Source: Pontibacter fetidus (lineage in GTDB: Bacteria > Bacteroidota > Bacteroidia > Cytophagales > Hymenobacteraceae). Taken from it: a stretch of 64,000 nucleotides of DNA. The notes under the pieces were generated by a model, which did no database searches, was not told the DNA's origin, and was given only the letters and a program-made list of their open reading frames with translations. Below are positions 1-64,000 of this stretch, in pieces (the stretch's first letter is position 1; each line of letters opens with the position of its first letter). The translations under genes and the position numbers were made by a program. Location of the stretch: the NCBI RefSeq assembly GCF_010119545.1, contig NZ_JAAEAA010000013.1, positions 62,001-126,000 of the forward strand. The letters run 5' to 3'.

Positions 1-751
1 TGGTAGCTACTGGTTTACCCTCTTTATCAAAACCGTGCGGTGAAGCTACATTCTGCACCCCTTTCAGGTCGTTTACCGAAGTATAAGAACGGGTCATGCC
101 CAGTGGCTGGAAGAAGGTTTCTTTTATATAGTTTTCCCAGGTCTTGCCAGTTACATTTTCAATCACTTCACCAGCGGTTATAAACATCAGGTTAGAGTAG
201 CCATAACCATCCCGGAAACCATAATCGGGCTCCAGGTACTGCATTCTCCGGATAATTTCTTCGCGGCTATAGTTGGTGTTGTACCAAAGCAGGTCGCCGC
301 CAAATGTTCTAAGCCCTGCACGGTGGCTTAGTAAGTCTTCTATAGTCAGGTTTTCGGTAACGTATGGCGAATACATTTTCAGGTATGGGATGTACTTATT
401 TACCTTGTCTGTCCATTTTATTTTGCCAGCATCAACTAGGGTTGCCAGCGCAGCCGAAGTATAGGCTTTGGAGTTAGACGCGATTCCGAAAAGTGTATTG
501 GCATCTACTTGCCCGCCTGTTTTGTTGTTAAGTACGCCATAGCCTTTGGCAAATATTACTGAGTCGTTTTTAACGATAGCAATAGCCATTCCCGGCACAT
601 CCCAGTCTTTTAAAGCTTTTTGGTAGTAAGCATCGAGTTTGGCTATAGTTGCGGCATTATTGTTTTTCTGAGCCAGGGCAGGCTGCAATATAAAGCACAG
701 CAACAGGCTCAGTAGCAGGAAACTTCTGCGCAAAGTAGTCAGGTTGTTCAT
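1..751 (-). CDS. Beta-lactamase-family serine hydrolase (C-terminus cut by window edge)
   Basis: The reading frame is open from the ATG at 749-751 to the left edge, giving the first 250 or so residues. It starts with a hydrophobic signal peptide ending near ALAQ, so the product is exported to the periplasm or cell surface. An SNSK sequence (SxxK; nucleophile Ser and general-base Lys) follows GIA, and GYSN supplies the YxN motif. This is the class C beta-lactamase / D-aminopeptidase / esterase EstB fold. The family includes penicillin-binding proteins, esterases and peptidases, so the substrate cannot be named and true beta-lactamase activity should not be assumed. The third motif (K/HxG) would lie beyond the edge. 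No operon partner is visible; the downstream (left) side is not in view. Confidence 0.85.
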   Translation of the reverse strand, partial: MNNLTTLRRSFLLLSLLLCFILQPALAQKNNNAATIAKLDAYYQKALKDWDVPGMAIAIVKNDSVIFAKGYGVLNNKTGGQVDANTLFGIASNSKAYTSAALATLVDAGKIKWTDKVNKYIPYLKMYSPYVTENLTIEDLLSHRAGLRTFGGDLLWYNTNYSREEIIRRMQYLEPDYGFRDGYGYSNLMFITAGEVIENVTGKTWENYIKETFFQPLGMTRSYTSVNDLKGVQNVASPHGFDKEGKPVAT

Positions 752-964
752 AAGGTTTAATAGTATTTTTAAGGTGTAGCAATATAGGGTTTTTTAGATT
801 GTAAGGGAAATCAGGGGTAGTGTCATTTTGAGGGTAGTGAGATCTGTTTTTTTATGAACTAGCAATGTGTCCAGCTTTTGCTAGAGCCTAATACTATAGT
901 TGAACATTTGTCATTTCGACGCAAGGAGAAATCTGTACCAGCTTTTAGTTAATTATAGTTGCAT

Positions 965-1195
965 CTTGAGCCAAGCTATACTTTCAAATTTCCTCTAATC
1001 CTGGGAGCTTTACCTACCCATCGTTTCAAATGAGCTTTGGTGCCCTCACGGCCGGGAGGCCCCGTCTTCGGGCATCGCGCTGCTGCCTTCTTGCTATCCT
1101 CGTTCCTCGGATTGGCTCACGCCACCGCAACAAGTCAAAGGCGCTCAACCCAAAGACTGCTATCTTTCTATTATGTTCCTCTGTCTATAGTTTGA
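965..1195 (+). repeat. GC-rich dispersed repeat 'A', copy 1
   Basis: This is a run of about 230 bp that is also found at 37129-37350 (same orientation) and 59625-59842 (inverted). The best-conserved parts are the blocks around GGTGCCCTCACGGCCGGG, GCATCGCGCTGCTGCC, and GTCAAAGGCGCTCAACCC. The core contains small perfect hairpins (GGCC-TCCC-GGCC and CCCG-TCTT-CGGG on one strand or the other). A variable stretch lies between CTATCCTC and CGCCACC. It encodes no consistent protein in any frame across the three copies. The function is unknown; it could be a mobile-element remnant or a structured RNA. Confidence 0.8.
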
Positions 1196-1236
1196 TAGTA
1201 TAAGCTTCGAGATTGATCGTGGGTATAGTTTCGTAG

Positions 1237-1256
1237 GAACAGGTCGCGACCTGTCC
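1237..1256. repeat. Palindrome 'B' (ACAGGTCGCGACCTGT core), copy 1
   Basis: The 16-bp core is a perfect inverted repeat, with one outer mismatch here. Sister copies are at 37400-37419 (perfect over 20 bp) and 59533-59552 (one central change). All three lie on the same side of a repeat 'A' copy and share the flanking words cgtagg and tgtcc. Confidence 0.8.
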
Positions 1257-1525
1257 GCCTCATGGACTATAACTATGAATCTATACAGTCAACTATAATT
1301 ATAGCCAAAAAATCCCCTCTTGAGAGGGGCAGGGGTGTGTTATAGCAAAGGCTTCACGCATCTCGTCACAAGATCCTTCCAGGATGACAAATAAAGTAGT
1401 AGTAGCAGTAAAAACTCCCTCTCCTGTATTGGGGGTAGGAACCCTCTTCAAAAGGAGAGGGCTGGGGTGAGGTTAAATCCTGCTAATCCATTAATCCTGC
1501 AAATCCTGATTCAGACAAGCTTACT

Positions 1526-2497
1526 CTAATTCCCTTCCTCTCTTGGTTTGTGCGGGCCGGTTTCGTAGTCTTTTTTCTCCATTTCCAGGCGGTGCAGTTC
1601 TTCGGGGGTAAGGGAAGTGGCGAGTGTGCCTAAATTTGGTTGTCCGGCATCTACCCAGGCGGTATACCAAAAGCTGGCAACGGTTTGTATCGCTAAGCGC
1701 ATTTGCCGCTCTACCTGGCCGTTCAGCTTTTTACTATAGGCTTCCGAAAATTCGCGGGAGTAAACACGGGTGGTCAGGTTATTTCGCAGTTCAAAGCCGT
1801 ATTTTTTCTCCTCATCAAAAGCTATAGTTAACTGGCGCTCAAAACTCAGCACAGAATCAAGGGCTATGTGGGCGCTGGCAACCAGGTCCCAGGCCCGCAG
1901 CTGCGGATTAGTAATGTACTGTGCAGGACCTACAAAAAAGTCATAGTTATCTGAAAACAGTTCCGGCAACCGCGACTCCCAGAAGCCATGTATCCCGCGC
2001 TGATCGGTAAGTTGCCCGTTATAGTTGCTGGTGGTGTGCAGCGGCACGCAGGCATCTGCAATGTAATGGCCCAGGTCAGACGACACCCGGAGTATTTTGT
2101 CCAGGTTCCGTTCTTTAAACGCCTGCGTAAGCTGATACTTCATAAAATTGATGTGCCAGGGCACAATGCCAAACGCCATTAAGGTGTCTTCGGTAAACTT
2201 TTCGACGGCGGGCTGCCAGTAACGTGGTAATTTATACAGGGCGCTGTCGCCATACTCGTCTAAGTCAATGTAGTGGCGCGGAGCTTCGCCTTCTACTGCG
2301 TAACGGCGCTTGTCGGGGTTAACGGCGTTCTCGGTAATGTAACGGATGTGTTTCTTGTAAAATCCGACCATTTCGGGAGGTAAGGCAAACACAGCCAGCC
2401 GGTTAATACGCTGGTGTGCGTAAAATCCCCAACTATAGCTATGCAAGGGCAGCAGCAAAGCAAACAGCACAAATACAGTTGTTATAGTTCGGGCCAT
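1526..2497 (-). CDS. Secreted zinc-dependent phospholipase C / S1-P1 nuclease-like protein
   Basis: The 323-residue product begins with a signal peptide (about 1-22). Cleavage after SYS would leave Trp23 as the mature N-terminus. In the phospholipase C / P1 nuclease superfamily the N-terminal Trp is itself a zinc ligand, and the other ligands are recognisable: His28, the HYID pair near 75-78, HYIAD at 144-148 with PLH at 152-154, and His170 with Glu174 (GIHGFWES). That set supports a trinuclear-zinc hydrolase acting on phosphodiesters outside the cytoplasm. Whether lipid or nucleic acid is the substrate cannot be told. The gene appears monocistronic; its stop codon lies about 10 bp from an AT-rich dispersed repeat. 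A low-complexity charged tail ends the protein. Confidence 0.75.
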   Translation of the reverse strand: MARTITTVFVLFALLLPLHSYSWGFYAHQRINRLAVFALPPEMVGFYKKHIRYITENAVNPDKRRYAVEGEAPRHYIDLDEYGDSALYKLPRYWQPAVEKFTEDTLMAFGIVPWHINFMKYQLTQAFKERNLDKILRVSSDLGHYIADACVPLHTTSNYNGQLTDQRGIHGFWESRLPELFSDNYDFFVGPAQYITNPQLRAWDLVASAHIALDSVLSFERQLTIAFDEEKKYGFELRNNLTTRVYSREFSEAYSKKLNGQVERQMRLAIQTVASFWYTAWVDAGQPNLGTLATSLTPEELHRLEMEKKDYETGPHKPREEGN

Positions 2498-2726
2498 ACA
2501 TGCCCTGTACGCAATAAAACGATAAGTTGGTTTATAACCATTGCCTGGCTAATCGCTAAATTATTTATGCTTTTCTGAACTATAGTTAAACACCCGTTCA
2601 GGTTTTGCCTGCCATACCAGTATAGTTAATGCTGAAAAATTTTACGGATGATTTTAATCATCTAATGTAAATAGCTTAACCTATACCTTTGAGATTAGTT
2701 AAATAATTGAATCTACGGTTAAAAAT

Positions 2727-3791
2727 ATGGCAGAAATGCTGAAGCAGCTTCTCGAATTTAAACAGACAGACCGCAAGTGGCATTTGCCGGTGCTGGCTGG
2801 CCTGTGTGTGGGCCTACCTGTATTGGCAGGCTACTTTACTGATAACCTGCAGGATGGTAAACTGGTTTCGATGGCAGCTTTGGTTATTTTGTACATCCAA
2901 TCCCAAAGTATAGCCCGCCGCATGATCGTGCTGATGGCAAGCTCATTCGGAATTATGGTGTCGTATGCGGTGGGAGCTTTGTTTGGCTTTAACCCGGTGG
3001 TGGCTTCTTTGGTGCTGGGCCTGTATGCTTTTACAGTGCACCTGGTGCTTTATTACCTTAAAATGGTACGTCCGCCAGGTAACTTCTTTTTTATCATGAT
3101 CGCGTCGGTTGCCATATCCTTGCCGCATAACTTGGAAACTGTTCCGCATAAAATAGGGCTCGTGGGCATCGGAACGATGATCTCGTGCCTGCTAGGGCTG
3201 GTTTATAGTTTGGTAACCTTAAGAAATACCAATGCTGCTGATGAAGTTATAACCGTGACCAAAAACCAGTACATCAATTTTGTAGAGTCAGTTACGTTCG
3301 GGTTTTTTGTGGGTGTTTCGTTGCTTATTGCCCATTTATTTGAGCTGGATACGCCTTACTGGGTGCCAACCTCTTGCGCAGCTGTAATGCAGGGGATTAG
3401 CGCTACCCATATTTGGCAACGTAGTGCGCAGCGTGTGTTGGGTACATTTATAGGGCTGGTATTAACGTGGTTTATATTGTTGCTAAACCCATCTATGCTC
3501 GTCATTACCTTGGGCATCATCTTGCTGCAGATAATTGTGGAGTTTCTGATCGTGCGCAACTATGGTATTGCGGTTGTTTTCATCACGGTGCTTACCATAT
3601 TCCTGGCAGAAACCGGTACAGCTTTAACTATAAACCCAAGTGAGTTAATACAAGCCCGCTTTTTCGATATTTTAACCGGCAGTATAATTGGAGCGATAGG
3701 TGGCTGGATTTTATTCAACGAAAGGCTGCAGTTTATAGCGACAAGGCAGATCCGCAAAACAAGGATATCGTTGGTGAGGCGAAAGTTATAG
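2727..3791 (+). CDS. FUSC-family (fusaric acid resistance / aromatic acid exporter-like) inner-membrane protein
   Basis: The 354 residues form about ten hydrophobic segments in two clusters (about 20-165 and 190-335), separated by a short hydrophilic linker near residues 168-180. The N-terminal half is typical of the FUSC_2 type, and the second half repeats the pattern with a KNQYINFVES entry. Known relatives (AaeB, YccS-type) are inner-membrane permeases for aromatic acids or are of unknown role. The large cytoplasmic domain found in some FUSC proteins is absent, so this is a compact version. The gene stands alone with no adaptor or outer-membrane factor next to it. The substrate is unknown. 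Confidence 0.65.
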   Translation: MAEMLKQLLEFKQTDRKWHLPVLAGLCVGLPVLAGYFTDNLQDGKLVSMAALVILYIQSQSIARRMIVLMASSFGIMVSYAVGALFGFNPVVASLVLGLYAFTVHLVLYYLKMVRPPGNFFFIMIASVAISLPHNLETVPHKIGLVGIGTMISCLLGLVYSLVTLRNTNAADEVITVTKNQYINFVESVTFGFFVGVSLLIAHLFELDTPYWVPTSCAAVMQGISATHIWQRSAQRVLGTFIGLVLTWFILLLNPSMLVITLGIILLQIIVEFLIVRNYGIAVVFITVLTIFLAETGTALTINPSELIQARFFDILTGSIIGAIGGWILFNERLQFIATRQIRKTRISLVRRKL

Positions 3792-3942
3792 GTTAGGTTA
3801 TACTTGAAGAGTAGTGAAACTATAGTTAATTGATAATTACTATATTTGATAAGCAGCTACTCCTGCTATCTACCGTATTTGGCAGATAGTAGGAGTAGGT
3901 ACTCCAGATATCCAATAGTTATAACCAATTTTAGATACAAAA

Positions 3943-4551
3943 ATGAAATCAAACTTTTTACTTTTAGCCCTATCAATGTTTAGTTTTAGTGCGCTTGCAC
4001 AGTCAAACGAGCCAGTTCAATCAAAAGAGTTGGTAAGTATGACGAAGCTTGAAATAGGACTCCAAGGAATTGGAGTAGGCTATGAAGTGCCGTTTAGCGA
4101 TAAGTGGTCTGTAAACCTAAGTGCTGGTTTGGGGGGCGGATACTCTATTGACAAGAACAGCTATGCCAACGGGTTCAACAGTACGTTCATCCTCAAAGAG
4201 CCTGTGGCTTATTTTAGGTCTGAGTTCAAATATACCTATAACCGAGATAAAAGAGCTACTAAGTCAAAGTCTTTACTAAACAACGCGGGTAATTACGTTG
4301 CCTTTCAGACTAAGTACACCACAGCCAGAGTTTTCGAAAACAACGAGTGGAATCAGCTAAATAATCCCCTGAATAGAACTTTACTGAATGAAGTACATTG
4401 GGGCATGCAAAGGCCTCTTGGACAGAAGTTTCTTTATAATCTTCACCTAGGTTTAGGTTATGCAGCTGACTTTGATTTTAAAAATAGCCAAATTTATCCA
4501 GCGGCGGGACTTCAATTTGCCTACGTAATTTCTAAAAACAAAAGGTTATAA
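3943..4551 (+). CDS. Hypothetical secreted protein, probable outer-membrane beta-barrel
   Basis: The 202 residues open with a clear signal peptide (about 1-19, ending ALAQ). The mature part is rich in alternating hydrophobic/aromatic segments and Gly (for example GVGYEVPF, LGGGYSID, LHLGLGYAADFD), which is the texture of a small outer-membrane barrel; a C-terminal strand near FAYVIS fits. No catalytic motif is visible and the family is not recognised with certainty. It sits alone and converges on def, with a shared terminator hairpin between them. Confidence 0.55.
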   Translation: MKSNFLLLALSMFSFSALAQSNEPVQSKELVSMTKLEIGLQGIGVGYEVPFSDKWSVNLSAGLGGGYSIDKNSYANGFNSTFILKEPVAYFRSEFKYTYNRDKRATKSKSLLNNAGNYVAFQTKYTTARVFENNEWNQLNNPLNRTLLNEVHWGMQRPLGQKFLYNLHLGLGYAADFDFKNSQIYPAAGLQFAYVISKNKRL

Positions 4552-4605
4552 CCATACCCATAAGCCAGCTACGCCGCCTTATGGCTAAGTCCGTTAAAAG
4601 AAACC

Positions 4606-4643
4606 AAACCGGCCTGCTATAAAACTATAGCAGGCCGGTTTTT
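4606..4643. terminator. Rho-independent terminator between convergent genes
   Basis: A perfect 15-bp stem (4607-4621 with 4626-4640) closes an AAAC loop and is followed by a T run. A matching A run on the other side lets it serve both the gene ending at 4551 and def. The loop and upper stem spell the AACTATA word that is iterated through the window. Confidence 0.9.
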
Positions 4644-4662
4644 ATACTTCTAAACTATAAAT

Positions 4663-5232
4663 CTAGCGGCGCTTATCGGCAGCCGGGAACTTCATTTTAT
4701 AGTCGGCGTCTACTTCGCCTTTCGATATTTTGGTCAGCTTATTTTTGATCAGGCGCTTTTTCAGGCCGTTCAGGTGGTCTGTAAACAGGATGCCTTCAAT
4801 GTGGTCGTACTCGTGCTGGATAACGCGGGCAGTCATGCCATCATAGGTATCGGTGTGTTCGTTCCATTCTTCATCAAAATAGCGGATAACAATGCGCTCC
4901 GGGCGGTACACGGTTTCGCGGACACCTGGTATACTTAAACAGCCTTCTTCAAAGCCCCACTCTTCACCGTCTTCTTCCAGTATCTCAGCGTTAATAAAGG
5001 CTTTCTTCACACCTTTTCCTTCATCTTCGTCGTCCATCATCGGCTCCGAATCTATCACGAACAAACGAATAGCTTTCCCGATTTGTGGTGCTGCCAGGCC
5101 AACGCCGTGTGCATGGTACATGGTGGTAAACATGTCATCTACCAGTTCTTTCAGGTTCGGAAAATCCTTTGGCAGGTCGTCTGCTTCCTTTTTTAGTACA
5201 GGGTCGCCGTAGGCTACAATAGGGTAAATCAT
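4663..5232 (-). CDS. def: Peptide deformylase
   Basis: The enzyme removes the formyl group from the N-terminal Met of nascent proteins in the cytoplasm, using a mononuclear metal (usually Fe2+). All three family motifs are intact: GVGLAAPQIG at residues 43-52, EEGCLS (metal-ligand Cys98), and QHEYDH (metal ligands His140 and His144, catalytic Glu141). At 189 residues it is of normal length, with an acidic insertion around 66-75. The start codon overlaps the ruvX stop by four bases (ATGA), indicating a translationally coupled ruvX-def operon. Identification is secure. Confidence 0.97.
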   Translation of the reverse strand: MIYPIVAYGDPVLKKEADDLPKDFPNLKELVDDMFTTMYHAHGVGLAAPQIGKAIRLFVIDSEPMMDDEDEGKGVKKAFINAEILEEDGEEWGFEEGCLSIPGVRETVYRPERIVIRYFDEEWNEHTDTYDGMTARVIQHEYDHIEGILFTDHLNGLKKRLIKNKLTKISKGEVDADYKMKFPAADKRR

Positions 5233-5648
5233 AATATGTTTTTGCTCTCTAAATACGATTGTAAAATAATGGCGGCGCTCACACGGTCTACAGTGCCTTT
5301 GTCCTGACGGTCTTTCTTTTTAAGGCCGCCGGCCAGCATGGCAGCCTGTGCCATTTTAGAAGTAAACCGCTCGTCTATAGTATGCACCGGTATAGTTGGG
5401 AACTCCCGCTGCAGAATACGCATAAACCCAACCACATGCTGTGTGGCATCCGAATCTTCGCCGGAAAGACGGCGCGGCATACCTATAACTATAGCCTCTA
5501 CAGGCTCGCGCTGCACATAGGTTTTCAAGTAAGCAAGCGCATCTTTGGAGTGTACCGTATCCAGCGGATTGGCCGCAATCTGCAGTACATCCGTAACGGC
5601 TATGCCAACGCGTTTTGTTCCGTAATCAATTGCCAGTATCCTGCCCAT
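5229..5648 (-). CDS. ruvX: RuvX/YqgF-type RNase H-fold protein (putative Holliday junction resolvase / pre-16S rRNA nuclease)
   Basis: The N-terminal GRILAIDYG with TKRVGIAVTD is the hallmark of the YqgF family, with the catalytic Asp in AIDYG. A second acidic residue lies in TIDERFTS, and DRVSAAIILQSYL closes the fold. The YqgF role described in E. coli is maturation of the 16S rRNA 5' end; Holliday junction resolution was inferred by homology. I chose the ATG at 5646-5648 because the conserved fold begins there; an upstream ATG would add six residues. A perfect minus-strand -7 box (TACCTTTG, plus-strand 5666-5673) lies 18 bp upstream. The gene leads the operon with def. Confidence 0.92.
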   Translation of the reverse strand: MGRILAIDYGTKRVGIAVTDVLQIAANPLDTVHSKDALAYLKTYVQREPVEAIVIGMPRRLSGEDSDATQHVVGFMRILQREFPTIPVHTIDERFTSKMAQAAMLAGGLKKKDRQDKGTVDRVSAAIILQSYLESKNIL

Positions 5649-6015
5649 AGTATGCATTTGCACCACAAAGGTAAGTATTTAATTGCTGATTGTTACTTGT
5701 TGATTGTTTGGAGATTTAATTGCTGAATTGCTGTAATGTCAGGTTGCTGAAGGATTAATTGCTAAATGGTTGGCTCAACTATAGTTTATGAAGCAAATTG
5801 TTTATCTCTATAGCGCTTTAACTTTCTAACCTTCTAACTTCCCAACTTTCTAACTTAATCAACTCCTAAATTATAACACCGGCTGTAGTAGTGTGGCAAA
5901 ACGCAACCCTGTTAAATTTGTACTTGTATAGATAAGTAGCCCTTCCGTATATTGAAGCGTAATTGGTAGTGCGGCTTGGTATTTGAGCGGATACTACACA
6001 GACACACAAAGAACT
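5649..6015. other. AT-rich divergent intergenic region
   Basis: No gene is seen. The region has microrepeats of attgctgatt/ttgctgaa (about 5681-5770), tandem ctttctaac-like units (about 5821-5858), one full AACTATAGTT palindrome at 5777-5786, and a perfect TAAATTTG -7 box at 5913-5920 about 95 bp before the ctpA start. No good TTTG -33 partner is seen for that box. Confidence 0.5.
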
Positions 6016-7677
6016 ATGAGTAAAATAGAGCACAGCGAAGAAAGGAAAAGCATCCGCAATTCGCCTATTCAGATAAAACTGCCGCTTTTTATTGCACTGG
6101 CCATGGCAGCCGGCGTCCTGATCGGGGCAAACACGTTTTCGCCATCTACTACCAATCCGCAGGATACTGCCAAAAGCTACCTGAAGTTCCGGGATATACT
6201 CAGTTACATAGACCGCGACTATGTAGACACCGTGGATATAGAAGCACTGACAGACCACGCTATAACCGAAATGCTGGAGAAACTGGATCCGCACACTTCC
6301 TATATTCCGGCTAAAGATATGGCTATGGCCCGCTCGTACCTCGAAGGCGATTTTGAAGGTATAGGAGTGGAGTTTAATATTTTTAATGACACCATTTATG
6401 TAATTACACCACTTAGCGGAGGCCCGTCGGAGGCAGCGGGTATACTGGCCGGTGATAAGATCATAAAAGTAGATAACGAGAATGTTGCTGGCACGGGCAT
6501 TACTAACGAAGGCGTATTTAAGCGACTGCGTGGCAAAAAAGGCTCTAAAGTTAATTTAAGTATACAGCGCGGCACCAACCCCAAGCTACTGCCCTTTACC
6601 ATACAGCGCGACAAGATACCAACCGTGTCGGTGGATGTGAGCTACATGGTAAATGACAAGACCGGATATATTAAAGTGAGTCGCTTCTCGGCCAATACAT
6701 TCGAAGAGTTTAAGCAGGCACTTTCCGGGCTTAAAAAGAAAGGCATGAACCAACTGATACTGGACCTGCGTGGCAACCCCGGCGGCTACATGGACCACGC
6801 CACCCGCATGGCCGATGAGTTTTTGGCTGGTAATAAGTTGCTCGTTTATACCGATGGCAAAGGCACGCGTTATGATTCTAAAAGTTTTGCCCGCACCAAA
6901 GGCGATTTCGAGAATGGTCCTCTAATTATATTGCTGGATGAAGGCAGTGCATCGGCATCAGAGATCGTGGCCGGTGCCATACAGGACAACGACCGCGGTC
7001 TTATAGTTGGGCGCCGTTCGTTTGGTAAAGGACTGGTGCAAATGCCGATACCGCTGAACGATGGCTCTGAACTGCGCTTAACTATATCCAGGTACTATAC
7101 ACCAAGCGGGCGCTCTATCCAGAAATCGTATACCAACGGCACCGAAGAGTATGAAAAAGATATGCTGAACCGGCTGGAGCACGGCGAGTTCTTCCACCCG
7201 GATAGTAGTTTGTTTGTAGATTCGCTGAAGTATAAAACAGCAAAAGGGCGTGTAGTATATGGCGGCGGCGGTATTATGCCCGATGTGTTTGTGCCACGCG
7301 ATACCACAGCTTTCTCAGAGTACCTGAGCCAACTATACAACAAAAATGTGCTGCGCGAATATGCCCTGGCTTACTACAAAAATAACCAGAAACAACTGGA
7401 AAAGATGAGCTTTGCACAGTACAAAAAATCGTTTGAAGTAACAGACAAAATGCTGCAGGACATGGTGAAACTGGCCGGTAAAAATGAGGTAACATACAAC
7501 GCCGAACAGTTTAACCGTTCTAAAAGCCTGATCCGCAACAACCTGAAAGCCTTTATTGCGCGCAGCGTGTATGGCAATGCCGGTTTCTTCCCGGTACTGC
7601 ACGAGTCCGACGAAGAGTTTCAGGCAGCGCTTAAGCAGTTTGGTAAAGCCCAGAAGCTGGCAAAAGGCGGCGTATAA
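6016..7677 (+). CDS. S41-family C-terminal processing peptidase (CtpA-like)
   Basis: The 553-residue product starts at ATG 6016; an upstream in-frame ATG adds 11 residues that do not look like protein. It has one N-terminal transmembrane anchor (about 20-40), a PDZ domain (about 110-195, with GIGVEF and AGDKI) that recognises substrate C-termini, and the S41 protease core. The catalytic dyad is visible as the GSASASEI cluster (Ser at 311-315) and FGKG (Lys338), with LRGNPGG at 252-258. A C-terminal extension of about 150 residues is typical of Bacteroidota tail-specific proteases. It acts on periplasmic or envelope proteins; the target is unknown. Confidence 0.92.
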   Translation: MSKIEHSEERKSIRNSPIQIKLPLFIALAMAAGVLIGANTFSPSTTNPQDTAKSYLKFRDILSYIDRDYVDTVDIEALTDHAITEMLEKLDPHTSYIPAKDMAMARSYLEGDFEGIGVEFNIFNDTIYVITPLSGGPSEAAGILAGDKIIKVDNENVAGTGITNEGVFKRLRGKKGSKVNLSIQRGTNPKLLPFTIQRDKIPTVSVDVSYMVNDKTGYIKVSRFSANTFEEFKQALSGLKKKGMNQLILDLRGNPGGYMDHATRMADEFLAGNKLLVYTDGKGTRYDSKSFARTKGDFENGPLIILLDEGSASASEIVAGAIQDNDRGLIVGRRSFGKGLVQMPIPLNDGSELRLTISRYYTPSGRSIQKSYTNGTEEYEKDMLNRLEHGEFFHPDSSLFVDSLKYKTAKGRVVYGGGGIMPDVFVPRDTTAFSEYLSQLYNKNVLREYALAYYKNNQKQLEKMSFAQYKKSFEVTDKMLQDMVKLAGKNEVTYNAEQFNRSKSLIRNNLKAFIARSVYGNAGFFPVLHESDEEFQAALKQFGKAQKLAKGGV

Positions 7678-7748
7678 AAGCACTGTCGCGGATATTTGTA
7701 CATTTGTAAAGATTACACCAGTTTTAACTATAAACGTAGCTTTAACGC

Positions 7749-8951
7749 ATGCCATTTTATTATAAACTGGGAGAGATCCCGCAAAAAAGACATACACAAT
7801 TCCGGCAGCCGGATGGCAGTTTATATGCCGAGCAGCTAGTGGGCACGCTGGGCTTCAGTGGCGTTTCATCGTTGCTGTATCACATAAATCCGCCTACCAA
7901 AATAAGCCGCATAGACGAGCCGGTGCCGTTTAAACCAACTATAGCCGAAGGTACAAAGCTGGCACCGCACCACCTGCGCACATTAAACATTGAAACGACC
8001 GGTACCGATTACCTGGATGCCCGCAAAACCGTGCTGCTCAACAACGATGTAGATATCAGTATCTGCAACCCGAGCGAGCGCGAAATGAACTACTACTATA
8101 AAAATGCAGCCAGCGACGAAGTAGTTTTTGTGCACGATGGCTCCGGCGACCTGCTCACCCAGATGGGGCGCATCCCGTTCAAGCCCGGCGATTACCTGGT
8201 AATTCCGCGCACGGTTATCCATAAATTCCGGTTCGATGAAGGGCAGGTAAGACTGCTGATTATAGAAAGCCATAGCCCTGTTGAAACGCCGCGCCGTTAC
8301 CGCAATCACTTTGGCCAGTTGCTGGAGCATTCGCCGTTCTGTGAGCGCGACATGCGCCCGCCGGTAGAACTTATCACCGAAACCGAAAAAGGCGAATACC
8401 GTGTGCAAATCAAAAAAGAAGGCTACCTGCACCAGTATTACTATGAGTTCAGCCCGTTTGATGCCGTGGGTTGGGATGGGTATTTCTTCCCGTATGCATT
8501 CTCGATCTATGATTTTGAACCGATAACCGGCCGCATCCATCAGCCACCTCCCGTGCACCAGACCTTCGAGGCGCATAACTTTGTAATTTGTTCATTTGTG
8601 CCAAGGCTGTTCGATTACCACCCGCTGGCTATTCCGGCGCCATACAATCACTCTAACGTAGACTCTGACGAGGTGCTATACTACGTGGAAGGGGACTTTA
8701 TGTCGCGCAAAGGCGTAGATAGGGCATCGTTTACGATACATCCGGGTGGTATTCCACATGGTCCGCACCCAGGCACGGTAGAGGCAAGCATCGGCAAAAA
8801 AGAAACGCATGAATATGCCGTAATGATTGATACCTTTAAGCCTTTGCTCCTGACGAAATATGCTGTAAACCTGATGGACAAAAATTACCCGATGAGCTGG
8901 AGCGAAGACCACCCAACCAACGGTCCGCGCCCAGCTGATATGATGGATTAA
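7749..8951 (+). CDS. hmgA: Homogentisate 1,2-dioxygenase family protein
   Basis: The 400-residue, double-cupin protein matches the homogentisate dioxygenase fold, the ring-opening step of tyrosine/phenylalanine degradation (homogentisate to maleylacetoacetate, non-haem Fe2+). Iron-site candidates are His301 in NHSNVDSDE, an acidic residue at 307/308, and His337 in IPHGPHPG, matching His335, Glu341 and His371 of the human enzyme. The His-to-acid spacing is ambiguous by one residue (D307 or E308). Other pathway genes (hppD, fahA, maiA) are not adjacent, so the assignment rests on sequence alone. A perfect -7 box (TACATTTG) lies at 7699-7706. Confidence 0.8.
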   Translation: MPFYYKLGEIPQKRHTQFRQPDGSLYAEQLVGTLGFSGVSSLLYHINPPTKISRIDEPVPFKPTIAEGTKLAPHHLRTLNIETTGTDYLDARKTVLLNNDVDISICNPSEREMNYYYKNAASDEVVFVHDGSGDLLTQMGRIPFKPGDYLVIPRTVIHKFRFDEGQVRLLIIESHSPVETPRRYRNHFGQLLEHSPFCERDMRPPVELITETEKGEYRVQIKKEGYLHQYYYEFSPFDAVGWDGYFFPYAFSIYDFEPITGRIHQPPPVHQTFEAHNFVICSFVPRLFDYHPLAIPAPYNHSNVDSDEVLYYVEGDFMSRKGVDRASFTIHPGGIPHGPHPGTVEASIGKKETHEYAVMIDTFKPLLLTKYAVNLMDKNYPMSWSEDHPTNGPRPADMMD

Positions 8952-9052
8952 TGCAATTAAATTTTTGTAAATTGCGGCAGGAGAGGCGGTTTATACTTGC
9001 AATTCCTGTCGCATTTATATTTTATATGTTTTCTGTTAAACCTTATTACAAT

Positions 9053-9580
9053 ATGAAACGCATACTTTTTGTTTTTGCAGTTCTTTTAACTTTTGCCACA
9101 GTAGTAGCCTGCGATACCATCGACGATCTGCTTACTTTTTATATAAACGAGGAAGCAACAATAGTTGTAGAATCTAACTTCCCGATAGGCCTGGTGGCTT
9201 TTGACCCTGTAACAGTGCCTACCAACTCCGAAGCTACTTTTAAGAATAACAAGACCCGTGCGGAGCTGGTAAAAGATGTTACCCTCGATAAACTAACCTT
9301 AACTATACCTGAATCCGAAGGTGCGGATTTTGATTTCCTGAAAAGTATAGAGATCTACATTGAAGCCGATGGCCTGGACGAAGTGCGTGTAGCTTACCTG
9401 GAAGAGGTGCCGATGGATGTGAAAACACTGAACATGCGCCTGACCAATGCCAAGCTAGACGAATACCTTAAAAAAGATAGCTACACCATACGTACCAGTG
9501 CTGTGCTGCGCAATACCGTTGTAAAAGATGTAAGCATTAACGCAGCCATGCGCTTTAAAGTAACCGCCGACCCTATTTAA
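9053..9580 (+). CDS. Hypothetical lipoprotein
   Basis: The frame can be opened further upstream (from 8951), but the ATG at 9053 gives a perfect lipoprotein signal: a hydrophobic stretch then VVAC with Cys20. The mature 155 or so residues are acidic and predicted to be beta-rich (TIVVESNFPIGLVAF, KLTLTIPESEG, VRVAYLEEVP). No family was recognised. Its stop overlaps the start of the next gene (TAATG), so it is co-translated with the GroES-like protein. Confidence 0.7.
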   Translation: MKRILFVFAVLLTFATVVACDTIDDLLTFYINEEATIVVESNFPIGLVAFDPVTVPTNSEATFKNNKTRAELVKDVTLDKLTLTIPESEGADFDFLKSIEIYIEADGLDEVRVAYLEEVPMDVKTLNMRLTNAKLDEYLKKDSYTIRTSAVLRNTVVKDVSINAAMRFKVTADPI

Positions 9581-9972
9581 TGCAGCCACTGTCCATGAGA
9601 ATATCGGAAAAGAATAAGCTGGAAAAGATCATTATAGTTGGCGACCGGGTGCTTATAAAACCAAAATCATCGCGGGAGCAAACCAAGAGTGGGTTGTATT
9701 TGCCACCAGGCGTGCAGGAAAAAGAGAAAGTGCAGGAAGGCTACATTATGCGCGTTGGCCCCGGCTACCCTATACCCGCCGACTATAGTTTTGATGAAGA
9801 AGACTGGGACGAAGACAAAGATGACGTGCGCTACATACCGTTGCAGGCCAAAGAAGGCGACCTGGCCATATACCTGCAGCGCGACGCTGTAGAAATAAAC
9901 TATATCGGCGAAAAGTATTTTATAGTTCCGCAGTCGGCAGTGCTGATGCTGGTGCGCGAAGAAGACCTATAG
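9580..9972 (+). CDS. GroES-family co-chaperone-like protein
   Basis: The 130-residue product has the chaperonin-10 core: VGDRVLIKP, SGLYLPPG (the mobile-loop position), a GPGYP turn, EGDLAIY and INYIGEKYFIVPQSAVL. It differs from true GroES (about 95 residues) by an acidic insert around residues 64-78 and by the missing canonical mobile-loop IVLP, so it is probably an accessory paralogue; the main groES is expected with groEL elsewhere. The first ATG overlaps the upstream stop; ATG 9595 is an alternative start five residues later. Confidence 0.8.
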   Translation: MQPLSMRISEKNKLEKIIIVGDRVLIKPKSSREQTKSGLYLPPGVQEKEKVQEGYIMRVGPGYPIPADYSFDEEDWDEDKDDVRYIPLQAKEGDLAIYLQRDAVEINYIGEKYFIVPQSAVLMLVREEDL

Positions 9973-9995
9973 TTTATACTTCTGTTAAAACTGGA

Positions 9996-10027
9996 AGCCA
10001 TGCCGCTGAGGCATGGCTTTTTTATTT
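9996..10027 (+). terminator. Rho-independent terminator
   Basis: Stem AGCCATGCC/GGCATGGCT with a short loop, followed by a run of Ts, 23 bp after the GroES-like gene stop. Confidence 0.85.
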
Positions 10028-10154
10028 TAGAATTTTCTGCTGCCTAAGCAACCATTTACAGGTTTGCTACATCTTTATCTCATTAAGGTTATACTTGGCC
10101 GCAATAAGCGATTACCTTTGCACTTTAGAATAAACATTACGCGCACATACTACT

Positions 10155-12662
10155 ATGAAAAAAAGTTTACAAGCAGCTTTGTTGCTGGTTTTTTGCTGTT
10201 TACTATCTTTCCTGCCGGGCACGCACGCGGTGGCGCAATCAGCTAAACAACCGCAGCCCACTGCTCCTAAAAAAGAACTCTCAGCATTACGGGTAACCGC
10301 TACTCCTAAAATAGATGGGGTACTTGATGAGCCGGAATGGCAGCAGGCCCAGATCGGGACAGACTTTATCCAGAACAGGCCAAACCCGGGCCCAAAAGAA
10401 AAATACCCGACACAAGTAAAAGTAATGTATGATGATGCCGCCATCTACATTGGTGCCGTAATGCAGGAAGTGTCGCCTGACAGTATCTTTAAAAGTTTGA
10501 GCGGCCGTGACGACACTGGTAATGCCGACTGGTTTGGTGTCTTTCTGGATACATACAATGACGAAATTAATGGTTACGGCTTTTTTGTAACACCCGCAGG
10601 TGTGCAGTTAGACTCCCGTTATTCCTCGAATGGCGAAGACTTTAGCTGGAACGCGGTGTGGGAAAGCAATGCAACAATACAAGGCAGCAGCTGGGTGGTT
10701 GAAATGAAGATACCTTATTCTGCTATCCGTTTCAGTGAGCGACCAGAACAGCTGTGGGGCCTAAACTTTATGCGTAACCGCCAGGCCCGCCGTAAAGGCT
10801 ATTTCTGGAACCACGTAGAGCCCTCTAAAGACGGTTTCGTAAACCAGTGGGGTTTGTTAAAAGGCATTAAAGAAATAACACCACCTGTGCGCTTGTCCTT
10901 TACGCCTTATGTTTCGGCCAATGCCGAACGCTTCCCGACTGGCGCAAGCGAAGGCGCAGGCGAAAAATATAAAGAAGACGTTAAGTTTAGCGGTGGCATG
11001 GACCTGAAGTATGGCATCAGCGATGCGTTTACCCTGGATATGACCCTGATCCCGGATTTCAGCCAGGTAAAATCAGATAACCAGGTGCTTAATCTTTCAC
11101 CGTTCGAGATTCAGTATAACGAGAACCGTCCATTTTTTATGGAAGGTACAGAGCTGTTTAATAAAGGCAATTTTCTGTACTCCAGGAGGATAGGCGCTAG
11201 GCCTATACATTTCTACGATGTTCAGAGAGACTTGCCCGAACATACGGTAATAAAGGAAAACCCTGGTGCAACTAAAATGATAAACGGTACCAAGGTATCG
11301 GGCCGTACCAAATCCGGGCTTGGTGTAGGGGTATTTAACGTAGTGGTGGGGCGTGCATATGCCACCTTGCGCGATACCATTACCGGCGCCGAGTTTGAGC
11401 GCGAAACCCAGCCCCTTACAAACTATAACGTAACCGTACTGGACCAGACCCTGAAAAACAACTCCTACGTAACGTTTGTAAACACCAATGTTATGCGACA
11501 GGGCAGTACCTACGATGCCAACCTGAGCGCCTTTCTGTTCAGGTTAAATACAAAAGGAAACAAGTACGCGATAGATGGCAAGGTTGCGCTTAGCCAGCAA
11601 TACCATACCGATGATACCAAATTAGGCTATACTTACTCGATAGGTGCAGGCAAAACCAGTGGTAATTTTACCTATAACTTAAACCATACTATAAAATCAG
11701 ATACCTATAACCCCAACGACTTAGGTATAAATTTTCAGGATAACCTGATTGAAGAGAACCTTTATCTGCAGTACAACATTTACCAACCCTTCTGGAAACT
11801 GCTGAACATGAACAGTAGCATCGGGGCGGTCTATTCGCAGCGCTACGATACCGGCGACTTTCAGAATTTCTTTATCTATAGTAACCTGAATGCAACGTTT
11901 AAGAATTTTGTGAATGCAGGTTTATTCGCTAACCTGGAGCCTGTTAAAACCTATGACCACTATGAAGCCCGCGTACCTGGCTGGTTTTATGAGTACCCTA
12001 GAAACTATAGTGCAGGAGGGTATATCTCTACCAACTATAGTAAAAAGTTTGCCCTTGATATAAGTGCTGATTACCGCTGGTTTGATGAGAATGATCGCCA
12101 GAATTTTGGTTTCTCTATTTCGCCACGTTTCCGCCCTAACGATAAACTGCTGCTTCTGTATAGTTTCTCAAATGGTTTGAGAGTAAGTGAAGTTGGTTTT
12201 GCGGATATGCATGAAGGAAAGATCATCTTCGGGACACGCGACGTTGACAATGTATCGAACAGTGTGGAGCTACAATATGTGTTTAATAACAAAATGTCGC
12301 TTAACCTGCGGGCATGGCATAACTGGTCAAAAGCTGAGTTTGAGACTTTTTACGAGCTGCTTGATAACGGTAAGCTGGTTCCTTCAGATTTTAAAAAGGA
12401 AAACGCCTCCGTAGCGCTTGACAAAAATTTCAACTCTTTTAACATGGACCTGGAGTATTCGTGGTGGTTTGCACCGGGTAGCCAGTTATCCATTGTGTTC
12501 AAAGACGCGTTCTTGGAATATGGCGACACTCTTAAGCCACGCTATTTCGATAACATAAACCACACGTTCAGCTCACCGCAGTCTAACATGCTTTCGGTTA
12601 AGCTGCTCTACTACATCGATTACCTGACCGTGAAGAATAAACTAACCAAAAGCAAAGTATAA
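10155..12662 (+). CDS. DUF5916 outer-membrane protein with N-terminal CBM9-like domain
   Basis: The 835-residue product has a signal peptide (about 1-28). A family-9 carbohydrate-binding-like module follows (about 38-235; PKIDGVLDEPEW, DAAIYIGAVM, WNAVWES, VEMKIPYSAIRF). Last comes a long region of alternating strands that looks like an outer-membrane beta-barrel (about 250-835). This arrangement is the DUF5916 family, common in Bacteroidota and of unproven function; DPP/peptidase roles are sometimes annotated without evidence. A -7 box (TACCTTTG, 10113-10120) lies 34 bp upstream of the start. The gene is monocistronic and ends in a bidirectional terminator. Confidence 0.85.
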   Translation: MKKSLQAALLLVFCCLLSFLPGTHAVAQSAKQPQPTAPKKELSALRVTATPKIDGVLDEPEWQQAQIGTDFIQNRPNPGPKEKYPTQVKVMYDDAAIYIGAVMQEVSPDSIFKSLSGRDDTGNADWFGVFLDTYNDEINGYGFFVTPAGVQLDSRYSSNGEDFSWNAVWESNATIQGSSWVVEMKIPYSAIRFSERPEQLWGLNFMRNRQARRKGYFWNHVEPSKDGFVNQWGLLKGIKEITPPVRLSFTPYVSANAERFPTGASEGAGEKYKEDVKFSGGMDLKYGISDAFTLDMTLIPDFSQVKSDNQVLNLSPFEIQYNENRPFFMEGTELFNKGNFLYSRRIGARPIHFYDVQRDLPEHTVIKENPGATKMINGTKVSGRTKSGLGVGVFNVVVGRAYATLRDTITGAEFERETQPLTNYNVTVLDQTLKNNSYVTFVNTNVMRQGSTYDANLSAFLFRLNTKGNKYAIDGKVALSQQYHTDDTKLGYTYSIGAGKTSGNFTYNLNHTIKSDTYNPNDLGINFQDNLIEENLYLQYNIYQPFWKLLNMNSSIGAVYSQRYDTGDFQNFFIYSNLNATFKNFVNAGLFANLEPVKTYDHYEARVPGWFYEYPRNYSAGGYISTNYSKKFALDISADYRWFDENDRQNFGFSISPRFRPNDKLLLLYSFSNGLRVSEVGFADMHEGKIIFGTRDVDNVSNSVELQYVFNNKMSLNLRAWHNWSKAEFETFYELLDNGKLVPSDFKKENASVALDKNFNSFNMDLEYSWWFAPGSQLSIVFKDAFLEYGDTLKPRYFDNINHTFSSPQSNMLSVKLLYYIDYLTVKNKLTKSKV

Positions 12663-12732
12663 TCTATAGTTAGTACGCATAAGTAGCTATAGTTTACACT
12701 TCCGGATTTTTTGAAAACGATTATATGTAACT

Positions 12733-12762
12733 AAAAAGGCTCTGATAATTCAGAGCCTTTTT
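12733..12762. terminator. Bidirectional Rho-independent terminator
   Basis: A 13-bp perfect stem, AAAAAGGCTCTGA with its complement, encloses a TAAT loop. It is flanked by T and A runs and lies between the convergent DUF5916 and subtilase genes. Confidence 0.95.
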
Positions 12763-12788
12763 GTTTGGGTTATAGTTTATAGTTTGGT

Positions 12789-15700
12789 TTAGCGCTGTAT
12801 CACTATTCGTTTCACAATCACTTCATCATTCTTCTGTATGCGAACCATGTATATGCCTGATGCTACCCCGGCAAGGTTTACCTGTGCTTCGTACTGGCCG
12901 TTATAGTTGCTTATTTCGCCTGTACGCAGGGTATTGCCCAGCATATCGTGCACAGCAAATGTTACCACATCTTTAAGTTCCAATTCGCCTTCCAGGGTAA
13001 ATAAGCCGTCGGCGCTTGGGTTCGGGTATACTATAAACTCCTTGCCAAGTATAGTTTTCCCGGCTTTATGTACAAAGTTATAGTTTACTGCCTTTTCTGA
13101 TAAGCAACCGTCTTTCTGCACTTCAACTGTATAAACACCGCTTTCGGTTGGCTCCAATACCTGTGCTGTTGCCCCTACTATGGCGGTGCCATTACGGTAC
13201 CACTGGTTACCTTCTGCTGCGCTGGAGTGTAACTTATGGCCTTCGCGGGTCACTATAGGTTGGGTTAACGGTGTAGCACCTTTTATTTGTACCTGCACAC
13301 GGTTGCTTGGGCAACCAAGGGCTTTCACCTTAAGGTCGTAGAAATAATAGTAGTAGGTATTGGTGTTGGTAGTAGCAGAGTTGCCTGTAATCTGGAACAC
13401 ATTCGGTATGCCCATCGGGTAAGGTACAGCAGACTCGTTGTTTCGGTAAATAGTAGCTCCGTCTTCGTAATCGATCGCAATTCTGTAGTCGCCGGCAGCA
13501 GGTAATACCAATCCCAGGTAGTAAACTTCCCCTTGGTCTGCAGGGTCATTTTCTACTGGTCCTGCAGCTTCGGTGGTGCGGGTAGCTGTTACGTTCAGTG
13601 TTTTTACAGATACGGCAGCGTTGTCCTGGTTAAACACCGTGAACGTTATTTTGCCACTATGTCCGATATAAAGACGAGCTGTTTCCAGCATCATTGGTGC
13701 CGAAGCTTTTACATACACATCCGGGTCAAATGCATTATAGCCGCCCTTGCTTAGGTCGTTTTTAGTTTTGTATCCTACAGTGCTGCTAAAATCGTTAAGG
13801 GCAGCAAACATAGTAGCGCCTACTTTAGATACCGGGTATAACAGTTGGTTGCCGGCAGCCACAGGGTTTGCATCGGTAGCTGCGTTGTACCAGTAAATAG
13901 TGCCGTTGCCAGTACCTGTTAACGAGAAATTAGGATCGTTGCCGCAACGGAAAACAGAAGCCTGTGGCGCAGCTTCGGGGTTGCCTACCGAGAAACTAAA
14001 GCTTGCTTCATTATTGCTGGTTTGTACATCGCCCTGCAGTGTTGCCAAGCCAGTTAGCTCATATGTTGCGCCGGCTTCGGTAGCAAAAGAGGTAAGGGTA
14101 ACTTCGCCTACGCGCGATGGATTTATAGTTCCTTTATAAACGCCTGTCAGTTGGGTAAGCTCCGCACCATTTTTACGAACCGTTACTTTTACCGGTATGT
14201 TGCTTTGCGGTAGCATGCCGTTGTTACGGATCTTAACCTGAATTGCCTGAGCAGGGTTGGCACATACTGCTTGTGTTGCCGGGGCTACACTTAGCGTAGC
14301 CACATCTTTTCCGGGCTTGTTTAGTTGCACCAGGTAGTCCTGCGTTTCGCCTTTGGCATAGCTGCCGCACGGGCTTATAGTTGATGCTTCAGTTGTTTCT
14401 GATAACACCACACGCATACGTACTTTATTGCCTGTAGCTACAGTTGCAGGCACAGCGATAGAAGCCGAAATGGTTGTGTTATCAGTTACTACACCTGATG
14501 TGGCTACCAATTCGCCTGTATCTTCAAAACTGCCATTCCCGTTCCAGTCTATAAACACTTTAGCCATTTTGGCAGCGTTAGCGGTGCAGGTACCAGGTGT
14601 TAAACTTATAGTTTTAGTTTGGCCAGCCTCTAACGCGAATAAGGTCTCTGTAAAATCTGAATACGTAGTGCAGCCTGCCGAGCGCGACGGAGAAATGGTA
14701 ACGCCGTCAATAGCTATAGTTTCGATAGTAGCGCCCTGGTCTGAAGTAGGAGCAGAGGCACAATAAGCTGCACCACCCACGCCACTGGCTACAATAGAAT
14801 AGGCTTGCGGACCACGTACTAATGTACCTTTATGCGCGATTTGGATCTTGTATGTTTCGCCTGGTACGGCATTGGCAATAAATACCTGCTCTACGTTATC
14901 CAGTTTGTTATCGCCGGTTGTGGCTGCACTTGCCGGACTTTCAGGGGTTAATACCCAGGGCTTATAAGTAGTGTTTTTATGAAGTATACGCAGGTCCAGG
15001 TCGTTGATCAGGCGCGGTGTTCTGTTGTTAAGTACATTTGTGTTTACTGCAAGGGGAGTAGCTTCCGGGTCTGTCCAGGCTATAGTTACTACAAGCGGGC
15101 CTGCACCAGAGGCAACCACATCAAACGTATACATATCGCCTTGCTGTAGCTGGCGTTCTTCCAGCAGGTGTTTGTAAACCGGTTTTGCCATCGATTTAAA
15201 ATCAGAAATAACAGCAGCCGCACGGCCCATATTCAGTATTCCCCAGCCAAAAATATAATCGGGTCCAGGGTTAGTGCCGGCTTCATCGGCAGTGTGTATT
15301 ACGAGCGCCTTAAGTGTGGCTGACCGCATCTTGTTGCCGTTCATTACATTAGCATAATGCTCTTGTAACAGTAACAACGAACCTGATACGTTTGGAGCAG
15401 CCATAGAAGTGCCGCTGTAAGTGGCATAAGCATTATCGCTGGTACTGATTGAGGATAGCAGGTCCACGCCATTTCCAACTATATCCGGCTTAATGCGGCC
15501 ATCATCGGTTGGCCCCCAGCTACTAAACGTAGATATTTTGACATCAGAAGACTGCATATACCCATCAGAGATGGCGTCTACTGCACCAACAGTAAGTATA
15601 TTTTTAGCATTGCCGTAGGTTGAAATGATATCATAGCCATTGTTGCTACTGATGTTCTCACGCATACTTACCAACTCAAAGGTACCGCTGTTAGTGCGGC

Positions 15701-16562
15701 GGTAATACGATTCGCCATCTCTTGGGCCTGTTTCGCCACGGTTATTACCAGATGATTTTACCATCAAGTAATAAGGTGCTTCAAAGGCTATTTTATCCCA
15801 TTGGGCAGCACTGTTGTCGTAATACCCAAACTTATAGTCTTCGGTGGCGCTTACGGCCTGGTAACCCCACCATTCCCAATACGGGTCTACGGGTGTACCT
15901 TTCCGGGTAGAGTTATAGCGCCAGCCACTGATAGAACCATACGAGTGGTTTGAAACCAGCAGGTTTGGAGCAGCTGCCGCCATTTCAGATACATCGCTGT
16001 TAAAGTCGTAAGCTAAAAGCGATTTGGCAGCGTAGGCCATACCTTTGGCCAGCAGGTTTACGCCGCTTGCTACCATAGTTCCGGCTACGTGAGTTGCATG
16101 GTCGCTTGCTTCGGCTGGTGTATCTTTCTGCACAATTCGTCCGGTCAGTTCCTGGTGCGAGCCACGCACACGGCCTCCATCCCAAATAGCCAGTTTATCT
16201 TTTACGTTAGAGCCTGCACCACTTAGGGTAAGACCCAACGCACCTCCTGCCCATACCTGGTCGGTACCTACTGTGGCAGCCGCACGTGCATTGTTATCGG
16301 TAATAAAATAGATAGGTAGTCCGTTAGTATCAAGGCCCTGCAGGGAAACGTGGCGCCCATCTGGAAACGTTTTTTCCACAACCCAACCATGTTTTTTTGC
16401 CAGTTTAAGTGCTTTCGTCCTGTTGGCTTTGTAGTCTTTTGCTGCTGCTGCGGCAAACCTGCCCAGTTCTTTTGTGTTAGTGCGTACTTCCTGTTGTTGG
16501 GCAATGGCCGAAGTGGCTGAAGCCAGGGCAACCGCGGTTACCCAAAGGCGTAATCTTCTCAT
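12789..16562 (-). CDS. Secreted subtilisin-like serine protease with GEVED domain and T9SS sorting domain
   Basis: The 1257-residue protein has a signal peptide (1-21) and a short pro-region (about 22-95). The S8 peptidase domain has the triad Asp128 (LAIWDGG), His155 (DHATHVAG) and Ser386 (SGTSMAAP), with oxyanion Asn273 in SGNNRG. A proprotein-convertase-like beta domain follows (about 460-590), then a GEVED domain with the WNGNGSFEDTGE signature, a CARDB-like segment and an adhesion-type region. The C-terminal type-A sorting domain (last 85 or so residues; VYPNPSADG ... GIYMVRI ... KRIVIQR) targets it through the type IX secretion system to the cell surface or medium. Likely a nutritional or processing protease; the substrate is unknown. 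Confidence 0.93.
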   Translation of the reverse strand: MRRLRLWVTAVALASATSAIAQQQEVRTNTKELGRFAAAAAKDYKANRTKALKLAKKHGWVVEKTFPDGRHVSLQGLDTNGLPIYFITDNNARAAATVGTDQVWAGGALGLTLSGAGSNVKDKLAIWDGGRVRGSHQELTGRIVQKDTPAEASDHATHVAGTMVASGVNLLAKGMAYAAKSLLAYDFNSDVSEMAAAAPNLLVSNHSYGSISGWRYNSTRKGTPVDPYWEWWGYQAVSATEDYKFGYYDNSAAQWDKIAFEAPYYLMVKSSGNNRGETGPRDGESYYRRTNSGTFELVSMRENISSNNGYDIISTYGNAKNILTVGAVDAISDGYMQSSDVKISTFSSWGPTDDGRIKPDIVGNGVDLLSSISTSDNAYATYSGTSMAAPNVSGSLLLLQEHYANVMNGNKMRSATLKALVIHTADEAGTNPGPDYIFGWGILNMGRAAAVISDFKSMAKPVYKHLLEERQLQQGDMYTFDVVASGAGPLVVTIAWTDPEATPLAVNTNVLNNRTPRLINDLDLRILHKNTTYKPWVLTPESPASAATTGDNKLDNVEQVFIANAVPGETYKIQIAHKGTLVRGPQAYSIVASGVGGAAYCASAPTSDQGATIETIAIDGVTISPSRSAGCTTYSDFTETLFALEAGQTKTISLTPGTCTANAAKMAKVFIDWNGNGSFEDTGELVATSGVVTDNTTISASIAVPATVATGNKVRMRVVLSETTEASTISPCGSYAKGETQDYLVQLNKPGKDVATLSVAPATQAVCANPAQAIQVKIRNNGMLPQSNIPVKVTVRKNGAELTQLTGVYKGTINPSRVGEVTLTSFATEAGATYELTGLATLQGDVQTSNNEASFSFSVGNPEAAPQASVFRCGNDPNFSLTGTGNGTIYWYNAATDANPVAAGNQLLYPVSKVGATMFAALNDFSSTVGYKTKNDLSKGGYNAFDPDVYVKASAPMMLETARLYIGHSGKITFTVFNQDNAAVSVKTLNVTATRTTEAAGPVENDPADQGEVYYLGLVLPAAGDYRIAIDYEDGATIYRNNESAVPYPMGIPNVFQITGNSATTNTNTYYYYFYDLKVKALGCPSNRVQVQIKGATPLTQPIVTREGHKLHSSAAEGNQWYRNGTAIVGATAQVLEPTESGVYTVEVQKDGCLSEKAVNYNFVHKAGKTILGKEFIVYPNPSADGLFTLEGELELKDVVTFAVHDMLGNTLRTGEISNYNGQYEAQVNLAGVASGIYMVRIQKNDEVIVKRIVIQR

Positions 16563-16688
16563 AAAATGGTAAAAGTTGTAGTCGTGTGTGCTTTAAAGTT
16601 AAACTAAAAGCGCTTTAAAGCCAAAGCAGTTCAGGCGTTGTTATAATAAAAATTAGATGTTATAACATTGTTGTAGTGGTGATAAACA

Positions 16689-16718
16689 AAAAAGCACCGG
16701 CCATAACCGGTGCTTTTT
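16689..16718 (-). terminator. Rho-independent terminator of hemB
   Basis: A 12-bp stem (AAAAAGCACCGG and its complement) has a 6-nt loop. Read on the minus strand it is followed by a T run, about 20 bp after the hemB stop. Confidence 0.9.
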
Positions 16719-16738
16719 AAACTATAGGTAAGGATCTG

Positions 16739-17713
16739 TTATCTACGGATATACTGAGCGTATTCTTTGGCAAAGTAAGTAAGTATAACATCGGCACCTG
16801 CGCGCTTTATACTTGTAAGCACTTCTACCATGGCTTTTTCGCCATCTATCCAGCCGTTTTGGGCAGCTGCTTTTACCATAGCATACTCGCCGCTGATGTT
16901 ATAGGCCGCAATTGGCAGATTAGAATTATCGCGGAGCAGTTTAATGATATCGAGGTAAGCCAGGGCTGGTTTTACCATCAAAAAGTCTGCGCCTTCCTGG
17001 GTATCGAGTTCGGCTTCTATCAGGGCTTCGCGGCTGTTGGCAAAGTTCATCTGGTAAGTTTTTTTGTCACCTTTTTTAGGAGCAGAGTCCAGGGCATCGC
17101 GGAACGGACCGTAAAACGAGCTGGCATACTTGGCTGTGTAGCTCATGATGCCTACTTTATGGTAACCGGCAGTGTCCAGCACTTTGCGGATGTGGGCCAC
17201 GCGACCATCCATCATATCAGAAGGACCAACTATATCGGCACCGGCCTGTGCTTGTACCAGAGCCATTTTGCCTAATACTTCCAGCGTTTCGTCGTTCAGA
17301 ATCTCGCCATTCTCAACTATGCCATCATGCCCGTCCGAACTATAAGGGTCCAGGGCTACGTCGGTCATCAGCACCACATCCGGAAAGTTTCGTTTTATTT
17401 CGCGTATCGCTCTCGGGAACAGGCCATCCGGGTTCATGCTTTCGGAGCCCGTTTTGTCTTTCAGTTGCTCGGGGATGCTGGCAAACGGGGCAAAGGCTTT
17501 TACGCCCAGTTCTACGCAGCTGTTCACTTCTTCTAAAAGGGTATCGATGGAGAAGCGGTTAATGCCAGGCATAGAGCTGATCTCTATTTTCTTGTTCTGG
17601 CCTTCAATTATAAATAGCGGAAAAATGAAGTCGTTCAGGCCCAGTGTGGTTTCTTCTACCATGTTCCGGATAACTTCGCTCTGACGGTTACGTCGTGGTC
17701 TTCTGGTTATCAT
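16739..17713 (-). CDS. hemB: Delta-aminolevulinic acid dehydratase (porphobilinogen synthase)
   Basis: The enzyme condenses two 5-aminolevulinate molecules to porphobilinogen in haem biosynthesis (cytoplasm, octamer). Both Schiff-base lysines are present: Lys195 in SYTAKYAS and Lys248 in MVKPALAY. In the metal region the usual zinc Cys triad is replaced by Ala/Asp (TDVALDPYSSDGHDG at about 117-131), so this belongs to the Mg2+-type rather than the active-site Zn2+ class. Length (324) is normal. It is monocistronic with its own terminator. Confidence 0.96.
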   Translation of the reverse strand: MITRRPRRNRQSEVIRNMVEETTLGLNDFIFPLFIIEGQNKKIEISSMPGINRFSIDTLLEEVNSCVELGVKAFAPFASIPEQLKDKTGSESMNPDGLFPRAIREIKRNFPDVVLMTDVALDPYSSDGHDGIVENGEILNDETLEVLGKMALVQAQAGADIVGPSDMMDGRVAHIRKVLDTAGYHKVGIMSYTAKYASSFYGPFRDALDSAPKKGDKKTYQMNFANSREALIEAELDTQEGADFLMVKPALAYLDIIKLLRDNSNLPIAAYNISGEYAMVKAAAQNGWIDGEKAMVEVLTSIKRAGADVILTYFAKEYAQYIRR

Positions 17714-17850
17714 ATCTATAGGAAATAACTATAAAAAGCTTGTAAATCAAAGTGCTGCAAAGGTACAGGTTTATTGCTGATTGTTGAAGGAGTAAATTGT
17801 TTTAATCCTGCTGCAGTACAAAAAACAAGACGTGGCATGCAATTGTTTTA

Positions 17851-17888
17851 AACTATAAAAGCGGCACAGAGGCGCCGCTTTTATAGTT
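17851..17888 (-). terminator. Terminator of rocD whose arms carry paired AACTATA words
   Basis: A 15-bp perfect stem (17851-17865 with 17874-17888) has an 8-nt loop, GC-rich at the top and A/T-rich at the base. Its outer 7 bp on each side are AACTATA and TATAGTT, so the hairpin base is an inverted pair of the iterated motif. This is reminiscent of how uptake sequences form terminators in Neisseria and Haemophilus. Confidence 0.85.
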
Positions 17889-17909
17889 TATAGTTTAAGC
17901 TATAGTTGC

Positions 17910-19151
17910 TTAAAAATTCATCAGTACGGTTTCGATAATATCGCAGCACTCGTTTAGCTGCTCTTCAGTTATAACCAACGGCGGCGCAAAACGAATAATG
18001 TCGCCGTGGGTTGGCTTGGCCAGCAGCCCATGTTCCATCAGCTTTACGCAAACGTCCCAAGCAGTACGGCCATCCACAGTTGGCTCGATGATGATGGCGT
18101 TCAGCAGGCCGCGTCCGCGTACCAGGGTTACCAGTTCCGGGCGCTCAAGTTTTATTTGCTCCATCCGCTGGCGGAAGATGTGGCCCAGTTTATGCGCATT
18201 TTCGGTCAGGTTTTCATCTTTTATAACATCCAGGGCGGCCATGGCAACGGCTGCTGCCAACGGGTTACCACCAAACGTAGAGCCATGCTCGCCTGGCTGT
18301 ATACATAGCATGATGTCGTCGTTAGCAAGCACACACGAAACCGGCAGCACACCACCTGACAAGGCTTTACCAAGTATCAGGATATCAGCTTTTACATCAT
18401 CGTAATAAGTAGCCAGTAATTTTCCGGTGCGGGCAATGCCGGTCTGTATCTCGTCGGCTATAAACAGCACATTATATTCTTTGCAAAGGGCATGGCATTT
18501 CGCCAGGTAGCCTTCATCCGGAACCATTACGCCCGCTTCGCCCTGTATAGGCTCTACTAAAAAGCCACAAACATTCGGGTTCTCTTTCAGGGCAAGTTCT
18601 AAGGCATCGGCATCGTTGTAAGGTATTACTTTGTAGCCCGGCATGTATGGCCCAAAGCCTTTGGTAGAATCAGGGTCGGTGGAGAAGGAAATGATACCGG
18701 TGGTGCGGCCATGGAAGTTATGCTCTACAACTATGATTTCGGCAGAGTTTGGTGCTAATCCTTTTTTAACATATCCCCACTTGCGCGCCAGTTTTATAGC
18801 AGTTTCTACGGCTTCGGCACCTGAGTTCATGTACAAAGACTTGTCGTAGCCGAAATACTCGCAGATATACTTTTCGGCAATGCCCAGCTTATCGTTATAA
18901 AAAGCTCTGGAGGTAAGCGTAAGTTGCTGAGCCTGCTCGGTTAGGGCATTTATAATGCGTGGGTGGCAATGGCCCTGGTTCACGGCGCTGTACGCCGACA
19001 GAAAATCGTAGTAATGTTTGCCTTCTACATCCCAAAGGTGCACGCCTTCGCCGCGGGTAAGTACAACGGGTAGCGGATGGTAATTATGGGCGCCATATTT
19101 GTGCTCAATGTCTATGGCTTCCTGGCTCGAGGTAATGCTCTGTGTGTTCAT
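17910..19151 (-). CDS. rocD: Ornithine--oxo-acid aminotransferase
   Basis: A 413-residue class-III PLP aminotransferase, matching ornithine delta-aminotransferase (ornithine + 2-oxoglutarate to glutamate-semialdehyde + glutamate). The PLP lysine is Lys262 (LGKALSGG). Other family signs are [13 protein letters not shown] (about 52-64), the substrate-site region near Tyr85, the HNFHGRT block near 144-150 and ADEIQTG (cofactor Asp in 232-238). It links arginine breakdown to proline and glutamate; an arginase-family gene lies 0.8 kb away on the other strand, a plausible but unproven functional pairing. It is a single-gene unit. Confidence 0.93.
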
Positions 19152-19269
19152 AGTTTAAAGGTAAGCTCTTGTGGTGGCGCGGGTGTACCGTTGCCGTTAT
19201 ACTTTTACACAAAATATAATTTATAGTTGTAAATGTAATAAAAGCTAGCCTGAATTAAAACTGTGCTGC

Positions 19270-19578
19270 TTATGCGCCAGGTACCCGCCGCAGGCAACGG
19301 CCAACTATAGCTTCAAACTCATCGGGGGCATATTCGGAGTAGGTGTCTGTCATAATAGCCAGCTTGTTATCCTGCGTTCTAAACCCGTATACCTCGCGGT
19401 GGCCAGTGGTGTCGGGTGCTGTTACATGGTGCTGCTCCAGTAAAGTAAGGTGCTCCGGTAAGATAGGAATAGATAGTTCGGGGCAGAAAAGCTGGTGCTG
19501 CTGTATAGTAAATGTATTTACAAAGCCGCGGGCGCGCATGTCAGCAATGGCATCGGTAAGTGTGTGGTAAGTAGGCAT
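19270..19578 (-). CDS. Small conserved-looking hypothetical protein
   Basis: The 102-residue soluble protein (MPTYHTLTDAI...) has no signal peptide or membrane segment. It has a mixed alpha/beta look with a conserved-looking centre (HREVYGFRT) and an acidic YSEYAPDEFEAIVG near the end. I recognise no domain. Similar short proteins in related bacteria are sometimes labelled phosphoribosylpyrophosphate synthetase, but no PRPP-synthetase motif is visible here, so I do not adopt that name. Codon use resembles the neighbours. Confidence 0.6.
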   Translation of the reverse strand: MPTYHTLTDAIADMRARGFVNTFTIQQHQLFCPELSIPILPEHLTLLEQHHVTAPDTTGHREVYGFRTQDNKLAIMTDTYSEYAPDEFEAIVGRCLRRVPGA

Positions 19579-19683
19579 AGGCAGGTAAGTTTAAGTACAG
19601 GCTAATTCGGGCGATGCGATTAAGGCAAAGTGTGCAAAAGAATAACGACCTGGCCGGTTAAGGCAGTACAAGTAGCGCGTGTT

Positions 19684-19715
19684 TTTGGTCAATGGGTCTT
19701 ATTTATGGATATTTG
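19684..19715 (+). promoter_or_regulatory. Bacteroidota-type promoter for the DUF5522/arginase unit
   Basis: TTTG at 19684-19687 is followed after 20 bp by GATATTTG at 19708-19715, a 7/8 match to the TAnnTTTG -7 consensus. The start codon at 19739 lies 24 bp further on. Spacing is that of primary-sigma promoters in this phylum. Confidence 0.65.
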
Positions 19716-19738
19716 CAGGTGCTACCTAAGTAAACGTG

Positions 19739-19909
19739 ATGCAGCCACTAAAAGAAGGAGAAGATTTTTATTGGAATGAACAGGGGCTGATGGTATTTAC
19801 AGCTAAATACCACCTAAAGCGTGGCTACTGTTGCCAGAACGGTTGCCGCCATTGCCCCTACGGTTTCCGGAAAAAACTCCAAAAGGCTGAAGAAGATAAA
19901 GCCAAATGA
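19739..19909 (+). CDS. DUF5522 small cysteine-rich protein
   Basis: This 56-residue product matches the DUF5522 family pattern: EGEDFYWNEQGLMVFTAKYH followed by a Cys cluster (Cys31, Cys32, Cys36, His38, Cys39) in RGYCCQNGCRHCPYGF and a lysine-rich tail. The clustered Cys/His suggest metal binding, but no function is established for the family. A promoter with correct spacing lies just upstream, and the arginase-family start follows 19 bp after the stop, so the two are probably co-transcribed. Confidence 0.85.
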   Translation: MQPLKEGEDFYWNEQGLMVFTAKYHLKRGYCCQNGCRHCPYGFRKKLQKAEEDKAK

Positions 19910-19928
19910 TAGCCCAAACTATAAAACT

Positions 19929-20831
19929 ATGATTCAGCTTGTTGGCATCCCTACTTTTGCAGGTGCCCTTTACCCTGGTACAGAAGCTACCCCGGTTGCT
20001 TTGCGTAGCCACGGCTTGCTACAAACTATAGCAGATGCAGGTATAACAGTTTCTGATTTTGGTGATATAGCCTTGCCAACCGATCTGCCGAGACACAACG
20101 TTCCCCCGGTTCGTAACTGGCCGGCCCCACGTATGGTCTGGGAAACTATAGTTGCGCAGGGAAGTAGTTGGTTTGATCCTGAAAAATTTAACCTGTTGCT
20201 GGGCGGCGACTGTAGCATAGTGGTTGGGGTGGCTGATCATCTGGCCAAACTATACGGCGACAAACTATACTTGCTGGTAATTGATGCCCATGTGGATGTA
20301 GTTAAGCCGGACCCGAATGTATGTGTTGGCGCTGCGGCCATGGGGCTGTGGTTTTTAACAAATAAGAACCTGCTCTGGCCAAAGCCCGAAACTATAAATC
20401 CGGAGCAAATAACTGTAGTAGCCTGCCAGAACCCACCTGCTGAAACCTACGGTATTCAAACTATAACCCTGGAGCAACTGCGCCAAAGTATAAAACAAAC
20501 TATAGTTTCTGTACTTTCAAATATCCCGGAAGATGCCAAAATCCTGATCCATTTTGATGTGGATAGTGTGGGTAAAGACGAAATGCCAGCTGCTTACGCG
20601 CCCTCCGAAACCGGCTTAACTATAGTTGAGTGCCACGAATTGTTGACCAACATTATAGCCGACCCGCGAACGATAGCCATGGAAGTAACAGAGTTTTCGG
20701 CTATAAAAGACGAAGATGGACACAATGCATGGAGCCTGAATAACTTGCTCGCTGATAGTTTACGTGAAGGACTAAAAGAGCGTAAATTGCAAACCGGGCA
20801 GGAAACTATAGTTGTAAACCAGAACAATTAA
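19929..20831 (+). CDS. Arginase/agmatinase/formimidoylglutamase family (ureohydrolase) protein
   Basis: Starting at ATG 19929 gives 300 residues of ureohydrolase fold; the longer open frame upstream overlaps the DUF5522 gene in another frame and is rejected. Manganese-site motifs are DAHVD at 119-123 (Asp119, His121, Asp123) and FDVDS (Asp210, Asp212). The first metal motif reads GGDCS (92-96) instead of the usual GGDHS, so Cys95 stands where a His ligand is expected. The family hydrolyses guanidino groups (arginine, agmatine, formiminoglutamate). The nearby ornithine aminotransferase favours arginase, but substrate and activity are open. The gene carries nine AACTATA words, four as full palindromes. 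Confidence 0.8.
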   Translation: MIQLVGIPTFAGALYPGTEATPVALRSHGLLQTIADAGITVSDFGDIALPTDLPRHNVPPVRNWPAPRMVWETIVAQGSSWFDPEKFNLLLGGDCSIVVGVADHLAKLYGDKLYLLVIDAHVDVVKPDPNVCVGAAAMGLWFLTNKNLLWPKPETINPEQITVVACQNPPAETYGIQTITLEQLRQSIKQTIVSVLSNIPEDAKILIHFDVDSVGKDEMPAAYAPSETGLTIVECHELLTNIIADPRTIAMEVTEFSAIKDEDGHNAWSLNNLLADSLREGLKERKLQTGQETIVVNQNN

Positions 20832-20894
20832 ACCAATAATTAAAGCTTCTCAGGGGCTTGGGAAAGGCAATTGTATAAAAATATTCACGATGGC

Positions 20895-20926
20895 TTTGAC
20901 ATTGTGTATCATTTTGTTGATATTTG
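20895..20926 (+). promoter_or_regulatory. Promoter upstream of rpmB
   Basis: TTTG (20895-20898), a 20-bp spacer and GATATTTG (20919-20926; 7/8 of TAnnTTTG) lie 35 bp before the rpmB start codon. Confidence 0.7.
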
Positions 20927-20961
20927 CACCCCTATTGAAATAATTTAGAAGATAATACAAG

Positions 20962-21201
20962 ATGGCACGAGTTTGCGACCTAACCGGTAAAAGACCTCAA
21001 GTAGGAAATAACGTATCACACGCTAACAATAAAACGAAGCGTAGATTTTATCCAAACCTTCAGAAGAAGCGTTTCTACATCCCTGAAGAAGATGCTTGGA
21101 TCACTCTGAAAGTTTCTACTTCAGCTTTAAGAACTATCAACAAGAATGGTATCACTGCTGTTCTTAACAAAGCAGTAGAGCAAGGCTATATCCTGTACTA
21201 A
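20962..21201 (+). CDS. rpmB: 50S ribosomal protein bL28
   Basis: The 79-residue protein starts with the canonical [12 protein letters not shown] and has the [18 protein letters not shown] core of bL28, a basic component of the large ribosomal subunit. Only one cysteine is present, so it is the zinc-free type. Codon use is of the highly expressed type, and it has a strong promoter. Its stop overlaps the next start (TAATG), coupling it to the aminopeptidase gene. Confidence 0.97.
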
Positions 21202-22610
21202 TGGCCGCCTTCCGGCTATGCGTGCTGCTGGTTTGGGCAACTATAACAGCTGCCACGGCACAGTCGCGTGTATCCCCGGACAAGCCATCTGATACATTAG
21301 ATCAAGAATTTCACCGGCAACGGAGAGAGCAATTGCGTAAGCAGTTACCAGCTCGCTCCGTTGCCGTTTTCTTTGCTTCCCCGGTCCGTAACCGCGCCAA
21401 CGATGTGGATTACTACTACCATCCGGACCCTGATTTCTATTACCTGACCGGCTATACCGAGCCAAATGCTGTGCTTATAGTGTATGCCGAGCCGCAAACT
21501 ATAAATGGCAAGCAGGTGCAGGACCTCCTTTTTGTGCAGCCCAATAACGCACAGGCCGAACTCTGGAACGGTAAGCGCCTGGGCGTGGAAAATGCCGCCA
21601 CCAGTTTAGGTATAGCTACCCAGTCAAATACTGCCTTTCAGAAATTCCAGTTCAGTAAAGATCTTCAGAAGGTATACATAAAGCCGTTGCCCACCGATGT
21701 GCGCGACGACGAGCGTGATAATGCTGACTTGTATAGTTTGCTGGAGCAGTTCAAGTCAAAGAACCTGGCAACTGACACAAAGGCGCTTGAAACGGTAATG
21801 AGCCAACTACGGGAACTGAAAACACCGGAAGAAATAAACCTGTTGCGTAAAGCGGTTACAATATCAGCTCTTGGCCAGATAGAGGTAATGAAGGCGATGA
21901 AGCCTGATATGTCGGAGCTGGAGATACAGGGCTTGCATGAATTTGTGCATAACAAGTATGGCGCGCAGCATGTCGGCTACCCATCTATAGTTGGGGCCGG
22001 TAACAACGGTTGTGTGCTGCATTACATCGAAAGCGCCAAGCCAAGTATAAGTAACAAAGAGCTTGTGCTGATGGATGTGGGAGCCGAATACAAAGGCTAC
22101 ACTGCCGACGTTACCCGTACCATACCTGCCAACGGTAAATTCTCTCCGGAACAAAAAGCCATTTACGAACTGGTGCTGCAAGCGCAGGATGCCGGAATTG
22201 AGCAGTGTAAAGTTGGCAATGATTTCTCGGCACCGGGCCAGGCAGCGCAGCAGGTAATTGCAGATGGATTGTTAAAGCTGGGTATCATCAAGAACAAGTC
22301 AGAAGCACGTCGTTACTTCCCGCATGGTACATCGCATTACATTGGCCTGGATGTGCACGATGCCGGTACGTATGGCCCTTTCAAAGCTAATTCGGTTATA
22401 ACAGTAGAGCCAGGCATTTATATACCAGATGGCAGCCCTTGCGATAAGAAGTGGTGGGGGATAGGTGTTCGCATTGAGGATGACATTCTGATCACGGATA
22501 AAGGCTGGGAGAACCTGTCTAAGCTTGCTCCCCGCACTGTATTGGATATCGAGAAAATGATGGCACAACCGAGCGCTTTGGATGATTTCAAGCTCCCGGA
22601 AATCAAGTAA
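21201..22610 (+). CDS. Exported Xaa-Pro aminopeptidase (aminopeptidase P family)
   Basis: The 469 residues start with a signal peptide (about 1-20), so unlike cytoplasmic PepP this enzyme is exported. An AMP_N domain (about 25-165; VRNRANDVDYYYHPDPDFYYLTG) precedes the pita-bread M24 metallopeptidase domain. All five metal ligands are visible: two Asp in DVGAEYKGYTADVTRT, His in HGTSHYIGLDVHD, Glu in VEPGIYIPD and Glu in GVRIEDDIL. It removes N-terminal residues preceding proline, probably for periplasmic peptide use. Translation is coupled to rpmB by a TAATG overlap, an unusual partner for a ribosomal protein. Confidence 0.92.
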   Translation: MAAFRLCVLLVWATITAATAQSRVSPDKPSDTLDQEFHRQRREQLRKQLPARSVAVFFASPVRNRANDVDYYYHPDPDFYYLTGYTEPNAVLIVYAEPQTINGKQVQDLLFVQPNNAQAELWNGKRLGVENAATSLGIATQSNTAFQKFQFSKDLQKVYIKPLPTDVRDDERDNADLYSLLEQFKSKNLATDTKALETVMSQLRELKTPEEINLLRKAVTISALGQIEVMKAMKPDMSELEIQGLHEFVHNKYGAQHVGYPSIVGAGNNGCVLHYIESAKPSISNKELVLMDVGAEYKGYTADVTRTIPANGKFSPEQKAIYELVLQAQDAGIEQCKVGNDFSAPGQAAQQVIADGLLKLGIIKNKSEARRYFPHGTSHYIGLDVHDAGTYGPFKANSVITVEPGIYIPDGSPCDKKWWGIGVRIEDDILITDKGWENLSKLAPRTVLDIEKMMAQPSALDDFKLPEIK

Positions 22611-22685
22611 ACTGAACTATAAACAAGGGTTTAAACTATAGTTTTGCGACCTAAACCTGAACTTTGCAATAAAATTTATAGTTTG

Positions 22686-22717
22686 TTTGTAGTTAAGAAT
22701 TTAAGATTCTATATTTG
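22686..22717 (+). promoter_or_regulatory. Consensus promoter upstream of rpmG
   Basis: TTTG at 22686-22689, exactly 20 bp spacer, then TATATTTG at 22710-22717, a perfect TAnnTTTG. The best promoter match in the window, 28 bp before the rpmG start codon. Confidence 0.85.
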
Positions 22718-22745
22718 CAGTCCCAAATAAAAAATTACAAGAGAG

Positions 22746-22934
22746 ATGGCTAAAAAAGCAAAAGGTAATAGAATCCAGGTGATTATGGAGTGCACAGAGC
22801 ATAAAAATTCTGGCATGCCTGGAACTTCAAGGTACATCACTACCAAAAACAGAAAGAATACGGCTGAGCGTTTAGAGCTTAAGAAGTATAACCCGGTGTT
22901 GAAAAAAGTAACTGTACATAAAGAAATTAAATAA
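22746..22934 (+). CDS. rpmG: 50S ribosomal protein bL33
   Basis: The 62-residue basic protein has the bL33 signature ([32 protein letters not shown]). Only one of the four zinc Cys of the C+ form is present, so it is the zinc-independent type. It heads a tight unit with the bL38 gene (2 bp apart), followed by ftsY. Confidence 0.97.
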
Positions 22935-22936
22935 CC

Positions 22937-23089
22937 ATGGCTAAGAAGGTAGTTGCAACCCTAAAGACCGCCACAGGTAAAGACTGGGCAAAAGTGATTA
23001 AAGCCGTTAAGTCGCCAAAAACTGGTGCTTACAGCTTTAAAGAAGAAATGGTTCCTGTTGATAAAGTGCAGGAAGTTCTTGCAAAGTAA
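22937..23089 (+). CDS. DUF4295 protein (ribosomal protein bL38 of Bacteroidota)
   Basis: This 50-residue, Lys-rich product (MAKKVVATLKTATGKDWAKV...) matches the DUF4295 family. From memory, DUF4295 corresponds to bL38, a large-subunit protein specific to Bacteroidota and described in the Flavobacterium johnsoniae ribosome. Its place directly after rpmG and before ftsY fits that role. Loss of its start context would be easy to miss because the gene is only 153 bp. Confidence 0.88.
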   Translation: MAKKVVATLKTATGKDWAKVIKAVKSPKTGAYSFKEEMVPVDKVQEVLAK

Positions 23090-23127
23090 TACAAGCCTAC
23101 TCTACTATTTAGATAGATAACACGAAG

Positions 23128-23151
23128 AAGTCCCTGCATTGGGACTTTTTT
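23128..23151 (+). terminator. Rho-independent terminator after rpmG-bL38
   Basis: Stem AAGTCCC/GGGACTT with a 6-nt loop followed by a run of six Ts. It separates the ribosomal pair from ftsY. Confidence 0.85.
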
Positions 23152-23198
23152 AGTATATTACCGTTTCACCGCAAAAGCTTACCCAACAACAACGCAGC

Positions 23199-24161
23199 AT
23201 GGGAATTTTTGACTTTTTCAGTAAAGAGAAGAAAAAGGAATCGCTGGACAAAGGGCTGGAGAAAACCAAAGACAGCTTTTTTGGCCAACTGAGCAAAGCC
23301 GTTATAGGTAAATCTACTGTTGATGTAGACGTGCTGGACGAGCTGGAAGAAATTCTGGTGCATGCTGATGTGGGGGTAGAAACGACGGTTAAAATTATTG
23401 ACCGCATAGAAAAACGTGTAGCCCGCGATAAGTATGTAAATACCTCGGAGCTGGACAAAATTCTGCGCGAAGAGATTGCAGCCCTGCTGGAAGAAAACAA
23501 AGCCGGAGACGGAGCCAACTTTGATTTGCCTGCAGGTATAAAACCCTACGTGATTATGGTGGTAGGCGTGAATGGCGTAGGTAAAACGACAACCATTGGT
23601 AAGCTTGCTTCACAATTCCACAAGGCCGGTAAAAAAGTAGTGCTTGGCGCTGCTGATACTTTCCGTGCTGCTGCCGTTGATCAGCTGATCATCTGGGGCG
23701 AGCGCGTTGGTGTGCCGGTTATATCGCATGGCATGAACACAGACCCTGCTTCGGTGGCGTATGATGCTGTAAAGAAAGGTGTGGAGATCGGCGCTGATGT
23801 CGTGATCATAGACACGGCTGGTCGACTGCATAACAAAGTTGGTCTGATGAACGAGCTTTCGAAGATCAAGCGTGTGATGCAGAAAATAACAGAAGATACC
23901 CCGCACGAAGTATTGCTGGTATTGGATGGCAGCACAGGCCAGAACGCCTTGCTACAGGCCCGCGAGTTTACCAAAGCTACCGACGTTACAGCCCTTGCCA
24001 TTACCAAACTGGATGGTACAGCTAAAGGCGGCGTGGTGATCGGTATTTCGGATGAGTTTAAGATTCCGGTGAAGTATATTGGCGTAGGTGAGAAAATTGA
24101 AGACCTGCAATTGTTTGATAAGCAACAGTTTGTGGAGTCGTTCTTCTCGCGTAAAAAGTAA
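23199..24161 (+). CDS. ftsY: Signal recognition particle receptor FtsY
   Basis: The 320-residue protein consists of the N (about 20-100) and G (about 115-318) domains without the long acidic A domain. GTPase motifs are visible: P-loop GVNGVGKT at 123-130, DTFRAAAVDQ, DTAGRLHNK and TKLDGTAKGG. FtsY docks ribosome-SRP complexes at the membrane for co-translational insertion. A lipoprotein gene starts 6 bp after its stop and rimO follows, giving a probable ftsY-lipoprotein-rimO unit. Confidence 0.97.
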   Translation: MGIFDFFSKEKKKESLDKGLEKTKDSFFGQLSKAVIGKSTVDVDVLDELEEILVHADVGVETTVKIIDRIEKRVARDKYVNTSELDKILREEIAALLEENKAGDGANFDLPAGIKPYVIMVVGVNGVGKTTTIGKLASQFHKAGKKVVLGAADTFRAAAVDQLIIWGERVGVPVISHGMNTDPASVAYDAVKKGVEIGADVVIIDTAGRLHNKVGLMNELSKIKRVMQKITEDTPHEVLLVLDGSTGQNALLQAREFTKATDVTALAITKLDGTAKGGVVIGISDEFKIPVKYIGVGEKIEDLQLFDKQQFVESFFSRKK

Positions 24162-24167
24162 AATAGT

Positions 24168-24686
24168 ATGAAGGGGTTTTTGTTTTCGGCGCTGCTATTG
24201 CTGGCAGCTTGTTGCAGTAGCAAGCAGGGCAAGGAAACAGCAGGCTCAGAAACAGGAACTATAACACAACCTGAAACTACGCAGGTGCAGCAAAGCCAGG
24301 CAAGTATCAAACAAGGCATAACCGGTCGCATTTTATGGGAATCCGGTAACCGTATGCCATCGCCGGATGCGCCGCCAACCGAAAGCAAACGTGGTGTGCA
24401 GCGTACAGTTTATATTTATAAACTGACCAACGCAAACCAGGTTACCACACAAGACGGTGTTTTTCACACCAACATTCAAACTAATTTAGTCTCTCAGGTT
24501 GTTACAGATGCTAACGGAAACTTTTCTGTTGCGCTGGAGCCCGGCAAGTATAGCCTTTTCACCAAAGAAGAGAAGGGGTTATATGCCAACCTTTTTGACG
24601 GGGAGATGAACCTTTTCCCGGTTGAAGTGCAGGAAGGGCAGGTTACAACTATAGAGTTCCTGATAAATTACCAAGCAAGTTATTAA
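24168..24686 (+). CDS. Lipoprotein with a carboxypeptidase-regulatory-like (beta-sandwich) domain
   Basis: The 172 residues begin with a lipoprotein signal (LLAAC, Cys15), then a Thr/Gln/Ser-rich linker (about 17-48). A domain starting ITGRILWESGNRMP follows, with VTDANGNFSVALEPGKYSLF, the typical look of transthyretin/CarboxypepD_reg-like sandwiches, and it ends in VQEGQVTTIEFLINY. No enzyme motif is present, so a structural or surface role is likely. It lies 6 bp after ftsY and 3 bp before rimO. Confidence 0.75.
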   Translation: MKGFLFSALLLLAACCSSKQGKETAGSETGTITQPETTQVQQSQASIKQGITGRILWESGNRMPSPDAPPTESKRGVQRTVYIYKLTNANQVTTQDGVFHTNIQTNLVSQVVTDANGNFSVALEPGKYSLFTKEEKGLYANLFDGEMNLFPVEVQEGQVTTIEFLINYQASY

Positions 24687-24689
24687 TAC

Positions 24690-26006
24690 GTGAAAGTAAG
24701 AAGCTTAAAGAAGGATAAGGTAAACGTGATCACCTTGGGTTGTTCTAAAAACCTGGTGGATTCGGAAGTGTTGATGGGGCAGCTGCGTGCCAACGAGTTT
24801 GATGTGGCGCATGAGTCTGACAAAGATGATTCGAACATCATTATCGTTAACACCTGCGGCTTTATAGATAATGCCAAGCAGGAATCTATAGATACTATTC
24901 TGCGCTACGCCGATGCCAAAGAAGCCGGCCAGATAGATAAACTATACGTAACGGGTTGCCTTTCGCAGCGCTACAAAGATTCTCTGGAAGCTGAGATTCC
25001 GCAGGTTGATGCCTACTTTGGTACACTGGAATTGCCGCGTTTGCTCAAAACCCTGGAAGCAGACTATAAGCATGAACTGATCGGTGAGCGTTTACTGACT
25101 ACGCCATCTCATTACGCTTACTTTAAGATTGCCGAAGGCTGTAACCGCCCGTGTTCTTTCTGTGCGATACCGCTGATGCGTGGCAAGCATGTAGATCGCC
25201 CGATCGAAGACCTGGTGAAGGAAGCAAAGCGCCTGGCAGGTATGGGTACCAAAGAACTTATACTTATTGCCCAGGATCTTACTTACTACGGTTTGCAGCA
25301 GTACGGCGAGCGCAAGCTAGCTGACCTGTTAAGAAATCTTTCGGACGTAGAAGGTATTGAGTGGATCAGGATGCAGTATGCCTACCCGTCGCAGTTCCCG
25401 ATGGAAGTGTTTGATGTGATGGCTGAGCGCGACAACATCTGCAAGTACCTGGATATGCCGTTGCAGCACATCTCCGATAATATGCTGAAGACGATGCGCC
25501 GCGGTATCAGCAAGCGCAGAACTATAGAACTGGTAGATTCTATTCGCCAGCGTGTGCCGGACATTGCGTTGAGAACAACGCTTATTGCAGGTCACCCAGG
25601 CGAAACAGACCAGGACTTCCAGGAACTATACGATTGGGTAGAAGAAACACGCTTCGACAGATTAGGCATTTTTGCTTACTCTCACGAAGATAACACGCAC
25701 TCGTTTACGTTGGAAGATAACGTGCCGGACGAAGTGAAGCAGGAGCGTGCTGATGCCATTATGGAACTGCAGCAGGGGATTTCTGTAGAGTTGAACGAAG
25801 AGAAAGTTGGCAAAACTTACAAAGTGCTGTTCGATAGAAAAGAAAGCGGTTATTTCGTAGGCCGTACCCAATACGACTCTCCGGAAGTAGATAACGAAGT
25901 ACTGGTGCCAGCCGATAGCAATTATGTGCGCTTAGGTGATTTTGCAAATGTGAAGATCACGGATTCGTCTGATTTTGACCTGTATGGCGAAGTAATAGCC
26001 GAGTAA
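24690..26006 (+). CDS. rimO: Ribosomal protein uS12 methylthiotransferase RimO (GTG start)
   Basis: RimO is a radical-SAM enzyme that methylthiolates a conserved Asp of ribosomal protein uS12. The 438-residue product has the MTTase N-terminal domain with Cys18, Cys56 and Cys90 (LGCSKNLVDSE; NTCGFI; TGC). The radical-SAM cluster is GCNRPCSFC (Cys151, 155, 158), and a C-terminal TRAM domain spans about 370-438. The start is GTG at 24690, 3 bp after the upstream stop; no better ATG precedes the conserved N-terminus. The VDSE variant of the first motif separates RimO from MiaB. Confidence 0.96.
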   Translation: MKVRSLKKDKVNVITLGCSKNLVDSEVLMGQLRANEFDVAHESDKDDSNIIIVNTCGFIDNAKQESIDTILRYADAKEAGQIDKLYVTGCLSQRYKDSLEAEIPQVDAYFGTLELPRLLKTLEADYKHELIGERLLTTPSHYAYFKIAEGCNRPCSFCAIPLMRGKHVDRPIEDLVKEAKRLAGMGTKELILIAQDLTYYGLQQYGERKLADLLRNLSDVEGIEWIRMQYAYPSQFPMEVFDVMAERDNICKYLDMPLQHISDNMLKTMRRGISKRRTIELVDSIRQRVPDIALRTTLIAGHPGETDQDFQELYDWVEETRFDRLGIFAYSHEDNTHSFTLEDNVPDEVKQERADAIMELQQGISVELNEEKVGKTYKVLFDRKESGYFVGRTQYDSPEVDNEVLVPADSNYVRLGDFANVKITDSSDFDLYGEVIAE

Positions 26007-26025
26007 ACTATAGCTCAAACTATAA

Positions 26026-26065
26026 AAAAGTCCTTACCAGTGCAGGCTGGTAAGGACTTTTCTTT
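26026..26065 (+). terminator. Rho-independent terminator after rimO
   Basis: A 15-bp stem (26026-26040 with 26047-26061), TGCAGG loop and T-rich tail. Two AACTATA-type words precede it. Confidence 0.95.
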
Positions 26066-26214
26066 TTAAGGCTATTGAAAAATAAAAGCTGATTTCGGAA
26101 AATGATTTTTTAAACAAAACCTGTGGTGTGTTTGTAATACTACAGGCCAATAAAAATTAAGGCCGGTTTTAAAGCACTTTCTCCTGTGCCGGGAAGGTAA
26201 GCCTGTTTTTATTT

Positions 26215-26610
26215 ATGAAGCGTATAAAACTTCTTGTTACCGATTTTCTTAGCCTGGAATATAATGCCATAGACGATTACCTTATTGCAAACTGGCATGG
26301 CGAATTAACAAACGAGGCCGTTATGCATGGCTATGAGAACATACTATTCTTCCTGAAAAAAGAGCATTGCCATAAATTACTTGACAACCATTATGAAATA
26401 ACAGGCTTATGGTCAGAACTTTCAGATTGGTTCGCAGAAAACTGGCATCCACGTGCCGAGGCAGCCGGTTTAGAATACCATGCAGCTGTTTACTCGCAGG
26501 ACCACTTTAGCAAATTATCTACCGACAAAGCCATTAAAATGGTGAAAAGCGGAATTGTAAAAGGCTTTGACACCGTGGAAAATGCCGAAGGCTGGTTAAA
26601 CTCTTTTTAA
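26215..26610 (+). CDS. Hypothetical protein, STAS/SEC14-like in outline
   Basis: The 131-residue soluble protein (MKRIKLLVTDFLSLEYNAID...) alternates strands and helices. It has a pattern seen in small STAS-like proteins of this phylum: a central LLDNHYEITGLWSELSDWFAENWHP and a C-terminal helical FDTVENAEGWL. I cannot confirm the family from sequence alone. It stands alone after the rimO terminator with an AT-rich upstream region. Confidence 0.55.
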   Translation: MKRIKLLVTDFLSLEYNAIDDYLIANWHGELTNEAVMHGYENILFFLKKEHCHKLLDNHYEITGLWSELSDWFAENWHPRAEAAGLEYHAAVYSQDHFSKLSTDKAIKMVKSGIVKGFDTVENAEGWLNSF

Positions 26611-26630
26611 AGGAAATGTTGTTGACCCTT

Positions 26631-26990
26631 TTAGCATATGTTGCCGTGTGTGCTTGACTTTAGCAATTTCTTACGCACTAAAATTCTTATTATCTCATCA
26701 GCATCATCTCCTGATATTCTATATTTCTTGCATAAAAATTCAATAATCTCTTGCCTATTCATATAGCCCCATGTAGGCCCGTATTCTATACCTGACTTTA
26801 AAATCTCTAGAGCTATTCTCTCCCAGTTCTTAATATTATAACCTTCAATAAAATGTAATAGAAGCTGATCTTCTTCAAAATCATCTCCTAGGTCATTGTT
26901 AAATAAAAGTAGGTTTATATATTTTAGGGTTTTTCTCTTGTCTGATTCAGATAAATAAGGCAGTCTTTTTTTAATGTCTTCAATGATCAT
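26631..26990 (-). CDS. Hypothetical AT-rich protein
   Basis: The 119-residue product (MIIEDIKKRLPYLSESDKRK...) is Leu/Ile/Lys-rich and predicted largely helical, with no signal or membrane segment. No family is recognised. Its coding DNA is visibly more AT-rich than its neighbours and uses few GC-ending codons, hinting at recent acquisition. It also contains none of the AACTATA words seen in almost every adjacent gene. Confidence 0.5.
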   Translation of the reverse strand: MIIEDIKKRLPYLSESDKRKTLKYINLLLFNNDLGDDFEEDQLLLHFIEGYNIKNWERIALEILKSGIEYGPTWGYMNRQEIIEFLCKKYRISGDDADEIIRILVRKKLLKSSTHGNIC

Positions 26991-27005
26991 AATTTCTTCT
27001 AAAAT

Positions 27006-27386
27006 TTACTTTAGCACATACTTACTCAGTACTTTGTAAGCTTCGTTTATATTATCACCTTTCCTGAAATCCTGTTTTATAGTTGGCGCAGACTCGCCAG
27101 TCAGCCATATTTTTAGCTCGGCGTCAAAATCCATCATGCCGGCTGTCTCTTTCGAGAACATTTTGATGCTGCTGTACGGGATGCTCTGGTAATCGACTTT
27201 AGAACCTGTCAGGCCCTGCTTGTTAACCAGGATTAGCCGCTTGTTAGTGAACACCAGCATGTCGCGGATGAGTTTGTATGCTTTCTCGATCTGCTCGTTA
27301 TCCAGCAAAATTGGCTGAAATTCGGCAGTCAGTTTTTCGATCGATACTTCGGAGGCATGGCCCATCAGGCCGCTTAATAATCCCAT
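27006..27386 (-). CDS. Bacterial PH-domain protein
   Basis: The 126 residues fit the small bacterial pleckstrin-homology family (PHb): an N-terminal helix GLLSGLMGHASEV, then EKAYKLIRDMLVFTNKRLILVNKQG (the strand-turn signature of the family), SIPYSSIKMFSKE and a C-terminal helix. Related proteins (YvbH-type) are soluble oligomers of unknown function. It starts a short minus-strand pair with the AT-rich gene 15 bp downstream. Confidence 0.75.
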   Translation of the reverse strand: MGLLSGLMGHASEVSIEKLTAEFQPILLDNEQIEKAYKLIRDMLVFTNKRLILVNKQGLTGSKVDYQSIPYSSIKMFSKETAGMMDFDAELKIWLTGESAPTIKQDFRKGDNINEAYKVLSKYVLK

Positions 27387-27779
27387 AGTTTTATTTTTAA
27401 AGTTTGATGTACAGAAAGATAAGCGTTATAGTTTATAGTTAAAAATTTGTCTGAATCAGGATTTATAGGATTTTAATAGATAAGGGAGGGTGATTAGAAA
27501 TTTCCCTCCTTGGACTACCGAGAAGTGATTTCGAGCGTAGCTCTGAGGGGCAGGGGTGGTTTGATTTGCCAACTATAAAACGATACACCCAGACACTAGC
27601 AGGAGCTTCGCACACTGCTAGGTCTAAAAAACCGGTAAATCCTTGGGGTAGGGGCCTTACTTATATTTCAGACAAAAAAATAAAAGCCGTACTTTGTGGC
27701 GTGGGCGGTAAACTATAGTTTGCCTGAAACACAAACCCGATAAAGCTGTTAAAGTAGCTATAAAACAACCTCGCTCCTG
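27387..27779. repeat. Intergenic region made of dispersed repeat fragments
   Basis: No gene is seen. Elements are an inverted gtctgaatcaggat block (about 27447-27475), a block reading actaccgagaagtgatttcg to ggggcaggggtgg (about 27512-27560) that recurs inverted at 59408-59478, a 35-bp hairpin (27591-27625), and several AACTATA words. Confidence 0.65.
27591..27625. repeat. 35-bp imperfect hairpin repeat, copy 1
   Basis: AGACACTAGCAG ... CTGCTAGGTCT forms an imperfect hairpin. Equally long copies are found at 36934-36968 (inverted) and 60027-60061 (same orientation), all in gene-free gaps. Confidence 0.75.
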
Positions 27780-29357
27780 ATGGAAGTTACCACTATGAAG
27801 ATCACGAAGATGGATTATGCCGCCACCGGCGCCTTCTCGCAAACTATAGCAGACTACCTTGCCCAAAACGGTAAGCTGAAACCGTTCTATAACCGTTTCC
27901 CTACTATAGCTGCGTTTGAAGCCCAGCTGCAGGAGAAAAGGTTTGGCCAGGAGCAAAGGCAGGTGTTGCACAGGGCGTTGCAGGAGCAGTATCGTTCTGT
28001 AGCAGAGGTCAACCCGAAGGTGCAGCAGAATCTGGACTTGTTGTTGCAGTCGAATACTTATACCATCACCACGGGTCACCAGCTCAATATCTTTACCGGA
28101 CCGCTGTACTTTGTTTATAAGATCATAACGGCCATAAACACCTGTAAGCAATTGCAGGCAGCTTACCCCAACTATAACTTTGTGCCGGTTTACTGGATGG
28201 CCACCGAAGACCACGACTTTGCCGAGATCAACCACTTTAATTTGTTTGGAAAAGCCTACCGTTGGGAGAGTGAGCAGAAAGGTGCGGTGGGCAGATTTAC
28301 AACCGAAGGCCTGGAGCAACTGTTGGATGAACTGCCTGAGCAATTCCCTGTTTTTGAAGACGCCTATCGCAACAATAAAACCTTAGCCGATGCCACCCGC
28401 GACATTACCCATAGTTTGTTTGGCGAGTACGGCCTGGTAACGATTGATGGCGACCATGCAGAACTCAAGAAAGCGTTAACACCTATAGTTGAGAAAGAAC
28501 TGACCGAAAATCTATCGCATAAGCTGGTTTCGGAAACAAGTGCGCAGCTGGAGGAGCTGAACTATAAACCGCAAGTATTTTCCCGCGAGATCAACCTATT
28601 TTACCTGAAAGACGGCTTGCGTGAGCGAATAGTAGAAGAAGGCGGCAACTATAAGATCCTGAATACGAATATCAGTTTTACGAAGGAAGAAATACTACAA
28701 CTTGCTAAAGAACACCCGGAGCAGTTCAGCCCGAATGTAATACTCAGGCCGCTGTACGAAGAACTGATACTACCTAACCTGGCTTATATAGGTGGCGGTG
28801 CCGAAGTGGTGTACTGGTTCCAGTTGAAGCAGGTATTTGAGTACTATAAGGTAGCTTTCCCGATGCTGATGCTGCGTAACTCTGCGATGTATATAAACCG
28901 CGGTAACGCCAGCCGTATGCACAAACTGGGCCTGACGCCGGAGGAGCTGTTTAAGCCATACCTAGAATTAAAGAAATACCTTTCGAGCCAACTTCACGAA
29001 GAAGAGATAAGCCTGGAAGCGCAACGCCAAACTATAGATGCGGCTTTTAAGGAAGTAGAAAAGCTAGCTCAAACTATAGACCAGACCTTGGTAAAAGCCG
29101 TAGCCGCCGAAGAGCAGAAAGCGCACAATGCCCTGCAGATGCTGGAAAAGAAAATCTCAAAAGCGCGCGACAGCAAACACGAGCAAACCTTTAAGCAACT
29201 CGAAAACCTGAAAGAGAAACTATATCCGGGCGGCAGCCTGCAGGAACGCCACGACAACCTGCTTTCCATTCAAGCCAACAACCCCGACTTTATAGCTGCT
29301 TTGGTTGATGCTTTCGAGCCACTGGAGTTTAAATTTACCATACTGGAGGAAGAATAA
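27780..29357 (+). CDS. bshC: Bacillithiol biosynthesis cysteine-adding enzyme BshC
   Basis: The 525-residue protein matches BshC, which adds cysteine to glucosaminyl-malate in the last step of bacillithiol synthesis. Diagnostic parts are TITTGHQLNIFTGPLYF (about 97-113), PVYWMATEDHDFAEINHF (about 137-154), the conserved-looking AYIGGGAEVVYW and the long C-terminal coiled coil (about 410-500). An internal ATG at 27795 is an equally plausible start. Its stop overlaps the next start (TAATG), so the cyclo-ligase gene is translationally coupled. Presence of bshC implies bacillithiol is the cell's low-molecular-weight thiol. Confidence 0.95.
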   Translation: MEVTTMKITKMDYAATGAFSQTIADYLAQNGKLKPFYNRFPTIAAFEAQLQEKRFGQEQRQVLHRALQEQYRSVAEVNPKVQQNLDLLLQSNTYTITTGHQLNIFTGPLYFVYKIITAINTCKQLQAAYPNYNFVPVYWMATEDHDFAEINHFNLFGKAYRWESEQKGAVGRFTTEGLEQLLDELPEQFPVFEDAYRNNKTLADATRDITHSLFGEYGLVTIDGDHAELKKALTPIVEKELTENLSHKLVSETSAQLEELNYKPQVFSREINLFYLKDGLRERIVEEGGNYKILNTNISFTKEEILQLAKEHPEQFSPNVILRPLYEELILPNLAYIGGGAEVVYWFQLKQVFEYYKVAFPMLMLRNSAMYINRGNASRMHKLGLTPEELFKPYLELKKYLSSQLHEEEISLEAQRQTIDAAFKEVEKLAQTIDQTLVKAVAAEEQKAHNALQMLEKKISKARDSKHEQTFKQLENLKEKLYPGGSLQERHDNLLSIQANNPDFIAALVDAFEPLEFKFTILEEE

Positions 29358-29932
29358 TGCTGAAGGCAGAGCTTCGGAAACTGATGCTGCAAAAGCGCAG
29401 AGCGTTGCCTACTGAAGAAGTGCAGCGCCGCAGCGAAAGAATTGCGGATCAGTTTTTCTCTAACTTTCCATTGCGTCCGGGGCAAATGGTGCACGTATTT
29501 CTGCCTATAGTTAAGAACAACGAAGTAAACACCTGGCCAATCATAGAACGGTTAAGGCTGCAGTACCCAAAAGTGCGTGTAGCCGTTCCGGTAACCGATG
29601 TAGCCCAAAATATCCTGACGCATCACCACCTCACGGATGATGCAATACTAATCGAAAACCCCTGGGGAATACCCGAACCGCAAAATGCGCAGCACATACT
29701 GGCTCCCGAAGTTGATATAGTTTTAATTCCGTTACTGGCTTTTGACAACACTGGTCACCGGGTAGGCTATGGCAAAGGCTTCTACGACCGTTTTTTAGCT
29801 GACTGCAAACCAGATGTACTGAAAGTAGGATTATCGCTGGAGCCGCCCGTGCCAACTATAGCTGACCCCAACCCATTTGATGTGCCACTGGATGCCGTGG
29901 TAATGCCGGATGGAGTCTGGTGGAATAAGTAG
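29357..29932 (+). CDS. 5-formyltetrahydrofolate cyclo-ligase
   Basis: The 191-residue protein has the MTHFS family outline: N-terminal KAELRKLMLQKRRAL, the central PKVRVAVPV strand, and the C-terminal signature LLAFDNTGHRVGYGKGFYDRFL (about 126-148), which binds ATP and folate. It converts 5-formyl-THF to 5,10-methenyl-THF with ATP. Coupled to bshC by a TAATG overlap; no other one-carbon gene is adjacent. Confidence 0.93.
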   Translation: MLKAELRKLMLQKRRALPTEEVQRRSERIADQFFSNFPLRPGQMVHVFLPIVKNNEVNTWPIIERLRLQYPKVRVAVPVTDVAQNILTHHHLTDDAILIENPWGIPEPQNAQHILAPEVDIVLIPLLAFDNTGHRVGYGKGFYDRFLADCKPDVLKVGLSLEPPVPTIADPNPFDVPLDAVVMPDGVWWNK

Positions 29933-29937
29933 CGGAT

Positions 29938-31104
29938 CTATTCTGATTTTCCTTCGCGTTTATCTTCTGCAGCTTCTTCTTTGCCTTCTTCTATTATTTC
30001 GGATGCGTCTTCCTGGGTTTGTTCATCGGCTTCCGGCTCTACCTGTTCGTATTTATTTTCCGGAGAAAAACTTAACCTGATATACATCGGGAAGTGGTCT
30101 GATTCGATATTGGATAGCCGCTTTATACTTTCCAGCTTAAAATGGGTAGAGTGGAAAACATGGTCGAGGGGCCAACGCAGGATAAGGTAGTTGGCATTAA
30201 ATGTATTGTAAAAACCTCGGCCCAGGCGCGGGTCCAATAGTCCGCTCACTTCCTGGAAAAGCTCTGTTGTGCGCGACCAGGCCACGTCGTTAAAATCGCC
30301 GGCTACCACTACCGGGTATTTAGAGTTGGCAATGTCGCGGGCAATCATCACAATCTCCGCATCGCGTTTTTCAGAAGTGGCATCCTCGGTGGGCACAGGT
30401 GGTTTGGGGTGTACTACATGTAATTCTACCCACACGCCGTTGCGTAGTTTCACAAATGTTTTGATAGACGGAATATCCTTATCGAGGAGGTAATCTACTT
30501 TTTGCTGGCGCAGGGGTAATTTGCTGTAAAGGTGCATGCCATACGTGTTTTGGAGGGGGATCTCGACGCGGTAAGGAAATTTTTTAGTAGCAGGTTGCAT
30601 AGCCTGTTGCCAAACCGAGTCAGACTCTAACAATAACACTATGTCAGGTTCCTGTTTTTGGATGAGGGCTATCAGTTTGCCATGTTCCTTGTTATACATC
30701 AGCACATTAGATACCAGCAGACTAAGCATGGCATCAGTTGGGCTGTCTTTAGCAGCATCTTTTACCTCTTTAGGTGCCAAAAAAGTATAGGGGTAAATGT
30801 TGACGGCCTGGTAAACTATAGCTACCAGCAGGGCTACCAACAGAAATTTATCGCGTTTGCGGGTTTTTGGGGCCAGCCAGTTATAAAGTAGTAAGCTAAC
30901 TATAGCAAGTGTAAAAAGCTGTAGCCTGGGGTAATCGAAGACCCGTATGTACCACTCCTGTGAGGGGAGCAGCGGCAGAAAAGTGGCAAGTATAGCAAAG
31001 CTGGCCAGGGCTTGTAGCGTTATAACTAAAGCAGGACGCCTGATAAGGGCAGAGGGTTTGGGTGCAACTGACAAAGTATAGTTTAAACAGTATATGTGCA
31101 GCAA
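29938..31104 (-). CDS. Membrane-anchored endonuclease/exonuclease/phosphatase-fold protein
   Basis: The 388-residue protein has about three membrane helices (about 25-50, 55-75, 85-105) followed by an EEP hydrolase domain. Metal/catalytic motifs are LLLESDS (Glu), HVVHPKPP (His), GDFNDVAWS (Asp, Asn) and the terminal SDHFP, preceded by WPLDHVF. The C-terminal 45 residues are an extremely acidic Glu-rich tail. Proteins of this build include EEP-type phosphodiesterases, nucleases and DUF-type hydrolases; the substrate is unknown. It converges on the cyclo-ligase gene with only 5 bp between stops. Confidence 0.85.
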   Translation of the reverse strand: MLHIYCLNYTLSVAPKPSALIRRPALVITLQALASFAILATFLPLLPSQEWYIRVFDYPRLQLFTLAIVSLLLYNWLAPKTRKRDKFLLVALLVAIVYQAVNIYPYTFLAPKEVKDAAKDSPTDAMLSLLVSNVLMYNKEHGKLIALIQKQEPDIVLLLESDSVWQQAMQPATKKFPYRVEIPLQNTYGMHLYSKLPLRQQKVDYLLDKDIPSIKTFVKLRNGVWVELHVVHPKPPVPTEDATSEKRDAEIVMIARDIANSKYPVVVAGDFNDVAWSRTTELFQEVSGLLDPRLGRGFYNTFNANYLILRWPLDHVFHSTHFKLESIKRLSNIESDHFPMYIRLSFSPENKYEQVEPEADEQTQEDASEIIEEGKEEAAEDKREGKSE

Positions 31105-31153
31105 TACGCAATAGCGTAACCGAAGTTAAGCTTAGCCAGTTACCCGAAAACAA

Positions 31154-31187
31154 AAACGCCCTGCCGGCGCTAACCAACAGGGCGTTT
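31154..31187 (-). terminator. Rho-independent terminator of the 31.2-31.55 kb gene
   Basis: A 10-bp stem (AAACGCCCTG/CAGGGCGTTT) with a 14-nt loop and, on the minus strand, a following T-rich run. Confidence 0.75.
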
Positions 31188-31206
31188 ATAAATGCAGCCG
31201 TAGCTG

Positions 31207-31551
31207 TTATTTCTTTTTCTTGCCTTTGTTCAGGCTTTTCAGGTGCTGTACCGGGCCAAACTCGGCCTGCTCTATAGTTCTGCCGCCGATGTATATCTTG
31301 CGCAGCTGTACCTCTACAGGAGCCATAGTCTTGGTCATATCAGATGATACAACTTTGGTATAAAATTCTTTTGCTTTAACAGATGCGCCACGCTCAAAAG
31401 CATGCTTCTGCTCGTTTTTGCTAACCGGCAAACCCGGTATAACCTGGTAAGTAGTACAAACCACTTCGTACTTAGACTGGAATGGCTTTACAACGCCACG
31501 GCCAATTGCCTTTATCGGGCTTACTATTACGTTTGTAAATAATTTCTTCAT
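31207..31551 (-). CDS. Small basic hypothetical protein
   Basis: The 114-residue protein (MKKLFTNVIVSPIKAIGRGVV...) is basic, ends in a KGKKKK tail and has no signal or membrane segment. Its regular strand pattern (YEVVCTTYQVIPGLPVSK; VEVQLRKIYIGGRTIEQ) suggests a compact beta fold. I do not recognise the family. It is flanked by its own terminator and is probably monocistronic. Confidence 0.6.
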   Translation of the reverse strand: MKKLFTNVIVSPIKAIGRGVVKPFQSKYEVVCTTYQVIPGLPVSKNEQKHAFERGASVKAKEFYTKVVSSDMTKTMAPVEVQLRKIYIGGRTIEQAEFGPVQHLKSLNKGKKKK

Positions 31552-31710
31552 TATGGCTAAAAGGGTAAAGGATGTTTCATGCTAATGCAAAATACTACAT
31601 TATCCGTAAAGTTAAAGTTCACTTGCTAAATAAAACTATAAATGCAATGCAGTTACAGCTATAGTTATACTTTAAGATAGGCAATTGGCTGATAGCCAGC
31701 CAGCAAGTAA

Positions 31711-32388
31711 CTATAGCACAGGCCTGATGCCACGGGTCATTTCGCGTTTGCCGGGAGGGCCGGGCAAAGCCTCTACTATAAAACCGGCCGCTTTCAGGTT
31801 GCGCTTAAAAGCTCCTTTGGCACAATACGTAACCAGTATACCGCCAGGCCGCACGGCGTTGTATAGTTTGGTAAATACTTCTTCGGTCCAGAGTTCGGGC
31901 TGTTTTTCGGGCGCGAATGCGTCAAAATACACTACATCGTAATAAGCTTCCGGCGGGCAGAACTCCTCCAGTGTTTCGTGTATCTTTTGTAAGGTAAAGT
32001 AAGGGCTCAGGTCTGTCGGCTGGTTCCAGGGGGCGGCATGCATCTTTTTAAAATTATCGAGCAATTCCGGGTTAAGAATAAATTGCTCAAAATGCAGCTG
32101 GTCCACGATTTCGGCGGTAAGCGGGTACTTCTCCAGCGTGTCGTATTGGATAAACGCCTGCTGGGTCAGCGCAAACGGTAAGGTAAGTATCGCATTAAGG
32201 CCTGTACCAAACCCGATTTCAAGTATCTTTACATCGCGCTTCTGCTCCAGGGCATACTCCAGGCCGTGCTTTATAAACACATGCTGCGACTCCTGCAACG
32301 CGCCGTGCACCGAATGGTAATGCTCGTTCAGATCAGGAACATACAGGGTGTTAGAGCCATCTTTGGTCTGGCGTATCTCGAGATGCAT
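31711..32388 (-). CDS. mnmD: tRNA 5-methylaminomethyl-2-thiouridine methyltransferase MnmD
   Basis: The 225-residue SAM-dependent methyltransferase corresponds to the N-terminal half of MnmC as a free-standing protein. It has the SAM motif LEIGFGTGLNAIL, the catalytic-type YFDAFAPEKQPELW, GGILVTYCAKG, and C-terminal GPPGKREMTRG, all diagnostic for MnmC/MnmD. It methylates aminomethyl-uridine at the wobble position of certain tRNAs. The oxidoreductase half of MnmC is not fused here. A candidate promoter is the minus-strand TACATTTG at 32408-32415, about 20 bp before the start. Confidence 0.92.
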   Translation of the reverse strand: MHLEIRQTKDGSNTLYVPDLNEHYHSVHGALQESQHVFIKHGLEYALEQKRDVKILEIGFGTGLNAILTLPFALTQQAFIQYDTLEKYPLTAEIVDQLHFEQFILNPELLDNFKKMHAAPWNQPTDLSPYFTLQKIHETLEEFCPPEAYYDVVYFDAFAPEKQPELWTEEVFTKLYNAVRPGGILVTYCAKGAFKRNLKAAGFIVEALPGPPGKREMTRGIRPVL

Positions 32389-32608
32389 GACTTATTAAGG
32401 TAAGCTACAAATGTAAGCATATCCGCTTACTGTCTGCAACTATTAATGATTAATTAGGAATGATTAATAACTAAAATATTTAAAAATTCTGAGCCACAGA
32501 TTAATAAAGGTTTATAGGATTAAACTTGACTAAAAATCCTGTTCATCATTTTAATTACCCTTAAATCTGGGGCTCATACTATTAACCATCAACAACCAGC
32601 AATAAAAA

Positions 32609-33040
32609 ATGGCACGCATAAAAGCAACTATACCAGCCCACAAACATTTTACAGCAACTATACCGGTGCGCGTAACCGACCTTAACTATGGCAACCACCT
32701 GGGCAACGATGCCCTGCTCTCTATTATGCACGAAGCCCGCATGCAGTTGCTTGGCAATTTTGGGTGGAGCGAACTACAGATTGGCGGTGCCAGCATGATT
32801 ATGGCCGACGTGGCGATAGAGTATAAGGGCGAAGGTTTTTACGGCGATGTGCTAACGATTGACCTGGCTTTCGACGACATCAATAAGTATGGTTTTGATA
32901 TTACGTACCACGTGCTCAACCAAAATGGCAAAGAAGTAGCTCGTGCAAAAACCGGCATGCTGTGCTTTAACTATACCGAGCGCAAGCTAATGCCCCTGCC
33001 CGACGAAGTAAAGGCTAAAATTGAAACTAATGCCGGCTGA
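32609..33040 (+). CDS. Hotdog-fold acyl-CoA thioesterase
   Basis: The 143-residue single-hotdog protein fits the 4-hydroxybenzoyl-CoA thioesterase/YbgC class. It has the VTDLNYGNHLGNDALLSIMHEAR stretch (about 22-44), where the Asp and conserved helix lie, and MADVAIEYKGEGFYGDVLTI. It hydrolyses acyl-CoA; chain specificity is unknown. It begins AKATIPAH with two Thr-Ile pairs encoded by the iterated motif. It precedes rlmN by 18 bp and may share its transcript. Confidence 0.85.
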   Translation: MARIKATIPAHKHFTATIPVRVTDLNYGNHLGNDALLSIMHEARMQLLGNFGWSELQIGGASMIMADVAIEYKGEGFYGDVLTIDLAFDDINKYGFDITYHVLNQNGKEVARAKTGMLCFNYTERKLMPLPDEVKAKIETNAG

Positions 33041-33058
33041 TTTTTGTAATTTTGCAGT

Positions 33059-34132
33059 ATGACTTTGATCGCAGATATTCCTATTCTTAATAAAAAAGAT
33101 ATTCGTAAGCTGAAGCTCGACGACCTGAAAGCCTGGTTGGTAGAGATCGGTGAAAAGCCTTTCCGTGCCAAGCAGATCTATGAATGGCTTTGGAAGCACT
33201 CAATTCAGTCGTTTGCCGAGATGAACAACGTGAGCCTTGCCCTGCGCGAAAAGCTGGAGCAGCACTTTGCCATTAACGCCGTTCAGGTAGCCACCGAGCA
33301 GCTGAGCAACGACGGAACTATAAAATCTGCGTTTAAACTATACGACAGCAACATTGTAGAAGGCGTACTGATACCGCACGACGAGCGCAAAACAGCCTGC
33401 GTGAGTAGCCAGGTTGGTTGCTCGCTTACCTGTAAGTTCTGCGCCACCGGCTACATGGACCGCGTCCGTAACCTCGATGCCGCTGAAATTTACGACCAGG
33501 TAGTGCGTATTAACGAGCAAAGCCTTCGCCAGTACGGTACACCGCTTACGAACATTGTGTATATGGGTATGGGCGAGCCGATGCTGAACTATGCCAACGT
33601 CATGCAGAGCATCGAGCGCATTACGGCCCACGATGGCCTGGGTATGGCTGCGCGCCGCATTACGGTAAGCACTGCTGGTATTGCCAAAATGATCAAGAAA
33701 ATGGCGGATGATGGTGTGAAAGCGAACCTAGCCTTGTCGCTGCATGCGGCGAACGACGAGAAGCGCAACCAGATCATGCCAATCAACGAGACCAATTCTC
33801 TGGAAGCCCTGAAAGATGCGTTGAAGCATTATCATCAGGTAACGGGCCGCAAGGTAACCTATGAGTACATTGTGTTCGATAACTTTAACGATACCCTGCA
33901 GGATGCTGAAGAACTGTTACGCTTCTCGAAGATCATCCCGTGCAAGATCAATCTGATAGAGTATAACCCGATTGCAAACGCTGATTTTGTGAATACCGAT
34001 GACGATCGTCTGCAGAACTTTATTTATTACTTAGCAGATCGTGGGTGCCAGGTAAACGTGCGCCGTAGCCGTGGTAAAGACATTGATGCTGCCTGCGGAC
34101 AGTTAGCTGTAAAAGAAAAACAGCAGGCTTAA
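33059..34132 (+). CDS. rlmN: 23S rRNA/tRNA adenine C2-methyltransferase RlmN
   Basis: RlmN is a radical-SAM enzyme that methylates C2 of A2503 in 23S rRNA and A37 in certain tRNAs. The 357-residue protein has the cluster CSLTCKFC (Cys121, 125, 128), the upstream Cys114, the GMGEPMLN motif, and the catalytic C-terminal Cys346 (DAACGQLA). The N-terminal YEWLWKHSIQSFAEMNNVS is family-typical. A perfect TAATTTTG -7 box ends only 4 bp before the start codon and is probably fortuitous or would give a leaderless message. Confidence 0.96.
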   Translation: MTLIADIPILNKKDIRKLKLDDLKAWLVEIGEKPFRAKQIYEWLWKHSIQSFAEMNNVSLALREKLEQHFAINAVQVATEQLSNDGTIKSAFKLYDSNIVEGVLIPHDERKTACVSSQVGCSLTCKFCATGYMDRVRNLDAAEIYDQVVRINEQSLRQYGTPLTNIVYMGMGEPMLNYANVMQSIERITAHDGLGMAARRITVSTAGIAKMIKKMADDGVKANLALSLHAANDEKRNQIMPINETNSLEALKDALKHYHQVTGRKVTYEYIVFDNFNDTLQDAEELLRFSKIIPCKINLIEYNPIANADFVNTDDDRLQNFIYYLADRGCQVNVRRSRGKDIDAACGQLAVKEKQQA

Positions 34133-34153
34133 ACTATAGCCAGCCAAACTATA

Positions 34154-34188
34154 AACCCCGGGTGTTAAGGCAGCCGGGGTTCTTTTTT
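34154..34188 (+). terminator. Rho-independent terminator after rlmN
   Basis: An 8-bp AACCCCGG/CCGGGGTT stem with a 12-nt loop, followed by TCTTTTTT. An AACTATA word overlaps its left foot. Confidence 0.85.
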
Positions 34189-34218
34189 GTATCTAGTCTA
34201 ACTCCAAAGCAATATCAC

Positions 34219-35181
34219 TTACGGATTCTTGTTATATCGGCCTTCTGCTTTTGGTCTGCCGCTTTTGGTGTCCTGTTTGTCTTCGGTAACTTCTACGGAG
34301 CGCACAAACACGGCGTGTGGTTTTGGGCGGATGTGTTGGCCGTATTTTTCAGCGTACTGCTGCGTAAATTCGGCTCCATAAAACACGATCATCGACGAAT
34401 AATAAATCCAGACAAGGATAACGATAATAGAGCCTGCCGCGCCGTAAGCTGAGCCCGGGTCGGAAGTGCCAATGTACCAGCTGATCAGAAATTTACCCAA
34501 CCCAAAAAGCAGCGCCGTTACTACCGCACCAATCAACGTGTCTTTCCAGCGGATAACGCCGTCGGGCAGGTATTTAAAGATGAGGGCAAACAGCAGTGAG
34601 ATGATACCTACAGAAACTATAAAATCGATGAGCTTGATAACCCAGACACCTACGCCCGGCAGCAGGTCGGAAATGTAGCCGCTCAAAATAGAGATAGCCG
34701 CACTCATAACCAGCGAGAACAGCATCAGCAGGGCAATACTCAGTATAATACCAAAGGAGAAAATACGCTCTTTCGCCATGCGCATAATGCCATTGGTAGG
34801 CTTCACTTTCAGGTTCCAGACGGTGTTAAGGGACTGTTGTAGCGTTACAAAAAAAGTAGTGCCCGCAAAAATTAACGTACCGATACCAACCCACAGCGCC
34901 CAGCCACTTTCGCTGATAGCGGCATTCTTAATAATGCCTTGCACCTGCGTAGCAGCCTCCGGGCCAATTGCTTTTGAAATTTGATTAGAGAGTTCTCCGG
35001 ATACAGCAGCCTCGCCTAAAAAGAATCCTGCCGCTTTTATGATGATCAGGAGAAGTGGCGGAATAGAAAAAATTGCATTAAAAGCCAGCGCTGCCGCCAG
35101 CCGCAACGATTCATTATCCAGAAACTCCGAAACCGAAGACTTCAGAAGCGAGAAGATATCCTTAAAAGTATAAGTAGCCAT
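34219..35181 (-). CDS. YihY/BrkB-family inner-membrane protein
   Basis: The 320 residues contain six membrane helices in the YihY (formerly 'ribonuclease BN') arrangement. Typical parts are LAAALAFNAIFSIPPLLLI, the soluble GPEAATQVQGII stretch, FFVTLQQSLNTVWN and the final YGAAGSIIVILVWIYYSSMIVFYGAEFTQ. Function is unestablished; nuclease activity was withdrawn for the E. coli protein. A basic/acidic cytoplasmic tail of about 40 residues follows. It converges on rlmN. Confidence 0.9.
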   Translation of the reverse strand: MATYTFKDIFSLLKSSVSEFLDNESLRLAAALAFNAIFSIPPLLLIIIKAAGFFLGEAAVSGELSNQISKAIGPEAATQVQGIIKNAAISESGWALWVGIGTLIFAGTTFFVTLQQSLNTVWNLKVKPTNGIMRMAKERIFSFGIILSIALLMLFSLVMSAAISILSGYISDLLPGVGVWVIKLIDFIVSVGIISLLFALIFKYLPDGVIRWKDTLIGAVVTALLFGLGKFLISWYIGTSDPGSAYGAAGSIIVILVWIYYSSMIVFYGAEFTQQYAEKYGQHIRPKPHAVFVRSVEVTEDKQDTKSGRPKAEGRYNKNP

Positions 35182-35287
35182 GCGTTTGTGCCGTTTGTTA
35201 GGTTTTTGATTACGTTTGGCTACTTATGATAGTTGGATTTTAGCTTTTAGCATGCTGTACTGAGCTTATCTGCTATAGTTACTAAAG

Positions 35288-35327
35288 TAAAAAAACAGGG
35301 TACTGCCACTAATAGCAATACCCTGTT
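35288..35327 (-). terminator. Rho-independent terminator of the DUF4403 gene
   Basis: A 9-bp stem (AACAGGGTA with TACCCTGTT) with a run of seven Ts on the minus strand, 25 bp after the gene's stop. Confidence 0.85.
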
Positions 35328-35351
35328 CGGCAAATTTGTTTTACGCTTAAA

Positions 35352-36794
35352 CTATAGTTTGTCTATAGTAGCTGATAGGTTTCCTTTTGCATTTATTACA
35401 GTCCGGATAGCGGTCGGAGTCAGGTAGATGTTATCAGGTTCTATCGTCTGTATCTTGCCTTTCAGTAATACCGATTCGTATACGCGGCCCTGCTTATCCA
35501 AAGCCTGCTGCAGCGATTTATGTGCTTCGGTTAGCTGGTCTTTTACCGGTATGTTCACCTGCTGCTGTATCATGTCTTTAAACTTGTTTTTGGCTAACCA
35601 ACTGGCCGTGTTCAGCAATTTGTCCTTCGTTTCGAGGGTGTAATCTACATCACGCACTTTTATAGATGCCGTGGCTGCATCGTAATAAGGTGTGCCTTTT
35701 AAGTATACTTTGCCCACAATTTTTTTGGTGAACAAACCCGCTTTTGTTTTGCCGTTTACATCCAGCATCAGCACCAGTTGGTCGCCGCCAGGCGTTATAG
35801 TAGCATCTTTTACGGTTAGCTGGCTTTTGCCTTCGTCGAATTTATAGGTCTGGTTGGCTACCTGCTGCTGCAGCATTTTGCTGGCCTGTGTGTACGGAAT
35901 ATCGGCTGTCAGCCCGACCTGTATGTTATCAGTCAGTTTGTTGTCCAGCACCAGGTTTGGCAGCTTTTTTAGGGATTGCGCTTTGGGCTTTCCGTCGGTG
36001 GTTACGTTTATATAAGAGGTAATGCCAATGCGCATAGCCAATGTACCGTTTCGTGCCTGAAGTGGTGTAACTCTAACATCCTGTGGCAACACCTGCAGCC
36101 AGGCATTCATGCCGTCATCTACCTTAACCGGCTCCTGCAACATATTCCAGGCTTGCTGCACATATTGTTTTACATTTATCTGCTTCTGTAGTTCGGCATC
36201 AAGTTGTTTGGTAAGTGTTGCCATCTGCTTGCGCAGTTCCGGTTCTACAAAGCGGGCCAACCCGATCTTTAGCGGACCCAGTTCCAGCACAGGCTTGGTG
36301 TTTCCCCATTCAAAATCGCCGGTGGTAGTGGTCTTTAGTTTATAGTCTTCCGTCAGCCCGATCTTGCTTTCTGTGTTAATCACCATGTCAAACCGGGTGT
36401 CTTCAGTCTTATCGATGGCCGGGCAAAGCTTACAAGGGTCCCATTTCCAGCGGCCTTTGGCATAAATATTCAGCGGCACACTAAAGTAGATCTTATCCTT
36501 ATCAGCCCGGATGCTCATGCGGCCATTCTTGCTCACAGTTACAGCCACATCGTCATCGTCGAGGTTCGTGTCTTTGTATAGTACGCCTGTAAATTGTCGG
36601 TTCAGCATTTCCTCTAAAGTAGCCACCTGCACACTTACCGGTATAGTGATAGAAGATAGTTTGGGCTGGTAAACAGGAGCGGCAGCTATAGTTGCAGCAG
36701 GTGCTTCGGTTTGCAGTTTAGCGGTGCTGGTGCAGCCGGATAGATAAAGCAACGTTGTAAGCAACAGGGTTGCTATAAAGGGCGTGGTTCTCAC
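35352..36794 (-). CDS. DUF4403 lipoprotein
   Basis: The 480-residue protein starts with a lipoprotein signal (LYLSGC, Cys21). The mature protein has the DUF4403 pattern: SSITIPVSVQVATLEEMLNR, the WKWDPCKLCPAIDKT region with two Cys, alternating amphipathic strands, and a second half starting around ISYINVTTDGKPK. The strand pattern is reminiscent of tubular lipid-binding or SMP-like repeats, but that is only a suggestion. Function unknown; the gene is monocistronic and flanked upstream by a 1.1-kb repeat island. Confidence 0.8.
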   Translation of the reverse strand: MRTTPFIATLLLTTLLYLSGCTSTAKLQTEAPAATIAAAPVYQPKLSSITIPVSVQVATLEEMLNRQFTGVLYKDTNLDDDDVAVTVSKNGRMSIRADKDKIYFSVPLNIYAKGRWKWDPCKLCPAIDKTEDTRFDMVINTESKIGLTEDYKLKTTTTGDFEWGNTKPVLELGPLKIGLARFVEPELRKQMATLTKQLDAELQKQINVKQYVQQAWNMLQEPVKVDDGMNAWLQVLPQDVRVTPLQARNGTLAMRIGITSYINVTTDGKPKAQSLKKLPNLVLDNKLTDNIQVGLTADIPYTQASKMLQQQVANQTYKFDEGKSQLTVKDATITPGGDQLVLMLDVNGKTKAGLFTKKIVGKVYLKGTPYYDAATASIKVRDVDYTLETKDKLLNTASWLAKNKFKDMIQQQVNIPVKDQLTEAHKSLQQALDKQGRVYESVLLKGKIQTIEPDNIYLTPTAIRTVINAKGNLSATIDKL

Positions 36795-36933
36795 GGGGTT
36801 ATGGTTTTTTCAGAAATTGCGGCGCAAGTTAGTATAGTTTTGGCTTTTGTAACAGCAGGAGGGATGAAATAGTGCCGGCAGAAAGTAATGTTACAAATGT
36901 CATTTCGAACAGAGTGAAAAATCTGAGTTTACT

Positions 36934-36968
36934 AGACCTAACAGCGTGCGCAGCTCCTGTTAGCGTCT
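36934..36968. repeat. 35-bp imperfect hairpin repeat, copy 2 (inverted)
   Basis: Reverse complement of the 27591-27625 element with a few base changes and the same 35-bp length. Confidence 0.7.
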
Positions 36969-37128
36969 AATGCTATAGTTGGTTATTTGTCATTCCGAGC
37001 ACTCCTGAGACACGAGTCGAAAGGAGCCAGCGTAGCTGTGAGAAATCTTATGTGTCCTATAATATCTTTTTGTCATTTCTAACAAAGTGAGAAATCTATC
37101 TCGAACTATAGTTGGTTATAGTCGCTAG

Positions 37129-37350
37129 CTTGAACCAAGCCTTCGTTTTAAATCCCATCCATTCCTGGGAGCTCTACTTGCCTATCATTTCAACTTTACT
37201 TTGGTGCCCTCACGGCCGGGAGGCCCCGTCATCGGGCATCGCGCTGCTGCCTTCTTGCTATCCTCCTGTGTCGGATTGGCTAACGCCACCGCAACAAGTC
37301 AAAGGCGCTCAACCCAAAGACTGCGATCTTTCTTCTATTGACCTGTATCT
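37129..37350 (+). repeat. GC-rich dispersed repeat 'A', copy 2
   Basis: Collinear with 965-1195: cttgaaccaagc entry, GGTGCCCTCACGGCCGGG, GCATCGCGCTGCTGCC and GTCAAAGGCGCTCAACCC blocks are retained. The TCTT loop is changed to TCAT while its CCCG/CGGG stem is kept. Confidence 0.8.
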
Positions 37351-37399
37351 ATAGTTTGAACTTTCTCGCTTCGACTTTTTTCATGTAGTATTTTCGTAG

Positions 37400-37419
37400 G
37401 GACAGGTCGCGACCTGTCC
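37400..37419. repeat. Palindrome 'B', copy 2 (perfect 20-bp inverted repeat)
   Basis: GGACAGGTCGCGACCTGTCC is a perfect 20-bp palindrome, placed 50 bp after repeat A as in copy 1. Confidence 0.85.
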
Positions 37420-37869
37420 GCATCATGGACTGAAATTATGAAACTATAGCTTTAACTATAGCAAAAGCAGAAAATTCCCCTCTTGAGAGGGGCTAGGGGT
37501 GTGTTCTAGCAAAGGCCTAACGCATCTTTCCACAAGATCCTTCCAGGATGACAGAAAAAGTGGTAAGTAAAAACTCCCTTTCCTGTTTTTAGGAGAGGGT
37601 TAGGGAGAGGTAAAACAAGGGCAGTTGGACCACGCTAACTATGGAACTACAAGTAACGCCTTTGCCTGTCCCTGTCGGGCCAGTTGCATCTGGAGATACA
37701 ACATCATAGTTCGACACGAGCGTGGACGCTCGCGCCAGCAATTATTAACAATAAAACTATAGTTTAATCCTGTAAATCCTAAAATCCTGCAAATCCTGAT
37801 TCAGACAAAACTCCAGCTTTTCAAAAGGAGAGGGCTGGGGTGAGGTTCAATCCTGATTCGAACAAAACA

Positions 37870-37909
37870 AAAACCCCCTCCTTTTTTTAGGAGGGGGTAG
37901 GGGGAGGTA
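37870..37909 (-). repeat. E-type G/C-run hairpin repeat abutting the tdh stop codon
   Basis: CCCCCTCCT-loop-AGGAGGGGG followed by TAGGGGGAGGT. It ends 4 bp from the tdh stop and could serve as its terminator. Copies lie at 44511-44546 and 44978-45018. Confidence 0.75.
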
Positions 37910-37913
37910 AACC

Positions 37914-38888
37914 TTAAACAGCCTGCTCTTGCTTCATTTTCTTTAAGTTCAGCAACATATCAGCGGTCATGGCATCCAGGTCGTAGGCTGGTTTCCAGTT
38001 CCAGTCCTGTTGGGCGGCGCTGTCGTCTATGCTTTGTGGCCACGAGTCGGCGATTTGCTGGCGCGAGTCTGGCTTGTAACTGATCTCGAATTCAGGAATA
38101 TGCTTTTGAATAGATGCTGCGATCTCTTTCGGGGAGAAGCTCATGGCGCTCAGGTTATACGAGCTGCGTACTTTTACCTGTTCTGCCGGGGCGTGCATTA
38201 AATCCAGGGTAGCTTTCAGGGCATCCGGCATGTACATCATCGGCAGGTAGGTGTTCTCGCTCAGGAAGCATTCGTAGCTGGCGCTTTCCAGGGCCTGGTG
38301 GTAAATATCTACGGCGTAATCTGTGGTGCCACCGCCCGGTAATGCTTTGTATCCTATCAGGCCAGGGTAGCGCAGGCTGCGCACATCTAAGCCATACTTC
38401 TCGAAATAATATTCGCACCAGCGTTCGCCGGCCTGCTTGCTGATACCATACACCGTGTTTGGGTCCATGATGGTGTGCTGCGGGGTGTTCTGGCGTGGCG
38501 TGTTCGGGCCGAAAACGGCGATGGAACTAGGCCAGTAAACCTTCTCTACTTTATGCTCCAGGGCCAGGTCCAGCACGTTAAACAGGCCGTCCATGTTAAG
38601 TTTCCAGGCAAATTTCGGGTTCTTTTCGCCGGTGGCCGACAACACAGCTGCCAGGTGATAGATCTGCTTGAATTTATACTTTGCGGCCAGTTCGCCCATT
38701 GCCTTGGGGTCCAGCACGTCTATTTTTTCGAAAGGTCCGGAGTCGCGCAGGTCGGCATGTTTGGGAGCTGCAATATCTGCCGCCACTACATTACTTCCGC
38801 CATACATATTGCGCAGTTCCATAGTTAGTTCTGAGCCAAGCTGGCCGCTCGAACCAATTACCAGTACCGTATCAGTTGTGTTTGCCAT
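37914..38888 (-). CDS. tdh: NAD-dependent L-threonine 3-dehydrogenase (SDR/epimerase type)
   Basis: The 324-residue protein (start chosen at ATG 38886-38888, just before the Rossmann fold) has the GSSGQLGSEL nucleotide-binding turn, the NMDGLFNVLDLALEH block, SSIAVFGP (catalytic Ser/Thr region) and YGISKQAGE (Tyr-x3-Lys catalytic pair). This matches the short-chain type of threonine dehydrogenase that oxidises threonine to 2-amino-3-ketobutyrate. The kbl gene 1.6 kb away encodes the next enzyme, which supports the assignment over a generic epimerase. The two are divergently transcribed. Confidence 0.88.
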   Translation of the reverse strand: MANTTDTVLVIGSSGQLGSELTMELRNMYGGSNVVAADIAAPKHADLRDSGPFEKIDVLDPKAMGELAAKYKFKQIYHLAAVLSATGEKNPKFAWKLNMDGLFNVLDLALEHKVEKVYWPSSIAVFGPNTPRQNTPQHTIMDPNTVYGISKQAGERWCEYYFEKYGLDVRSLRYPGLIGYKALPGGGTTDYAVDIYHQALESASYECFLSENTYLPMMYMPDALKATLDLMHAPAEQVKVRSSYNLSAMSFSPKEIAASIQKHIPEFEISYKPDSRQQIADSWPQSIDDSAAQQDWNWKPAYDLDAMTADMLLNLKKMKQEQAV

Positions 38889-39232
38889 AGTTACGCTAAA
38901 TCGTTTGCACAAAGTAACCTATTTCGGTGCAATACTGAAAGAGTAGCGAATAAGAAACACAAGGGCTTATGCGATTTGGATAGGAGAATGTTGCTTAAAT
39001 GCAAAAAGAGAGCATCTGCCGGCTGCAAACACTCTCCTGCACTAAAACTAATCTAACTTTTAACTCACCTTACAACAAAGGTACTCAGCGGGGTGCAGCT
39101 ACAAAACAGGTAACAGCAGACTTAAAGATTAAATAATATTAGCCCGAAAAGCAGTTGGTGCCGTACTGGCTTGTGCAGCGGATTTGCCTATATTTGTAAG
39201 CATAAGCCTGTGTTTTACAAGACGGCCAGTAC
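38889..39232. promoter_or_regulatory. Divergent intergenic region of tdh and the Pro-rich protein gene
   Basis: No gene is seen. A perfect TATATTTG -7 box at 39189-39196 lies 36 bp before the 39233 start; at the -33 position only ACTG is found. The 20-base word structure elsewhere is unremarkable and no dispersed repeat is present. Confidence 0.45.
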
Positions 39233-40417
39233 ATGACATTTGAAGAATACCTTGTAAAGAAGCGCATCAATAAAGCTGCATTTGCTGCCGGCGACCCCGT
39301 ACGTTTTGCTGCCTGGGCCGATATGTATGACCAGATGCACCAGAACAGCTTTTACATTGCCACTAAAATGGTGATAAACGATGTGCGCCTAAGGTATCAT
39401 TTAAAAGAGGAAGATGTGCCGAAAGCCGCGCCTGCACCTGCAGCAGCAAAACCAGTTATGCGCCGTGCTGCTCCTGCGGCCTCCGAAACTATGGAGACTG
39501 CGGAGCCTGCCGTTCCACAGGAAACACCGGAAGCTGCGCCAGCACCACGACCAGTTGTAAAGCGCCCGACCACAGCCAGACCAACTATAGCTAAACCTGC
39601 TGCAACCGAAGGCGAAACTATAAAGACCGACGAAGCTCAGCCTGAGAAAGCAGCAGAGCCGGGTAAAGCGCGTCCGGTTATAAAAAGGCCGGTAATTGCC
39701 AGACCTGCGCCAACTACAGAAGGTGAAAACACAGCGGACAAACTGGCAACTGAAAGCCCTGTGCCGGCCCGTCCACGACCGGTAATAAAGCGCCCGGCTG
39801 CGTTACAGAAACATGCTACGGATGAACCCGAATCCAGCATACCCGCTGAGCCAACTATAACTCCGGAAACCGAAGCCTCGAAACCAGCTGCGCGACCAAG
39901 ACCAGTTATCAAAAGGCCAGCAGCTCTACAGAAATCAGCTGAAGAAAAACTACCGGAAACGGAAAAGCCAACTATAGAACCGACCGGAGAAACTATAAAA
40001 CCGGAAGAAACTATAGTTTCAGGTGAAGCAGAGGCACCAAAGCCTTTACGACCAAGGCCAGTTATAAAACGCCCGGTTGCGTTGCAGAAACCTGGAACCG
40101 AAGAAACAAAGCCTGAGGAAACAAAAACTCCAGAGCAAACTATAAACGCTACGGAAGAACCTGCTGCACCAAAGCCGCCCAGGCCACGACCAGTTATCAA
40201 AAGGCCAACGCCAGCTGCAGGGCAAACTATACCGGATGCCAAACGGGAAGAGCTGAACCCAGCTCCAGCTATAGAAAACTCTGAACCAGCGCAGCCAACT
40301 ATAAACGAAGCAAAAACAGATCAGCCCGAGGCATCGGCACCAGACGAAACGATACAGCCAAAGCCGCCGCGCCCAAGGCCCATTATTAAAAGGCCACCGC
40401 CAAAAACCGACATATAA
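39233..40417 (+). CDS. Proline/lysine-rich repeat protein with small folded N-terminus
   Basis: The 394-residue protein has a predicted helical head (1-62, FEEYLVKKRINKAAF ... VRLRYHL) and a disordered tail. The tail is built of at least seven RPRPVIKRP-type repeats, most followed by AALQK, VALQK or a similar word, separated by acidic linkers of 25-45 residues rich in Glu/Pro/Thr. There is no signal peptide or membrane segment. The tail alternates strongly basic repeat and acidic linker. Many linker Thr-Ile pairs are encoded by the iterated ACT ATA word. I do not recognise the family; similar tails occur in Bacteroidota proteins with unknown roles. It lies between tdh and kbl, 55 bp before kbl. 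Confidence 0.7.
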   Translation: MTFEEYLVKKRINKAAFAAGDPVRFAAWADMYDQMHQNSFYIATKMVINDVRLRYHLKEEDVPKAAPAPAAAKPVMRRAAPAASETMETAEPAVPQETPEAAPAPRPVVKRPTTARPTIAKPAATEGETIKTDEAQPEKAAEPGKARPVIKRPVIARPAPTTEGENTADKLATESPVPARPRPVIKRPAALQKHATDEPESSIPAEPTITPETEASKPAARPRPVIKRPAALQKSAEEKLPETEKPTIEPTGETIKPEETIVSGEAEAPKPLRPRPVIKRPVALQKPGTEETKPEETKTPEQTINATEEPAAPKPPRPRPVIKRPTPAAGQTIPDAKREELNPAPAIENSEPAQPTINEAKTDQPEASAPDETIQPKPPRPRPIIKRPPPKTDI

Positions 40418-40472
40418 CTATAGTTTATGCTATCTTAGAGCGAATAACGAACAACGATAAACGAATAACGAA

Positions 40473-41669
40473 ATGTACGAAACCTTAAAACCAGACCTGG
40501 AACAGCAGCTTGCTGAGATAAAAGAGGCCGGACTATATAAGCAGGAACGCATTATCACCACGCCGCAGGGCGCCGATATCGACACCACGCAACAGCCGCA
40601 TGTGCTTAACTTTTGCGCCAACAACTATCTGGGCCTTTCGGCGCACCCGAAGGTAATTGAAGCCGCCAAAGAAGCCATCGATACGCATGGTTATGGCATG
40701 AGCTCGGTACGTTTTATCTGCGGTACCCAGGATATCCACAAAGAACTGGAGCGCAAGATCTCTGAATTTTTAGGTACCGAAGACACCATTCTGTATGCTG
40801 CTGCTTTTGATGCGAACGGCGGTGTGTTTGAACCCCTGTTCGGCGAAGATTCAGCTATTATTTCGGATGCGCTGAACCATGCGTCTATTATTGATGGCGT
40901 GCGTTTGTGCAAGGCACAGCGTTTCCGTTACGAGCACAACAACATGGCCGACCTGGAAGCCAAATTACAGGAAGCTGTGGACGCCAATACCAAGCACCGC
41001 ATCATCGTTACCGACGGTTCTTTCTCGATGGACGGCACCATTGCCCAGCTGGATAAAATTGTAGAACTGGCCGATAAATACAAGGCGCTTATCATGATAG
41101 ATGAGTGCCATAGTTCGGGCTTTTTGGGTAAGACCGGCCGTGGCACGCATGAGTACCGTGGTGTAATGGGCAAGATCGATATCATAACAGGCACGTTGGG
41201 CAAAGCGCTTGGTGGTGCGATGGGTGGTTTCACATCAGGCCATAAAGAAGTGATTGAAATGCTGCGTCAGCGCTCACGTCCGTACCTGTTCTCTAACTCG
41301 CTGGCGCCGTCTATAGTTGGCGCTTCTATTGCCGTGTTGGATTTGCTGAGCTCAACTACCGAACTGCGCGATAAACTGGAGTGGAACACCAGATATTTCC
41401 GTGAGAAGATAACAGAAGCCGGTTTTGACATTAAACCAGGAGACCACCCGATTGTGCCGGTAATGCTGTACGATGCCCCACTCGCCCAGGAGTTTGCCGC
41501 CCGCATGCTCGACAAAGGTATATACGTGATAGGTTTTTACTACCCGGTGGTACCAAAAGGCCAGGCCCGCATCAGAGTACAGATATCAGCTGTGCACGAC
41601 AGGGTGCATTTGGATAAATGTATCGCTGCCTTTACCGAAGTTGGTAGAGAGCTTGGTGTGATCAAGTAA
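40473..41669 (+). CDS. kbl: Glycine C-acetyltransferase (2-amino-3-ketobutyrate CoA ligase)
   Basis: The 398-residue PLP enzyme cleaves 2-amino-3-ketobutyrate with CoA to glycine and acetyl-CoA. The PLP lysine is Lys244 ([10 protein letters not shown]). Also present are [14 protein letters not shown] (about 46-59), [21 protein letters not shown] and [19 protein letters not shown]. The last block and the paired tdh gene separate it from serine palmitoyltransferase or KAPA synthase. Length is normal. It is followed by a long hairpin and a terminator. Confidence 0.95.
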
Positions 41670-41701
41670 GGTCAGCTGTAGTTTGTCTTCCCCTGCATTC
41701 G

Positions 41702-41767
41702 CTGGCGCGAGCTTGTAGCTTGTGTCCTGGTTTCATATTAAGCACGAGCTACAAGCTCGCGCCAGTG
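41702..41767. repeat. Long near-perfect inverted repeat (hairpin) after kbl
   Basis: Arms at 41702-41724 and 41743-41765 (CTGGCGCGAGCTTGTAGC and its complement) pair over 23 bp with one mismatch around an 18-nt loop. The GCGCGAGC/GCTCGCGCC words also occur at 37728-37742, which suggests a dispersed palindromic family. Confidence 0.85.
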
Positions 41768-41773
41768 AAACAG

Positions 41774-41808
41774 AAAAGCCACTCTTAAAACTGGAGTGGC
41801 TTTTTTTA
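41774..41808 (+). terminator. Rho-independent terminator downstream of kbl
   Basis: AAAAGCCACTC/GAGTGGCTTTT stem with a run of Ts, directly after the long hairpin. Confidence 0.85.
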
Positions 41809-41851
41809 TATTTCAAATTTAGTAACTTGATGTTTAAACTATAGATAAGGC

Positions 41852-42070
41852 ATGGAATTCGTAACCCCTAGCATCAACAACTTTGCTTATAGTGCCATCT
41901 TTACACTGATTATAGTTTACTATGTCGGCGCTTTTATCTCCCTGATTCACTTAATATTTAAAACAGACTATGACCTGAAAGAGCGCCTGCTCTGGATGTT
42001 GGTGCTGTGGCTGGTGCCTATACTTGGGCTGATATTTTATTGGGTAAACTGGCGCAAAAGGAAATTATAA
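41852..42070 (+). CDS. Small PLDc_N-type membrane protein
   Basis: The 72-residue protein has two hydrophobic helices (about 10-35 and 46-64) linked by a charged turn (KTDYDLKERLLW) and ends WVNWRKRKL. This is the cardiolipin-synthase N-terminal (PLDc_N) type of mini membrane protein, without any phospholipase domain. Function unknown; it stands alone. Confidence 0.7.
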   Translation: MEFVTPSINNFAYSAIFTLIIVYYVGAFISLIHLIFKTDYDLKERLLWMLVLWLVPILGLIFYWVNWRKRKL

Positions 42071-42224
42071 TTATCTGAACCACAGATTAATTAAGATTAA
42101 TCAGATTGATGGGATAGATAGCTAAACCAGCATGTCCTGATTCAGACAAAAAAGACGCAATATATTGCATCTCTGCATAATCAATCCAATCTCACAAATC
42201 ACCATTAATCCCGGTTCAGACAAA

Positions 42225-43067
42225 CTATGCAGCGCTTACGGAGTTCTCGGAAGCACTTATACTTGGGCGCTGGTCTGTGTCGAACAGGAACTGGTTGAGT
42301 TTTACGCGTAGGTCTGAGGAAGATAAGTTTCGGAAAGCCTCACCATTACGCACTAGTGCAATCTGGCCGGTCTCTTCCGAAACTACCAAAACTATACTGT
42401 CTGTGATCTCGGTTAAGCCAATAGCCGCGCGGTGTCGCAAACCCATAGAAGCCGGGATTTCCTGGTTTTCAGAAACGGGAAGTATGCAGCGGGCCGCTTT
42501 AATCCGGTTGCTGGCAATAATTACAGCACCATCGTGCAGGGGGCTGTTCTTGTTAAAAATTGACATCAGCAAGCGCTTCGAAACAACAGCATCTATCAGG
42601 TCACCGGACTCGGCGTAGTATTTTAGCTCCGAGCTTTTAGCGAACACGATAAGGGCACCGGTGTTTTTGGCTGCCAGCGATTTTGCAGCTTCAATAAAAG
42701 GCGTAAGGCTTAGCTTTTCGGTTGGCTCGCGGCGCCACGGAAATCCCCGGAAAAAGCGGTCGTTGTTAAAGGCGGTGGTCTTACCGATCATCAGCAGGAA
42801 ACGGCGAATCTCGGGCTGGAAAAGTATAATGGCGGCCAGTACACCTACACCCATAAACTGCCCCAGAATAATGGTAAGCAACTCCATGCCGGCAGCACGA
42901 ACCACCAGGTATAGCAGGTAAATAGAGAGCAAGCCTAAAAAGATCTTGAGCGCCACGCTACCGGTTAGCAGCTTATATAGTTGGTATAAAAGCGCCGTTA
43001 CGAGCAGTATGTCGATAATGTCGAGCAGCTCGATCTCTAAAAACCCTATGCTGAATAAAAATATCAA
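42225..43067 (-). CDS. cdaA: Diadenylate cyclase CdaA (c-di-AMP synthase)
   Basis: The 280-residue protein has three N-terminal membrane helices (about 16-34, 38-60, 70-84) and a DisA_N cyclase domain. Active-site motifs are DGA at 179-181 (PLHDGAVII) and RHR at 211-213 (GLRHRAAIG), matching the CdaA/DacA class that makes c-di-AMP from two ATP. The regulator CdaR and glmM are not adjacent, unlike in Firmicutes. Here its start overlaps the folP stop by four bases, and folP-cdaA is a compact operon seen in this phylum. Confidence 0.95.
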   Translation of the reverse strand: MIFLFSIGFLEIELLDIIDILLVTALLYQLYKLLTGSVALKIFLGLLSIYLLYLVVRAAGMELLTIILGQFMGVGVLAAIILFQPEIRRFLLMIGKTTAFNNDRFFRGFPWRREPTEKLSLTPFIEAAKSLAAKNTGALIVFAKSSELKYYAESGDLIDAVVSKRLLMSIFNKNSPLHDGAVIIASNRIKAARCILPVSENQEIPASMGLRHRAAIGLTEITDSIVLVVSEETGQIALVRNGEAFRNLSSSDLRVKLNQFLFDTDQRPSISASENSVSAA

Positions 43068-43930
43068 AGTGTTGTTTTCTTGTATAGTTCTACTGCCTGC
43101 TTGGTTTCTTTTACGTCGTGCACGCGCAAAATATTGGCTCCTTTGGTTAAAGCAATGGTGTTTACAACTGTAGTTCCGGTCAGGGCATCGGTCTGATGAA
43201 TACCCAGCGTTTTGTACACCATCGATTTACGCGACATGCCCACCAGTACAGGTAAGCCCAATATACGCAAATCTTCCAGACGGTTAAGCAACTCGAAGTT
43301 ATGTTCTGTAGTTTTTGCAAACCCGAAGCCGGGGTCAAGTATAATATCGTTAACGCCGAGCCGGGTAAGTTTATGCACTTGCTGCTGCAGTTCGTCCAGC
43401 ACTTCTATCGTTACATCGCTATAGTTGGCAAACGTTTGCATATTTTGCGGCGTACCGCGCATGTGCATCAGTATGTACGGAACCTGCAACCGGGCTACAG
43501 TTTCAAACATTTGCTCATCCAATGTACCGCCTGCCACATCGTTAACTATAGCCGCGCCTGCTTTTATAGTTGCTTCTGCCACATCTGCCCTAAACGTATC
43601 TACCGAAAGAATAACATCCGGAAACTCCCGAACTATAGCTTCGATGGCCGGTATCAGCCTGTCCTGTTCTTCCTGCGACGAAATATCTGCAGCGCCGGGG
43701 CGCGTGGAATAACCGCCAATATCCAGTATGTCGGCCCCTTCGGAGAGCATTACGCGGGCACGTTCAACGGCTTCTTCGGTGGAGCTCAGGCGGCTGCCGG
43801 GGTAAAAAGAATCGGGGGTAACGTTCAGGATGCCCATCACCAGCGGCGTGTCCAGGGAGAGGAGCTTTCCGCGGCAATTGAGTGTGGTTTTTTTCTTAAA
43901 AAGCGTATCTTTCGATTCCAATGTAGGCAC
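43064..43930 (-). CDS. folP: Dihydropteroate synthase
   Basis: The 288-residue TIM-barrel enzyme condenses 6-hydroxymethyl-dihydropterin pyrophosphate with p-aminobenzoate in folate synthesis. Motifs are VMGILNVTPDSF (about 31-42), ADILDIGGYSTRPG, LSVDTFRADVAE, IVNDVAGG, LDPGFGFAKTTEHN and GMSRKSMVY; the C-terminal RVHDVKETKQAVE completes it. It is the first gene of the folP-cdaA overlap operon and is divergent from the DUF1599 gene (35 bp apart). Confidence 0.97.
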   Translation of the reverse strand: MPTLESKDTLFKKKTTLNCRGKLLSLDTPLVMGILNVTPDSFYPGSRLSSTEEAVERARVMLSEGADILDIGGYSTRPGAADISSQEEQDRLIPAIEAIVREFPDVILSVDTFRADVAEATIKAGAAIVNDVAGGTLDEQMFETVARLQVPYILMHMRGTPQNMQTFANYSDVTIEVLDELQQQVHKLTRLGVNDIILDPGFGFAKTTEHNFELLNRLEDLRILGLPVLVGMSRKSMVYKTLGIHQTDALTGTTVVNTIALTKGANILRVHDVKETKQAVELYKKTTL

Positions 43931-43965
43931 TTCGGTCTATTGATTTTAAAATTAAAGCTAAAAAG

Positions 43966-44511
43966 TTGATTAGTCAAACACTCCAGGAATATAATCAGGT
44001 AGTACAGCGCTGCAAAGACACTTTTGTGAAGAAAACGAAAGACTATGGCACGGCCTGGCGCGTGCTGCGGCTACCTTCTATTACCGATCAGATCTTTATT
44101 AAGGCGCAGCGCATCCGCTCTATACAGGAAAAGGGCAAGCAGTTGGTGGAAGACGACATCCGCGATGAGTTTGTAGGCATTATTAACTACTGCGTGATCG
44201 CCCTGATGCAGCTAGAGTTGCCAGTAGATGCCGAGCAAACCCTGCCAGCCGAAGAAGTAGAACGCCTGTACACGCACCACATAGAAGAGAACATAAAGCT
44301 GCTTACAGCCAAAAATCACGATTACGGCGAAGCCTGGCGCGACATGCGTGTCAGCTCTATTACAGACATTATCCTGATGAAACTATACCGTACCAAGCAG
44401 ATAGAAGACAACGAAGGCCAGACGCTGATCTCGGAAGGTGTAGAAGCCAACTACCGCGACATGATCAACTACGCCGTTTTCGCGCTGATAAAGCTGGGTG
44501 CTGGGGAATAA
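43966..44511 (+). CDS. DUF1599 protein with internal duplication (TTG start)
   Basis: The 181-residue protein has two homologous halves. The first carries KDYGTAWRVLRLPSITDQIFIKAQRI (about 23-48) and the second HDYGEAWRDMRVSSITDIILMKLYRT (about 118-143), both followed by a conserved YR/ EF..IINY helix, which is the DUF1599 pattern. No signal peptide is present. The frame opens with TTG at 43966; no ATG occurs before the conserved helix. Function unknown. Its stop codon merges with an E-type hairpin repeat (44511-44546) that likely ends transcription. Confidence 0.85.
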   Translation: MISQTLQEYNQVVQRCKDTFVKKTKDYGTAWRVLRLPSITDQIFIKAQRIRSIQEKGKQLVEDDIRDEFVGIINYCVIALMQLELPVDAEQTLPAEEVERLYTHHIEENIKLLTAKNHDYGEAWRDMRVSSITDIILMKLYRTKQIEDNEGQTLISEGVEANYRDMINYAVFALIKLGAGE

Positions 44512-44546
44512 CCTCCCCCTAACCCCCTCCTAAAAACAGGAGGGGG
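44511..44546 (+). repeat. E-type hairpin repeat overlapping the DUF1599 stop codon
   Basis: ACCTCCCCCTAACCCCCTCC-loop-GGAGGGGG; the last A of TAA is the first base of the element. It is an inverted copy of the 44978-45018 element. Confidence 0.75.
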
Positions 44547-44578
44547 AATTTATAGGTTATAGTTGCTTGTCTCTTTTT

Positions 44579-44653
44579 GTCATTCCGAGCGCAGCCGAGG
44601 AATCTTATACAGCAAATGGACACATAAGATGTCTCGACTGCGCTCGACATGAC
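44579..44653. repeat. gtcat-type long inverted repeat, copy 1
   Basis: Arms of about 29 nt, GTCATTCCGAGCGCAGCC and an imperfect complement ending in CGACATGAC, enclose a 17-nt loop. A second copy in the opposite orientation is at 46148-46227. The pair brackets the small membrane gene and the DoxX gene. Confidence 0.8.
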
Positions 44654-44680
44654 AGTGAGATTTATAGTTATACTTTGGAC

Positions 44681-44944
44681 ATGAAGGTAAAAGAGAATAT
44701 ACACTTAGTTATCGCTGTAACTATAAACCTACTTCTTGTTTGGCTGTTGCTTAAGGCCACTTGGGAGGGAAATGATAAAGCAGTAATTTTTGTGTTCGTC
44801 TTTTACCCGTTGCTGATTTTGTTGAATGCTTTGCTCTGGCAGGTTTTTAGAAAGCGCAGCAGCGTTTCGAGAGTTTATAAGATCACAACCTTTGGCTTGA
44901 TAATACTTTTTCTGCCAGTTCTGATTATGGCAACATCATATTAG
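44681..44944 (+). CDS. Small membrane protein, hypothetical
   Basis: The frame can be extended upstream, but that part lies within a dispersed hairpin repeat. The ATG at 44681 gives 87 residues with three hydrophobic helices (about 7-24, 32-53, 66-84) and short charged loops (WEGNDKA; RKRSSVSR). No family recognised. It sits between two repeat elements and has no obvious partner. Confidence 0.55.
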   Translation: MKVKENIHLVIAVTINLLLVWLLLKATWEGNDKAVIFVFVFYPLLILLNALLWQVFRKRSSVSRVYKITTFGLIILFLPVLIMATSY

Positions 44945-44977
44945 AAACTATAAAACTTATAACCTATATAAACATAT

Positions 44978-45018
44978 ACCTAACCCCCTCCTGTTTTTAG
45001 GAGGGGGCAGGGGGAGGT
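44978..45018 (+). repeat. E-type hairpin repeat immediately upstream of the DoxX-family gene
   Basis: CCCCCTCC-TGTTTTTA-GGAGGGGG hairpin then CAGGGGGAGGT, ending 7 bp before the ATG at 45026. Its GGGGGAGGT tail is at Shine-Dalgarno distance from that start. Confidence 0.75.
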
Positions 45019-45025
45019 AAAAACC

Positions 45026-46123
45026 ATGAAATACATCACCAAATTCTTCTGGCTCTTTGTGGGCGTGCTGTTCATCTTTTCCGGTCTTATTAAGATAAAC
45101 GACCCGGTAGGTACCGCCATAAAACTGGAAGAGTATTTCGAAGTTTTCTCGACTGACATTGCGCCGTTCTTTAAATCGCTGGAGCCGGCTGCGCTGCTCC
45201 TGTCTATTTTCCTGAGTGCGCTGGAGATTGTGCTGGGCGTTGCCTTGCTGGTGCGCTGGAAATTGAAAGAAGTGCTGTGGCTGCTGCTGGCCATGATCGT
45301 GTTCTTCACTTTCCTGACATTCTATTCTGCCTATTTCAACAAAGTAACCGACTGCGGCTGCTTCGGCGATGCTATTAAACTTACGCCTTGGGAGTCGTTT
45401 ACCAAAGACATTGTTCTGCTCGTAATGATCATTGTGCTGCTGATGACGCAGCGTTACCTGCAGCCTTTTATCAGCCAAAAGATGGGTGCAACTATAACGG
45501 CACTTACAGCTATACTTTCGGTGGGCATTGGCTGGTACGCTTACGAAAACCTGCCTTACATCGACTTCCGCGCTTACAAAATAGGCAATAACATACCGAC
45601 GCTCATGAAGCCATCGGCACCGCTGAAGTATAAATATGTGATGACCAAAGGCAGCGAAGAGCAGGAGTTCCTGGAGTACCCAACCGACACCACCTGGACT
45701 TTTAAAGAAATGGTAGCAATTAACCCGGAAGATGGCCCTAAGATCACTGATTTCAACGTCTGGAACGACGAAGGCGACCATACGCAGGAAGTGCTGACCG
45801 GCACTAAGCTGGTTATAGTAGTGCAAAGTATAGCAAAAGCCAGCACCGAGAATTTTGACAAAATAAATGCATTGGTAGCAGATGCCGAAAAGCAGGGCAT
45901 TACCCCAATCGTTATCACAAGCAGCGGCGCACAGGAGTTCGAGGCATTCCGGCACGAAGTTAACCTGGCTGCTCCGTATTATTTCGGTGATGGCACGGTG
46001 CTTAAAACCATTATTCGCTCTAATCCGGGTATCTGGTTATTAAAAGATGGAACCACCAAAGGCCTATGGCACCATAACAACACCCCAACTATAGAAGAGG
46101 TGAAAGCTTTAATTGCTGATTAA
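45026..46123 (+). CDS. BT_3928-type DoxX family membrane protein with thioredoxin-like C-terminus
   Basis: The 365-residue protein has four or five N-terminal helices (about 5-25, 48-72, 78-97, 130-142, 152-168) of DoxX/MauE type. A CGCFGD motif (about 112-117), common in this family as a redox Cys pair, follows the third helix. A periplasmic C-terminal domain (about 260-365) has a thioredoxin-like outline (LVIVVQSIAKAS; PGIWLLKDGTTKGLWH) but no CxxC. A redox or quinone-linked role is plausible. The 5' region is formed by an E-type repeat and the 3' side by a hairpin repeat, so the gene is isolated from its neighbours. Confidence 0.85.
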   Translation: MKYITKFFWLFVGVLFIFSGLIKINDPVGTAIKLEEYFEVFSTDIAPFFKSLEPAALLLSIFLSALEIVLGVALLVRWKLKEVLWLLLAMIVFFTFLTFYSAYFNKVTDCGCFGDAIKLTPWESFTKDIVLLVMIIVLLMTQRYLQPFISQKMGATITALTAILSVGIGWYAYENLPYIDFRAYKIGNNIPTLMKPSAPLKYKYVMTKGSEEQEFLEYPTDTTWTFKEMVAINPEDGPKITDFNVWNDEGDHTQEVLTGTKLVIVVQSIAKASTENFDKINALVADAEKQGITPIVITSSGAQEFEAFRHEVNLAAPYYFGDGTVLKTIIRSNPGIWLLKDGTTKGLWHHNNTPTIEEVKALIAD

Positions 46124-46147
46124 TAACTGTTGATTGTTGCATATCTT

Positions 46148-46227
46148 GTCATGTCGAGCGCAGTCGAGACATCTTATTTGTCCAACTAATGTGCTGTATA
46201 AGATCCCTCGGCTACGCTCGGAATGAC
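46148..46227. repeat. gtcat-type long inverted repeat, copy 2 (opposite orientation)
   Basis: Arms GTCATGTCGAGCGCAGTC and an imperfect complement ending GGAATGAC. The arms occur in swapped order relative to 44579-44653, so the two copies face each other 1.5 kb apart. Confidence 0.8.
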
Positions 46228-46268
46228 AACTATAAACTATAGTCGCTAAAAAGTATAGAAGGTAATTG

Positions 46269-46910
46269 ATGAGAAATTGGTTTGTATTAGCTCTGCTGGG
46301 ATTTACGTTGCTTTCTTGCAAAGAGAAAGTCGTACAAATTCCGGTATGTGAATATAAAACTGATGATCCACAGCTGCAGGTATATAATGACTTATTAATA
46401 GAATTAGTTGAAGAACAATTCCATAATCTGAGTTTCGGCGAGGTTATCACAGATGCTACTAGTTTTAAAACAATATTTTTAAGCCATAATAGCTATCACA
46501 GAGAGCTTTTCGGAGAGTTTAGAGATGGTTTATGGAAGACCCCGACTCCTGCTGCAGGTGATGAAATAAGGCCTTTGCTTTCAGAGTATGGTTTAGACAA
46601 TGCCGCCATTTTTGCAAACTTTAGTAAAGCACAGCAAAAGTACATAGCTTCTGATTTTCAAGCCTGTACTTTTAAAGTTGGCGCCTTAGGTAAAGCTGAA
46701 AACTTGTTTGAACTAGAATCGAAACAGAAAGAAAATTTAATTGGTCAGGTAAGCTTCTCTGAAATACACTGGAATAAACAGCGGGATAAAGGAGTCTTAT
46801 ACTATGAATTTTACTGTGGCACTAAGTGCGGTAAAGGAGAGCTGATTAGTTTTGAAAAAGTGAATGGGCGCTGGAGAATCTCGGACAGCGTGCAACTTTG
46901 GGTATCTTAA
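46269..46910 (+). CDS. Hypothetical lipoprotein
   Basis: From ATG 46269 the 213-residue product has a lipoprotein signal (TLLSC, Cys17). It then has a mostly helical middle (QVYNDLLIELVEEQFHN) and a C-terminal strand pair with YEFYCGTKCGKGELISFEKVNGRWRI, where two Cys (CGTKC) could form a disulphide. No family recognised; the outline recalls secreted proteins of Bacteroidota with a nuclear-transport-factor-like end. The DNA is noticeably AT-rich, and AACTATA words are scarce, suggesting recent acquisition. Confidence 0.6.
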   Translation: MRNWFVLALLGFTLLSCKEKVVQIPVCEYKTDDPQLQVYNDLLIELVEEQFHNLSFGEVITDATSFKTIFLSHNSYHRELFGEFRDGLWKTPTPAAGDEIRPLLSEYGLDNAAIFANFSKAQQKYIASDFQACTFKVGALGKAENLFELESKQKENLIGQVSFSEIHWNKQRDKGVLYYEFYCGTKCGKGELISFEKVNGRWRISDSVQLWVS

Positions 46911-46923
46911 AAATATATTATAC

Positions 46924-47985
46924 ATGAAATTCATAGGATTTATACTTAGCCGACTGGGGCACGGCCTGCTGATCATGCTGGGTGTGTTGGTGGTGGTATT
47001 TTTCCTGTTTAACGTGTTGCCCGGCGACCCGGTGGCTATGCTGGCCGGCCAACGCTCCGACCTGAGCACCCGTGAAGCCATTACCAAAGACCTGGGCCTG
47101 GATAAACCACTGCCAGCGCAGCTGCTGTACTATATAAACGATGTGTCGCCATTGTCGGTGCACGAGGATACAGAGGCTAACCAGCAGAAGTATGAATACA
47201 GTACTATAGTTGACTTTGGAGAAGATGCTTTGGTTTGGAAAACGCCTTACCTGCGCCGCTCATTCCAGAGTAACAAAAGCGTAACCGATATCCTGTTAGA
47301 TCATTTTCCGGGCACGTTGTGGCTGGCTGTAGCTGCTATGCTTATTGCCACGGTGTTCGGGATACTTTTCGGGGTGCTGGCTTCTCTTAAACCGCATAGC
47401 ACTTTAGACCATACTTTAATCACCACATCTGTTTTAGGCATTTCGGTACCATCGTTTGTGGCGGCTATACTTATTGCCATCACCTTCGGGTTTTACTGGA
47501 GCGACTGGACAGGCCTTAGCCTGACCGGGCAACTATACGAGATCGACCCTTTTGAAGGAAAAGAACTGAAACTACGAAATCTACTGCTACCAGCTTTTGC
47601 GTTGGGTATTCGTCCGTTGGCGGTTATAGTTCAGCTTACGCGTAGTTCTATGTTAGATGTGATGTCGCAGGATTATATTCGTACAGCGCGCGCCAAAGGC
47701 CTGAATAGAAGCAAAGTTATAGTTAACCACGCCCTCAAAAACGCCCTGAACCCGGTGGTTACGGCTGCATCGGGTTGGATGGCTTCGCTGATGGCTGGCG
47801 CATTCTTTATCGAGTACATTTTTAACTGGAAAGGATTAGGCTCGGTAACTATACAAGCTGTTCAGAATCTGGATTTTCCGTTGGTTATGGGGGCCACCTT
47901 GTTTGTTGCGTTCCTGTTTGTACTCATCAACATCTTCGTAGACCTGCTCTACGCCGCCCTCGACCCACGCGTGAAACTTGATTAA
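46924..47985 (+). CDS. ABC transporter permease (DppB/OppB type), solitary
   Basis: Starting at ATG 46924 gives 353 residues. It has an N-terminal helix and the FFLFNVLPGDPVAMLAGQR signature of DppB-type permeases. The permease core (about 130-350) follows with TARAKGLNRSKVIVNHALKNALNP, the EAA loop that contacts the ATPase. An insert of about 40 residues (near 60-105) before the core is longer than in E. coli DppB. DppC, the ATPase subunits and the binding protein are not adjacent. The transporter probably takes up peptides with partners encoded elsewhere. Confidence 0.88.
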   Translation: MKFIGFILSRLGHGLLIMLGVLVVVFFLFNVLPGDPVAMLAGQRSDLSTREAITKDLGLDKPLPAQLLYYINDVSPLSVHEDTEANQQKYEYSTIVDFGEDALVWKTPYLRRSFQSNKSVTDILLDHFPGTLWLAVAAMLIATVFGILFGVLASLKPHSTLDHTLITTSVLGISVPSFVAAILIAITFGFYWSDWTGLSLTGQLYEIDPFEGKELKLRNLLLPAFALGIRPLAVIVQLTRSSMLDVMSQDYIRTARAKGLNRSKVIVNHALKNALNPVVTAASGWMASLMAGAFFIEYIFNWKGLGSVTIQAVQNLDFPLVMGATLFVAFLFVLINIFVDLLYAALDPRVKLD

Positions 47986-48074
47986 TGAGTAATTAATAAT
48001 GACGAATGATTAATATCAAGATGAATTCAGACCACAATTATTCATTACTCATTCCTAATTAATCATTAAAGAAA

Positions 48075-48581
48075 ATGCTAATTTTCTTAATCGGTATGAT
48101 GGGCAGCGGCAAGACCACTCTGGGCAAAGAACTGGCTACAGAACTGAACTATAGTTTCGTGGACCTGGATGCCTTTATCGAGGAAAAAGAAGGCAGAACT
48201 ATAGCGCAAATTTTTGAACAGGAAGGGCAGGAGCGGTTCCGGAAAATAGAACGCGAGGCGCTGCAAACTATAGTTGCCAACTATAAAAACGCCATAGTTG
48301 CTACTGGCGGCGGCACACCCTGCTTCTTCGATAACATGGCCCTGATGAATGCTGGCGGTGAGACCATTTTCCTGGATGTACCTGCCGAATTTATTGCCCA
48401 AAGACTCTCACAGTCAGACTTATCTACGCGTCCGCTGCTAGCTGGCAAAACACAATCCGAACTATTCTCGTTTGTAGGCGAAACATTAGCCGAACGCCGG
48501 CAATTTTATGCGCAGGCAAAACACATAGTTGCGCGCCCGCCGTATACTATAGATGCATTGCTGGCGTTGTTTTCGCTGTAA
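48075..48581 (+). CDS. aroK: Shikimate kinase
   Basis: The 168-residue P-loop kinase phosphorylates shikimate in aromatic amino acid synthesis. Walker A is GMMGSGKTTLG (Lys13), the shikimate-binding acids lie in FVDLDAFIE (about 28-36), Arg residues in FRKIER (55-60), and the GGG turn in VATGGGTPC (about 75-83). Length is normal. No other aro gene is adjacent. The intergenic region upstream is AT-rich with repeated attaat/attcat words. Confidence 0.96.
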   Translation: MLIFLIGMMGSGKTTLGKELATELNYSFVDLDAFIEEKEGRTIAQIFEQEGQERFRKIEREALQTIVANYKNAIVATGGGTPCFFDNMALMNAGGETIFLDVPAEFIAQRLSQSDLSTRPLLAGKTQSELFSFVGETLAERRQFYAQAKHIVARPPYTIDALLALFSL

Positions 48582-48684
48582 TTACAGGTACCACTACCCT
48601 GGGTTTTTTCTTGTTTCCGGCGAAGCAGTTTTCCTGGATTTTAAAGTTTTGCGTACTGAAACAACTCATACCTAACCTATAACT

Positions 48685-49293
48685 ATGAAACCTAATCACA
48701 AAGGACGTGCGCAGATCTTCGCGAACCCCGTTCTCGAACGACTGACCAGAACCCACATTGCCCTCCCTATTTTTATCTTTATTGCCATCTCGGTGGGTTT
48801 AATTTACTATGGCCTTACCTATGGCTTTATAGATGTGGCAGAAGCGATTGGCCTGTTTATACTGGGCTGGTTTATTTTCAGCCTGATGGAGTATTCGGCA
48901 CACCGTTTTATTTTTCATATGGATACGGATACGCCTGCAAAAGCGCGCATTCAGTACACGTTCCATGGCAACCACCACGATTACCCGAAAGACAAAGAGC
49001 GCCTGGCCATGCCGCCTATCGTTAGTGTGCTGATCGCCTCGTTCCTGTTTTTTGTGTTTAAGCTGCTATTTGGGCAGTTGGTGTTTGGCATAGTGGCAGG
49101 CATGTTGTTCGGGTATGCCATGTACTTATTTGTGCACTATGCGGTTCATGCCTACGCACCGCCTAAAAATTTCCTCAAAACACTCTGGATCCACCACAGC
49201 ATCCATCATTACAAAGATCCGGATGTAGCCTACGGTGTGTCGTCGCCGCTCTGGGATTACCTGCTGGGTACCATGCCGAAACGAGCAAAGTAA
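48685..49293 (+). CDS. Fatty acid hydroxylase / sterol desaturase superfamily protein
   Basis: The 202-residue integral membrane protein has four helices (about 22-40, 50-65, 102-120, 124-142) and four His boxes forming a di-iron site: HRFIFH, HGNHH, HYAVH and HHSIHHY. This arrangement is that of the fatty acid 2-hydroxylase (FA2H) type, which in Bacteroidota plausibly hydroxylates fatty acyl chains of sphingolipids or other lipids. The substrate is not proven. It is monocistronic and followed by a terminator. Confidence 0.88.
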   Translation: MKPNHKGRAQIFANPVLERLTRTHIALPIFIFIAISVGLIYYGLTYGFIDVAEAIGLFILGWFIFSLMEYSAHRFIFHMDTDTPAKARIQYTFHGNHHDYPKDKERLAMPPIVSVLIASFLFFVFKLLFGQLVFGIVAGMLFGYAMYLFVHYAVHAYAPPKNFLKTLWIHHSIHHYKDPDVAYGVSSPLWDYLLGTMPKRAK

Positions 49294-49606
49294 TATAACT
49301 ATAGTTTTACGACGTGTTAGGGAGCCCCGGGCTCCCTTTTTTATTGCTACAACCAGCCACTTTTAGCTAATTATGATATAGTGTATAACTAATGTTTAAA
49401 CACTGTATGTGTCTGATTTACAGCAGAGGCTATTGCACTATAAGAACAAAAGCTGTTTTCTGTAATACTGTATTTTAGAGGTAACATGTTGGTTAGTAGT
49501 AGTATATGTTAAGGTTTTGGTTGATTATATGAATACGTGTTCATATATTCGCATCCCGATATAAACCATAGTAGAAAACCTATATACTTCGAGCTACAGA
49601 CCAGGA
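49294..49606. other. AT-rich intergenic region before the first T9SS cargo gene
   Basis: It holds the terminator at 49319-49342, then about 250 bp of AT-rich DNA with no gene or dispersed repeat. The sequence from about 49370 to 49560 may carry the promoter for 49607, but no good TTTG/TAnnTTTG pair was found. Confidence 0.4.
49319..49342 (+). terminator. Rho-independent terminator
   Basis: AGGGAGCC/GGCTCCCT stem with a 3-nt loop and a run of six Ts, after the fatty acid hydroxylase gene. Confidence 0.85.
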
Positions 49607-51961
49607 ATGAAAAAGCCAGTAATTTGCAGCAGTGTACTTATTCTCTTTTTCATGCTGTGTGGTTTAACTATAAATCCGGTTGTTGCCCAGATCAGCATTC
49701 CCCAAATGACGGCGGATGGTTATCAGTTAAAGCACACCTACACTCAGGACTTTAATGCCCTGCCCACGTCTGGTACCTGGGCAAACAACAGCACCTTGTC
49801 CGGTTGGTATGCAAGGCCCCTTAGCGGCAGTACGCCAACTACCATTGCTGCAAACGACGGTTCATCCGGTACAGTGGGGCTGTATAGTTTCGGGAGCCTT
49901 GGCAGCACAGACAAAGCCTTGGGCGGGCACGGCGCCAATGGCTATGGCGGCTATTATTATGCGGCACGCTTCAGAAACAACTCCGGCCAAACTATAAAGC
50001 ACATTAAAATAAGCTATACACTGGAGCAATGGTACACCATTAAACAGGCAGGCTCTGCTTTAAATTTTGACTATGCCATAGGTGCTTTAGTAAATAGCCC
50101 GGTTGCAGCTATTACCTGGGTGCCGGTCGCGCCGCTCTCTACTAACATACAAGTCCCTATTCCGAAAGGCAGCGGTAATACCAGCGTTCTCGATGGAAAT
50201 ATGGCAGCTAACAGAGCTCAGGCAGCCTACCTGGTGCTGGATGTAAACTTGGCTCCCAACCAGGAAATTATGTTGCGCTGGAGCCAACCCGACTCTTATA
50301 ACGGAACAGGAAGTGGAAAAGAGTACCCATCATCGGCTTTAGATGATGTAGAAATTGAGTTTCTCCAGAACGATGTTTTTTATGCTACCAGCCAGGTGCT
50401 GAGCAATAAAGCCAGCTGGAACACCGATGTGGCAGGTACGGGCAGAAACCCGACCGATTTTTCGATTAAAGACCAGATGTTTGTTGTAGCCACCGCCGGC
50501 AACTATAAACTAAGTAAAGACCTCACAATTGCAGGGCTAAACTCTAAACTGATACTCGGCGAAGAGCCAGCTGCCGCAACCTTAACTATACCTTTCAAAT
50601 ACAAACTTGCCGCAACTGTTGATATTGCCAATGGCTCCACGCTGCTTATAAACCACGAGTTGGCTGCCCCTGCATTTGGTAACCTTGCACCTAACAGCAA
50701 TGTGGTCTATAACACTGATAGTACGGCGGCACCCGTGCAAGGCAACTATGGCAACCTGCTTATTAAAGGTGGCAAAGAGAAACTGATAGATATGCCGGTG
50801 CAGGTGCGCGGTAGGTTAAAGCTGGAAAATACAGGCGTACACCTAAAAAGCGCAACCATAACCCTGGAAAACGGAGCAACTATAGAACCAACCGGTAACG
50901 CAGCAATTATTAAGATTGGTCAGGGTGGTAAAGTAAAGCAATATGTGCAGCCAGGCAGTACCCGGTTTTTACCGGTAGGTTCGCAGCTAAGTTATACGCC
51001 CGTTAACATTACTTTACCAGCAGGCAAGGCGGCACGCTATATAAGTATAGCCTTGGCCGATGCCGTTTATGTACACTACGACAGTTCCCTGAAAGGCATC
51101 GGCGAGCCACTAAAGACGGGGCTGGTAAACAAAGTATGGACAATTAGCCAGGAAGGGGCAACAAGCCCGGATGCCGAACTTACTTTTTACTGGAACCCTG
51201 CAGACGAACTACCAGACTTTGACCGAACCGTTGCAGAGATGGCTTACTATAACGGAACGGCCTGGGAGTCGGCGGGTGGGGTGGTTACAACTATGGCAGG
51301 TGCCCGGGTAGCAGCAAAGGCAACGGCTTCGCCGAGTAACACAGTTACTATAACCAATGCCAGAAGTGGCATGTATGCTATCTGGCAGCCTCCGCGCAAC
51401 CCCTTGCCTGTAGAGCTTACTGCATTTACAGCCAAATACAACTATGGGCAAACTGTGCTTAAATGGACTACAGCATCGGAGCGTAACAGCAATTATTTCG
51501 CTATTGAAACAAGTCCGGATGGCAGGCGCTTTACTGAAGTGGGGCAGGTAAAAGCGGCAGGATTTAGTGCAGTAGTTAACCAGTATAGCTTTACCCATTA
51601 CCCAGCAGCTACCGGTGCAGTTTATTACAGGCTGGCAGAATATGACCTGGACGGAACAAAGACGTATTCTAAAGTGGTGACTGTACAGGTAAAACAGCAT
51701 GGGCCGGCAACTATAGAGGCATACCCTAACCCGGGCCGTGGCCAGCTATATTTGTCATCGGCAACTATAAACGGGCCTGTACGCCTGGTGCTAACCGATA
51801 TGAGCGGCAAAACTATAGTTACACATCAACTTACCTTAACGAGTGGGCAACCCATACTAACAGACCTGCAGCATTTGCCCGAGGGAGTTTACCTGGTGCA
51901 ACTACAGCACACTGCAGGCCGGCAGGTTATCCGGTTGGTGCATTCGCCAAAACAGCCATAA
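49607..51961 (+). CDS. Secreted T9SS cargo protein (type-A sorting domain)
   Basis: The 784-residue protein has a signal peptide (about 1-27). The large N-terminal sandwich-like domain (about 30-255; DFNALPTSGTWANNSTLSGWYA, YYYAARFRNNSGQTI, LDDVEIEFL) is typical of Bacteroidota secreted repeat proteins. A repetitive solenoid-like stretch (about 270-470) follows, then fibronectin-like PLPVELTAFTAKY and a final type-A T9SS sorting domain (about 700-784; EAYPNPGRGQLYL ... GVYLVQL). It will be exported by the T9SS to the surface or medium. Likely adhesion or matrix-related; no enzyme motif seen. Confidence 0.9.
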   Translation: MKKPVICSSVLILFFMLCGLTINPVVAQISIPQMTADGYQLKHTYTQDFNALPTSGTWANNSTLSGWYARPLSGSTPTTIAANDGSSGTVGLYSFGSLGSTDKALGGHGANGYGGYYYAARFRNNSGQTIKHIKISYTLEQWYTIKQAGSALNFDYAIGALVNSPVAAITWVPVAPLSTNIQVPIPKGSGNTSVLDGNMAANRAQAAYLVLDVNLAPNQEIMLRWSQPDSYNGTGSGKEYPSSALDDVEIEFLQNDVFYATSQVLSNKASWNTDVAGTGRNPTDFSIKDQMFVVATAGNYKLSKDLTIAGLNSKLILGEEPAAATLTIPFKYKLAATVDIANGSTLLINHELAAPAFGNLAPNSNVVYNTDSTAAPVQGNYGNLLIKGGKEKLIDMPVQVRGRLKLENTGVHLKSATITLENGATIEPTGNAAIIKIGQGGKVKQYVQPGSTRFLPVGSQLSYTPVNITLPAGKAARYISIALADAVYVHYDSSLKGIGEPLKTGLVNKVWTISQEGATSPDAELTFYWNPADELPDFDRTVAEMAYYNGTAWESAGGVVTTMAGARVAAKATASPSNTVTITNARSGMYAIWQPPRNPLPVELTAFTAKYNYGQTVLKWTTASERNSNYFAIETSPDGRRFTEVGQVKAAGFSAVVNQYSFTHYPAATGAVYYRLAEYDLDGTKTYSKVVTVQVKQHGPATIEAYPNPGRGQLYLSSATINGPVRLVLTDMSGKTIVTHQLTLTSGQPILTDLQHLPEGVYLVQLQHTAGRQVIRLVHSPKQP

Positions 51962-51964
51962 ACT

Positions 51965-51993
51965 AAAAAGGAGCCCGAAGGCTCCTTTTTTTA
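51965..51993. terminator. Bidirectional Rho-independent terminator
   Basis: An 11-bp stem, AAAAAGGAGCC with its complement, and CGAA loop with T runs on both sides. It ends both the gene at 49607-51961 and the small minus-strand gene, whose stop codon begins at 51993. Confidence 0.95.
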
Positions 51994-52161
51994 TCCTCTC
52001 AACTTCCTGAATAACCAGGTAACAAGCAGGATGATCAGGACTATAACAATGAGGGCCGTCCACATGCCCGCTTCAAAAATATCTCCTACCAGTTCACAGC
52101 TACTCAGGGTTAATGCCATCAGTATAAACAGGGTAGCCAGGTATGTTCTTATGTTTTTCAT
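51991..52161 (-). CDS. Small lipoprotein-like membrane protein
   Basis: The 56-residue product, too short for usual ORF cut-offs, starts MKNIRTYLATLF. It has a lipobox-like LSSC (Cys22) followed by a short acidic spacer (ELVGDIFEAGMW), a hydrophobic helix (about 34-50) and a basic end (FRKLRG). The combination of a lipobox and a second transmembrane helix is characteristic of a small protein family I recall in Bacteroidota, often wrongly labelled phosphatidate cytidylyltransferase. Function unknown. It converges on the T9SS cargo gene and shares its terminator. Confidence 0.75.
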   Translation of the reverse strand: MKNIRTYLATLFILMALTLSSCELVGDIFEAGMWTALIVIVLIILLVTWLFRKLRG

Positions 52162-52549
52162 AGTGCTATAGTTGTTCCGGTGCTAACAACATGGGCTTTT
52201 GCCAGTTACAGGCTTTTACCGGGTTATATGAATATATTGCCATGTGTATTAAAAGATACTGTATTGTGCCTTAAAAGGTTGGGCTGCATCGCTTGCAGGC
52301 AGTAAGCTTCTTCCAATCTATAGTTGCCTTTAACAAGTAGCTGGCAAGTGCCAGAAAAATAGTGGTACTGAGGATAATATCCATCTTGTTTATAGTGTAT
52401 TAACTATATAAATTGTACCCGTATTTTTTCAAGATATTTTTGCTTTAGCCTGCCTTTTAATTTTTAACCCTCACCCTTGAGGAAACTATTAGCCAGTGGA
52501 GTTGGAGCAAGAAGAAGGGATTTATTTCTGTTTATAGCAACAACCTTTT
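52162..52549. other. Intergenic region between small membrane gene and second T9SS cargo gene
   Basis: It contains a possible 37-codon minus-strand frame at 52271-52384 that I do not call as a gene, plus AT-rich upstream sequence for the gene at 52550. No repeat of the dispersed families is present. Confidence 0.4.
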
Positions 52550-55500
52550 ATGCAACACTTTTACGCAGGGGCTCCTGTAAGCCCACCAGCATGCTTGCCG
52601 CAAACTGCTCCAAAAACGGCTAAAGCAGCGCTACTTCTTTTATTCAGCTTTTTGGTGCTTTCGGTGCCAGGTTACGGGCAGGGCAGCTATAGTTGGCAGC
52701 CAGTAGGCGGTGCGGGTATTTCCAAAGCAGCAGCAACCCATACCTCTGTTGCCTTAGATGCGCAGGGCAAACCGTATGTTGCTTTTTATGGCGATGCAGG
52801 CACTGGTACCGGTACCCGCGGTATGCTTATGAAATACAATGGTACCAGCTGGGTGGCGGTTGATGTTTTCGGTTTTGCAAATAGTGCCATTAATTCAACA
52901 TCGTTAGTAATTGATGCCAACGGTAAACCATATGTCGCTTACCAGGACTCAGATGCCAATAAAAATAAAGCCGTAGTAAAAAGCATGATAGATGGTGCTT
53001 TCCGGCAGGTGCGCTACGATGGCATATTTCCTAACGAAGGAACAGGCGCTTCTACAGCCGGCGATAATCCTGCTATAACATTAGATAAAAGTGGTGTGCC
53101 CTATATAGCGCTTCAGGATGAACTGAATGGCAATCGACTAAGTGTTTATAAATACAACGCAGCAGGCTGGTCTGTGGTAGGCACCGTAGGTTTCTCCGCA
53201 GGCGTGTCTTATAATCCTTCGCTTAAACTGGATGGTAATAACGTACCTTATGTGGCTTACCAGGATGGAGGTGCATCCGGAAAAGTTACCGTTATGAAGT
53301 ATAACGGCACATCTTGGGAAAATGTAGGTGCAGCCGGTATTTCTGATGAGGTGGCAACTGAGCCATCGCTGGCACTGGATAGCAATGGAACACCTTTCGT
53401 AGCTTACTCCGAAGGAACTGATAAAATGGCTACGGTTAAGAAATTTAATGGCACAGCCTGGCAAACAGTAGGTGATGCAAAATTCTCAACGAGTGGCGCA
53501 CTTACCATATCGCTGGCAGTAGATGCATTGGGAACTCCGTTTGTAGCGTACCGCGACTTCGGAAACGAAAATAAGGCTGCACTAATGAAATTTAATGGCA
53601 CCACCTGGGAGGCTGTTGGCACAGGTATCTCGGCAGGAACTGCGTTTTATACGTCGTTAGTGATAGATGCTTACGGCGCACCGTATGTGGCTTTCCAGGA
53701 TGGGGCAAATGGCAACAAAGCTATAGTTATGAAGTACGTGCCTGCCGCACCAGTTATTACTGTGCAGCCGGTTGCTAAAAATGTGGCGGCTGATGCCAGC
53801 ACTACTTTTACCGTAAACGCTACAGGCGATGGCCCCTTACGTTACCAATGGCAGGTCAGCCAGGATGGCGGAACGACGTACCTGGATATACGTGACGGCC
53901 TGGGCTATTCCGGAACTACAACATCAACCTTAACTATAGCTAAAGCAAGCATTTACATGAACGGCTACCAGTACCGCGTACTGGTTCATAATGGATCTGC
54001 TACTACTTCTGAAGCAGCAACTTTAACTGTAAGTATGGCTGGTACCGAAAACGCAACCGTATGGCAGGTTATAGGAGCACAGGGTTTCTCGCCTGGCGGC
54101 GTACAGTATTCTAAAGTTGCTATTGCCCCGGATGGGACGCCTTATGCTGCTTTCTCTGATGGTTCTATGGGTGGCAGGGCTACCGTTATGAAGTATAAAG
54201 ACGCGAAATGGGAGTTGGTGGGTAATGCCGGATTTTCAGGTTGGATAATACAGAACGTAACAAAAGACCAACTGGACTTGGCTATTGATGCTAACGGAAC
54301 ACCATACATAGCTTATACAGATGCCAGTAAAAGCGACAAAGGCACCGTTATGAAGTTTAACGGTACCCAGTGGGTAACTGTAGGTACAGCAGGATTTACG
54401 CCATGGGTCGCTTCTGAACCAGCATTAGCGTTTGATGCCAGTGGTACGCCTTATTTAGCATTTGAAGAAGCTGGCGCTACTGTTATGAAGTTTAACGGTA
54501 CTACCTGGGAGCTGGTAGGTGAAAGACAGTTCTCCTTAAACGGGTCAGTTTCAGATCTTGATCTGGCTATGGATGCGAATGGCAACCCTTATGTTGTGTT
54601 TTCAGAGTTTGCAAGTACTGCTAACTGGGGCAAAGTAATGAAGTTTGACGGTACAAGCTGGGCAACAGTAGGAGATGGATACTTCTCAAGTAGCAAAGCA
54701 GCTTATGCCACACTGGAGTTAGATGCGGCAGGCACGCCTTATGTTGCTTATCTGGATGTGGCTAACGGCGATAAAGCAAAGGTTATAAAGTATAACGGCA
54801 CGGCGTGGGTTGCTGTAGGTGCTGAAAGTTTGCCGGGTTACAAGGTTGAGTTCATAGACCTGGCATTAGATAGCCAGGGAATGCCTTATCTGTATTATTA
54901 CAACAAAGACCATGTAAACCAGGCGACTGTGGTAAAGTACAACGGCTCGACCTGGGAATTTGTAGGGAATGCAGGCTTCACGCAAGCCAGGGTAACTGAT
55001 TTTGCTTTGAGTAAAACAGACGTTCCTTATGTGATATTCAGTGTTGGTAAAGCTGCCGTCATGAGCTTTGCACCAAATGCCACACCTACCGATATTGCGC
55101 TTGAGCATGCTGCAGTAAACGAGAATGTGGGGAATGGTACCATCGTAAGTGGTTTTACAACAACAGATGCTGATGCCGCAGATACGCACACCTATACTTT
55201 GGTTTCTGGCGAAGGCGCTGAAGATAACGACCATTTTTCTATTACCGACAACAAGCTGCAACTATGGCCATCTCCTGATTTCGAAACAAAAAGCGCTTAT
55301 CATATCCGGGTTAGAACCAGCGATGGTAAACTAAACGGCTCTTTCGAGAAAGCATTGGTGTTGCAGGTAAACGACATGGACGAAATTGCTCCTGCAAACT
55401 ATACCGTAGCTTTTAACCAGTCCCTGGTTACGCATAACAACAAAAACGCTGTTTCGATAACCGTGGCAGGAGCCGAAATTGGTGCTACCTATAGTTATAC

Positions 55501-56509
55501 TATAACAAGCGCCGGAGGCGGCACACCTGTTACAGGCAGCGGCGAAGTAGCCACAGCTACCTTTGAGGTTAACGCAATTGATGTTACGCCTCTGGCAGAC
55601 GGGCAGCTAACCATAGCGCTGAAGCTAACAGACATTGCCAAAAACACCGGAAATAACGCCACAGCACAGGTAAACAAAAATACCCGTTACGTTATTGGGG
55701 CCAGCAGAGGGGCATTTGTAAAAGTACCTTTCCTGACTACGTTTGCGCAACTAGGCAGCAAACTGCCTGCAACAGTAGAAGTAACTTACTTGGATGGCAG
55801 AAAAGAACCTCTTGCAGTTACCTGGCTTGCTGACACCTACAAAGGCTCCGAAGCCGGTGTATACGAATTGATTGGTACGCTGACGTTAGCTGAAGGAACG
55901 ATAAACCCGGACAATGTAACAACTTACATACTGGTAGAAGTGGAGCCAAGCAAAGTGCCGACCGCTATTGCGCTCAGCAAAAATACCATAGCTGAAAACA
56001 ATGCCATTGGTGCAGCTATAGGTACGCTTACAACTACAGACGCTGATGCCGGCGACACGCATACCTATAAGCTGGTGGAGGATACAGAAGATAATGCCTT
56101 CTTTACTATAGAAGGGAACGAATTGAAAGCTGCCGCCATATTTGATTTTGAGACCAAAAAGAACTTTAATGTTCGTGTTCAGACCAAAGACAGTGCCGGC
56201 ATGACCTACGAAACTACAATGGCTATTGCTGTTACGGATGTATACGAAGCCCCAACCGGCATCGCAGACGAAAACTATCCGGGCCTGGAAGTTTATCCTA
56301 ACCCAGCAACGTATTATCTTATCATCACTTCTGATAAGCTTATCGAATCGGTTAGCGTAGTGAACAGCCAGGGTAAAACAGTGTTTGCAAAGGCTAACAG
56401 AGGTGCCCAGGTACAGCTTAACACAGAAGCTTACACGCCGGGTGTATATACCGTGCTTGTAACATCACAAGGCAAACTCTACAGTCGCCGCATAGTTATA
56501 GTTAGGTAA
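52550..56509 (+). CDS. Large secreted T9SS cargo protein with propeller-like repeats, Ig-like and cadherin-like domains
   Basis: The 1319-residue protein has a long n-region and signal peptide ending near residue 44. Two sets of 43-50-residue repeats follow (about 48-400 and 505-840), each containing PYVAYQDG and VMKYNGTSW, as expected for beta-propeller blades. Between them is an Ig-like domain (about 402-500; ITVQPVAKNVAADASTTF). After them come two cadherin-like repeats (TPTDIALEH and TAIALSKNTIAENN, each with TTDADAxDTHTY) separated by an Ig-like domain with TYLDGRKEPLAVTW. The end is a type-A sorting domain (VYPNPATYYL ... GVYTVLV ... RRIVIVR). Likely a surface adhesin; no catalytic motif. 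Confidence 0.93.
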   Translation: MQHFYAGAPVSPPACLPQTAPKTAKAALLLLFSFLVLSVPGYGQGSYSWQPVGGAGISKAAATHTSVALDAQGKPYVAFYGDAGTGTGTRGMLMKYNGTSWVAVDVFGFANSAINSTSLVIDANGKPYVAYQDSDANKNKAVVKSMIDGAFRQVRYDGIFPNEGTGASTAGDNPAITLDKSGVPYIALQDELNGNRLSVYKYNAAGWSVVGTVGFSAGVSYNPSLKLDGNNVPYVAYQDGGASGKVTVMKYNGTSWENVGAAGISDEVATEPSLALDSNGTPFVAYSEGTDKMATVKKFNGTAWQTVGDAKFSTSGALTISLAVDALGTPFVAYRDFGNENKAALMKFNGTTWEAVGTGISAGTAFYTSLVIDAYGAPYVAFQDGANGNKAIVMKYVPAAPVITVQPVAKNVAADASTTFTVNATGDGPLRYQWQVSQDGGTTYLDIRDGLGYSGTTTSTLTIAKASIYMNGYQYRVLVHNGSATTSEAATLTVSMAGTENATVWQVIGAQGFSPGGVQYSKVAIAPDGTPYAAFSDGSMGGRATVMKYKDAKWELVGNAGFSGWIIQNVTKDQLDLAIDANGTPYIAYTDASKSDKGTVMKFNGTQWVTVGTAGFTPWVASEPALAFDASGTPYLAFEEAGATVMKFNGTTWELVGERQFSLNGSVSDLDLAMDANGNPYVVFSEFASTANWGKVMKFDGTSWATVGDGYFSSSKAAYATLELDAAGTPYVAYLDVANGDKAKVIKYNGTAWVAVGAESLPGYKVEFIDLALDSQGMPYLYYYNKDHVNQATVVKYNGSTWEFVGNAGFTQARVTDFALSKTDVPYVIFSVGKAAVMSFAPNATPTDIALEHAAVNENVGNGTIVSGFTTTDADAADTHTYTLVSGEGAEDNDHFSITDNKLQLWPSPDFETKSAYHIRVRTSDGKLNGSFEKALVLQVNDMDEIAPANYTVAFNQSLVTHNNKNAVSITVAGAEIGATYSYTITSAGGGTPVTGSGEVATATFEVNAIDVTPLADGQLTIALKLTDIAKNTGNNATAQVNKNTRYVIGASRGAFVKVPFLTTFAQLGSKLPATVEVTYLDGRKEPLAVTWLADTYKGSEAGVYELIGTLTLAEGTINPDNVTTYILVEVEPSKVPTAIALSKNTIAENNAIGAAIGTLTTTDADAGDTHTYKLVEDTEDNAFFTIEGNELKAAAIFDFETKKNFNVRVQTKDSAGMTYETTMAIAVTDVYEAPTGIADENYPGLEVYPNPATYYLIITSDKLIESVSVVNSQGKTVFAKANRGAQVQLNTEAYTPGVYTVLVTSQGKLYSRRIVIVR

Positions 56510-56534
56510 CTATAATTTAAAAATGGCTTTACTT

Positions 56535-56579
56535 AAAAGGTATGTTCGGGGATAATTTCTCCCGGGCATACCTTTTTTG
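56535..56579 (+). terminator. Rho-independent terminator after the T9SS gene
   Basis: AAAAGGTATG/CATACCTTTT arms with an inner CGGG/CCCG stem and a T run. Confidence 0.85.
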
Positions 56580-56648
56580 TTTCAGGCAGCTATAGTTTGG
56601 TAAAGCAGGAGTGTATGGGGAAGGAGAGGGTACAGAAAGACATAAAAC

Positions 56649-56678
56649 AAAAAAGCCACTCATTGCTGAGTGGCTTTT
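56649..56678 (-). terminator. Rho-independent terminator of tRNA-Asn
   Basis: AAGCCACTCA/TGAGTGGCTT stem; on the minus strand it is followed by a run of Ts and lies directly after the tRNA 3' end. Confidence 0.85.
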
Positions 56679-56679
56679 G

Positions 56680-56753
56680 CTCCCCCTCCTGGGCTCGAAC
56701 CAGGGACCCCATGATTAACAGTCATGTGCTCTAACCGACTGAGCTAAGGAGGA
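56680..56753 (-). tRNA. tRNA-Asn (anticodon GTT)
   Basis: Read on the minus strand the 74-nt cloverleaf is complete: acceptor stem TCCTCCT with AGGGGGA, D-arm AGCTCAGTCGGTTAGAGC, anticodon loop CTGTTAA with GTT, and T-arm CCTGGTTCGAGCCCAGG. The discriminator is G. The 3' CCA is not encoded. A terminator follows at once, so it is a single tRNA transcript. It decodes AAC and AAU. Confidence 0.97.
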
Positions 56754-56884
56754 ATTTTATGTTCAGTGGCGGCCTCTACCGCCGAATGATGATGCAATAT
56801 TACAGCCTCTTGATCGATTATGCAAGCACTGCTCTGAAAAAATCTTTCGTATTTTTATAAAATTCTGAAACTCAAAGCAAAAAT

Positions 56885-57304
56885 TTAATTGCTAATGTAA
56901 AGGATGTTGTTGGCAAGCGATGTTTTATACTGTAATAAGCCATAAACCGCCGGCCCGGCCGTAACATTTCCCTGAAAATTAAACTGCGAACCACAGCAGC
57001 TATGCGTCAGAAACAGGTTGGATTGATCGACAGAAACTACGCCACAACTGGCATCGGGGTCGTAGGGGCAGGCGCGCTCAAAAGCATAATACGAGTTGGC
57101 TGTTTGCCTGATAATGATAATGCCCCGGTAACCTGCTTGTATATAGGCATAGCCACCATCCAGGCGCAGCATCGGGTATTGCAAACTGTTTACGCTTATC
57201 TGCTCACTTACCGGTACGTTTGGTATACCGGGGCCAGGGTTGTCGCTATCGCAGGCCGTAAGTATAACTATAGCCAGCAGCGCGAGCCACCTATTTATAA
57301 TCAT
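56885..57304 (-). CDS. Rieske-like lipoprotein with altered ligand motifs
   Basis: The start at ATG 57302-57304 yields 139 residues with a lipoprotein signal (ILTAC, Cys18). The longer open frame upstream lies inside the next gene and is rejected. The fold resembles a Rieske domain (GGYAYIQAGYRGIIIIRQ, YYAFERACPYDP, SCCGSQFNFQGNVTAGPA). The cluster boxes are altered: CxH is replaced by CPY and CxxH reads HSCCGSQF. The protein probably does not hold a normal 2Fe-2S cluster, or uses other ligands. It overlaps the downstream end of the dehydrogenase gene by 14 bp. Confidence 0.7.
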   Translation of the reverse strand: MIINRWLALLAIVILTACDSDNPGPGIPNVPVSEQISVNSLQYPMLRLDGGYAYIQAGYRGIIIIRQTANSYYAFERACPYDPDASCGVVSVDQSNLFLTHSCCGSQFNFQGNVTAGPAVYGLLQYKTSLANNILYISN

Positions 57305-58154
57305 AAAAGCCTTTGCCCGACTTGCGCCCATGGTAGCCGGCGTCCACTTTTTGCTGTTGTATGCGGCTCGGTCTGAATTTAGGGTCATAATGAAAAGCCT
57401 CGAACATAGAAGTGGTTACGGAGAAATTAGTATCAACGCCGATCAGGTCCATCAGCTCGAATGGTCCCATTTTAAAACCACTGGCCTGCATCAGCTTATC
57501 AATGGTCTCTACATCAGCCACGCCTTCTTCCAGCAGTTTCAGTCCTTCTACGTAATAATGGCGCGCTACACGGTTAACGATAAAACCGGGCGAATCTTGC
57601 GCCATTACCGGCGTTTTCTCCAGTTTCAGGGCAAGTTGCTTTATAGTTAGCGCTACTTCCGGGCTTGTAGCTGCACCTGATATCACCTCTACCAGCTTCA
57701 TGATGTGCGCCGGGTTAAAGAAATGCATGCCTACCACACGCTCGGGGTTAGGTACGCCAGCCGCAATACGCGTAATCGGAATAGAGGAGGTATTAGAAGC
57801 CAGTATAGTTTGGTCAGAGTTAATGTCAGCCAGCTCTTTAAAGATGCTCTGCTTTACTTCCAGACCCTCTACCACGGCTTCAATAATCACATCGCAATGC
57901 AGGTCCAGGGTATTGCCAGTAAAAGTCAGGTTAGCCAGCGTGGCCTCTTTTTCAGCTATAGTTAGCTTGCCTCGTTCTATGCCTTTGTCCAGGTTTGTAG
58001 TGATGGTTTGCTGCGCCTTGCCAAGCACGGTTGCATTTATATCGAACAGTATCGTTTTGTAGCCTGCCTGCGCACATATCTGGGCAATGCCCTGGCCCAT
58101 GGTACCTGCTCCAACTATACCTATCGTTCTTATATCCTCGAATTTCATCTTCAT
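57291..58154 (-). CDS. 3-hydroxybutyryl-CoA dehydrogenase family protein
   Basis: The 287-residue enzyme oxidises (S)-3-hydroxyacyl-CoA with NAD+ (or the reverse) in fatty acid or butyrate metabolism. The Rossmann fold starts TIGIVGAGTMGQGIAQICAQAGY. The catalytic His lies in VGMHFFNPAHIMKLVEVI, followed by the NRVARHYYVEGLKLLEEGVA helices and MGPFELMDLIGVDTNF. The short form lacks the hydratase half. The 2 Met codons at the start (MKMK) are both possible. It is the promoter-proximal gene over the Rieske-like lipoprotein. Confidence 0.93.
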   Translation of the reverse strand: MKMKFEDIRTIGIVGAGTMGQGIAQICAQAGYKTILFDINATVLGKAQQTITTNLDKGIERGKLTIAEKEATLANLTFTGNTLDLHCDVIIEAVVEGLEVKQSIFKELADINSDQTILASNTSSIPITRIAAGVPNPERVVGMHFFNPAHIMKLVEVISGAATSPEVALTIKQLALKLEKTPVMAQDSPGFIVNRVARHYYVEGLKLLEEGVADVETIDKLMQASGFKMGPFELMDLIGVDTNFSVTTSMFEAFHYDPKFRPSRIQQQKVDAGYHGRKSGKGFYDYK

Positions 58155-58258
58155 AAATGGTTAAATTGTTTGATGGTTAAATTGTTAAAAGGCTACACTA
58201 TAACTATAGACTAGTTATTTACGAAGCCCAACAATTAAGCAATTCAACCATTTAGCCA

Positions 58259-59284
58259 TTATACTATACCTTCAAACTGGCGAAGGAAGCGCACGTCGTT
58301 TTCGGTGAACAGGCGCAGGTCTTTTATCTGGTACTTCAGCATGGTGATACGCTCGATGCCCATACCAAATGCAAATCCGGAATATTCTTTAGAGTCGATA
58401 CCGCAGTTTTCCAGTACCGCAGGGTCTACCATGCCAGAACCACCGATCTCTACCCAGCCGGTTTGCTTACAAATGTTGCATCCTTCGCCTTTACAGATCA
58501 GGCAGGTAATATCGATCTCGGCACTTGGCTCTGTGAACGGGAAAAACGATGGGCGGAAACGCACTTTGGTATCCTGGCCGAAAAGCTCTTTAGCAAAGTA
58601 GTAAAGCGTTTCCTTAAGGTCTTTAAAGCTTACGCCTTTGTTTACATACAGCCCCTCTACCTGGTGGAAAACCATGTGTGCTCTGGCAGAAATGGCCTCG
58701 TTGCGGTACACGCGGCCCGGCATTATGCTGCGCAGGGGTGGCTGGTTGTTCTCCATCAGGCGCACCTGCACTGTAGAGGTATGTGTGCGGAGCAGTTTGT
58801 TTTTATCCTCGCTCAAAAAGAAGGTATCCTGCATTTCGCGGGCAGGGTGGTTCTCCGGGAAGTTGAGGGCCGTAAAGTTGTGGAAGTCGTCCTCGATCTC
58901 CGGTCCTTCGGCTACGTTAAACCCGATCCGCTCAAAAATACGCACGATTTCGCGGCGCACTAAAGATAGCGGATGACGTGTGCCAAGTGTGTTTGGTATA
59001 GTTGGGAGCGTAAAGTCAAAGCCGGTATCAGCAGTGCTTTCGGTGTTATTAGCCAATTGCTCCTGTGCCTGGTCGAAACGCTCCTGGGCGCGGTTCTTTA
59101 GTTGGTTCAACTGTTGGCCCACTTCGCGGCGCTGCTCGGGGGCAACCTCTTTTAAGTTATCAAAAAGCGCTGCGATCTGACCTTTACGACCTATATATGT
59201 AATTCTGAACTGCTCCAGCTCAGCTGCATTGCTAAGTTGGGCGGCTTCTATCTCTTGTGCTACTGTCTGTATCTTCTCAACCAT
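58259..59284 (-). CDS. pheS: Phenylalanyl-tRNA synthetase alpha subunit
   Basis: The class II synthetase alpha subunit charges tRNA-Phe with PheT. From ATG 59282-59284 it is 341 residues with an N-terminal coiled coil (about 1-90; KIQTVAQEIEAAQLSNAAEL). The catalytic core follows, with motif 2 (GRVYRNEAISARAHMVFHQVEGLYV) and motif 3 (AFGMGIERITMLKYQI). A CLICKGEGCNICK Cys cluster (near residues 278-290) suggests a zinc site, as in other PheS. Three upstream codons could be included. PheT is not adjacent, so the subunits are unlinked here. Confidence 0.97.
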   Translation of the reverse strand: MVEKIQTVAQEIEAAQLSNAAELEQFRITYIGRKGQIAALFDNLKEVAPEQRREVGQQLNQLKNRAQERFDQAQEQLANNTESTADTGFDFTLPTIPNTLGTRHPLSLVRREIVRIFERIGFNVAEGPEIEDDFHNFTALNFPENHPAREMQDTFFLSEDKNKLLRTHTSTVQVRLMENNQPPLRSIMPGRVYRNEAISARAHMVFHQVEGLYVNKGVSFKDLKETLYYFAKELFGQDTKVRFRPSFFPFTEPSAEIDITCLICKGEGCNICKQTGWVEIGGSGMVDPAVLENCGIDSKEYSGFAFGMGIERITMLKYQIKDLRLFTENDVRFLRQFEGIV

Positions 59285-59532
59285 AGTATGCAAAGATAAT
59301 AAATTGGTGATAACTGTATGAATCAGGATTTACAGGATTAAAGGATTTACAGGATTGGGGCTGTTGCTATACTTGAAATAGCTATAGTTTCATAGTTGCA
59401 GTTATCCAACCACCCCTGCCCCTCAGAGCTACGCTCGCTACCTTCGAAATCACTTCTCGGTAGTCTAAGGAGGGGAGCTCTACTGCTGCTTCCAATTCAC
59501 AAACTATAGTTCTATAGTTTACGGTATTGAGC

Positions 59533-59552
59533 GGACAGGTCGAGACCTGTCC
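59533..59552. repeat. Palindrome 'B', copy 3
   Basis: GGACAGGTCGAGACCTGTCC, one base off perfect symmetry at the centre. Confidence 0.8.
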
Positions 59553-59624
59553 CTACGGAACTATAGCCACGAGAAAAACCGATCTGCTTTAACAAAGAGC
59601 AAGTACAGCAACTATAACTATATC

Positions 59625-59842
59625 ATAAACTATCGAGCTTGATTTCAGTCTTTGGGTTGAGCGCCTTTGACTTGTTGCGGTGCCACAGGCAACCTGAGCG
59701 CAGCGAGGGTAGCAAGAAGGCAGCAGCGCGATGCCCGAAGACGGGGCCTCCCGGCCTGGGAGGGCACCAAAGCTAACTATAAAACGATAGGTTAGTAGAG
59801 CTCCCAGGATTAGAGTTGATTTGAAAGGATGGCTTGGTTCAA
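59625..59842 (-). repeat. GC-rich dispersed repeat 'A', copy 3 (inverted)
   Basis: Reverse complement of the 965-1195 element: CAGTCTTTGGGTTGAGCGCC, GATGCCCGAAGACGGGG and AGGGCACCAAAG blocks are intact. The variable middle differs most from the other copies. Confidence 0.8.
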
Positions 59843-60026
59843 ATAAGTATATGCCTCAGCTATAGCACATATGAGATCCTTCGACTAACGCCCGAAAAGA
59901 CGTTATGGGAAGTACACTTTATCCGTAGCATTCAGATTGCTCCTAACGTCGAAATGACAATAGGAAACTATAGGACAAAAAGATTGCTCGACATTGCTCG
60001 GGATGACAAAAGAAAAACTATAGCCC

Positions 60027-60061
60027 AGACACTAGCAGGAACTGCGTACACTGCCAGGTCT
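60027..60061. repeat. 35-bp imperfect hairpin repeat, copy 3
   Basis: AGACACTAGCAGG ... CCAGGTCT, same length and orientation as 27591-27625, with several changes in the loop. Confidence 0.7.
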
Positions 60062-60190
60062 TCTCCTGCTAATCAATCAAATCTCCTTAATCCGTGGTTC
60101 AGACAGAACAAGCAACTATAGTTTCCTGAATCAAATTAATATACCATCTTTACTATATTTAACAGCAGCGGTAAGTTTAAACCTAACTTT

Positions 60191-60221
60191 GTTTACCGAC
60201 GCAACCCTGCAGTTTACCGAC
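60191..60221 (+). promoter_or_regulatory. Direct repeat GTTTACCGAC x2, candidate LytTR-regulator binding site
   Basis: Two identical 10-mers start at 60191 and 60212, 21 bp apart (two helical turns), about 80-110 bp before the first gene of the operon. LytTR-type regulators typically bind such paired direct repeats; the operon itself encodes a LytTR regulator, so autoregulation is an attractive inference. Confidence 0.55.
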
Positions 60222-60259
60222 TTTTTGCTTTGGCCAGCCTACTAACTATAGCCGCCAGA

Positions 60260-60286
60260 TTCTGATCGCAGTACATTTGATCAGAA
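60260..60286 (+). promoter_or_regulatory. Inverted repeat overlapping a -7 box upstream of the LiaF-like gene
   Basis: TTCTGATC (60260-60267) and GATCAGAA (60279-60286) form a perfect 8-bp inverted repeat with an 11-bp spacer. The -7 box TACATTTG (60272-60279) sits inside it. The -33 position lacks TTTG, so the promoter probably needs an activator. Confidence 0.5.
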
Positions 60287-60303
60287 ATTAAAACATAACA
60301 ACT

Positions 60304-61122
60304 ATGGAAAATCAAGATCTAAACACAAACAAAGGTTACAAAGGCTGGAAAAACAGAAATGATAACCGCAATGGTCGCGTAATGGCCGGGCTACTGCTCG
60401 TATTAATTGGCGTTGTACTGCTGGCCTCTAAAATGAATGTTGTCTTTTTACCACGCTGGCTCTTTACCTGGCAGATGATCCCGATCCTGGTAGGTTTATT
60501 CATCGGCTTCAAACATTCGTTCCGTAACCCATCCTGGATTTTGCCAGTGGCCTTAGGCGTAATTTTCCTGGTTGATGAATTTGTGCCAGGCATTTCGCTA
60601 CGCAACTACATCTGGCCGATCGTGATCATTACAATCGGGCTTTGGGTTATCTTAAAGCCAAAGCATGATATGCGTCCACGTTACGTGTCGGGTTTGCCAA
60701 CTATGCCACCACATGGCGTAACATCTAACGAAGCTTATACTGCTGAAAGCAATGCCTATGCCGGAAATGCCACAGCATCAGCGGATGACTACATTAACTC
60801 GACGGCCATTTTTGGAGGGGTAAAGCGCAACATCCTGTCTAAAGATTTTAAGGGTGGCGAAATTGTAAGCGTGTTTGGCGGTAACGAACTGAACCTGACG
60901 CAGGCCGACATACAACACCCTATTGTGTTGGATACCACCCAGATATTTGGCGGAACATCGCTTATCGTGCCTCCGCATTGGGAAGTGCGCAACGAAGTGG
61001 TAGCTATTTTAGGCGGTGTATCAGATAAACGCATGATGCTGCCGGGTGGCTACGACCCAAATAAAGTTCTTATTATAAAAGGTACTGCCTTGTTCGGTGG
61101 GCTCGACATCAAGAGTTTTTAA
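60304..61122 (+). CDS. LiaF-like membrane protein
   Basis: The 272-residue protein has four membrane helices in the first half (about 25-42, 50-67, 75-92, 98-115) of the LiaI/LiaF type. Its C-terminal beta-rich domain (about 165-272) has four GG-turn repeats (IFGGVKR, VFGGNEL, IFGGTSL, LFGGLDI), as in the cell-wall-active antibiotic response domain of LiaF. In Firmicutes LiaF inhibits the LiaS kinase; here the gene directly precedes a sensor kinase and regulator, so a similar envelope-stress sensing role is likely. It is the first gene of the operon. Confidence 0.88.
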   Translation: MENQDLNTNKGYKGWKNRNDNRNGRVMAGLLLVLIGVVLLASKMNVVFLPRWLFTWQMIPILVGLFIGFKHSFRNPSWILPVALGVIFLVDEFVPGISLRNYIWPIVIITIGLWVILKPKHDMRPRYVSGLPTMPPHGVTSNEAYTAESNAYAGNATASADDYINSTAIFGGVKRNILSKDFKGGEIVSVFGGNELNLTQADIQHPIVLDTTQIFGGTSLIVPPHWEVRNEVVAILGGVSDKRMMLPGGYDPNKVLIIKGTALFGGLDIKSF

Positions 61123-61140
61123 TTCAAACTATAGCTATAC

Positions 61141-62181
61141 ATGGCTCCTGCAAGAGTAATCTGGCTATACATGGGGTGGGCCGCTTTCTGGTCGGGGGTA
61201 TTTGTGCTGGTGTTATTGCCTGCAAACTATAGCCCGGCCCTGACTCTAAAAGATGCCCTGCTATACAACCTGCTGCTAACTATAGCCGGCTATGCCGCAG
61301 GCACGGGGCTACGCTACTACCAGCCTACATTGCGCCAGGGGGTGTTGCTCTTGGCCTGGAGCTTGGGGTTGGCAGGTATTTGTACGCTGGTTTATAGTTT
61401 GCTGATCGACAAGTTACTAGATGATAAACTATACCTGGCTTTTGTAGGAGATTCGTTGCCGATGAGGTTGGTGTTTGGGTGGTTGCTGCTGTTGCTTTTG
61501 CTGCTGATAAACTGGTTCTGGTTTTACACAAAAGAGCAGCGCCAGCACGAAGAACGCAAAGCGGCCACCGAAAAGCTTGCCCGCGAAGCAGAGCTTTATA
61601 CCTTACGCCAGCAGTTGCAGCCCCATTTTTTGTTTAACAGCCTTAACTCGATCAGTGCGCTGGTGGTAGTCAGGCCAGACCAGGCCCGGACCATGGTACA
61701 GCAACTGTCTGATTTTTTACGGGGCACTTTACGAAAAGAAAACCAGCAACAGGTAACCTTAACCGACGAACTACAGCAACTGGAACTATACCTGGCAATT
61801 GAAAAAGTGCGTTTCGGTCACCGGCTGCAAACTATAGTTGAGGTGTTGGATGATGCCAGAAATCTGAAACTACCCGCCCTGCTGCTGCAACCTATAGTTG
61901 AGAATGCCATTAAGTTCGGGCTTTACGGCACCACCAGCGATACAACTATAACTATAAAAGCTTTCAGGGCAGATGCAAATCTTGTTATAACGATAGAGAA
62001 CCCTTTTGATACCGATGCCGCACAAACGCAGGAGGGAACAGGCTTTGGGTTAAGCTCGGTGCAGCGGCGGTTATACCTGCTTTATGCCCGCCCCGACCTG
62101 GTACAAACACAGCAACACGAAAACCAATTTACCACCACCGTAACTATCCCGCAAAACTATGATCAAGTGCCTCATAATTGA
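61141..62181 (+). CDS. LytS/YehU-type sensor histidine kinase
   Basis: The 346-residue kinase has four membrane helices (about 10-27, 40-56, 67-88, 108-128). A coiled-coil linker (about 130-158) follows. The His_kinase domain has the phospho-acceptor His162 in QLQPHFLFNSLNS, and an HATPase_c domain with LPALLLQPIVENAIKFGL and the glycine-rich GTGFGLSSVQRR. There is no extracytoplasmic sensor domain, so the signal is probably read within the membrane, perhaps via the LiaF-like protein 18 bp upstream. Its end overlaps the regulator start by 23 bp. Confidence 0.94.
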   Translation: MAPARVIWLYMGWAAFWSGVFVLVLLPANYSPALTLKDALLYNLLLTIAGYAAGTGLRYYQPTLRQGVLLLAWSLGLAGICTLVYSLLIDKLLDDKLYLAFVGDSLPMRLVFGWLLLLLLLLINWFWFYTKEQRQHEERKAATEKLAREAELYTLRQQLQPHFLFNSLNSISALVVVRPDQARTMVQQLSDFLRGTLRKENQQQVTLTDELQQLELYLAIEKVRFGHRLQTIVEVLDDARNLKLPALLLQPIVENAIKFGLYGTTSDTTITIKAFRADANLVITIENPFDTDAAQTQEGTGFGLSSVQRRLYLLYARPDLVQTQQHENQFTTTVTIPQNYDQVPHN

Positions 62182-62905
62182 TGATGAACCCCTGGCCCGC
62201 AGTATAGTAGCCGAATACTTGCTGCAACACCCCGATGTAACTATAGTTCAGGAATGTGGCGACGGTTTTGAAGGGATAAAAGCCATTAAACAGCATCAGC
62301 CCGATCTGATCTTTCTGGATATACAAATGCCGAAGATAAATGGCTTTGAGATGCTGGAACTGGTAGAGCAACAGCCGGGCGTGATCTTTACCACTGCCTT
62401 CGATAACTATGCCCTGAAAGCTTTTGAAACCAATGCCGTAGATTATTTACTAAAACCTTTCAGCCAGGAACGGTTTAATACAGCGCTAAAAAAGTGGCAG
62501 GAAAAACGAACGAAAGAAGCTACAGAGAAGCCCGCAACTATAGACCTGAGCGAAGTGCCCGCCAAGCAACCCGAAGAGCGCACCCGCATTGTTGTTAAAG
62601 CCGGCAACGACATCCGGATAATACCCGTGCAGGATGTTTTGTACTTAGAGGCCTACGACGATTATGTAAAGATCCACACCAAAGACGGCCTGTTCCTGAA
62701 AAAGAAAACCATGGGCTACTACGAGCAAACCCTTGATACGGCTCATTTCGTGCGCGTGCACCGTTCTTTTATGATCCCGATCGCCCAGCTCACCCGCATA
62801 GAGCCCTTAGAAAAAGACAGCCACGTAGCCCTGCTTAAAAATGGCGTGCGTGTTCCGCTTAGTAAGAGCGGCTATACCAAACTGCGCACCGTGCTCGGCC
62901 TGTAA
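62159..62905 (+). CDS. LytTR-family response regulator
   Basis: The 248-residue regulator has a receiver domain with acidic pocket Asp8/Asp9, phosphorylated Asp54 (IFLDIQMP) and the LLKPF lysine. A C-terminal LytTR DNA-binding domain spans about 145-247 (RIVVKAGNDIRIIPVQDVLYLEAYDDYVKIHT, HRSFMI). It is the cognate partner of the overlapping kinase gene. The GTTTACCGAC direct repeats upstream of the operon are its likely target. Confidence 0.95.
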   Translation: MIKCLIIDDEPLARSIVAEYLLQHPDVTIVQECGDGFEGIKAIKQHQPDLIFLDIQMPKINGFEMLELVEQQPGVIFTTAFDNYALKAFETNAVDYLLKPFSQERFNTALKKWQEKRTKEATEKPATIDLSEVPAKQPEERTRIVVKAGNDIRIIPVQDVLYLEAYDDYVKIHTKDGLFLKKKTMGYYEQTLDTAHFVRVHRSFMIPIAQLTRIEPLEKDSHVALLKNGVRVPLSKSGYTKLRTVLGL

Positions 62906-63105
62906 TTTTTTTTGTAGTAATCTTTTGTGTTGCAACACCGATCTAGGGTTGTGCCTGCTTTGCCATTGCTATAGTTTGTTACGGCATTGGTCTATATAAC
63001 ACAGCATTTTGTCCGGAAATACGGCGGTCGGGCGACAGGTAGGTTTTTGCAATTTAGCTGGAAACGAGCTTTTTGAGGCTAATTTGGCAACAAAAATTTA
63101 ACACA

Positions 63106-63142
63106 GGAAACTTTCGGAATAAAAATCGTTTCCATAGTTTTG
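63106..63142 (+). promoter_or_regulatory. Inverted GGAAAC repeat and -7 box upstream of the TetR gene
   Basis: GGAAAC (63106-63111) and GTTTCC (63128-63133) are inverted with a 16-bp gap. A further GGAAACGA is at 63060-63067, matching TCGTTTCC at 63126-63133. A perfect TAGTTTTG -7 box (63135-63142) follows. A candidate TetR operator/promoter; weak evidence. Confidence 0.35.
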
Positions 63143-63149
63143 TGCCGCT

Positions 63150-63791
63150 ATGAGTAATGCCGAGATAGAAGAACGCACCGAAACCAGGAGTAAGATTTCC
63201 TGTACCGCTTTCCAGTTGTTTTGCCAGCGGGGTGTTAAAAGTGTGTCGATGGATGATATTGCGCAGTTCCTGAGCATGTCTAAAAAAACGATCTACAAGT
63301 GGTTTGATAACAAGAACGAGATTGTGGTAGCATCAACAGGGGCATACCTGAGCGACATGCAGGAACGTTGCGAAGTGCATTTTCAGAATTCCGGAAATGC
63401 GATTGAAGAGCTGTTCAACATTATGGGCATGACCCGCGAGCTTTTCAACCAGTTTCACCCTTCCCTTTTCCACGACCTGCAAAAATACCACCCCGAAGCT
63501 TTTAAGCTTTGGATGCAGCACCGCGACGACTATATGTTTGTGAAGATAAAAGAGAACCTGGTGCGTGGCATAAAAGAGGGCCTTTACCGCAAAGACCTGG
63601 ATATAGAAGTGATGGCAAAAGTGCGGTTGGTACAAGTAGAGATCCCTTTTAACCCTCAACTGTTTCCGCCGCACAAATATGACCTGAAACGCGTGCAAAT
63701 GGCTACCCTGGAGCACTACATGTTGGGCCTGGCCACACTTAAAGGCCACAAACTGATAAACGAGCTCAAACACATAAAAGAAGAAGAATAA
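63150..63791 (+). CDS. TetR/AcrR-family transcriptional regulator
   Basis: The 213-residue protein has the N-terminal helix-turn-helix (about 30-65; FCQRGVKSVSMDDIAQFLSMSKKTIYKWFDNK) of TetR regulators. An all-helical ligand domain follows. A TolC-type gene starts 24 bp after the stop, the usual arrangement for a repressor of its own RND efflux operon in Bacteroidota. The inducer is unknown. Confidence 0.94.
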   Translation: MSNAEIEERTETRSKISCTAFQLFCQRGVKSVSMDDIAQFLSMSKKTIYKWFDNKNEIVVASTGAYLSDMQERCEVHFQNSGNAIEELFNIMGMTRELFNQFHPSLFHDLQKYHPEAFKLWMQHRDDYMFVKIKENLVRGIKEGLYRKDLDIEVMAKVRLVQVEIPFNPQLFPPHKYDLKRVQMATLEHYMLGLATLKGHKLINELKHIKEEE

Positions 63792-63814
63792 CCTACTACC
63801 TGACCAGAATAAAA

Positions 63815-64000
63815 CATGAAAAAAAGACTAACGCTTATAGTTGCTGCCTTCATGCTGCTTGGCTTTACCGGGGCGCAGGCCCAGGAAGTAAAGCAGTTTA
63901 GTTTGCAGCAAAGTATAGACTATGCCCTGCAAAACCGCGCAAACCTGAAAGCCGCCCAAAACGATGAAAAGATCGCAAAAGCCAAAGTAGGGGAGATACG
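63815..64000 (+). CDS. TolC-family outer-membrane efflux protein (N-terminus; cut by window edge)
   Basis: The first 62 codons are visible. A signal peptide (about 1-22, ending AQAQ) is followed by VKQFSLQQSIDYALQNRANLKAAQND, the classic start of OEP/TolC barrels (SLxxAIxxALxNN.L). It lies 24 bp after the TetR gene and probably leads into periplasmic-adaptor and RND-pump genes outside the window. Confidence 0.88.

Follow-up and report, generated by a model that had tools for sequence, protein, structure and literature searches.

Why should one short word recur hundreds of times in a stretch of Pontibacter DNA, and what could keep it there? The window analysed here, which is the whole stretch of 64,000 nucleotides (positions 1..64000), contains 22 copies of the palindrome AACTATAGTT by direct count (Table 1), and its + strand carries 135 AACTATA and 104 TATAGTT, giving 239 half-sites over both strands, or 3.7 per kb. 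A sequence-only reading of this DNA had described the palindrome as a highly iterated signal; AACTATAGTT is found at all seven of the positions that it listed, and the nine AACTATA that it counted by hand in a 903-bp arginase-family gene start at 20024, 20144, 20248, 20263, 20390, 20459, 20498, 20618 and 20804, in the last 903 bp of the ORF. The excess extends across the whole genome, with 1087 palindromes against 5 copies of the reversed word, and so is not confined to the window. Half-site density is about 3 per kb, the excess is 14-25 fold, and extrapolation from 464 kb gives about 12,000 motif sites in the genome.

Table 1. Copies of the palindrome in the 64-kb window.
Feature	Position	Strand	Basis
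AACTATAGTT, two overlapping inverted 7-mers	2578..2587		window count
AACTATAGTT	3818..3827		window count
AACTATAGTT	5777..5786		window count
AACTATAGTT, inside arginase-family ORF	20144..20153		window count and ORF position
AACTATAGTT, inside arginase-family ORF	20498..20507		window count and ORF position
AACTATAGTT, inside arginase-family ORF	20618..20627		window count and ORF position
AACTATAGTT, inside arginase-family ORF	20804..20813		window count and ORF position
AACTATAGTT	22634..22643		window count
AACTATAGTT	27711..27720		window count
AACTATAGTT	35350..35359		window count
AACTATAGTT	37104..37113		window count
AACTATAGTT	37755..37764		window count
AACTATAGTT	40009..40018		window count
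AACTATAGTT	40416..40425		window count
AACTATAGTT	48147..48156		window count
AACTATAGTT	48266..48275		window count
AACTATAGTT	49297..49306		window count
AACTATAGTT	51811..51820		window count
AACTATAGTT	59502..59511		window count
AACTATAGTT	60114..60123		window count
AACTATAGTT	61830..61839		window count
AACTATAGTT	62239..62248		window count

With congeners that either use the spelling AAGTATA or are motif-free as training set, Markov models of orders 2-6 predict 7-20 half-sites and <0.3 palindromes per 64 kb. When 464 kb of the genome itself serve for training, models of orders 2, 3, 4, 5 and 6 predict 14, 44, 107, 171 and 194 half-sites, against 239 observed in the window, and 0.1, 0.8, 4.9, 15.9 and 22.15 palindromes, against 22 observed. 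The sequence-only reading had been prepared to withdraw the signal if a model of order 4-6 reproduced the palindrome count, which at order 6 is literally the case. The excess of the 7-mer nevertheless stays unexplained, because at order 6 a model trained on this genome already includes the whole 7-mer; its figure of 194 is simply the genome average, and the window is somewhat denser. Over 50 rounds of synonymous-codon shuffling within each of 353 ORFs, 121 +/- 8.5 half-sites remain and never more than 142, compared with 805 observed. The 20 single-mismatch neighbours of the half-site, AAGTATA left out, are also enriched, with 2344 copies where scaling from six congeners gives 1512, a pattern expected of decay products. 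The palindrome needs nothing beyond its overlapping 7-mers to account for it: the iteration described earlier is real, but the unit is the asymmetric 7-mer AACTATA followed by a purine, and the 10-bp palindrome is secondary.

Comparison across the genus places this word in a wider series. The motif has the general form A-[A/G]-[G/C]-T-A-T-A, usually followed by a purine, and occurs thousands of times in most Pontibacter genomes in three related spellings, AACTATA (as in this genome), AAGTATA and AGGTATA. As in the DNA uptake sequences (DUS) of Neisseriaceae and the USS of Pasteurellaceae, these dialects largely track the family tree; AGGTATA marks a separate clade, with one exception in E15-1 (G115), which uses it from outside that clade. 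In 9 congeners the motif is weak or absent, and it was not seen in the sampled members of the rest of the family and order. Orthologous regions of relatives were fetched with the ORF at 24690..26006 (+), which by its sequence appears rimO-like, as an anchor that is not itself part of the signal. In this region, AACTATA and AAGTATA counts per 20 kb run from 59/3 (G117), 66/9 (G119), 73/13 (G083) and 64/15 (G097) through 51/38 (G028), 32/45 (G055) and 20/59 (G038) to 4/50 (G077), and the nested clade vulgaris-unc903-G055-AAC5 has an SH-aLRT of 99. A nested series of species, including the lineage of this window, is therefore part-way through a change from AAGTATA to AACTATA. AAGTATA had been taken for a looser variant of the half-site; it is indeed common, with 59 copies in the window, but it is an older spelling being replaced rather than a relaxed version of the new one.

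Site conservation follows the spelling. Measured against words of the same composition, in counts that pool species pairs with common history, the odds of conservation are 2-6 times as high for motif sites when the partner genome shares their spelling, and are lower after a spelling change. Within the AACTATA set, 289/435 motif sites are conserved compared with 534/1590 control words (odds ratio, OR, 3.9); the OR is 4.2 within AGGTATA and 2.1 and 2.8 within AAGTATA. AAGTATA sites give an OR of 6.0 against vulgaris, 4.3 against other AAGTATA species and 2.6 against unc903/G055, falling to 0.7 against switched genomes, 0.3 against the AGGTATA clade and 0.1 against two motif-free species. The new AACTATA sites lie mostly at new places: in 15 comparisons (five AACTATA genomes with three AAGTATA relatives), 2-8 of 28-42 AACTATA sites are AAGTATA in the relative, and 58-82% differ there by two or more bases.

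Sites are about three times denser between genes than within them (7.3 vs 2.1 per kb), and they peak near stop codons and in the gaps between convergent genes. In G083, sampled as 20 stretches of 20 kb, 551 sites fall on the G-rich and 525 on the C-rich strand; these samples show neither an orientation with replication of the Chi type nor the strong polarity toward the terminus of KOPS-type signals, which speaks against the segregation target that had been suggested. One of the 20-kb samples, a low-GC polysaccharide-type locus (L006), holds 14 sites compared with 40-86 in the other 19, and the second contigs of three genomes are motif-poor, with 4, 11 and 2 AAGTATA per 20 kb. We infer that L006 is a foreign island and that the second contigs are foreign or plasmids; on that origin, the motif is scarce on horizontally acquired DNA, as are DUS and USS.

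Could the motif, then, be a tag by which Pontibacter recognises its own DNA? The proposal that it serves as a genus-specific self-DNA tag akin to DNA uptake sequences, and that preferential uptake without pili followed by recombination maintains it, appears to us evenly poised between true and false. It is suggested by the extreme excess of a short word on both strands genome-wide, as in DUS and USS, by three descent-tracking dialects with a change in progress, by dialect-specific conservation, by both-strand, intergenic-biased placement, by scarcity on the island and second contigs, and by absence in scattered congeners. A putative surface DNA receptor would favour motif-carrying fragments, which would enter by a pilus-independent competence route through inner-membrane ComEC, on the model of Riemerella, for which PMC8459023 describes pilus-independent transformation. 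Homologous recombination would then replace motif-less alleles by motif-bearing ones, and the motif would build up wherever coding permits. A one-base shift in receptor preference would leave old sites unprotected and decaying while the new spelling accumulated at old and new places, and loss of uptake would let the motif fade. The sequence-only reading had named HIP1, uptake sequences and methyltransferase targets together; genome-wide iteration stands, uptake is the best of these alternatives, and the non-palindromic spellings and the patchy methyltransferases of two families speak against HIP1 or methylation.

The gene content of 50 genomes bears on this route. ComEC is present in 50/50, its match being interrupted by a stop in two motif-bearing genomes (G043 and G087), and it does not discriminate because motif-free congeners carry it too. 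A search limited to the pilus/T2SS ATPase (PF00437) found no type IV pilus ATPase, its matches (3/50 genomes just above cut-off) spanning at most 66/370 positions; a type IV pilus with a minor-pilin receptor, as expected of DUS and USS systems, was thus not found by this search. By eye, no obvious receptor adjoins comEC in G000. A short DUF5689 protein considered as receptor occurs in 12/50 genomes and 1/19 of those with AAGTATA only, is absent from G028 and G038, and does not track the motif. Since the dialect tracks descent, apparent coevolution of a gene with it is difficult to distinguish from shared ancestry.

Among known systems, the closest likeness is to the DUS of Neisseriaceae, for which PMC3630211 describes dialects with the same pattern along phylogeny, one genome with two dialects and some family members without DUS; both motifs run to thousands of copies with few-base dialects. 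However, the Pontibacter word is 7-9 bp with a TATA core and DUS are 10-12 bp with a CTG core, and the putative Pontibacter tag comes without a detected pilus ATPase. The USS of Pasteurellaceae is likewise a genome-enriched word with divergent dialects, and has a predicted receptor, ComN/PpdA, among the type IV minor pilins (both in PMC12616744); the ATPase of that machine was not detected in Pontibacter. The USS word itself differs from ours. To our knowledge, uptake tags are established in two families only, Neisseriaceae and Pasteurellaceae, and in both the receptor has been shown or predicted to sit on a pilus. Literature searches found no counterpart of the motif, in keeping with the earlier remark that no named signal of this sequence is known in Bacteroidota, and no uptake or transformation in Pontibacter. 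The fuller claim, that this is a DNA uptake sequence system in Bacteroidota without type IV pili, acting via a putative surface receptor and caught switching from AAGTATA to AACTATA chromosome-wide, is tentative and falls a little short of probable. If true, Bacteroidota evolved an uptake tag of their own, which would give a direct handle on the outer-membrane DNA receptor of the phylum. Even if the motif is not for uptake, three spellings in one genus with visible intermediates offer a rare natural experiment on the joint change of a DNA-recognition protein and its thousands of sites.

Other DNA-recognition proteins could be involved. In a Chi-like signal, the motif would make an AddAB/RecBCD-type repair nuclease stop degrading and start recombining, and a change in its recognition pocket would create a new dialect, a respelling through such a trans-acting protein being just as natural. 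Like Chi, the motif is short, asymmetric, over-represented and conserved, and it is scarce on foreign-looking DNA. Yet Chi words are usually oriented with replication and this one is not, its density and excess are above those of most Chi known to us, and absence from scattered congeners would be odd for a repair function; we consider this explanation unlikely. Selection site by site for binding of a cytoplasmic protein, such as an abundant organiser of the chromosome, which we hold to be rather less probable again, would suit a both-strand, genome-wide, intergenic-biased and conserved motif in which close same-strand pairs are roughly doubled over expectation (483 observed, 233 expected, AACTATA set). 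The extrapolated number of sites is very large for such a protein, and near-complete absence in several congeners and wholesale respelling would have to be tolerated.

About as improbable as protein binding is a HIP1-like word maintained by a methyltransferase and biased mismatch repair, as in Elhai's model. PMC4390886 gives HIP a set point near one per kb, a density of the same order that our motif exceeds, and describes alternate HIPs in place of HIP1 in some cyanobacteria, a replacement resembling the one seen here. HIPs, however, are GC-rich palindromes with cognate methyltransferases, whereas two of three Pontibacter spellings (AAGTATA and AGGTATA) are non-palindromic, and within the two families surveyed (PF02086 in 13/50 genomes, PF01555 in 31/50) neither tracks the motif, with G083, G097, G055, G077, G081, G033 and G121, among other carriers, lacking both. 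Targeted correction also predicts depletion of near-miss words, which are enriched. Finally, neutral mutational bias or codon usage would agree with accumulation where constraint is weakest, and high-order own-genome Markov models, in which most of the word is already built in, recover a large part of the count. It is nonetheless very improbable: codon shuffling and congener-trained models fall short 6.7-fold or more, and sites are conserved according to dialect.

The window (64 kb, 46% GC) contains 135 copies of AACTATA and 104 of the complementary TATAGTT, and the palindrome AACTATAGTT is found in it at 22 places. The source genome (G000; 4.07 Mb, 49 contigs), whose closest relatives by comparison of a rimO-like ORF are Pontibacter species (family Hymenobacteraceae), holds 1404 sites in the 464 kb counted (the window and 20 samples of 20 kb), or 3.0 per kb, which extrapolates to ~12,000 sites per genome. 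The palindrome is two inverted 7-mers that overlap, and such overlaps number 231 among 2684 AACTATA sites, 18 among 496 AGGTATA sites, and 6 among 633 AAGTATA sites. The sequence-only reading had taken the palindrome itself as highly iterated; an order-6 model of the own genome, which contains the 7-mer, predicts its count. After the 7-mer, T is avoided at position 8 in all three spellings (4, 7, and 5%) and a purine is preferred there (73-84%). Extended, the three read approximately AACTATA[G/A], followed by a non-G base that is often T; AAGTATAA[A/C]; and CAGGTATAGC.

These spellings form three dialects across 50 Pontibacter genomes. The palindrome exceeds 100 copies in eight (G119, 1477; G117, 1300; G083, 1164; G097, 1124; G000, 1087; G028, 330; G055, 232; G038, 104). 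AAGTATA exceeds its reversed control more than 8-fold in 23 of the 49 genomes counted (all but G131), as in G107 with 11,818 copies vs 333, and these 23 include G000 (5110), G028, G038, and G055. AGGTATA surpasses control over 10-fold in 12 of the 50 and is dominant yet weaker in E15-1 (3132 copies, 5.7 times control). Since AGGTATA is also raised about 3-7 fold in AAGTATA-rich genomes, as expected of a one-letter neighbor, E15-1 is not distinguished by this ratio alone; the top word of its 20-kb sample is AGGTATA (22 vs 3.6 expected). No spelling is strong in nine genomes (G002, G013, G023, G073, G095, G109, G113, G125, G127), some of which keep 2-4 fold remnants; G131 was placed in no class. 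Outside the genus, the palindrome has 0-8 copies in each of 150 same-family genomes, AAGTATA reaches at most about 2.5 times control in 81 same-family genomes, and ARGTATA at most about 2.3 times in 236 genomes from other genera of the order. A search of open-license literature found no description of a word of this kind, either for Pontibacter or for Bacteroidota.

The change from AAGTATA to AACTATA can be followed in a 20-kb region around the rimO-like ORF, with AACTATA/AAGTATA counts of 20/59 in G038, 32/45 in G055, 51/38 in G028, 64/15 in G097, 73/13 in G083, 66/9 in G119, and 59/3 in G117 (239/59 in the window's 64 kb). A tree of seven proteins from 51 taxa places P. vulgaris, uncultured isolate 903, G055, and then five AACTATA genomes in one nested series, with an SH-aLRT of 99 at each of three enclosing branches; the five as their own group are almost without support (SH-aLRT 9). 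Motif-poor G073 stands with P. vulgaris at an open fork. The old spelling is commoner in G055 than in isolate 903, so that the series is not strictly graded. The deep forks of the genus are unresolved, and two trees conflict there and on the placing of G073 and E15-1, an AGGTATA carrier outside the AGG clade. The labels require 8 changes within Pontibacter; spelling thus largely tracks descent, yet was changed, gained, or lost several times. The rimO regions of P. populi and G083 (L111 and L054) are also raised in a further variant, AACGATA, with 14 copies in 21 kb and 9 in 20 kb, respectively, compared with 2 in P. cellulosilyticus; the rise is less marked across 400 kb of G083 (87 copies).

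At orthologous places in the rimO region, site conservation depends on spelling. Against permuted words of the same letters, same-spelling sites were kept in 289/435 vs 534/1590 cases for AACTATA, 187/276 vs 668/2011 for AGGTATA, and 57/104 vs 190/623 and 107/188 vs 272/714 for AAGTATA, which between two AAG groups was kept in 96/230 vs 181/1270. AAGTATA sites of three AAG species were kept in 54/97 vs 96/553 cases in P. vulgaris, 86/189 vs 267/1096 in isolate 903 and G055, 68/455 vs 569/2692 in switched genomes, and 11/288 vs 173/1688 in three AGG species; in two motif-free species, the sites of four AAG species were kept in 6/162 vs 160/752 cases. AGGTATA sites did not differ from control in three AAG species (24/147 vs 249/1260). 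Any p-value is too small because species pairs have a common history, but composition does not account for the drop in odds ratio (6.0, then 0.7, then 0.1). New sites lie mostly at new places, and part of the old ones were converted from AAGTATA to AACTATA where they stood (8/32 P. cellulosilyticus sites in P. burrus, 4/33 in G000). The 20 single-mismatch neighbors of AACTATA other than AAGTATA number 2344, where scaling from six congeners gives 1512, an excess as for decaying sites; targeted correction would give depletion.

Coding DNA, as delimited by a simple ORF caller, carries 2.1 sites per kb (14 times permuted words) and intergenic DNA 7.3 per kb (25 times), the latter divided into 11.8 for convergent, 7.2 for divergent, and 6.3 for tandem neighbors. 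Stop codons are overlapped in 95 placements among 667 genes of the own and G083 samples, an overlapping palindrome being scored twice. By strand, the G083 sites divide into 551 (G-rich) and 525 (C-rich). Foreign-looking regions are motif-poor. L006, a likely acquired 20-kb stretch of the own genome (35% GC; glycosyltransferase and Wzt-type ABC genes among three ORFs searched), has only 14 sites, and a 20-kb G083 stretch with HipA-like and other accessory genes has 11. In three assemblies made up of two contigs, the second contig is probably a plasmid and carries 4, 11, and 2 AAGTATA per 20 kb, where whole-genome counts predict about 16, 35, and 25. An arginase-family ORF in the window is unusually dense, with nine motifs in its last 903 bp (coding DNA has about two per kb), and finds no match in the part of G038 and of G117 that was sampled.

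The data call for a trans-acting recognizer whose preference shifts by single bases and whose action rewards the presence of the word, not its location. In Neisseriaceae, where dialects track phylogeny and Simonsiella muelleri has two at once, such a pattern is attributed to biased uptake of DNA together with recombination (PMC3630211). We judge the chances about even that the motif works like an uptake sequence. As a DUS or USS proper it falls short at the pilus, a full-length type IV pilus ATPase not being found in the 50 Pontibacter genomes; nor was a motif receptor found. A ComEC match is present in 50/50, and Riemerella, of the same phylum and without pilus homologs, still transforms, using ComEC, DprA, ComF, RecA, and further uncharacterized proteins (PMC8459023); a pilus-free uptake machine in Pontibacter is therefore plausible. 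The comEC match has an internal stop in two dialect-bearing genomes and is intact in motif-poor ones, which does not support uptake; slow tag decay could reconcile the two.

Coordinates of features
Feature	Sequence	Position
rimO-like ORF	window	24690..26006 (+)
Arginase-family ORF	window	19821-20831
CAGGTCGCGACCTG element	window	1240-1253
CAGGTCGCGACCTG element	window	37403-37416
L006	G000:C3	1-20000
comEC match, internal stop	G043:C76	160505-161305
comEC match, internal stop	G087:C1	2771217-2771876
Tandem array (L241)	G202:C1	from about 3715

Other repeats were seen alongside. L241 holds a long tandem array whose ~72-bp unit contains GGAGTACTCC, and 20 kb of Rufibacter ruber (L150) has 34 copies of AAAACAG, most of them in short runs that repeat every 11 bp. 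In Hymenobacter wooponensis (L160), TAGGCCA, dispersed at 38 copies in 21 kb vs 4.8 expected, is possibly another iterated motif in a neighboring genus, and H. caeli, H. coccineus, and H. nivis (L177, L178, L179) carry the dispersed, HIP1-like palindrome GGGGCCCC at about 1.1 per kb. The palindrome CAGGTCGCGACCTG, which most copies spell GGACAGG...CCTGTCC, forms with a conserved flank the basis of another dispersed element that resembles a REP/MITE-type repeat; this element is also present in samples L001, L004, L008, L009, L011, L012, L014, L016, L019, and L020, at about 34 per Mb in own samples, 25 in G083, and more rarely in others. Its flanks contain AACTATA here and AAGTATA in copies from AAG-dialect relatives.
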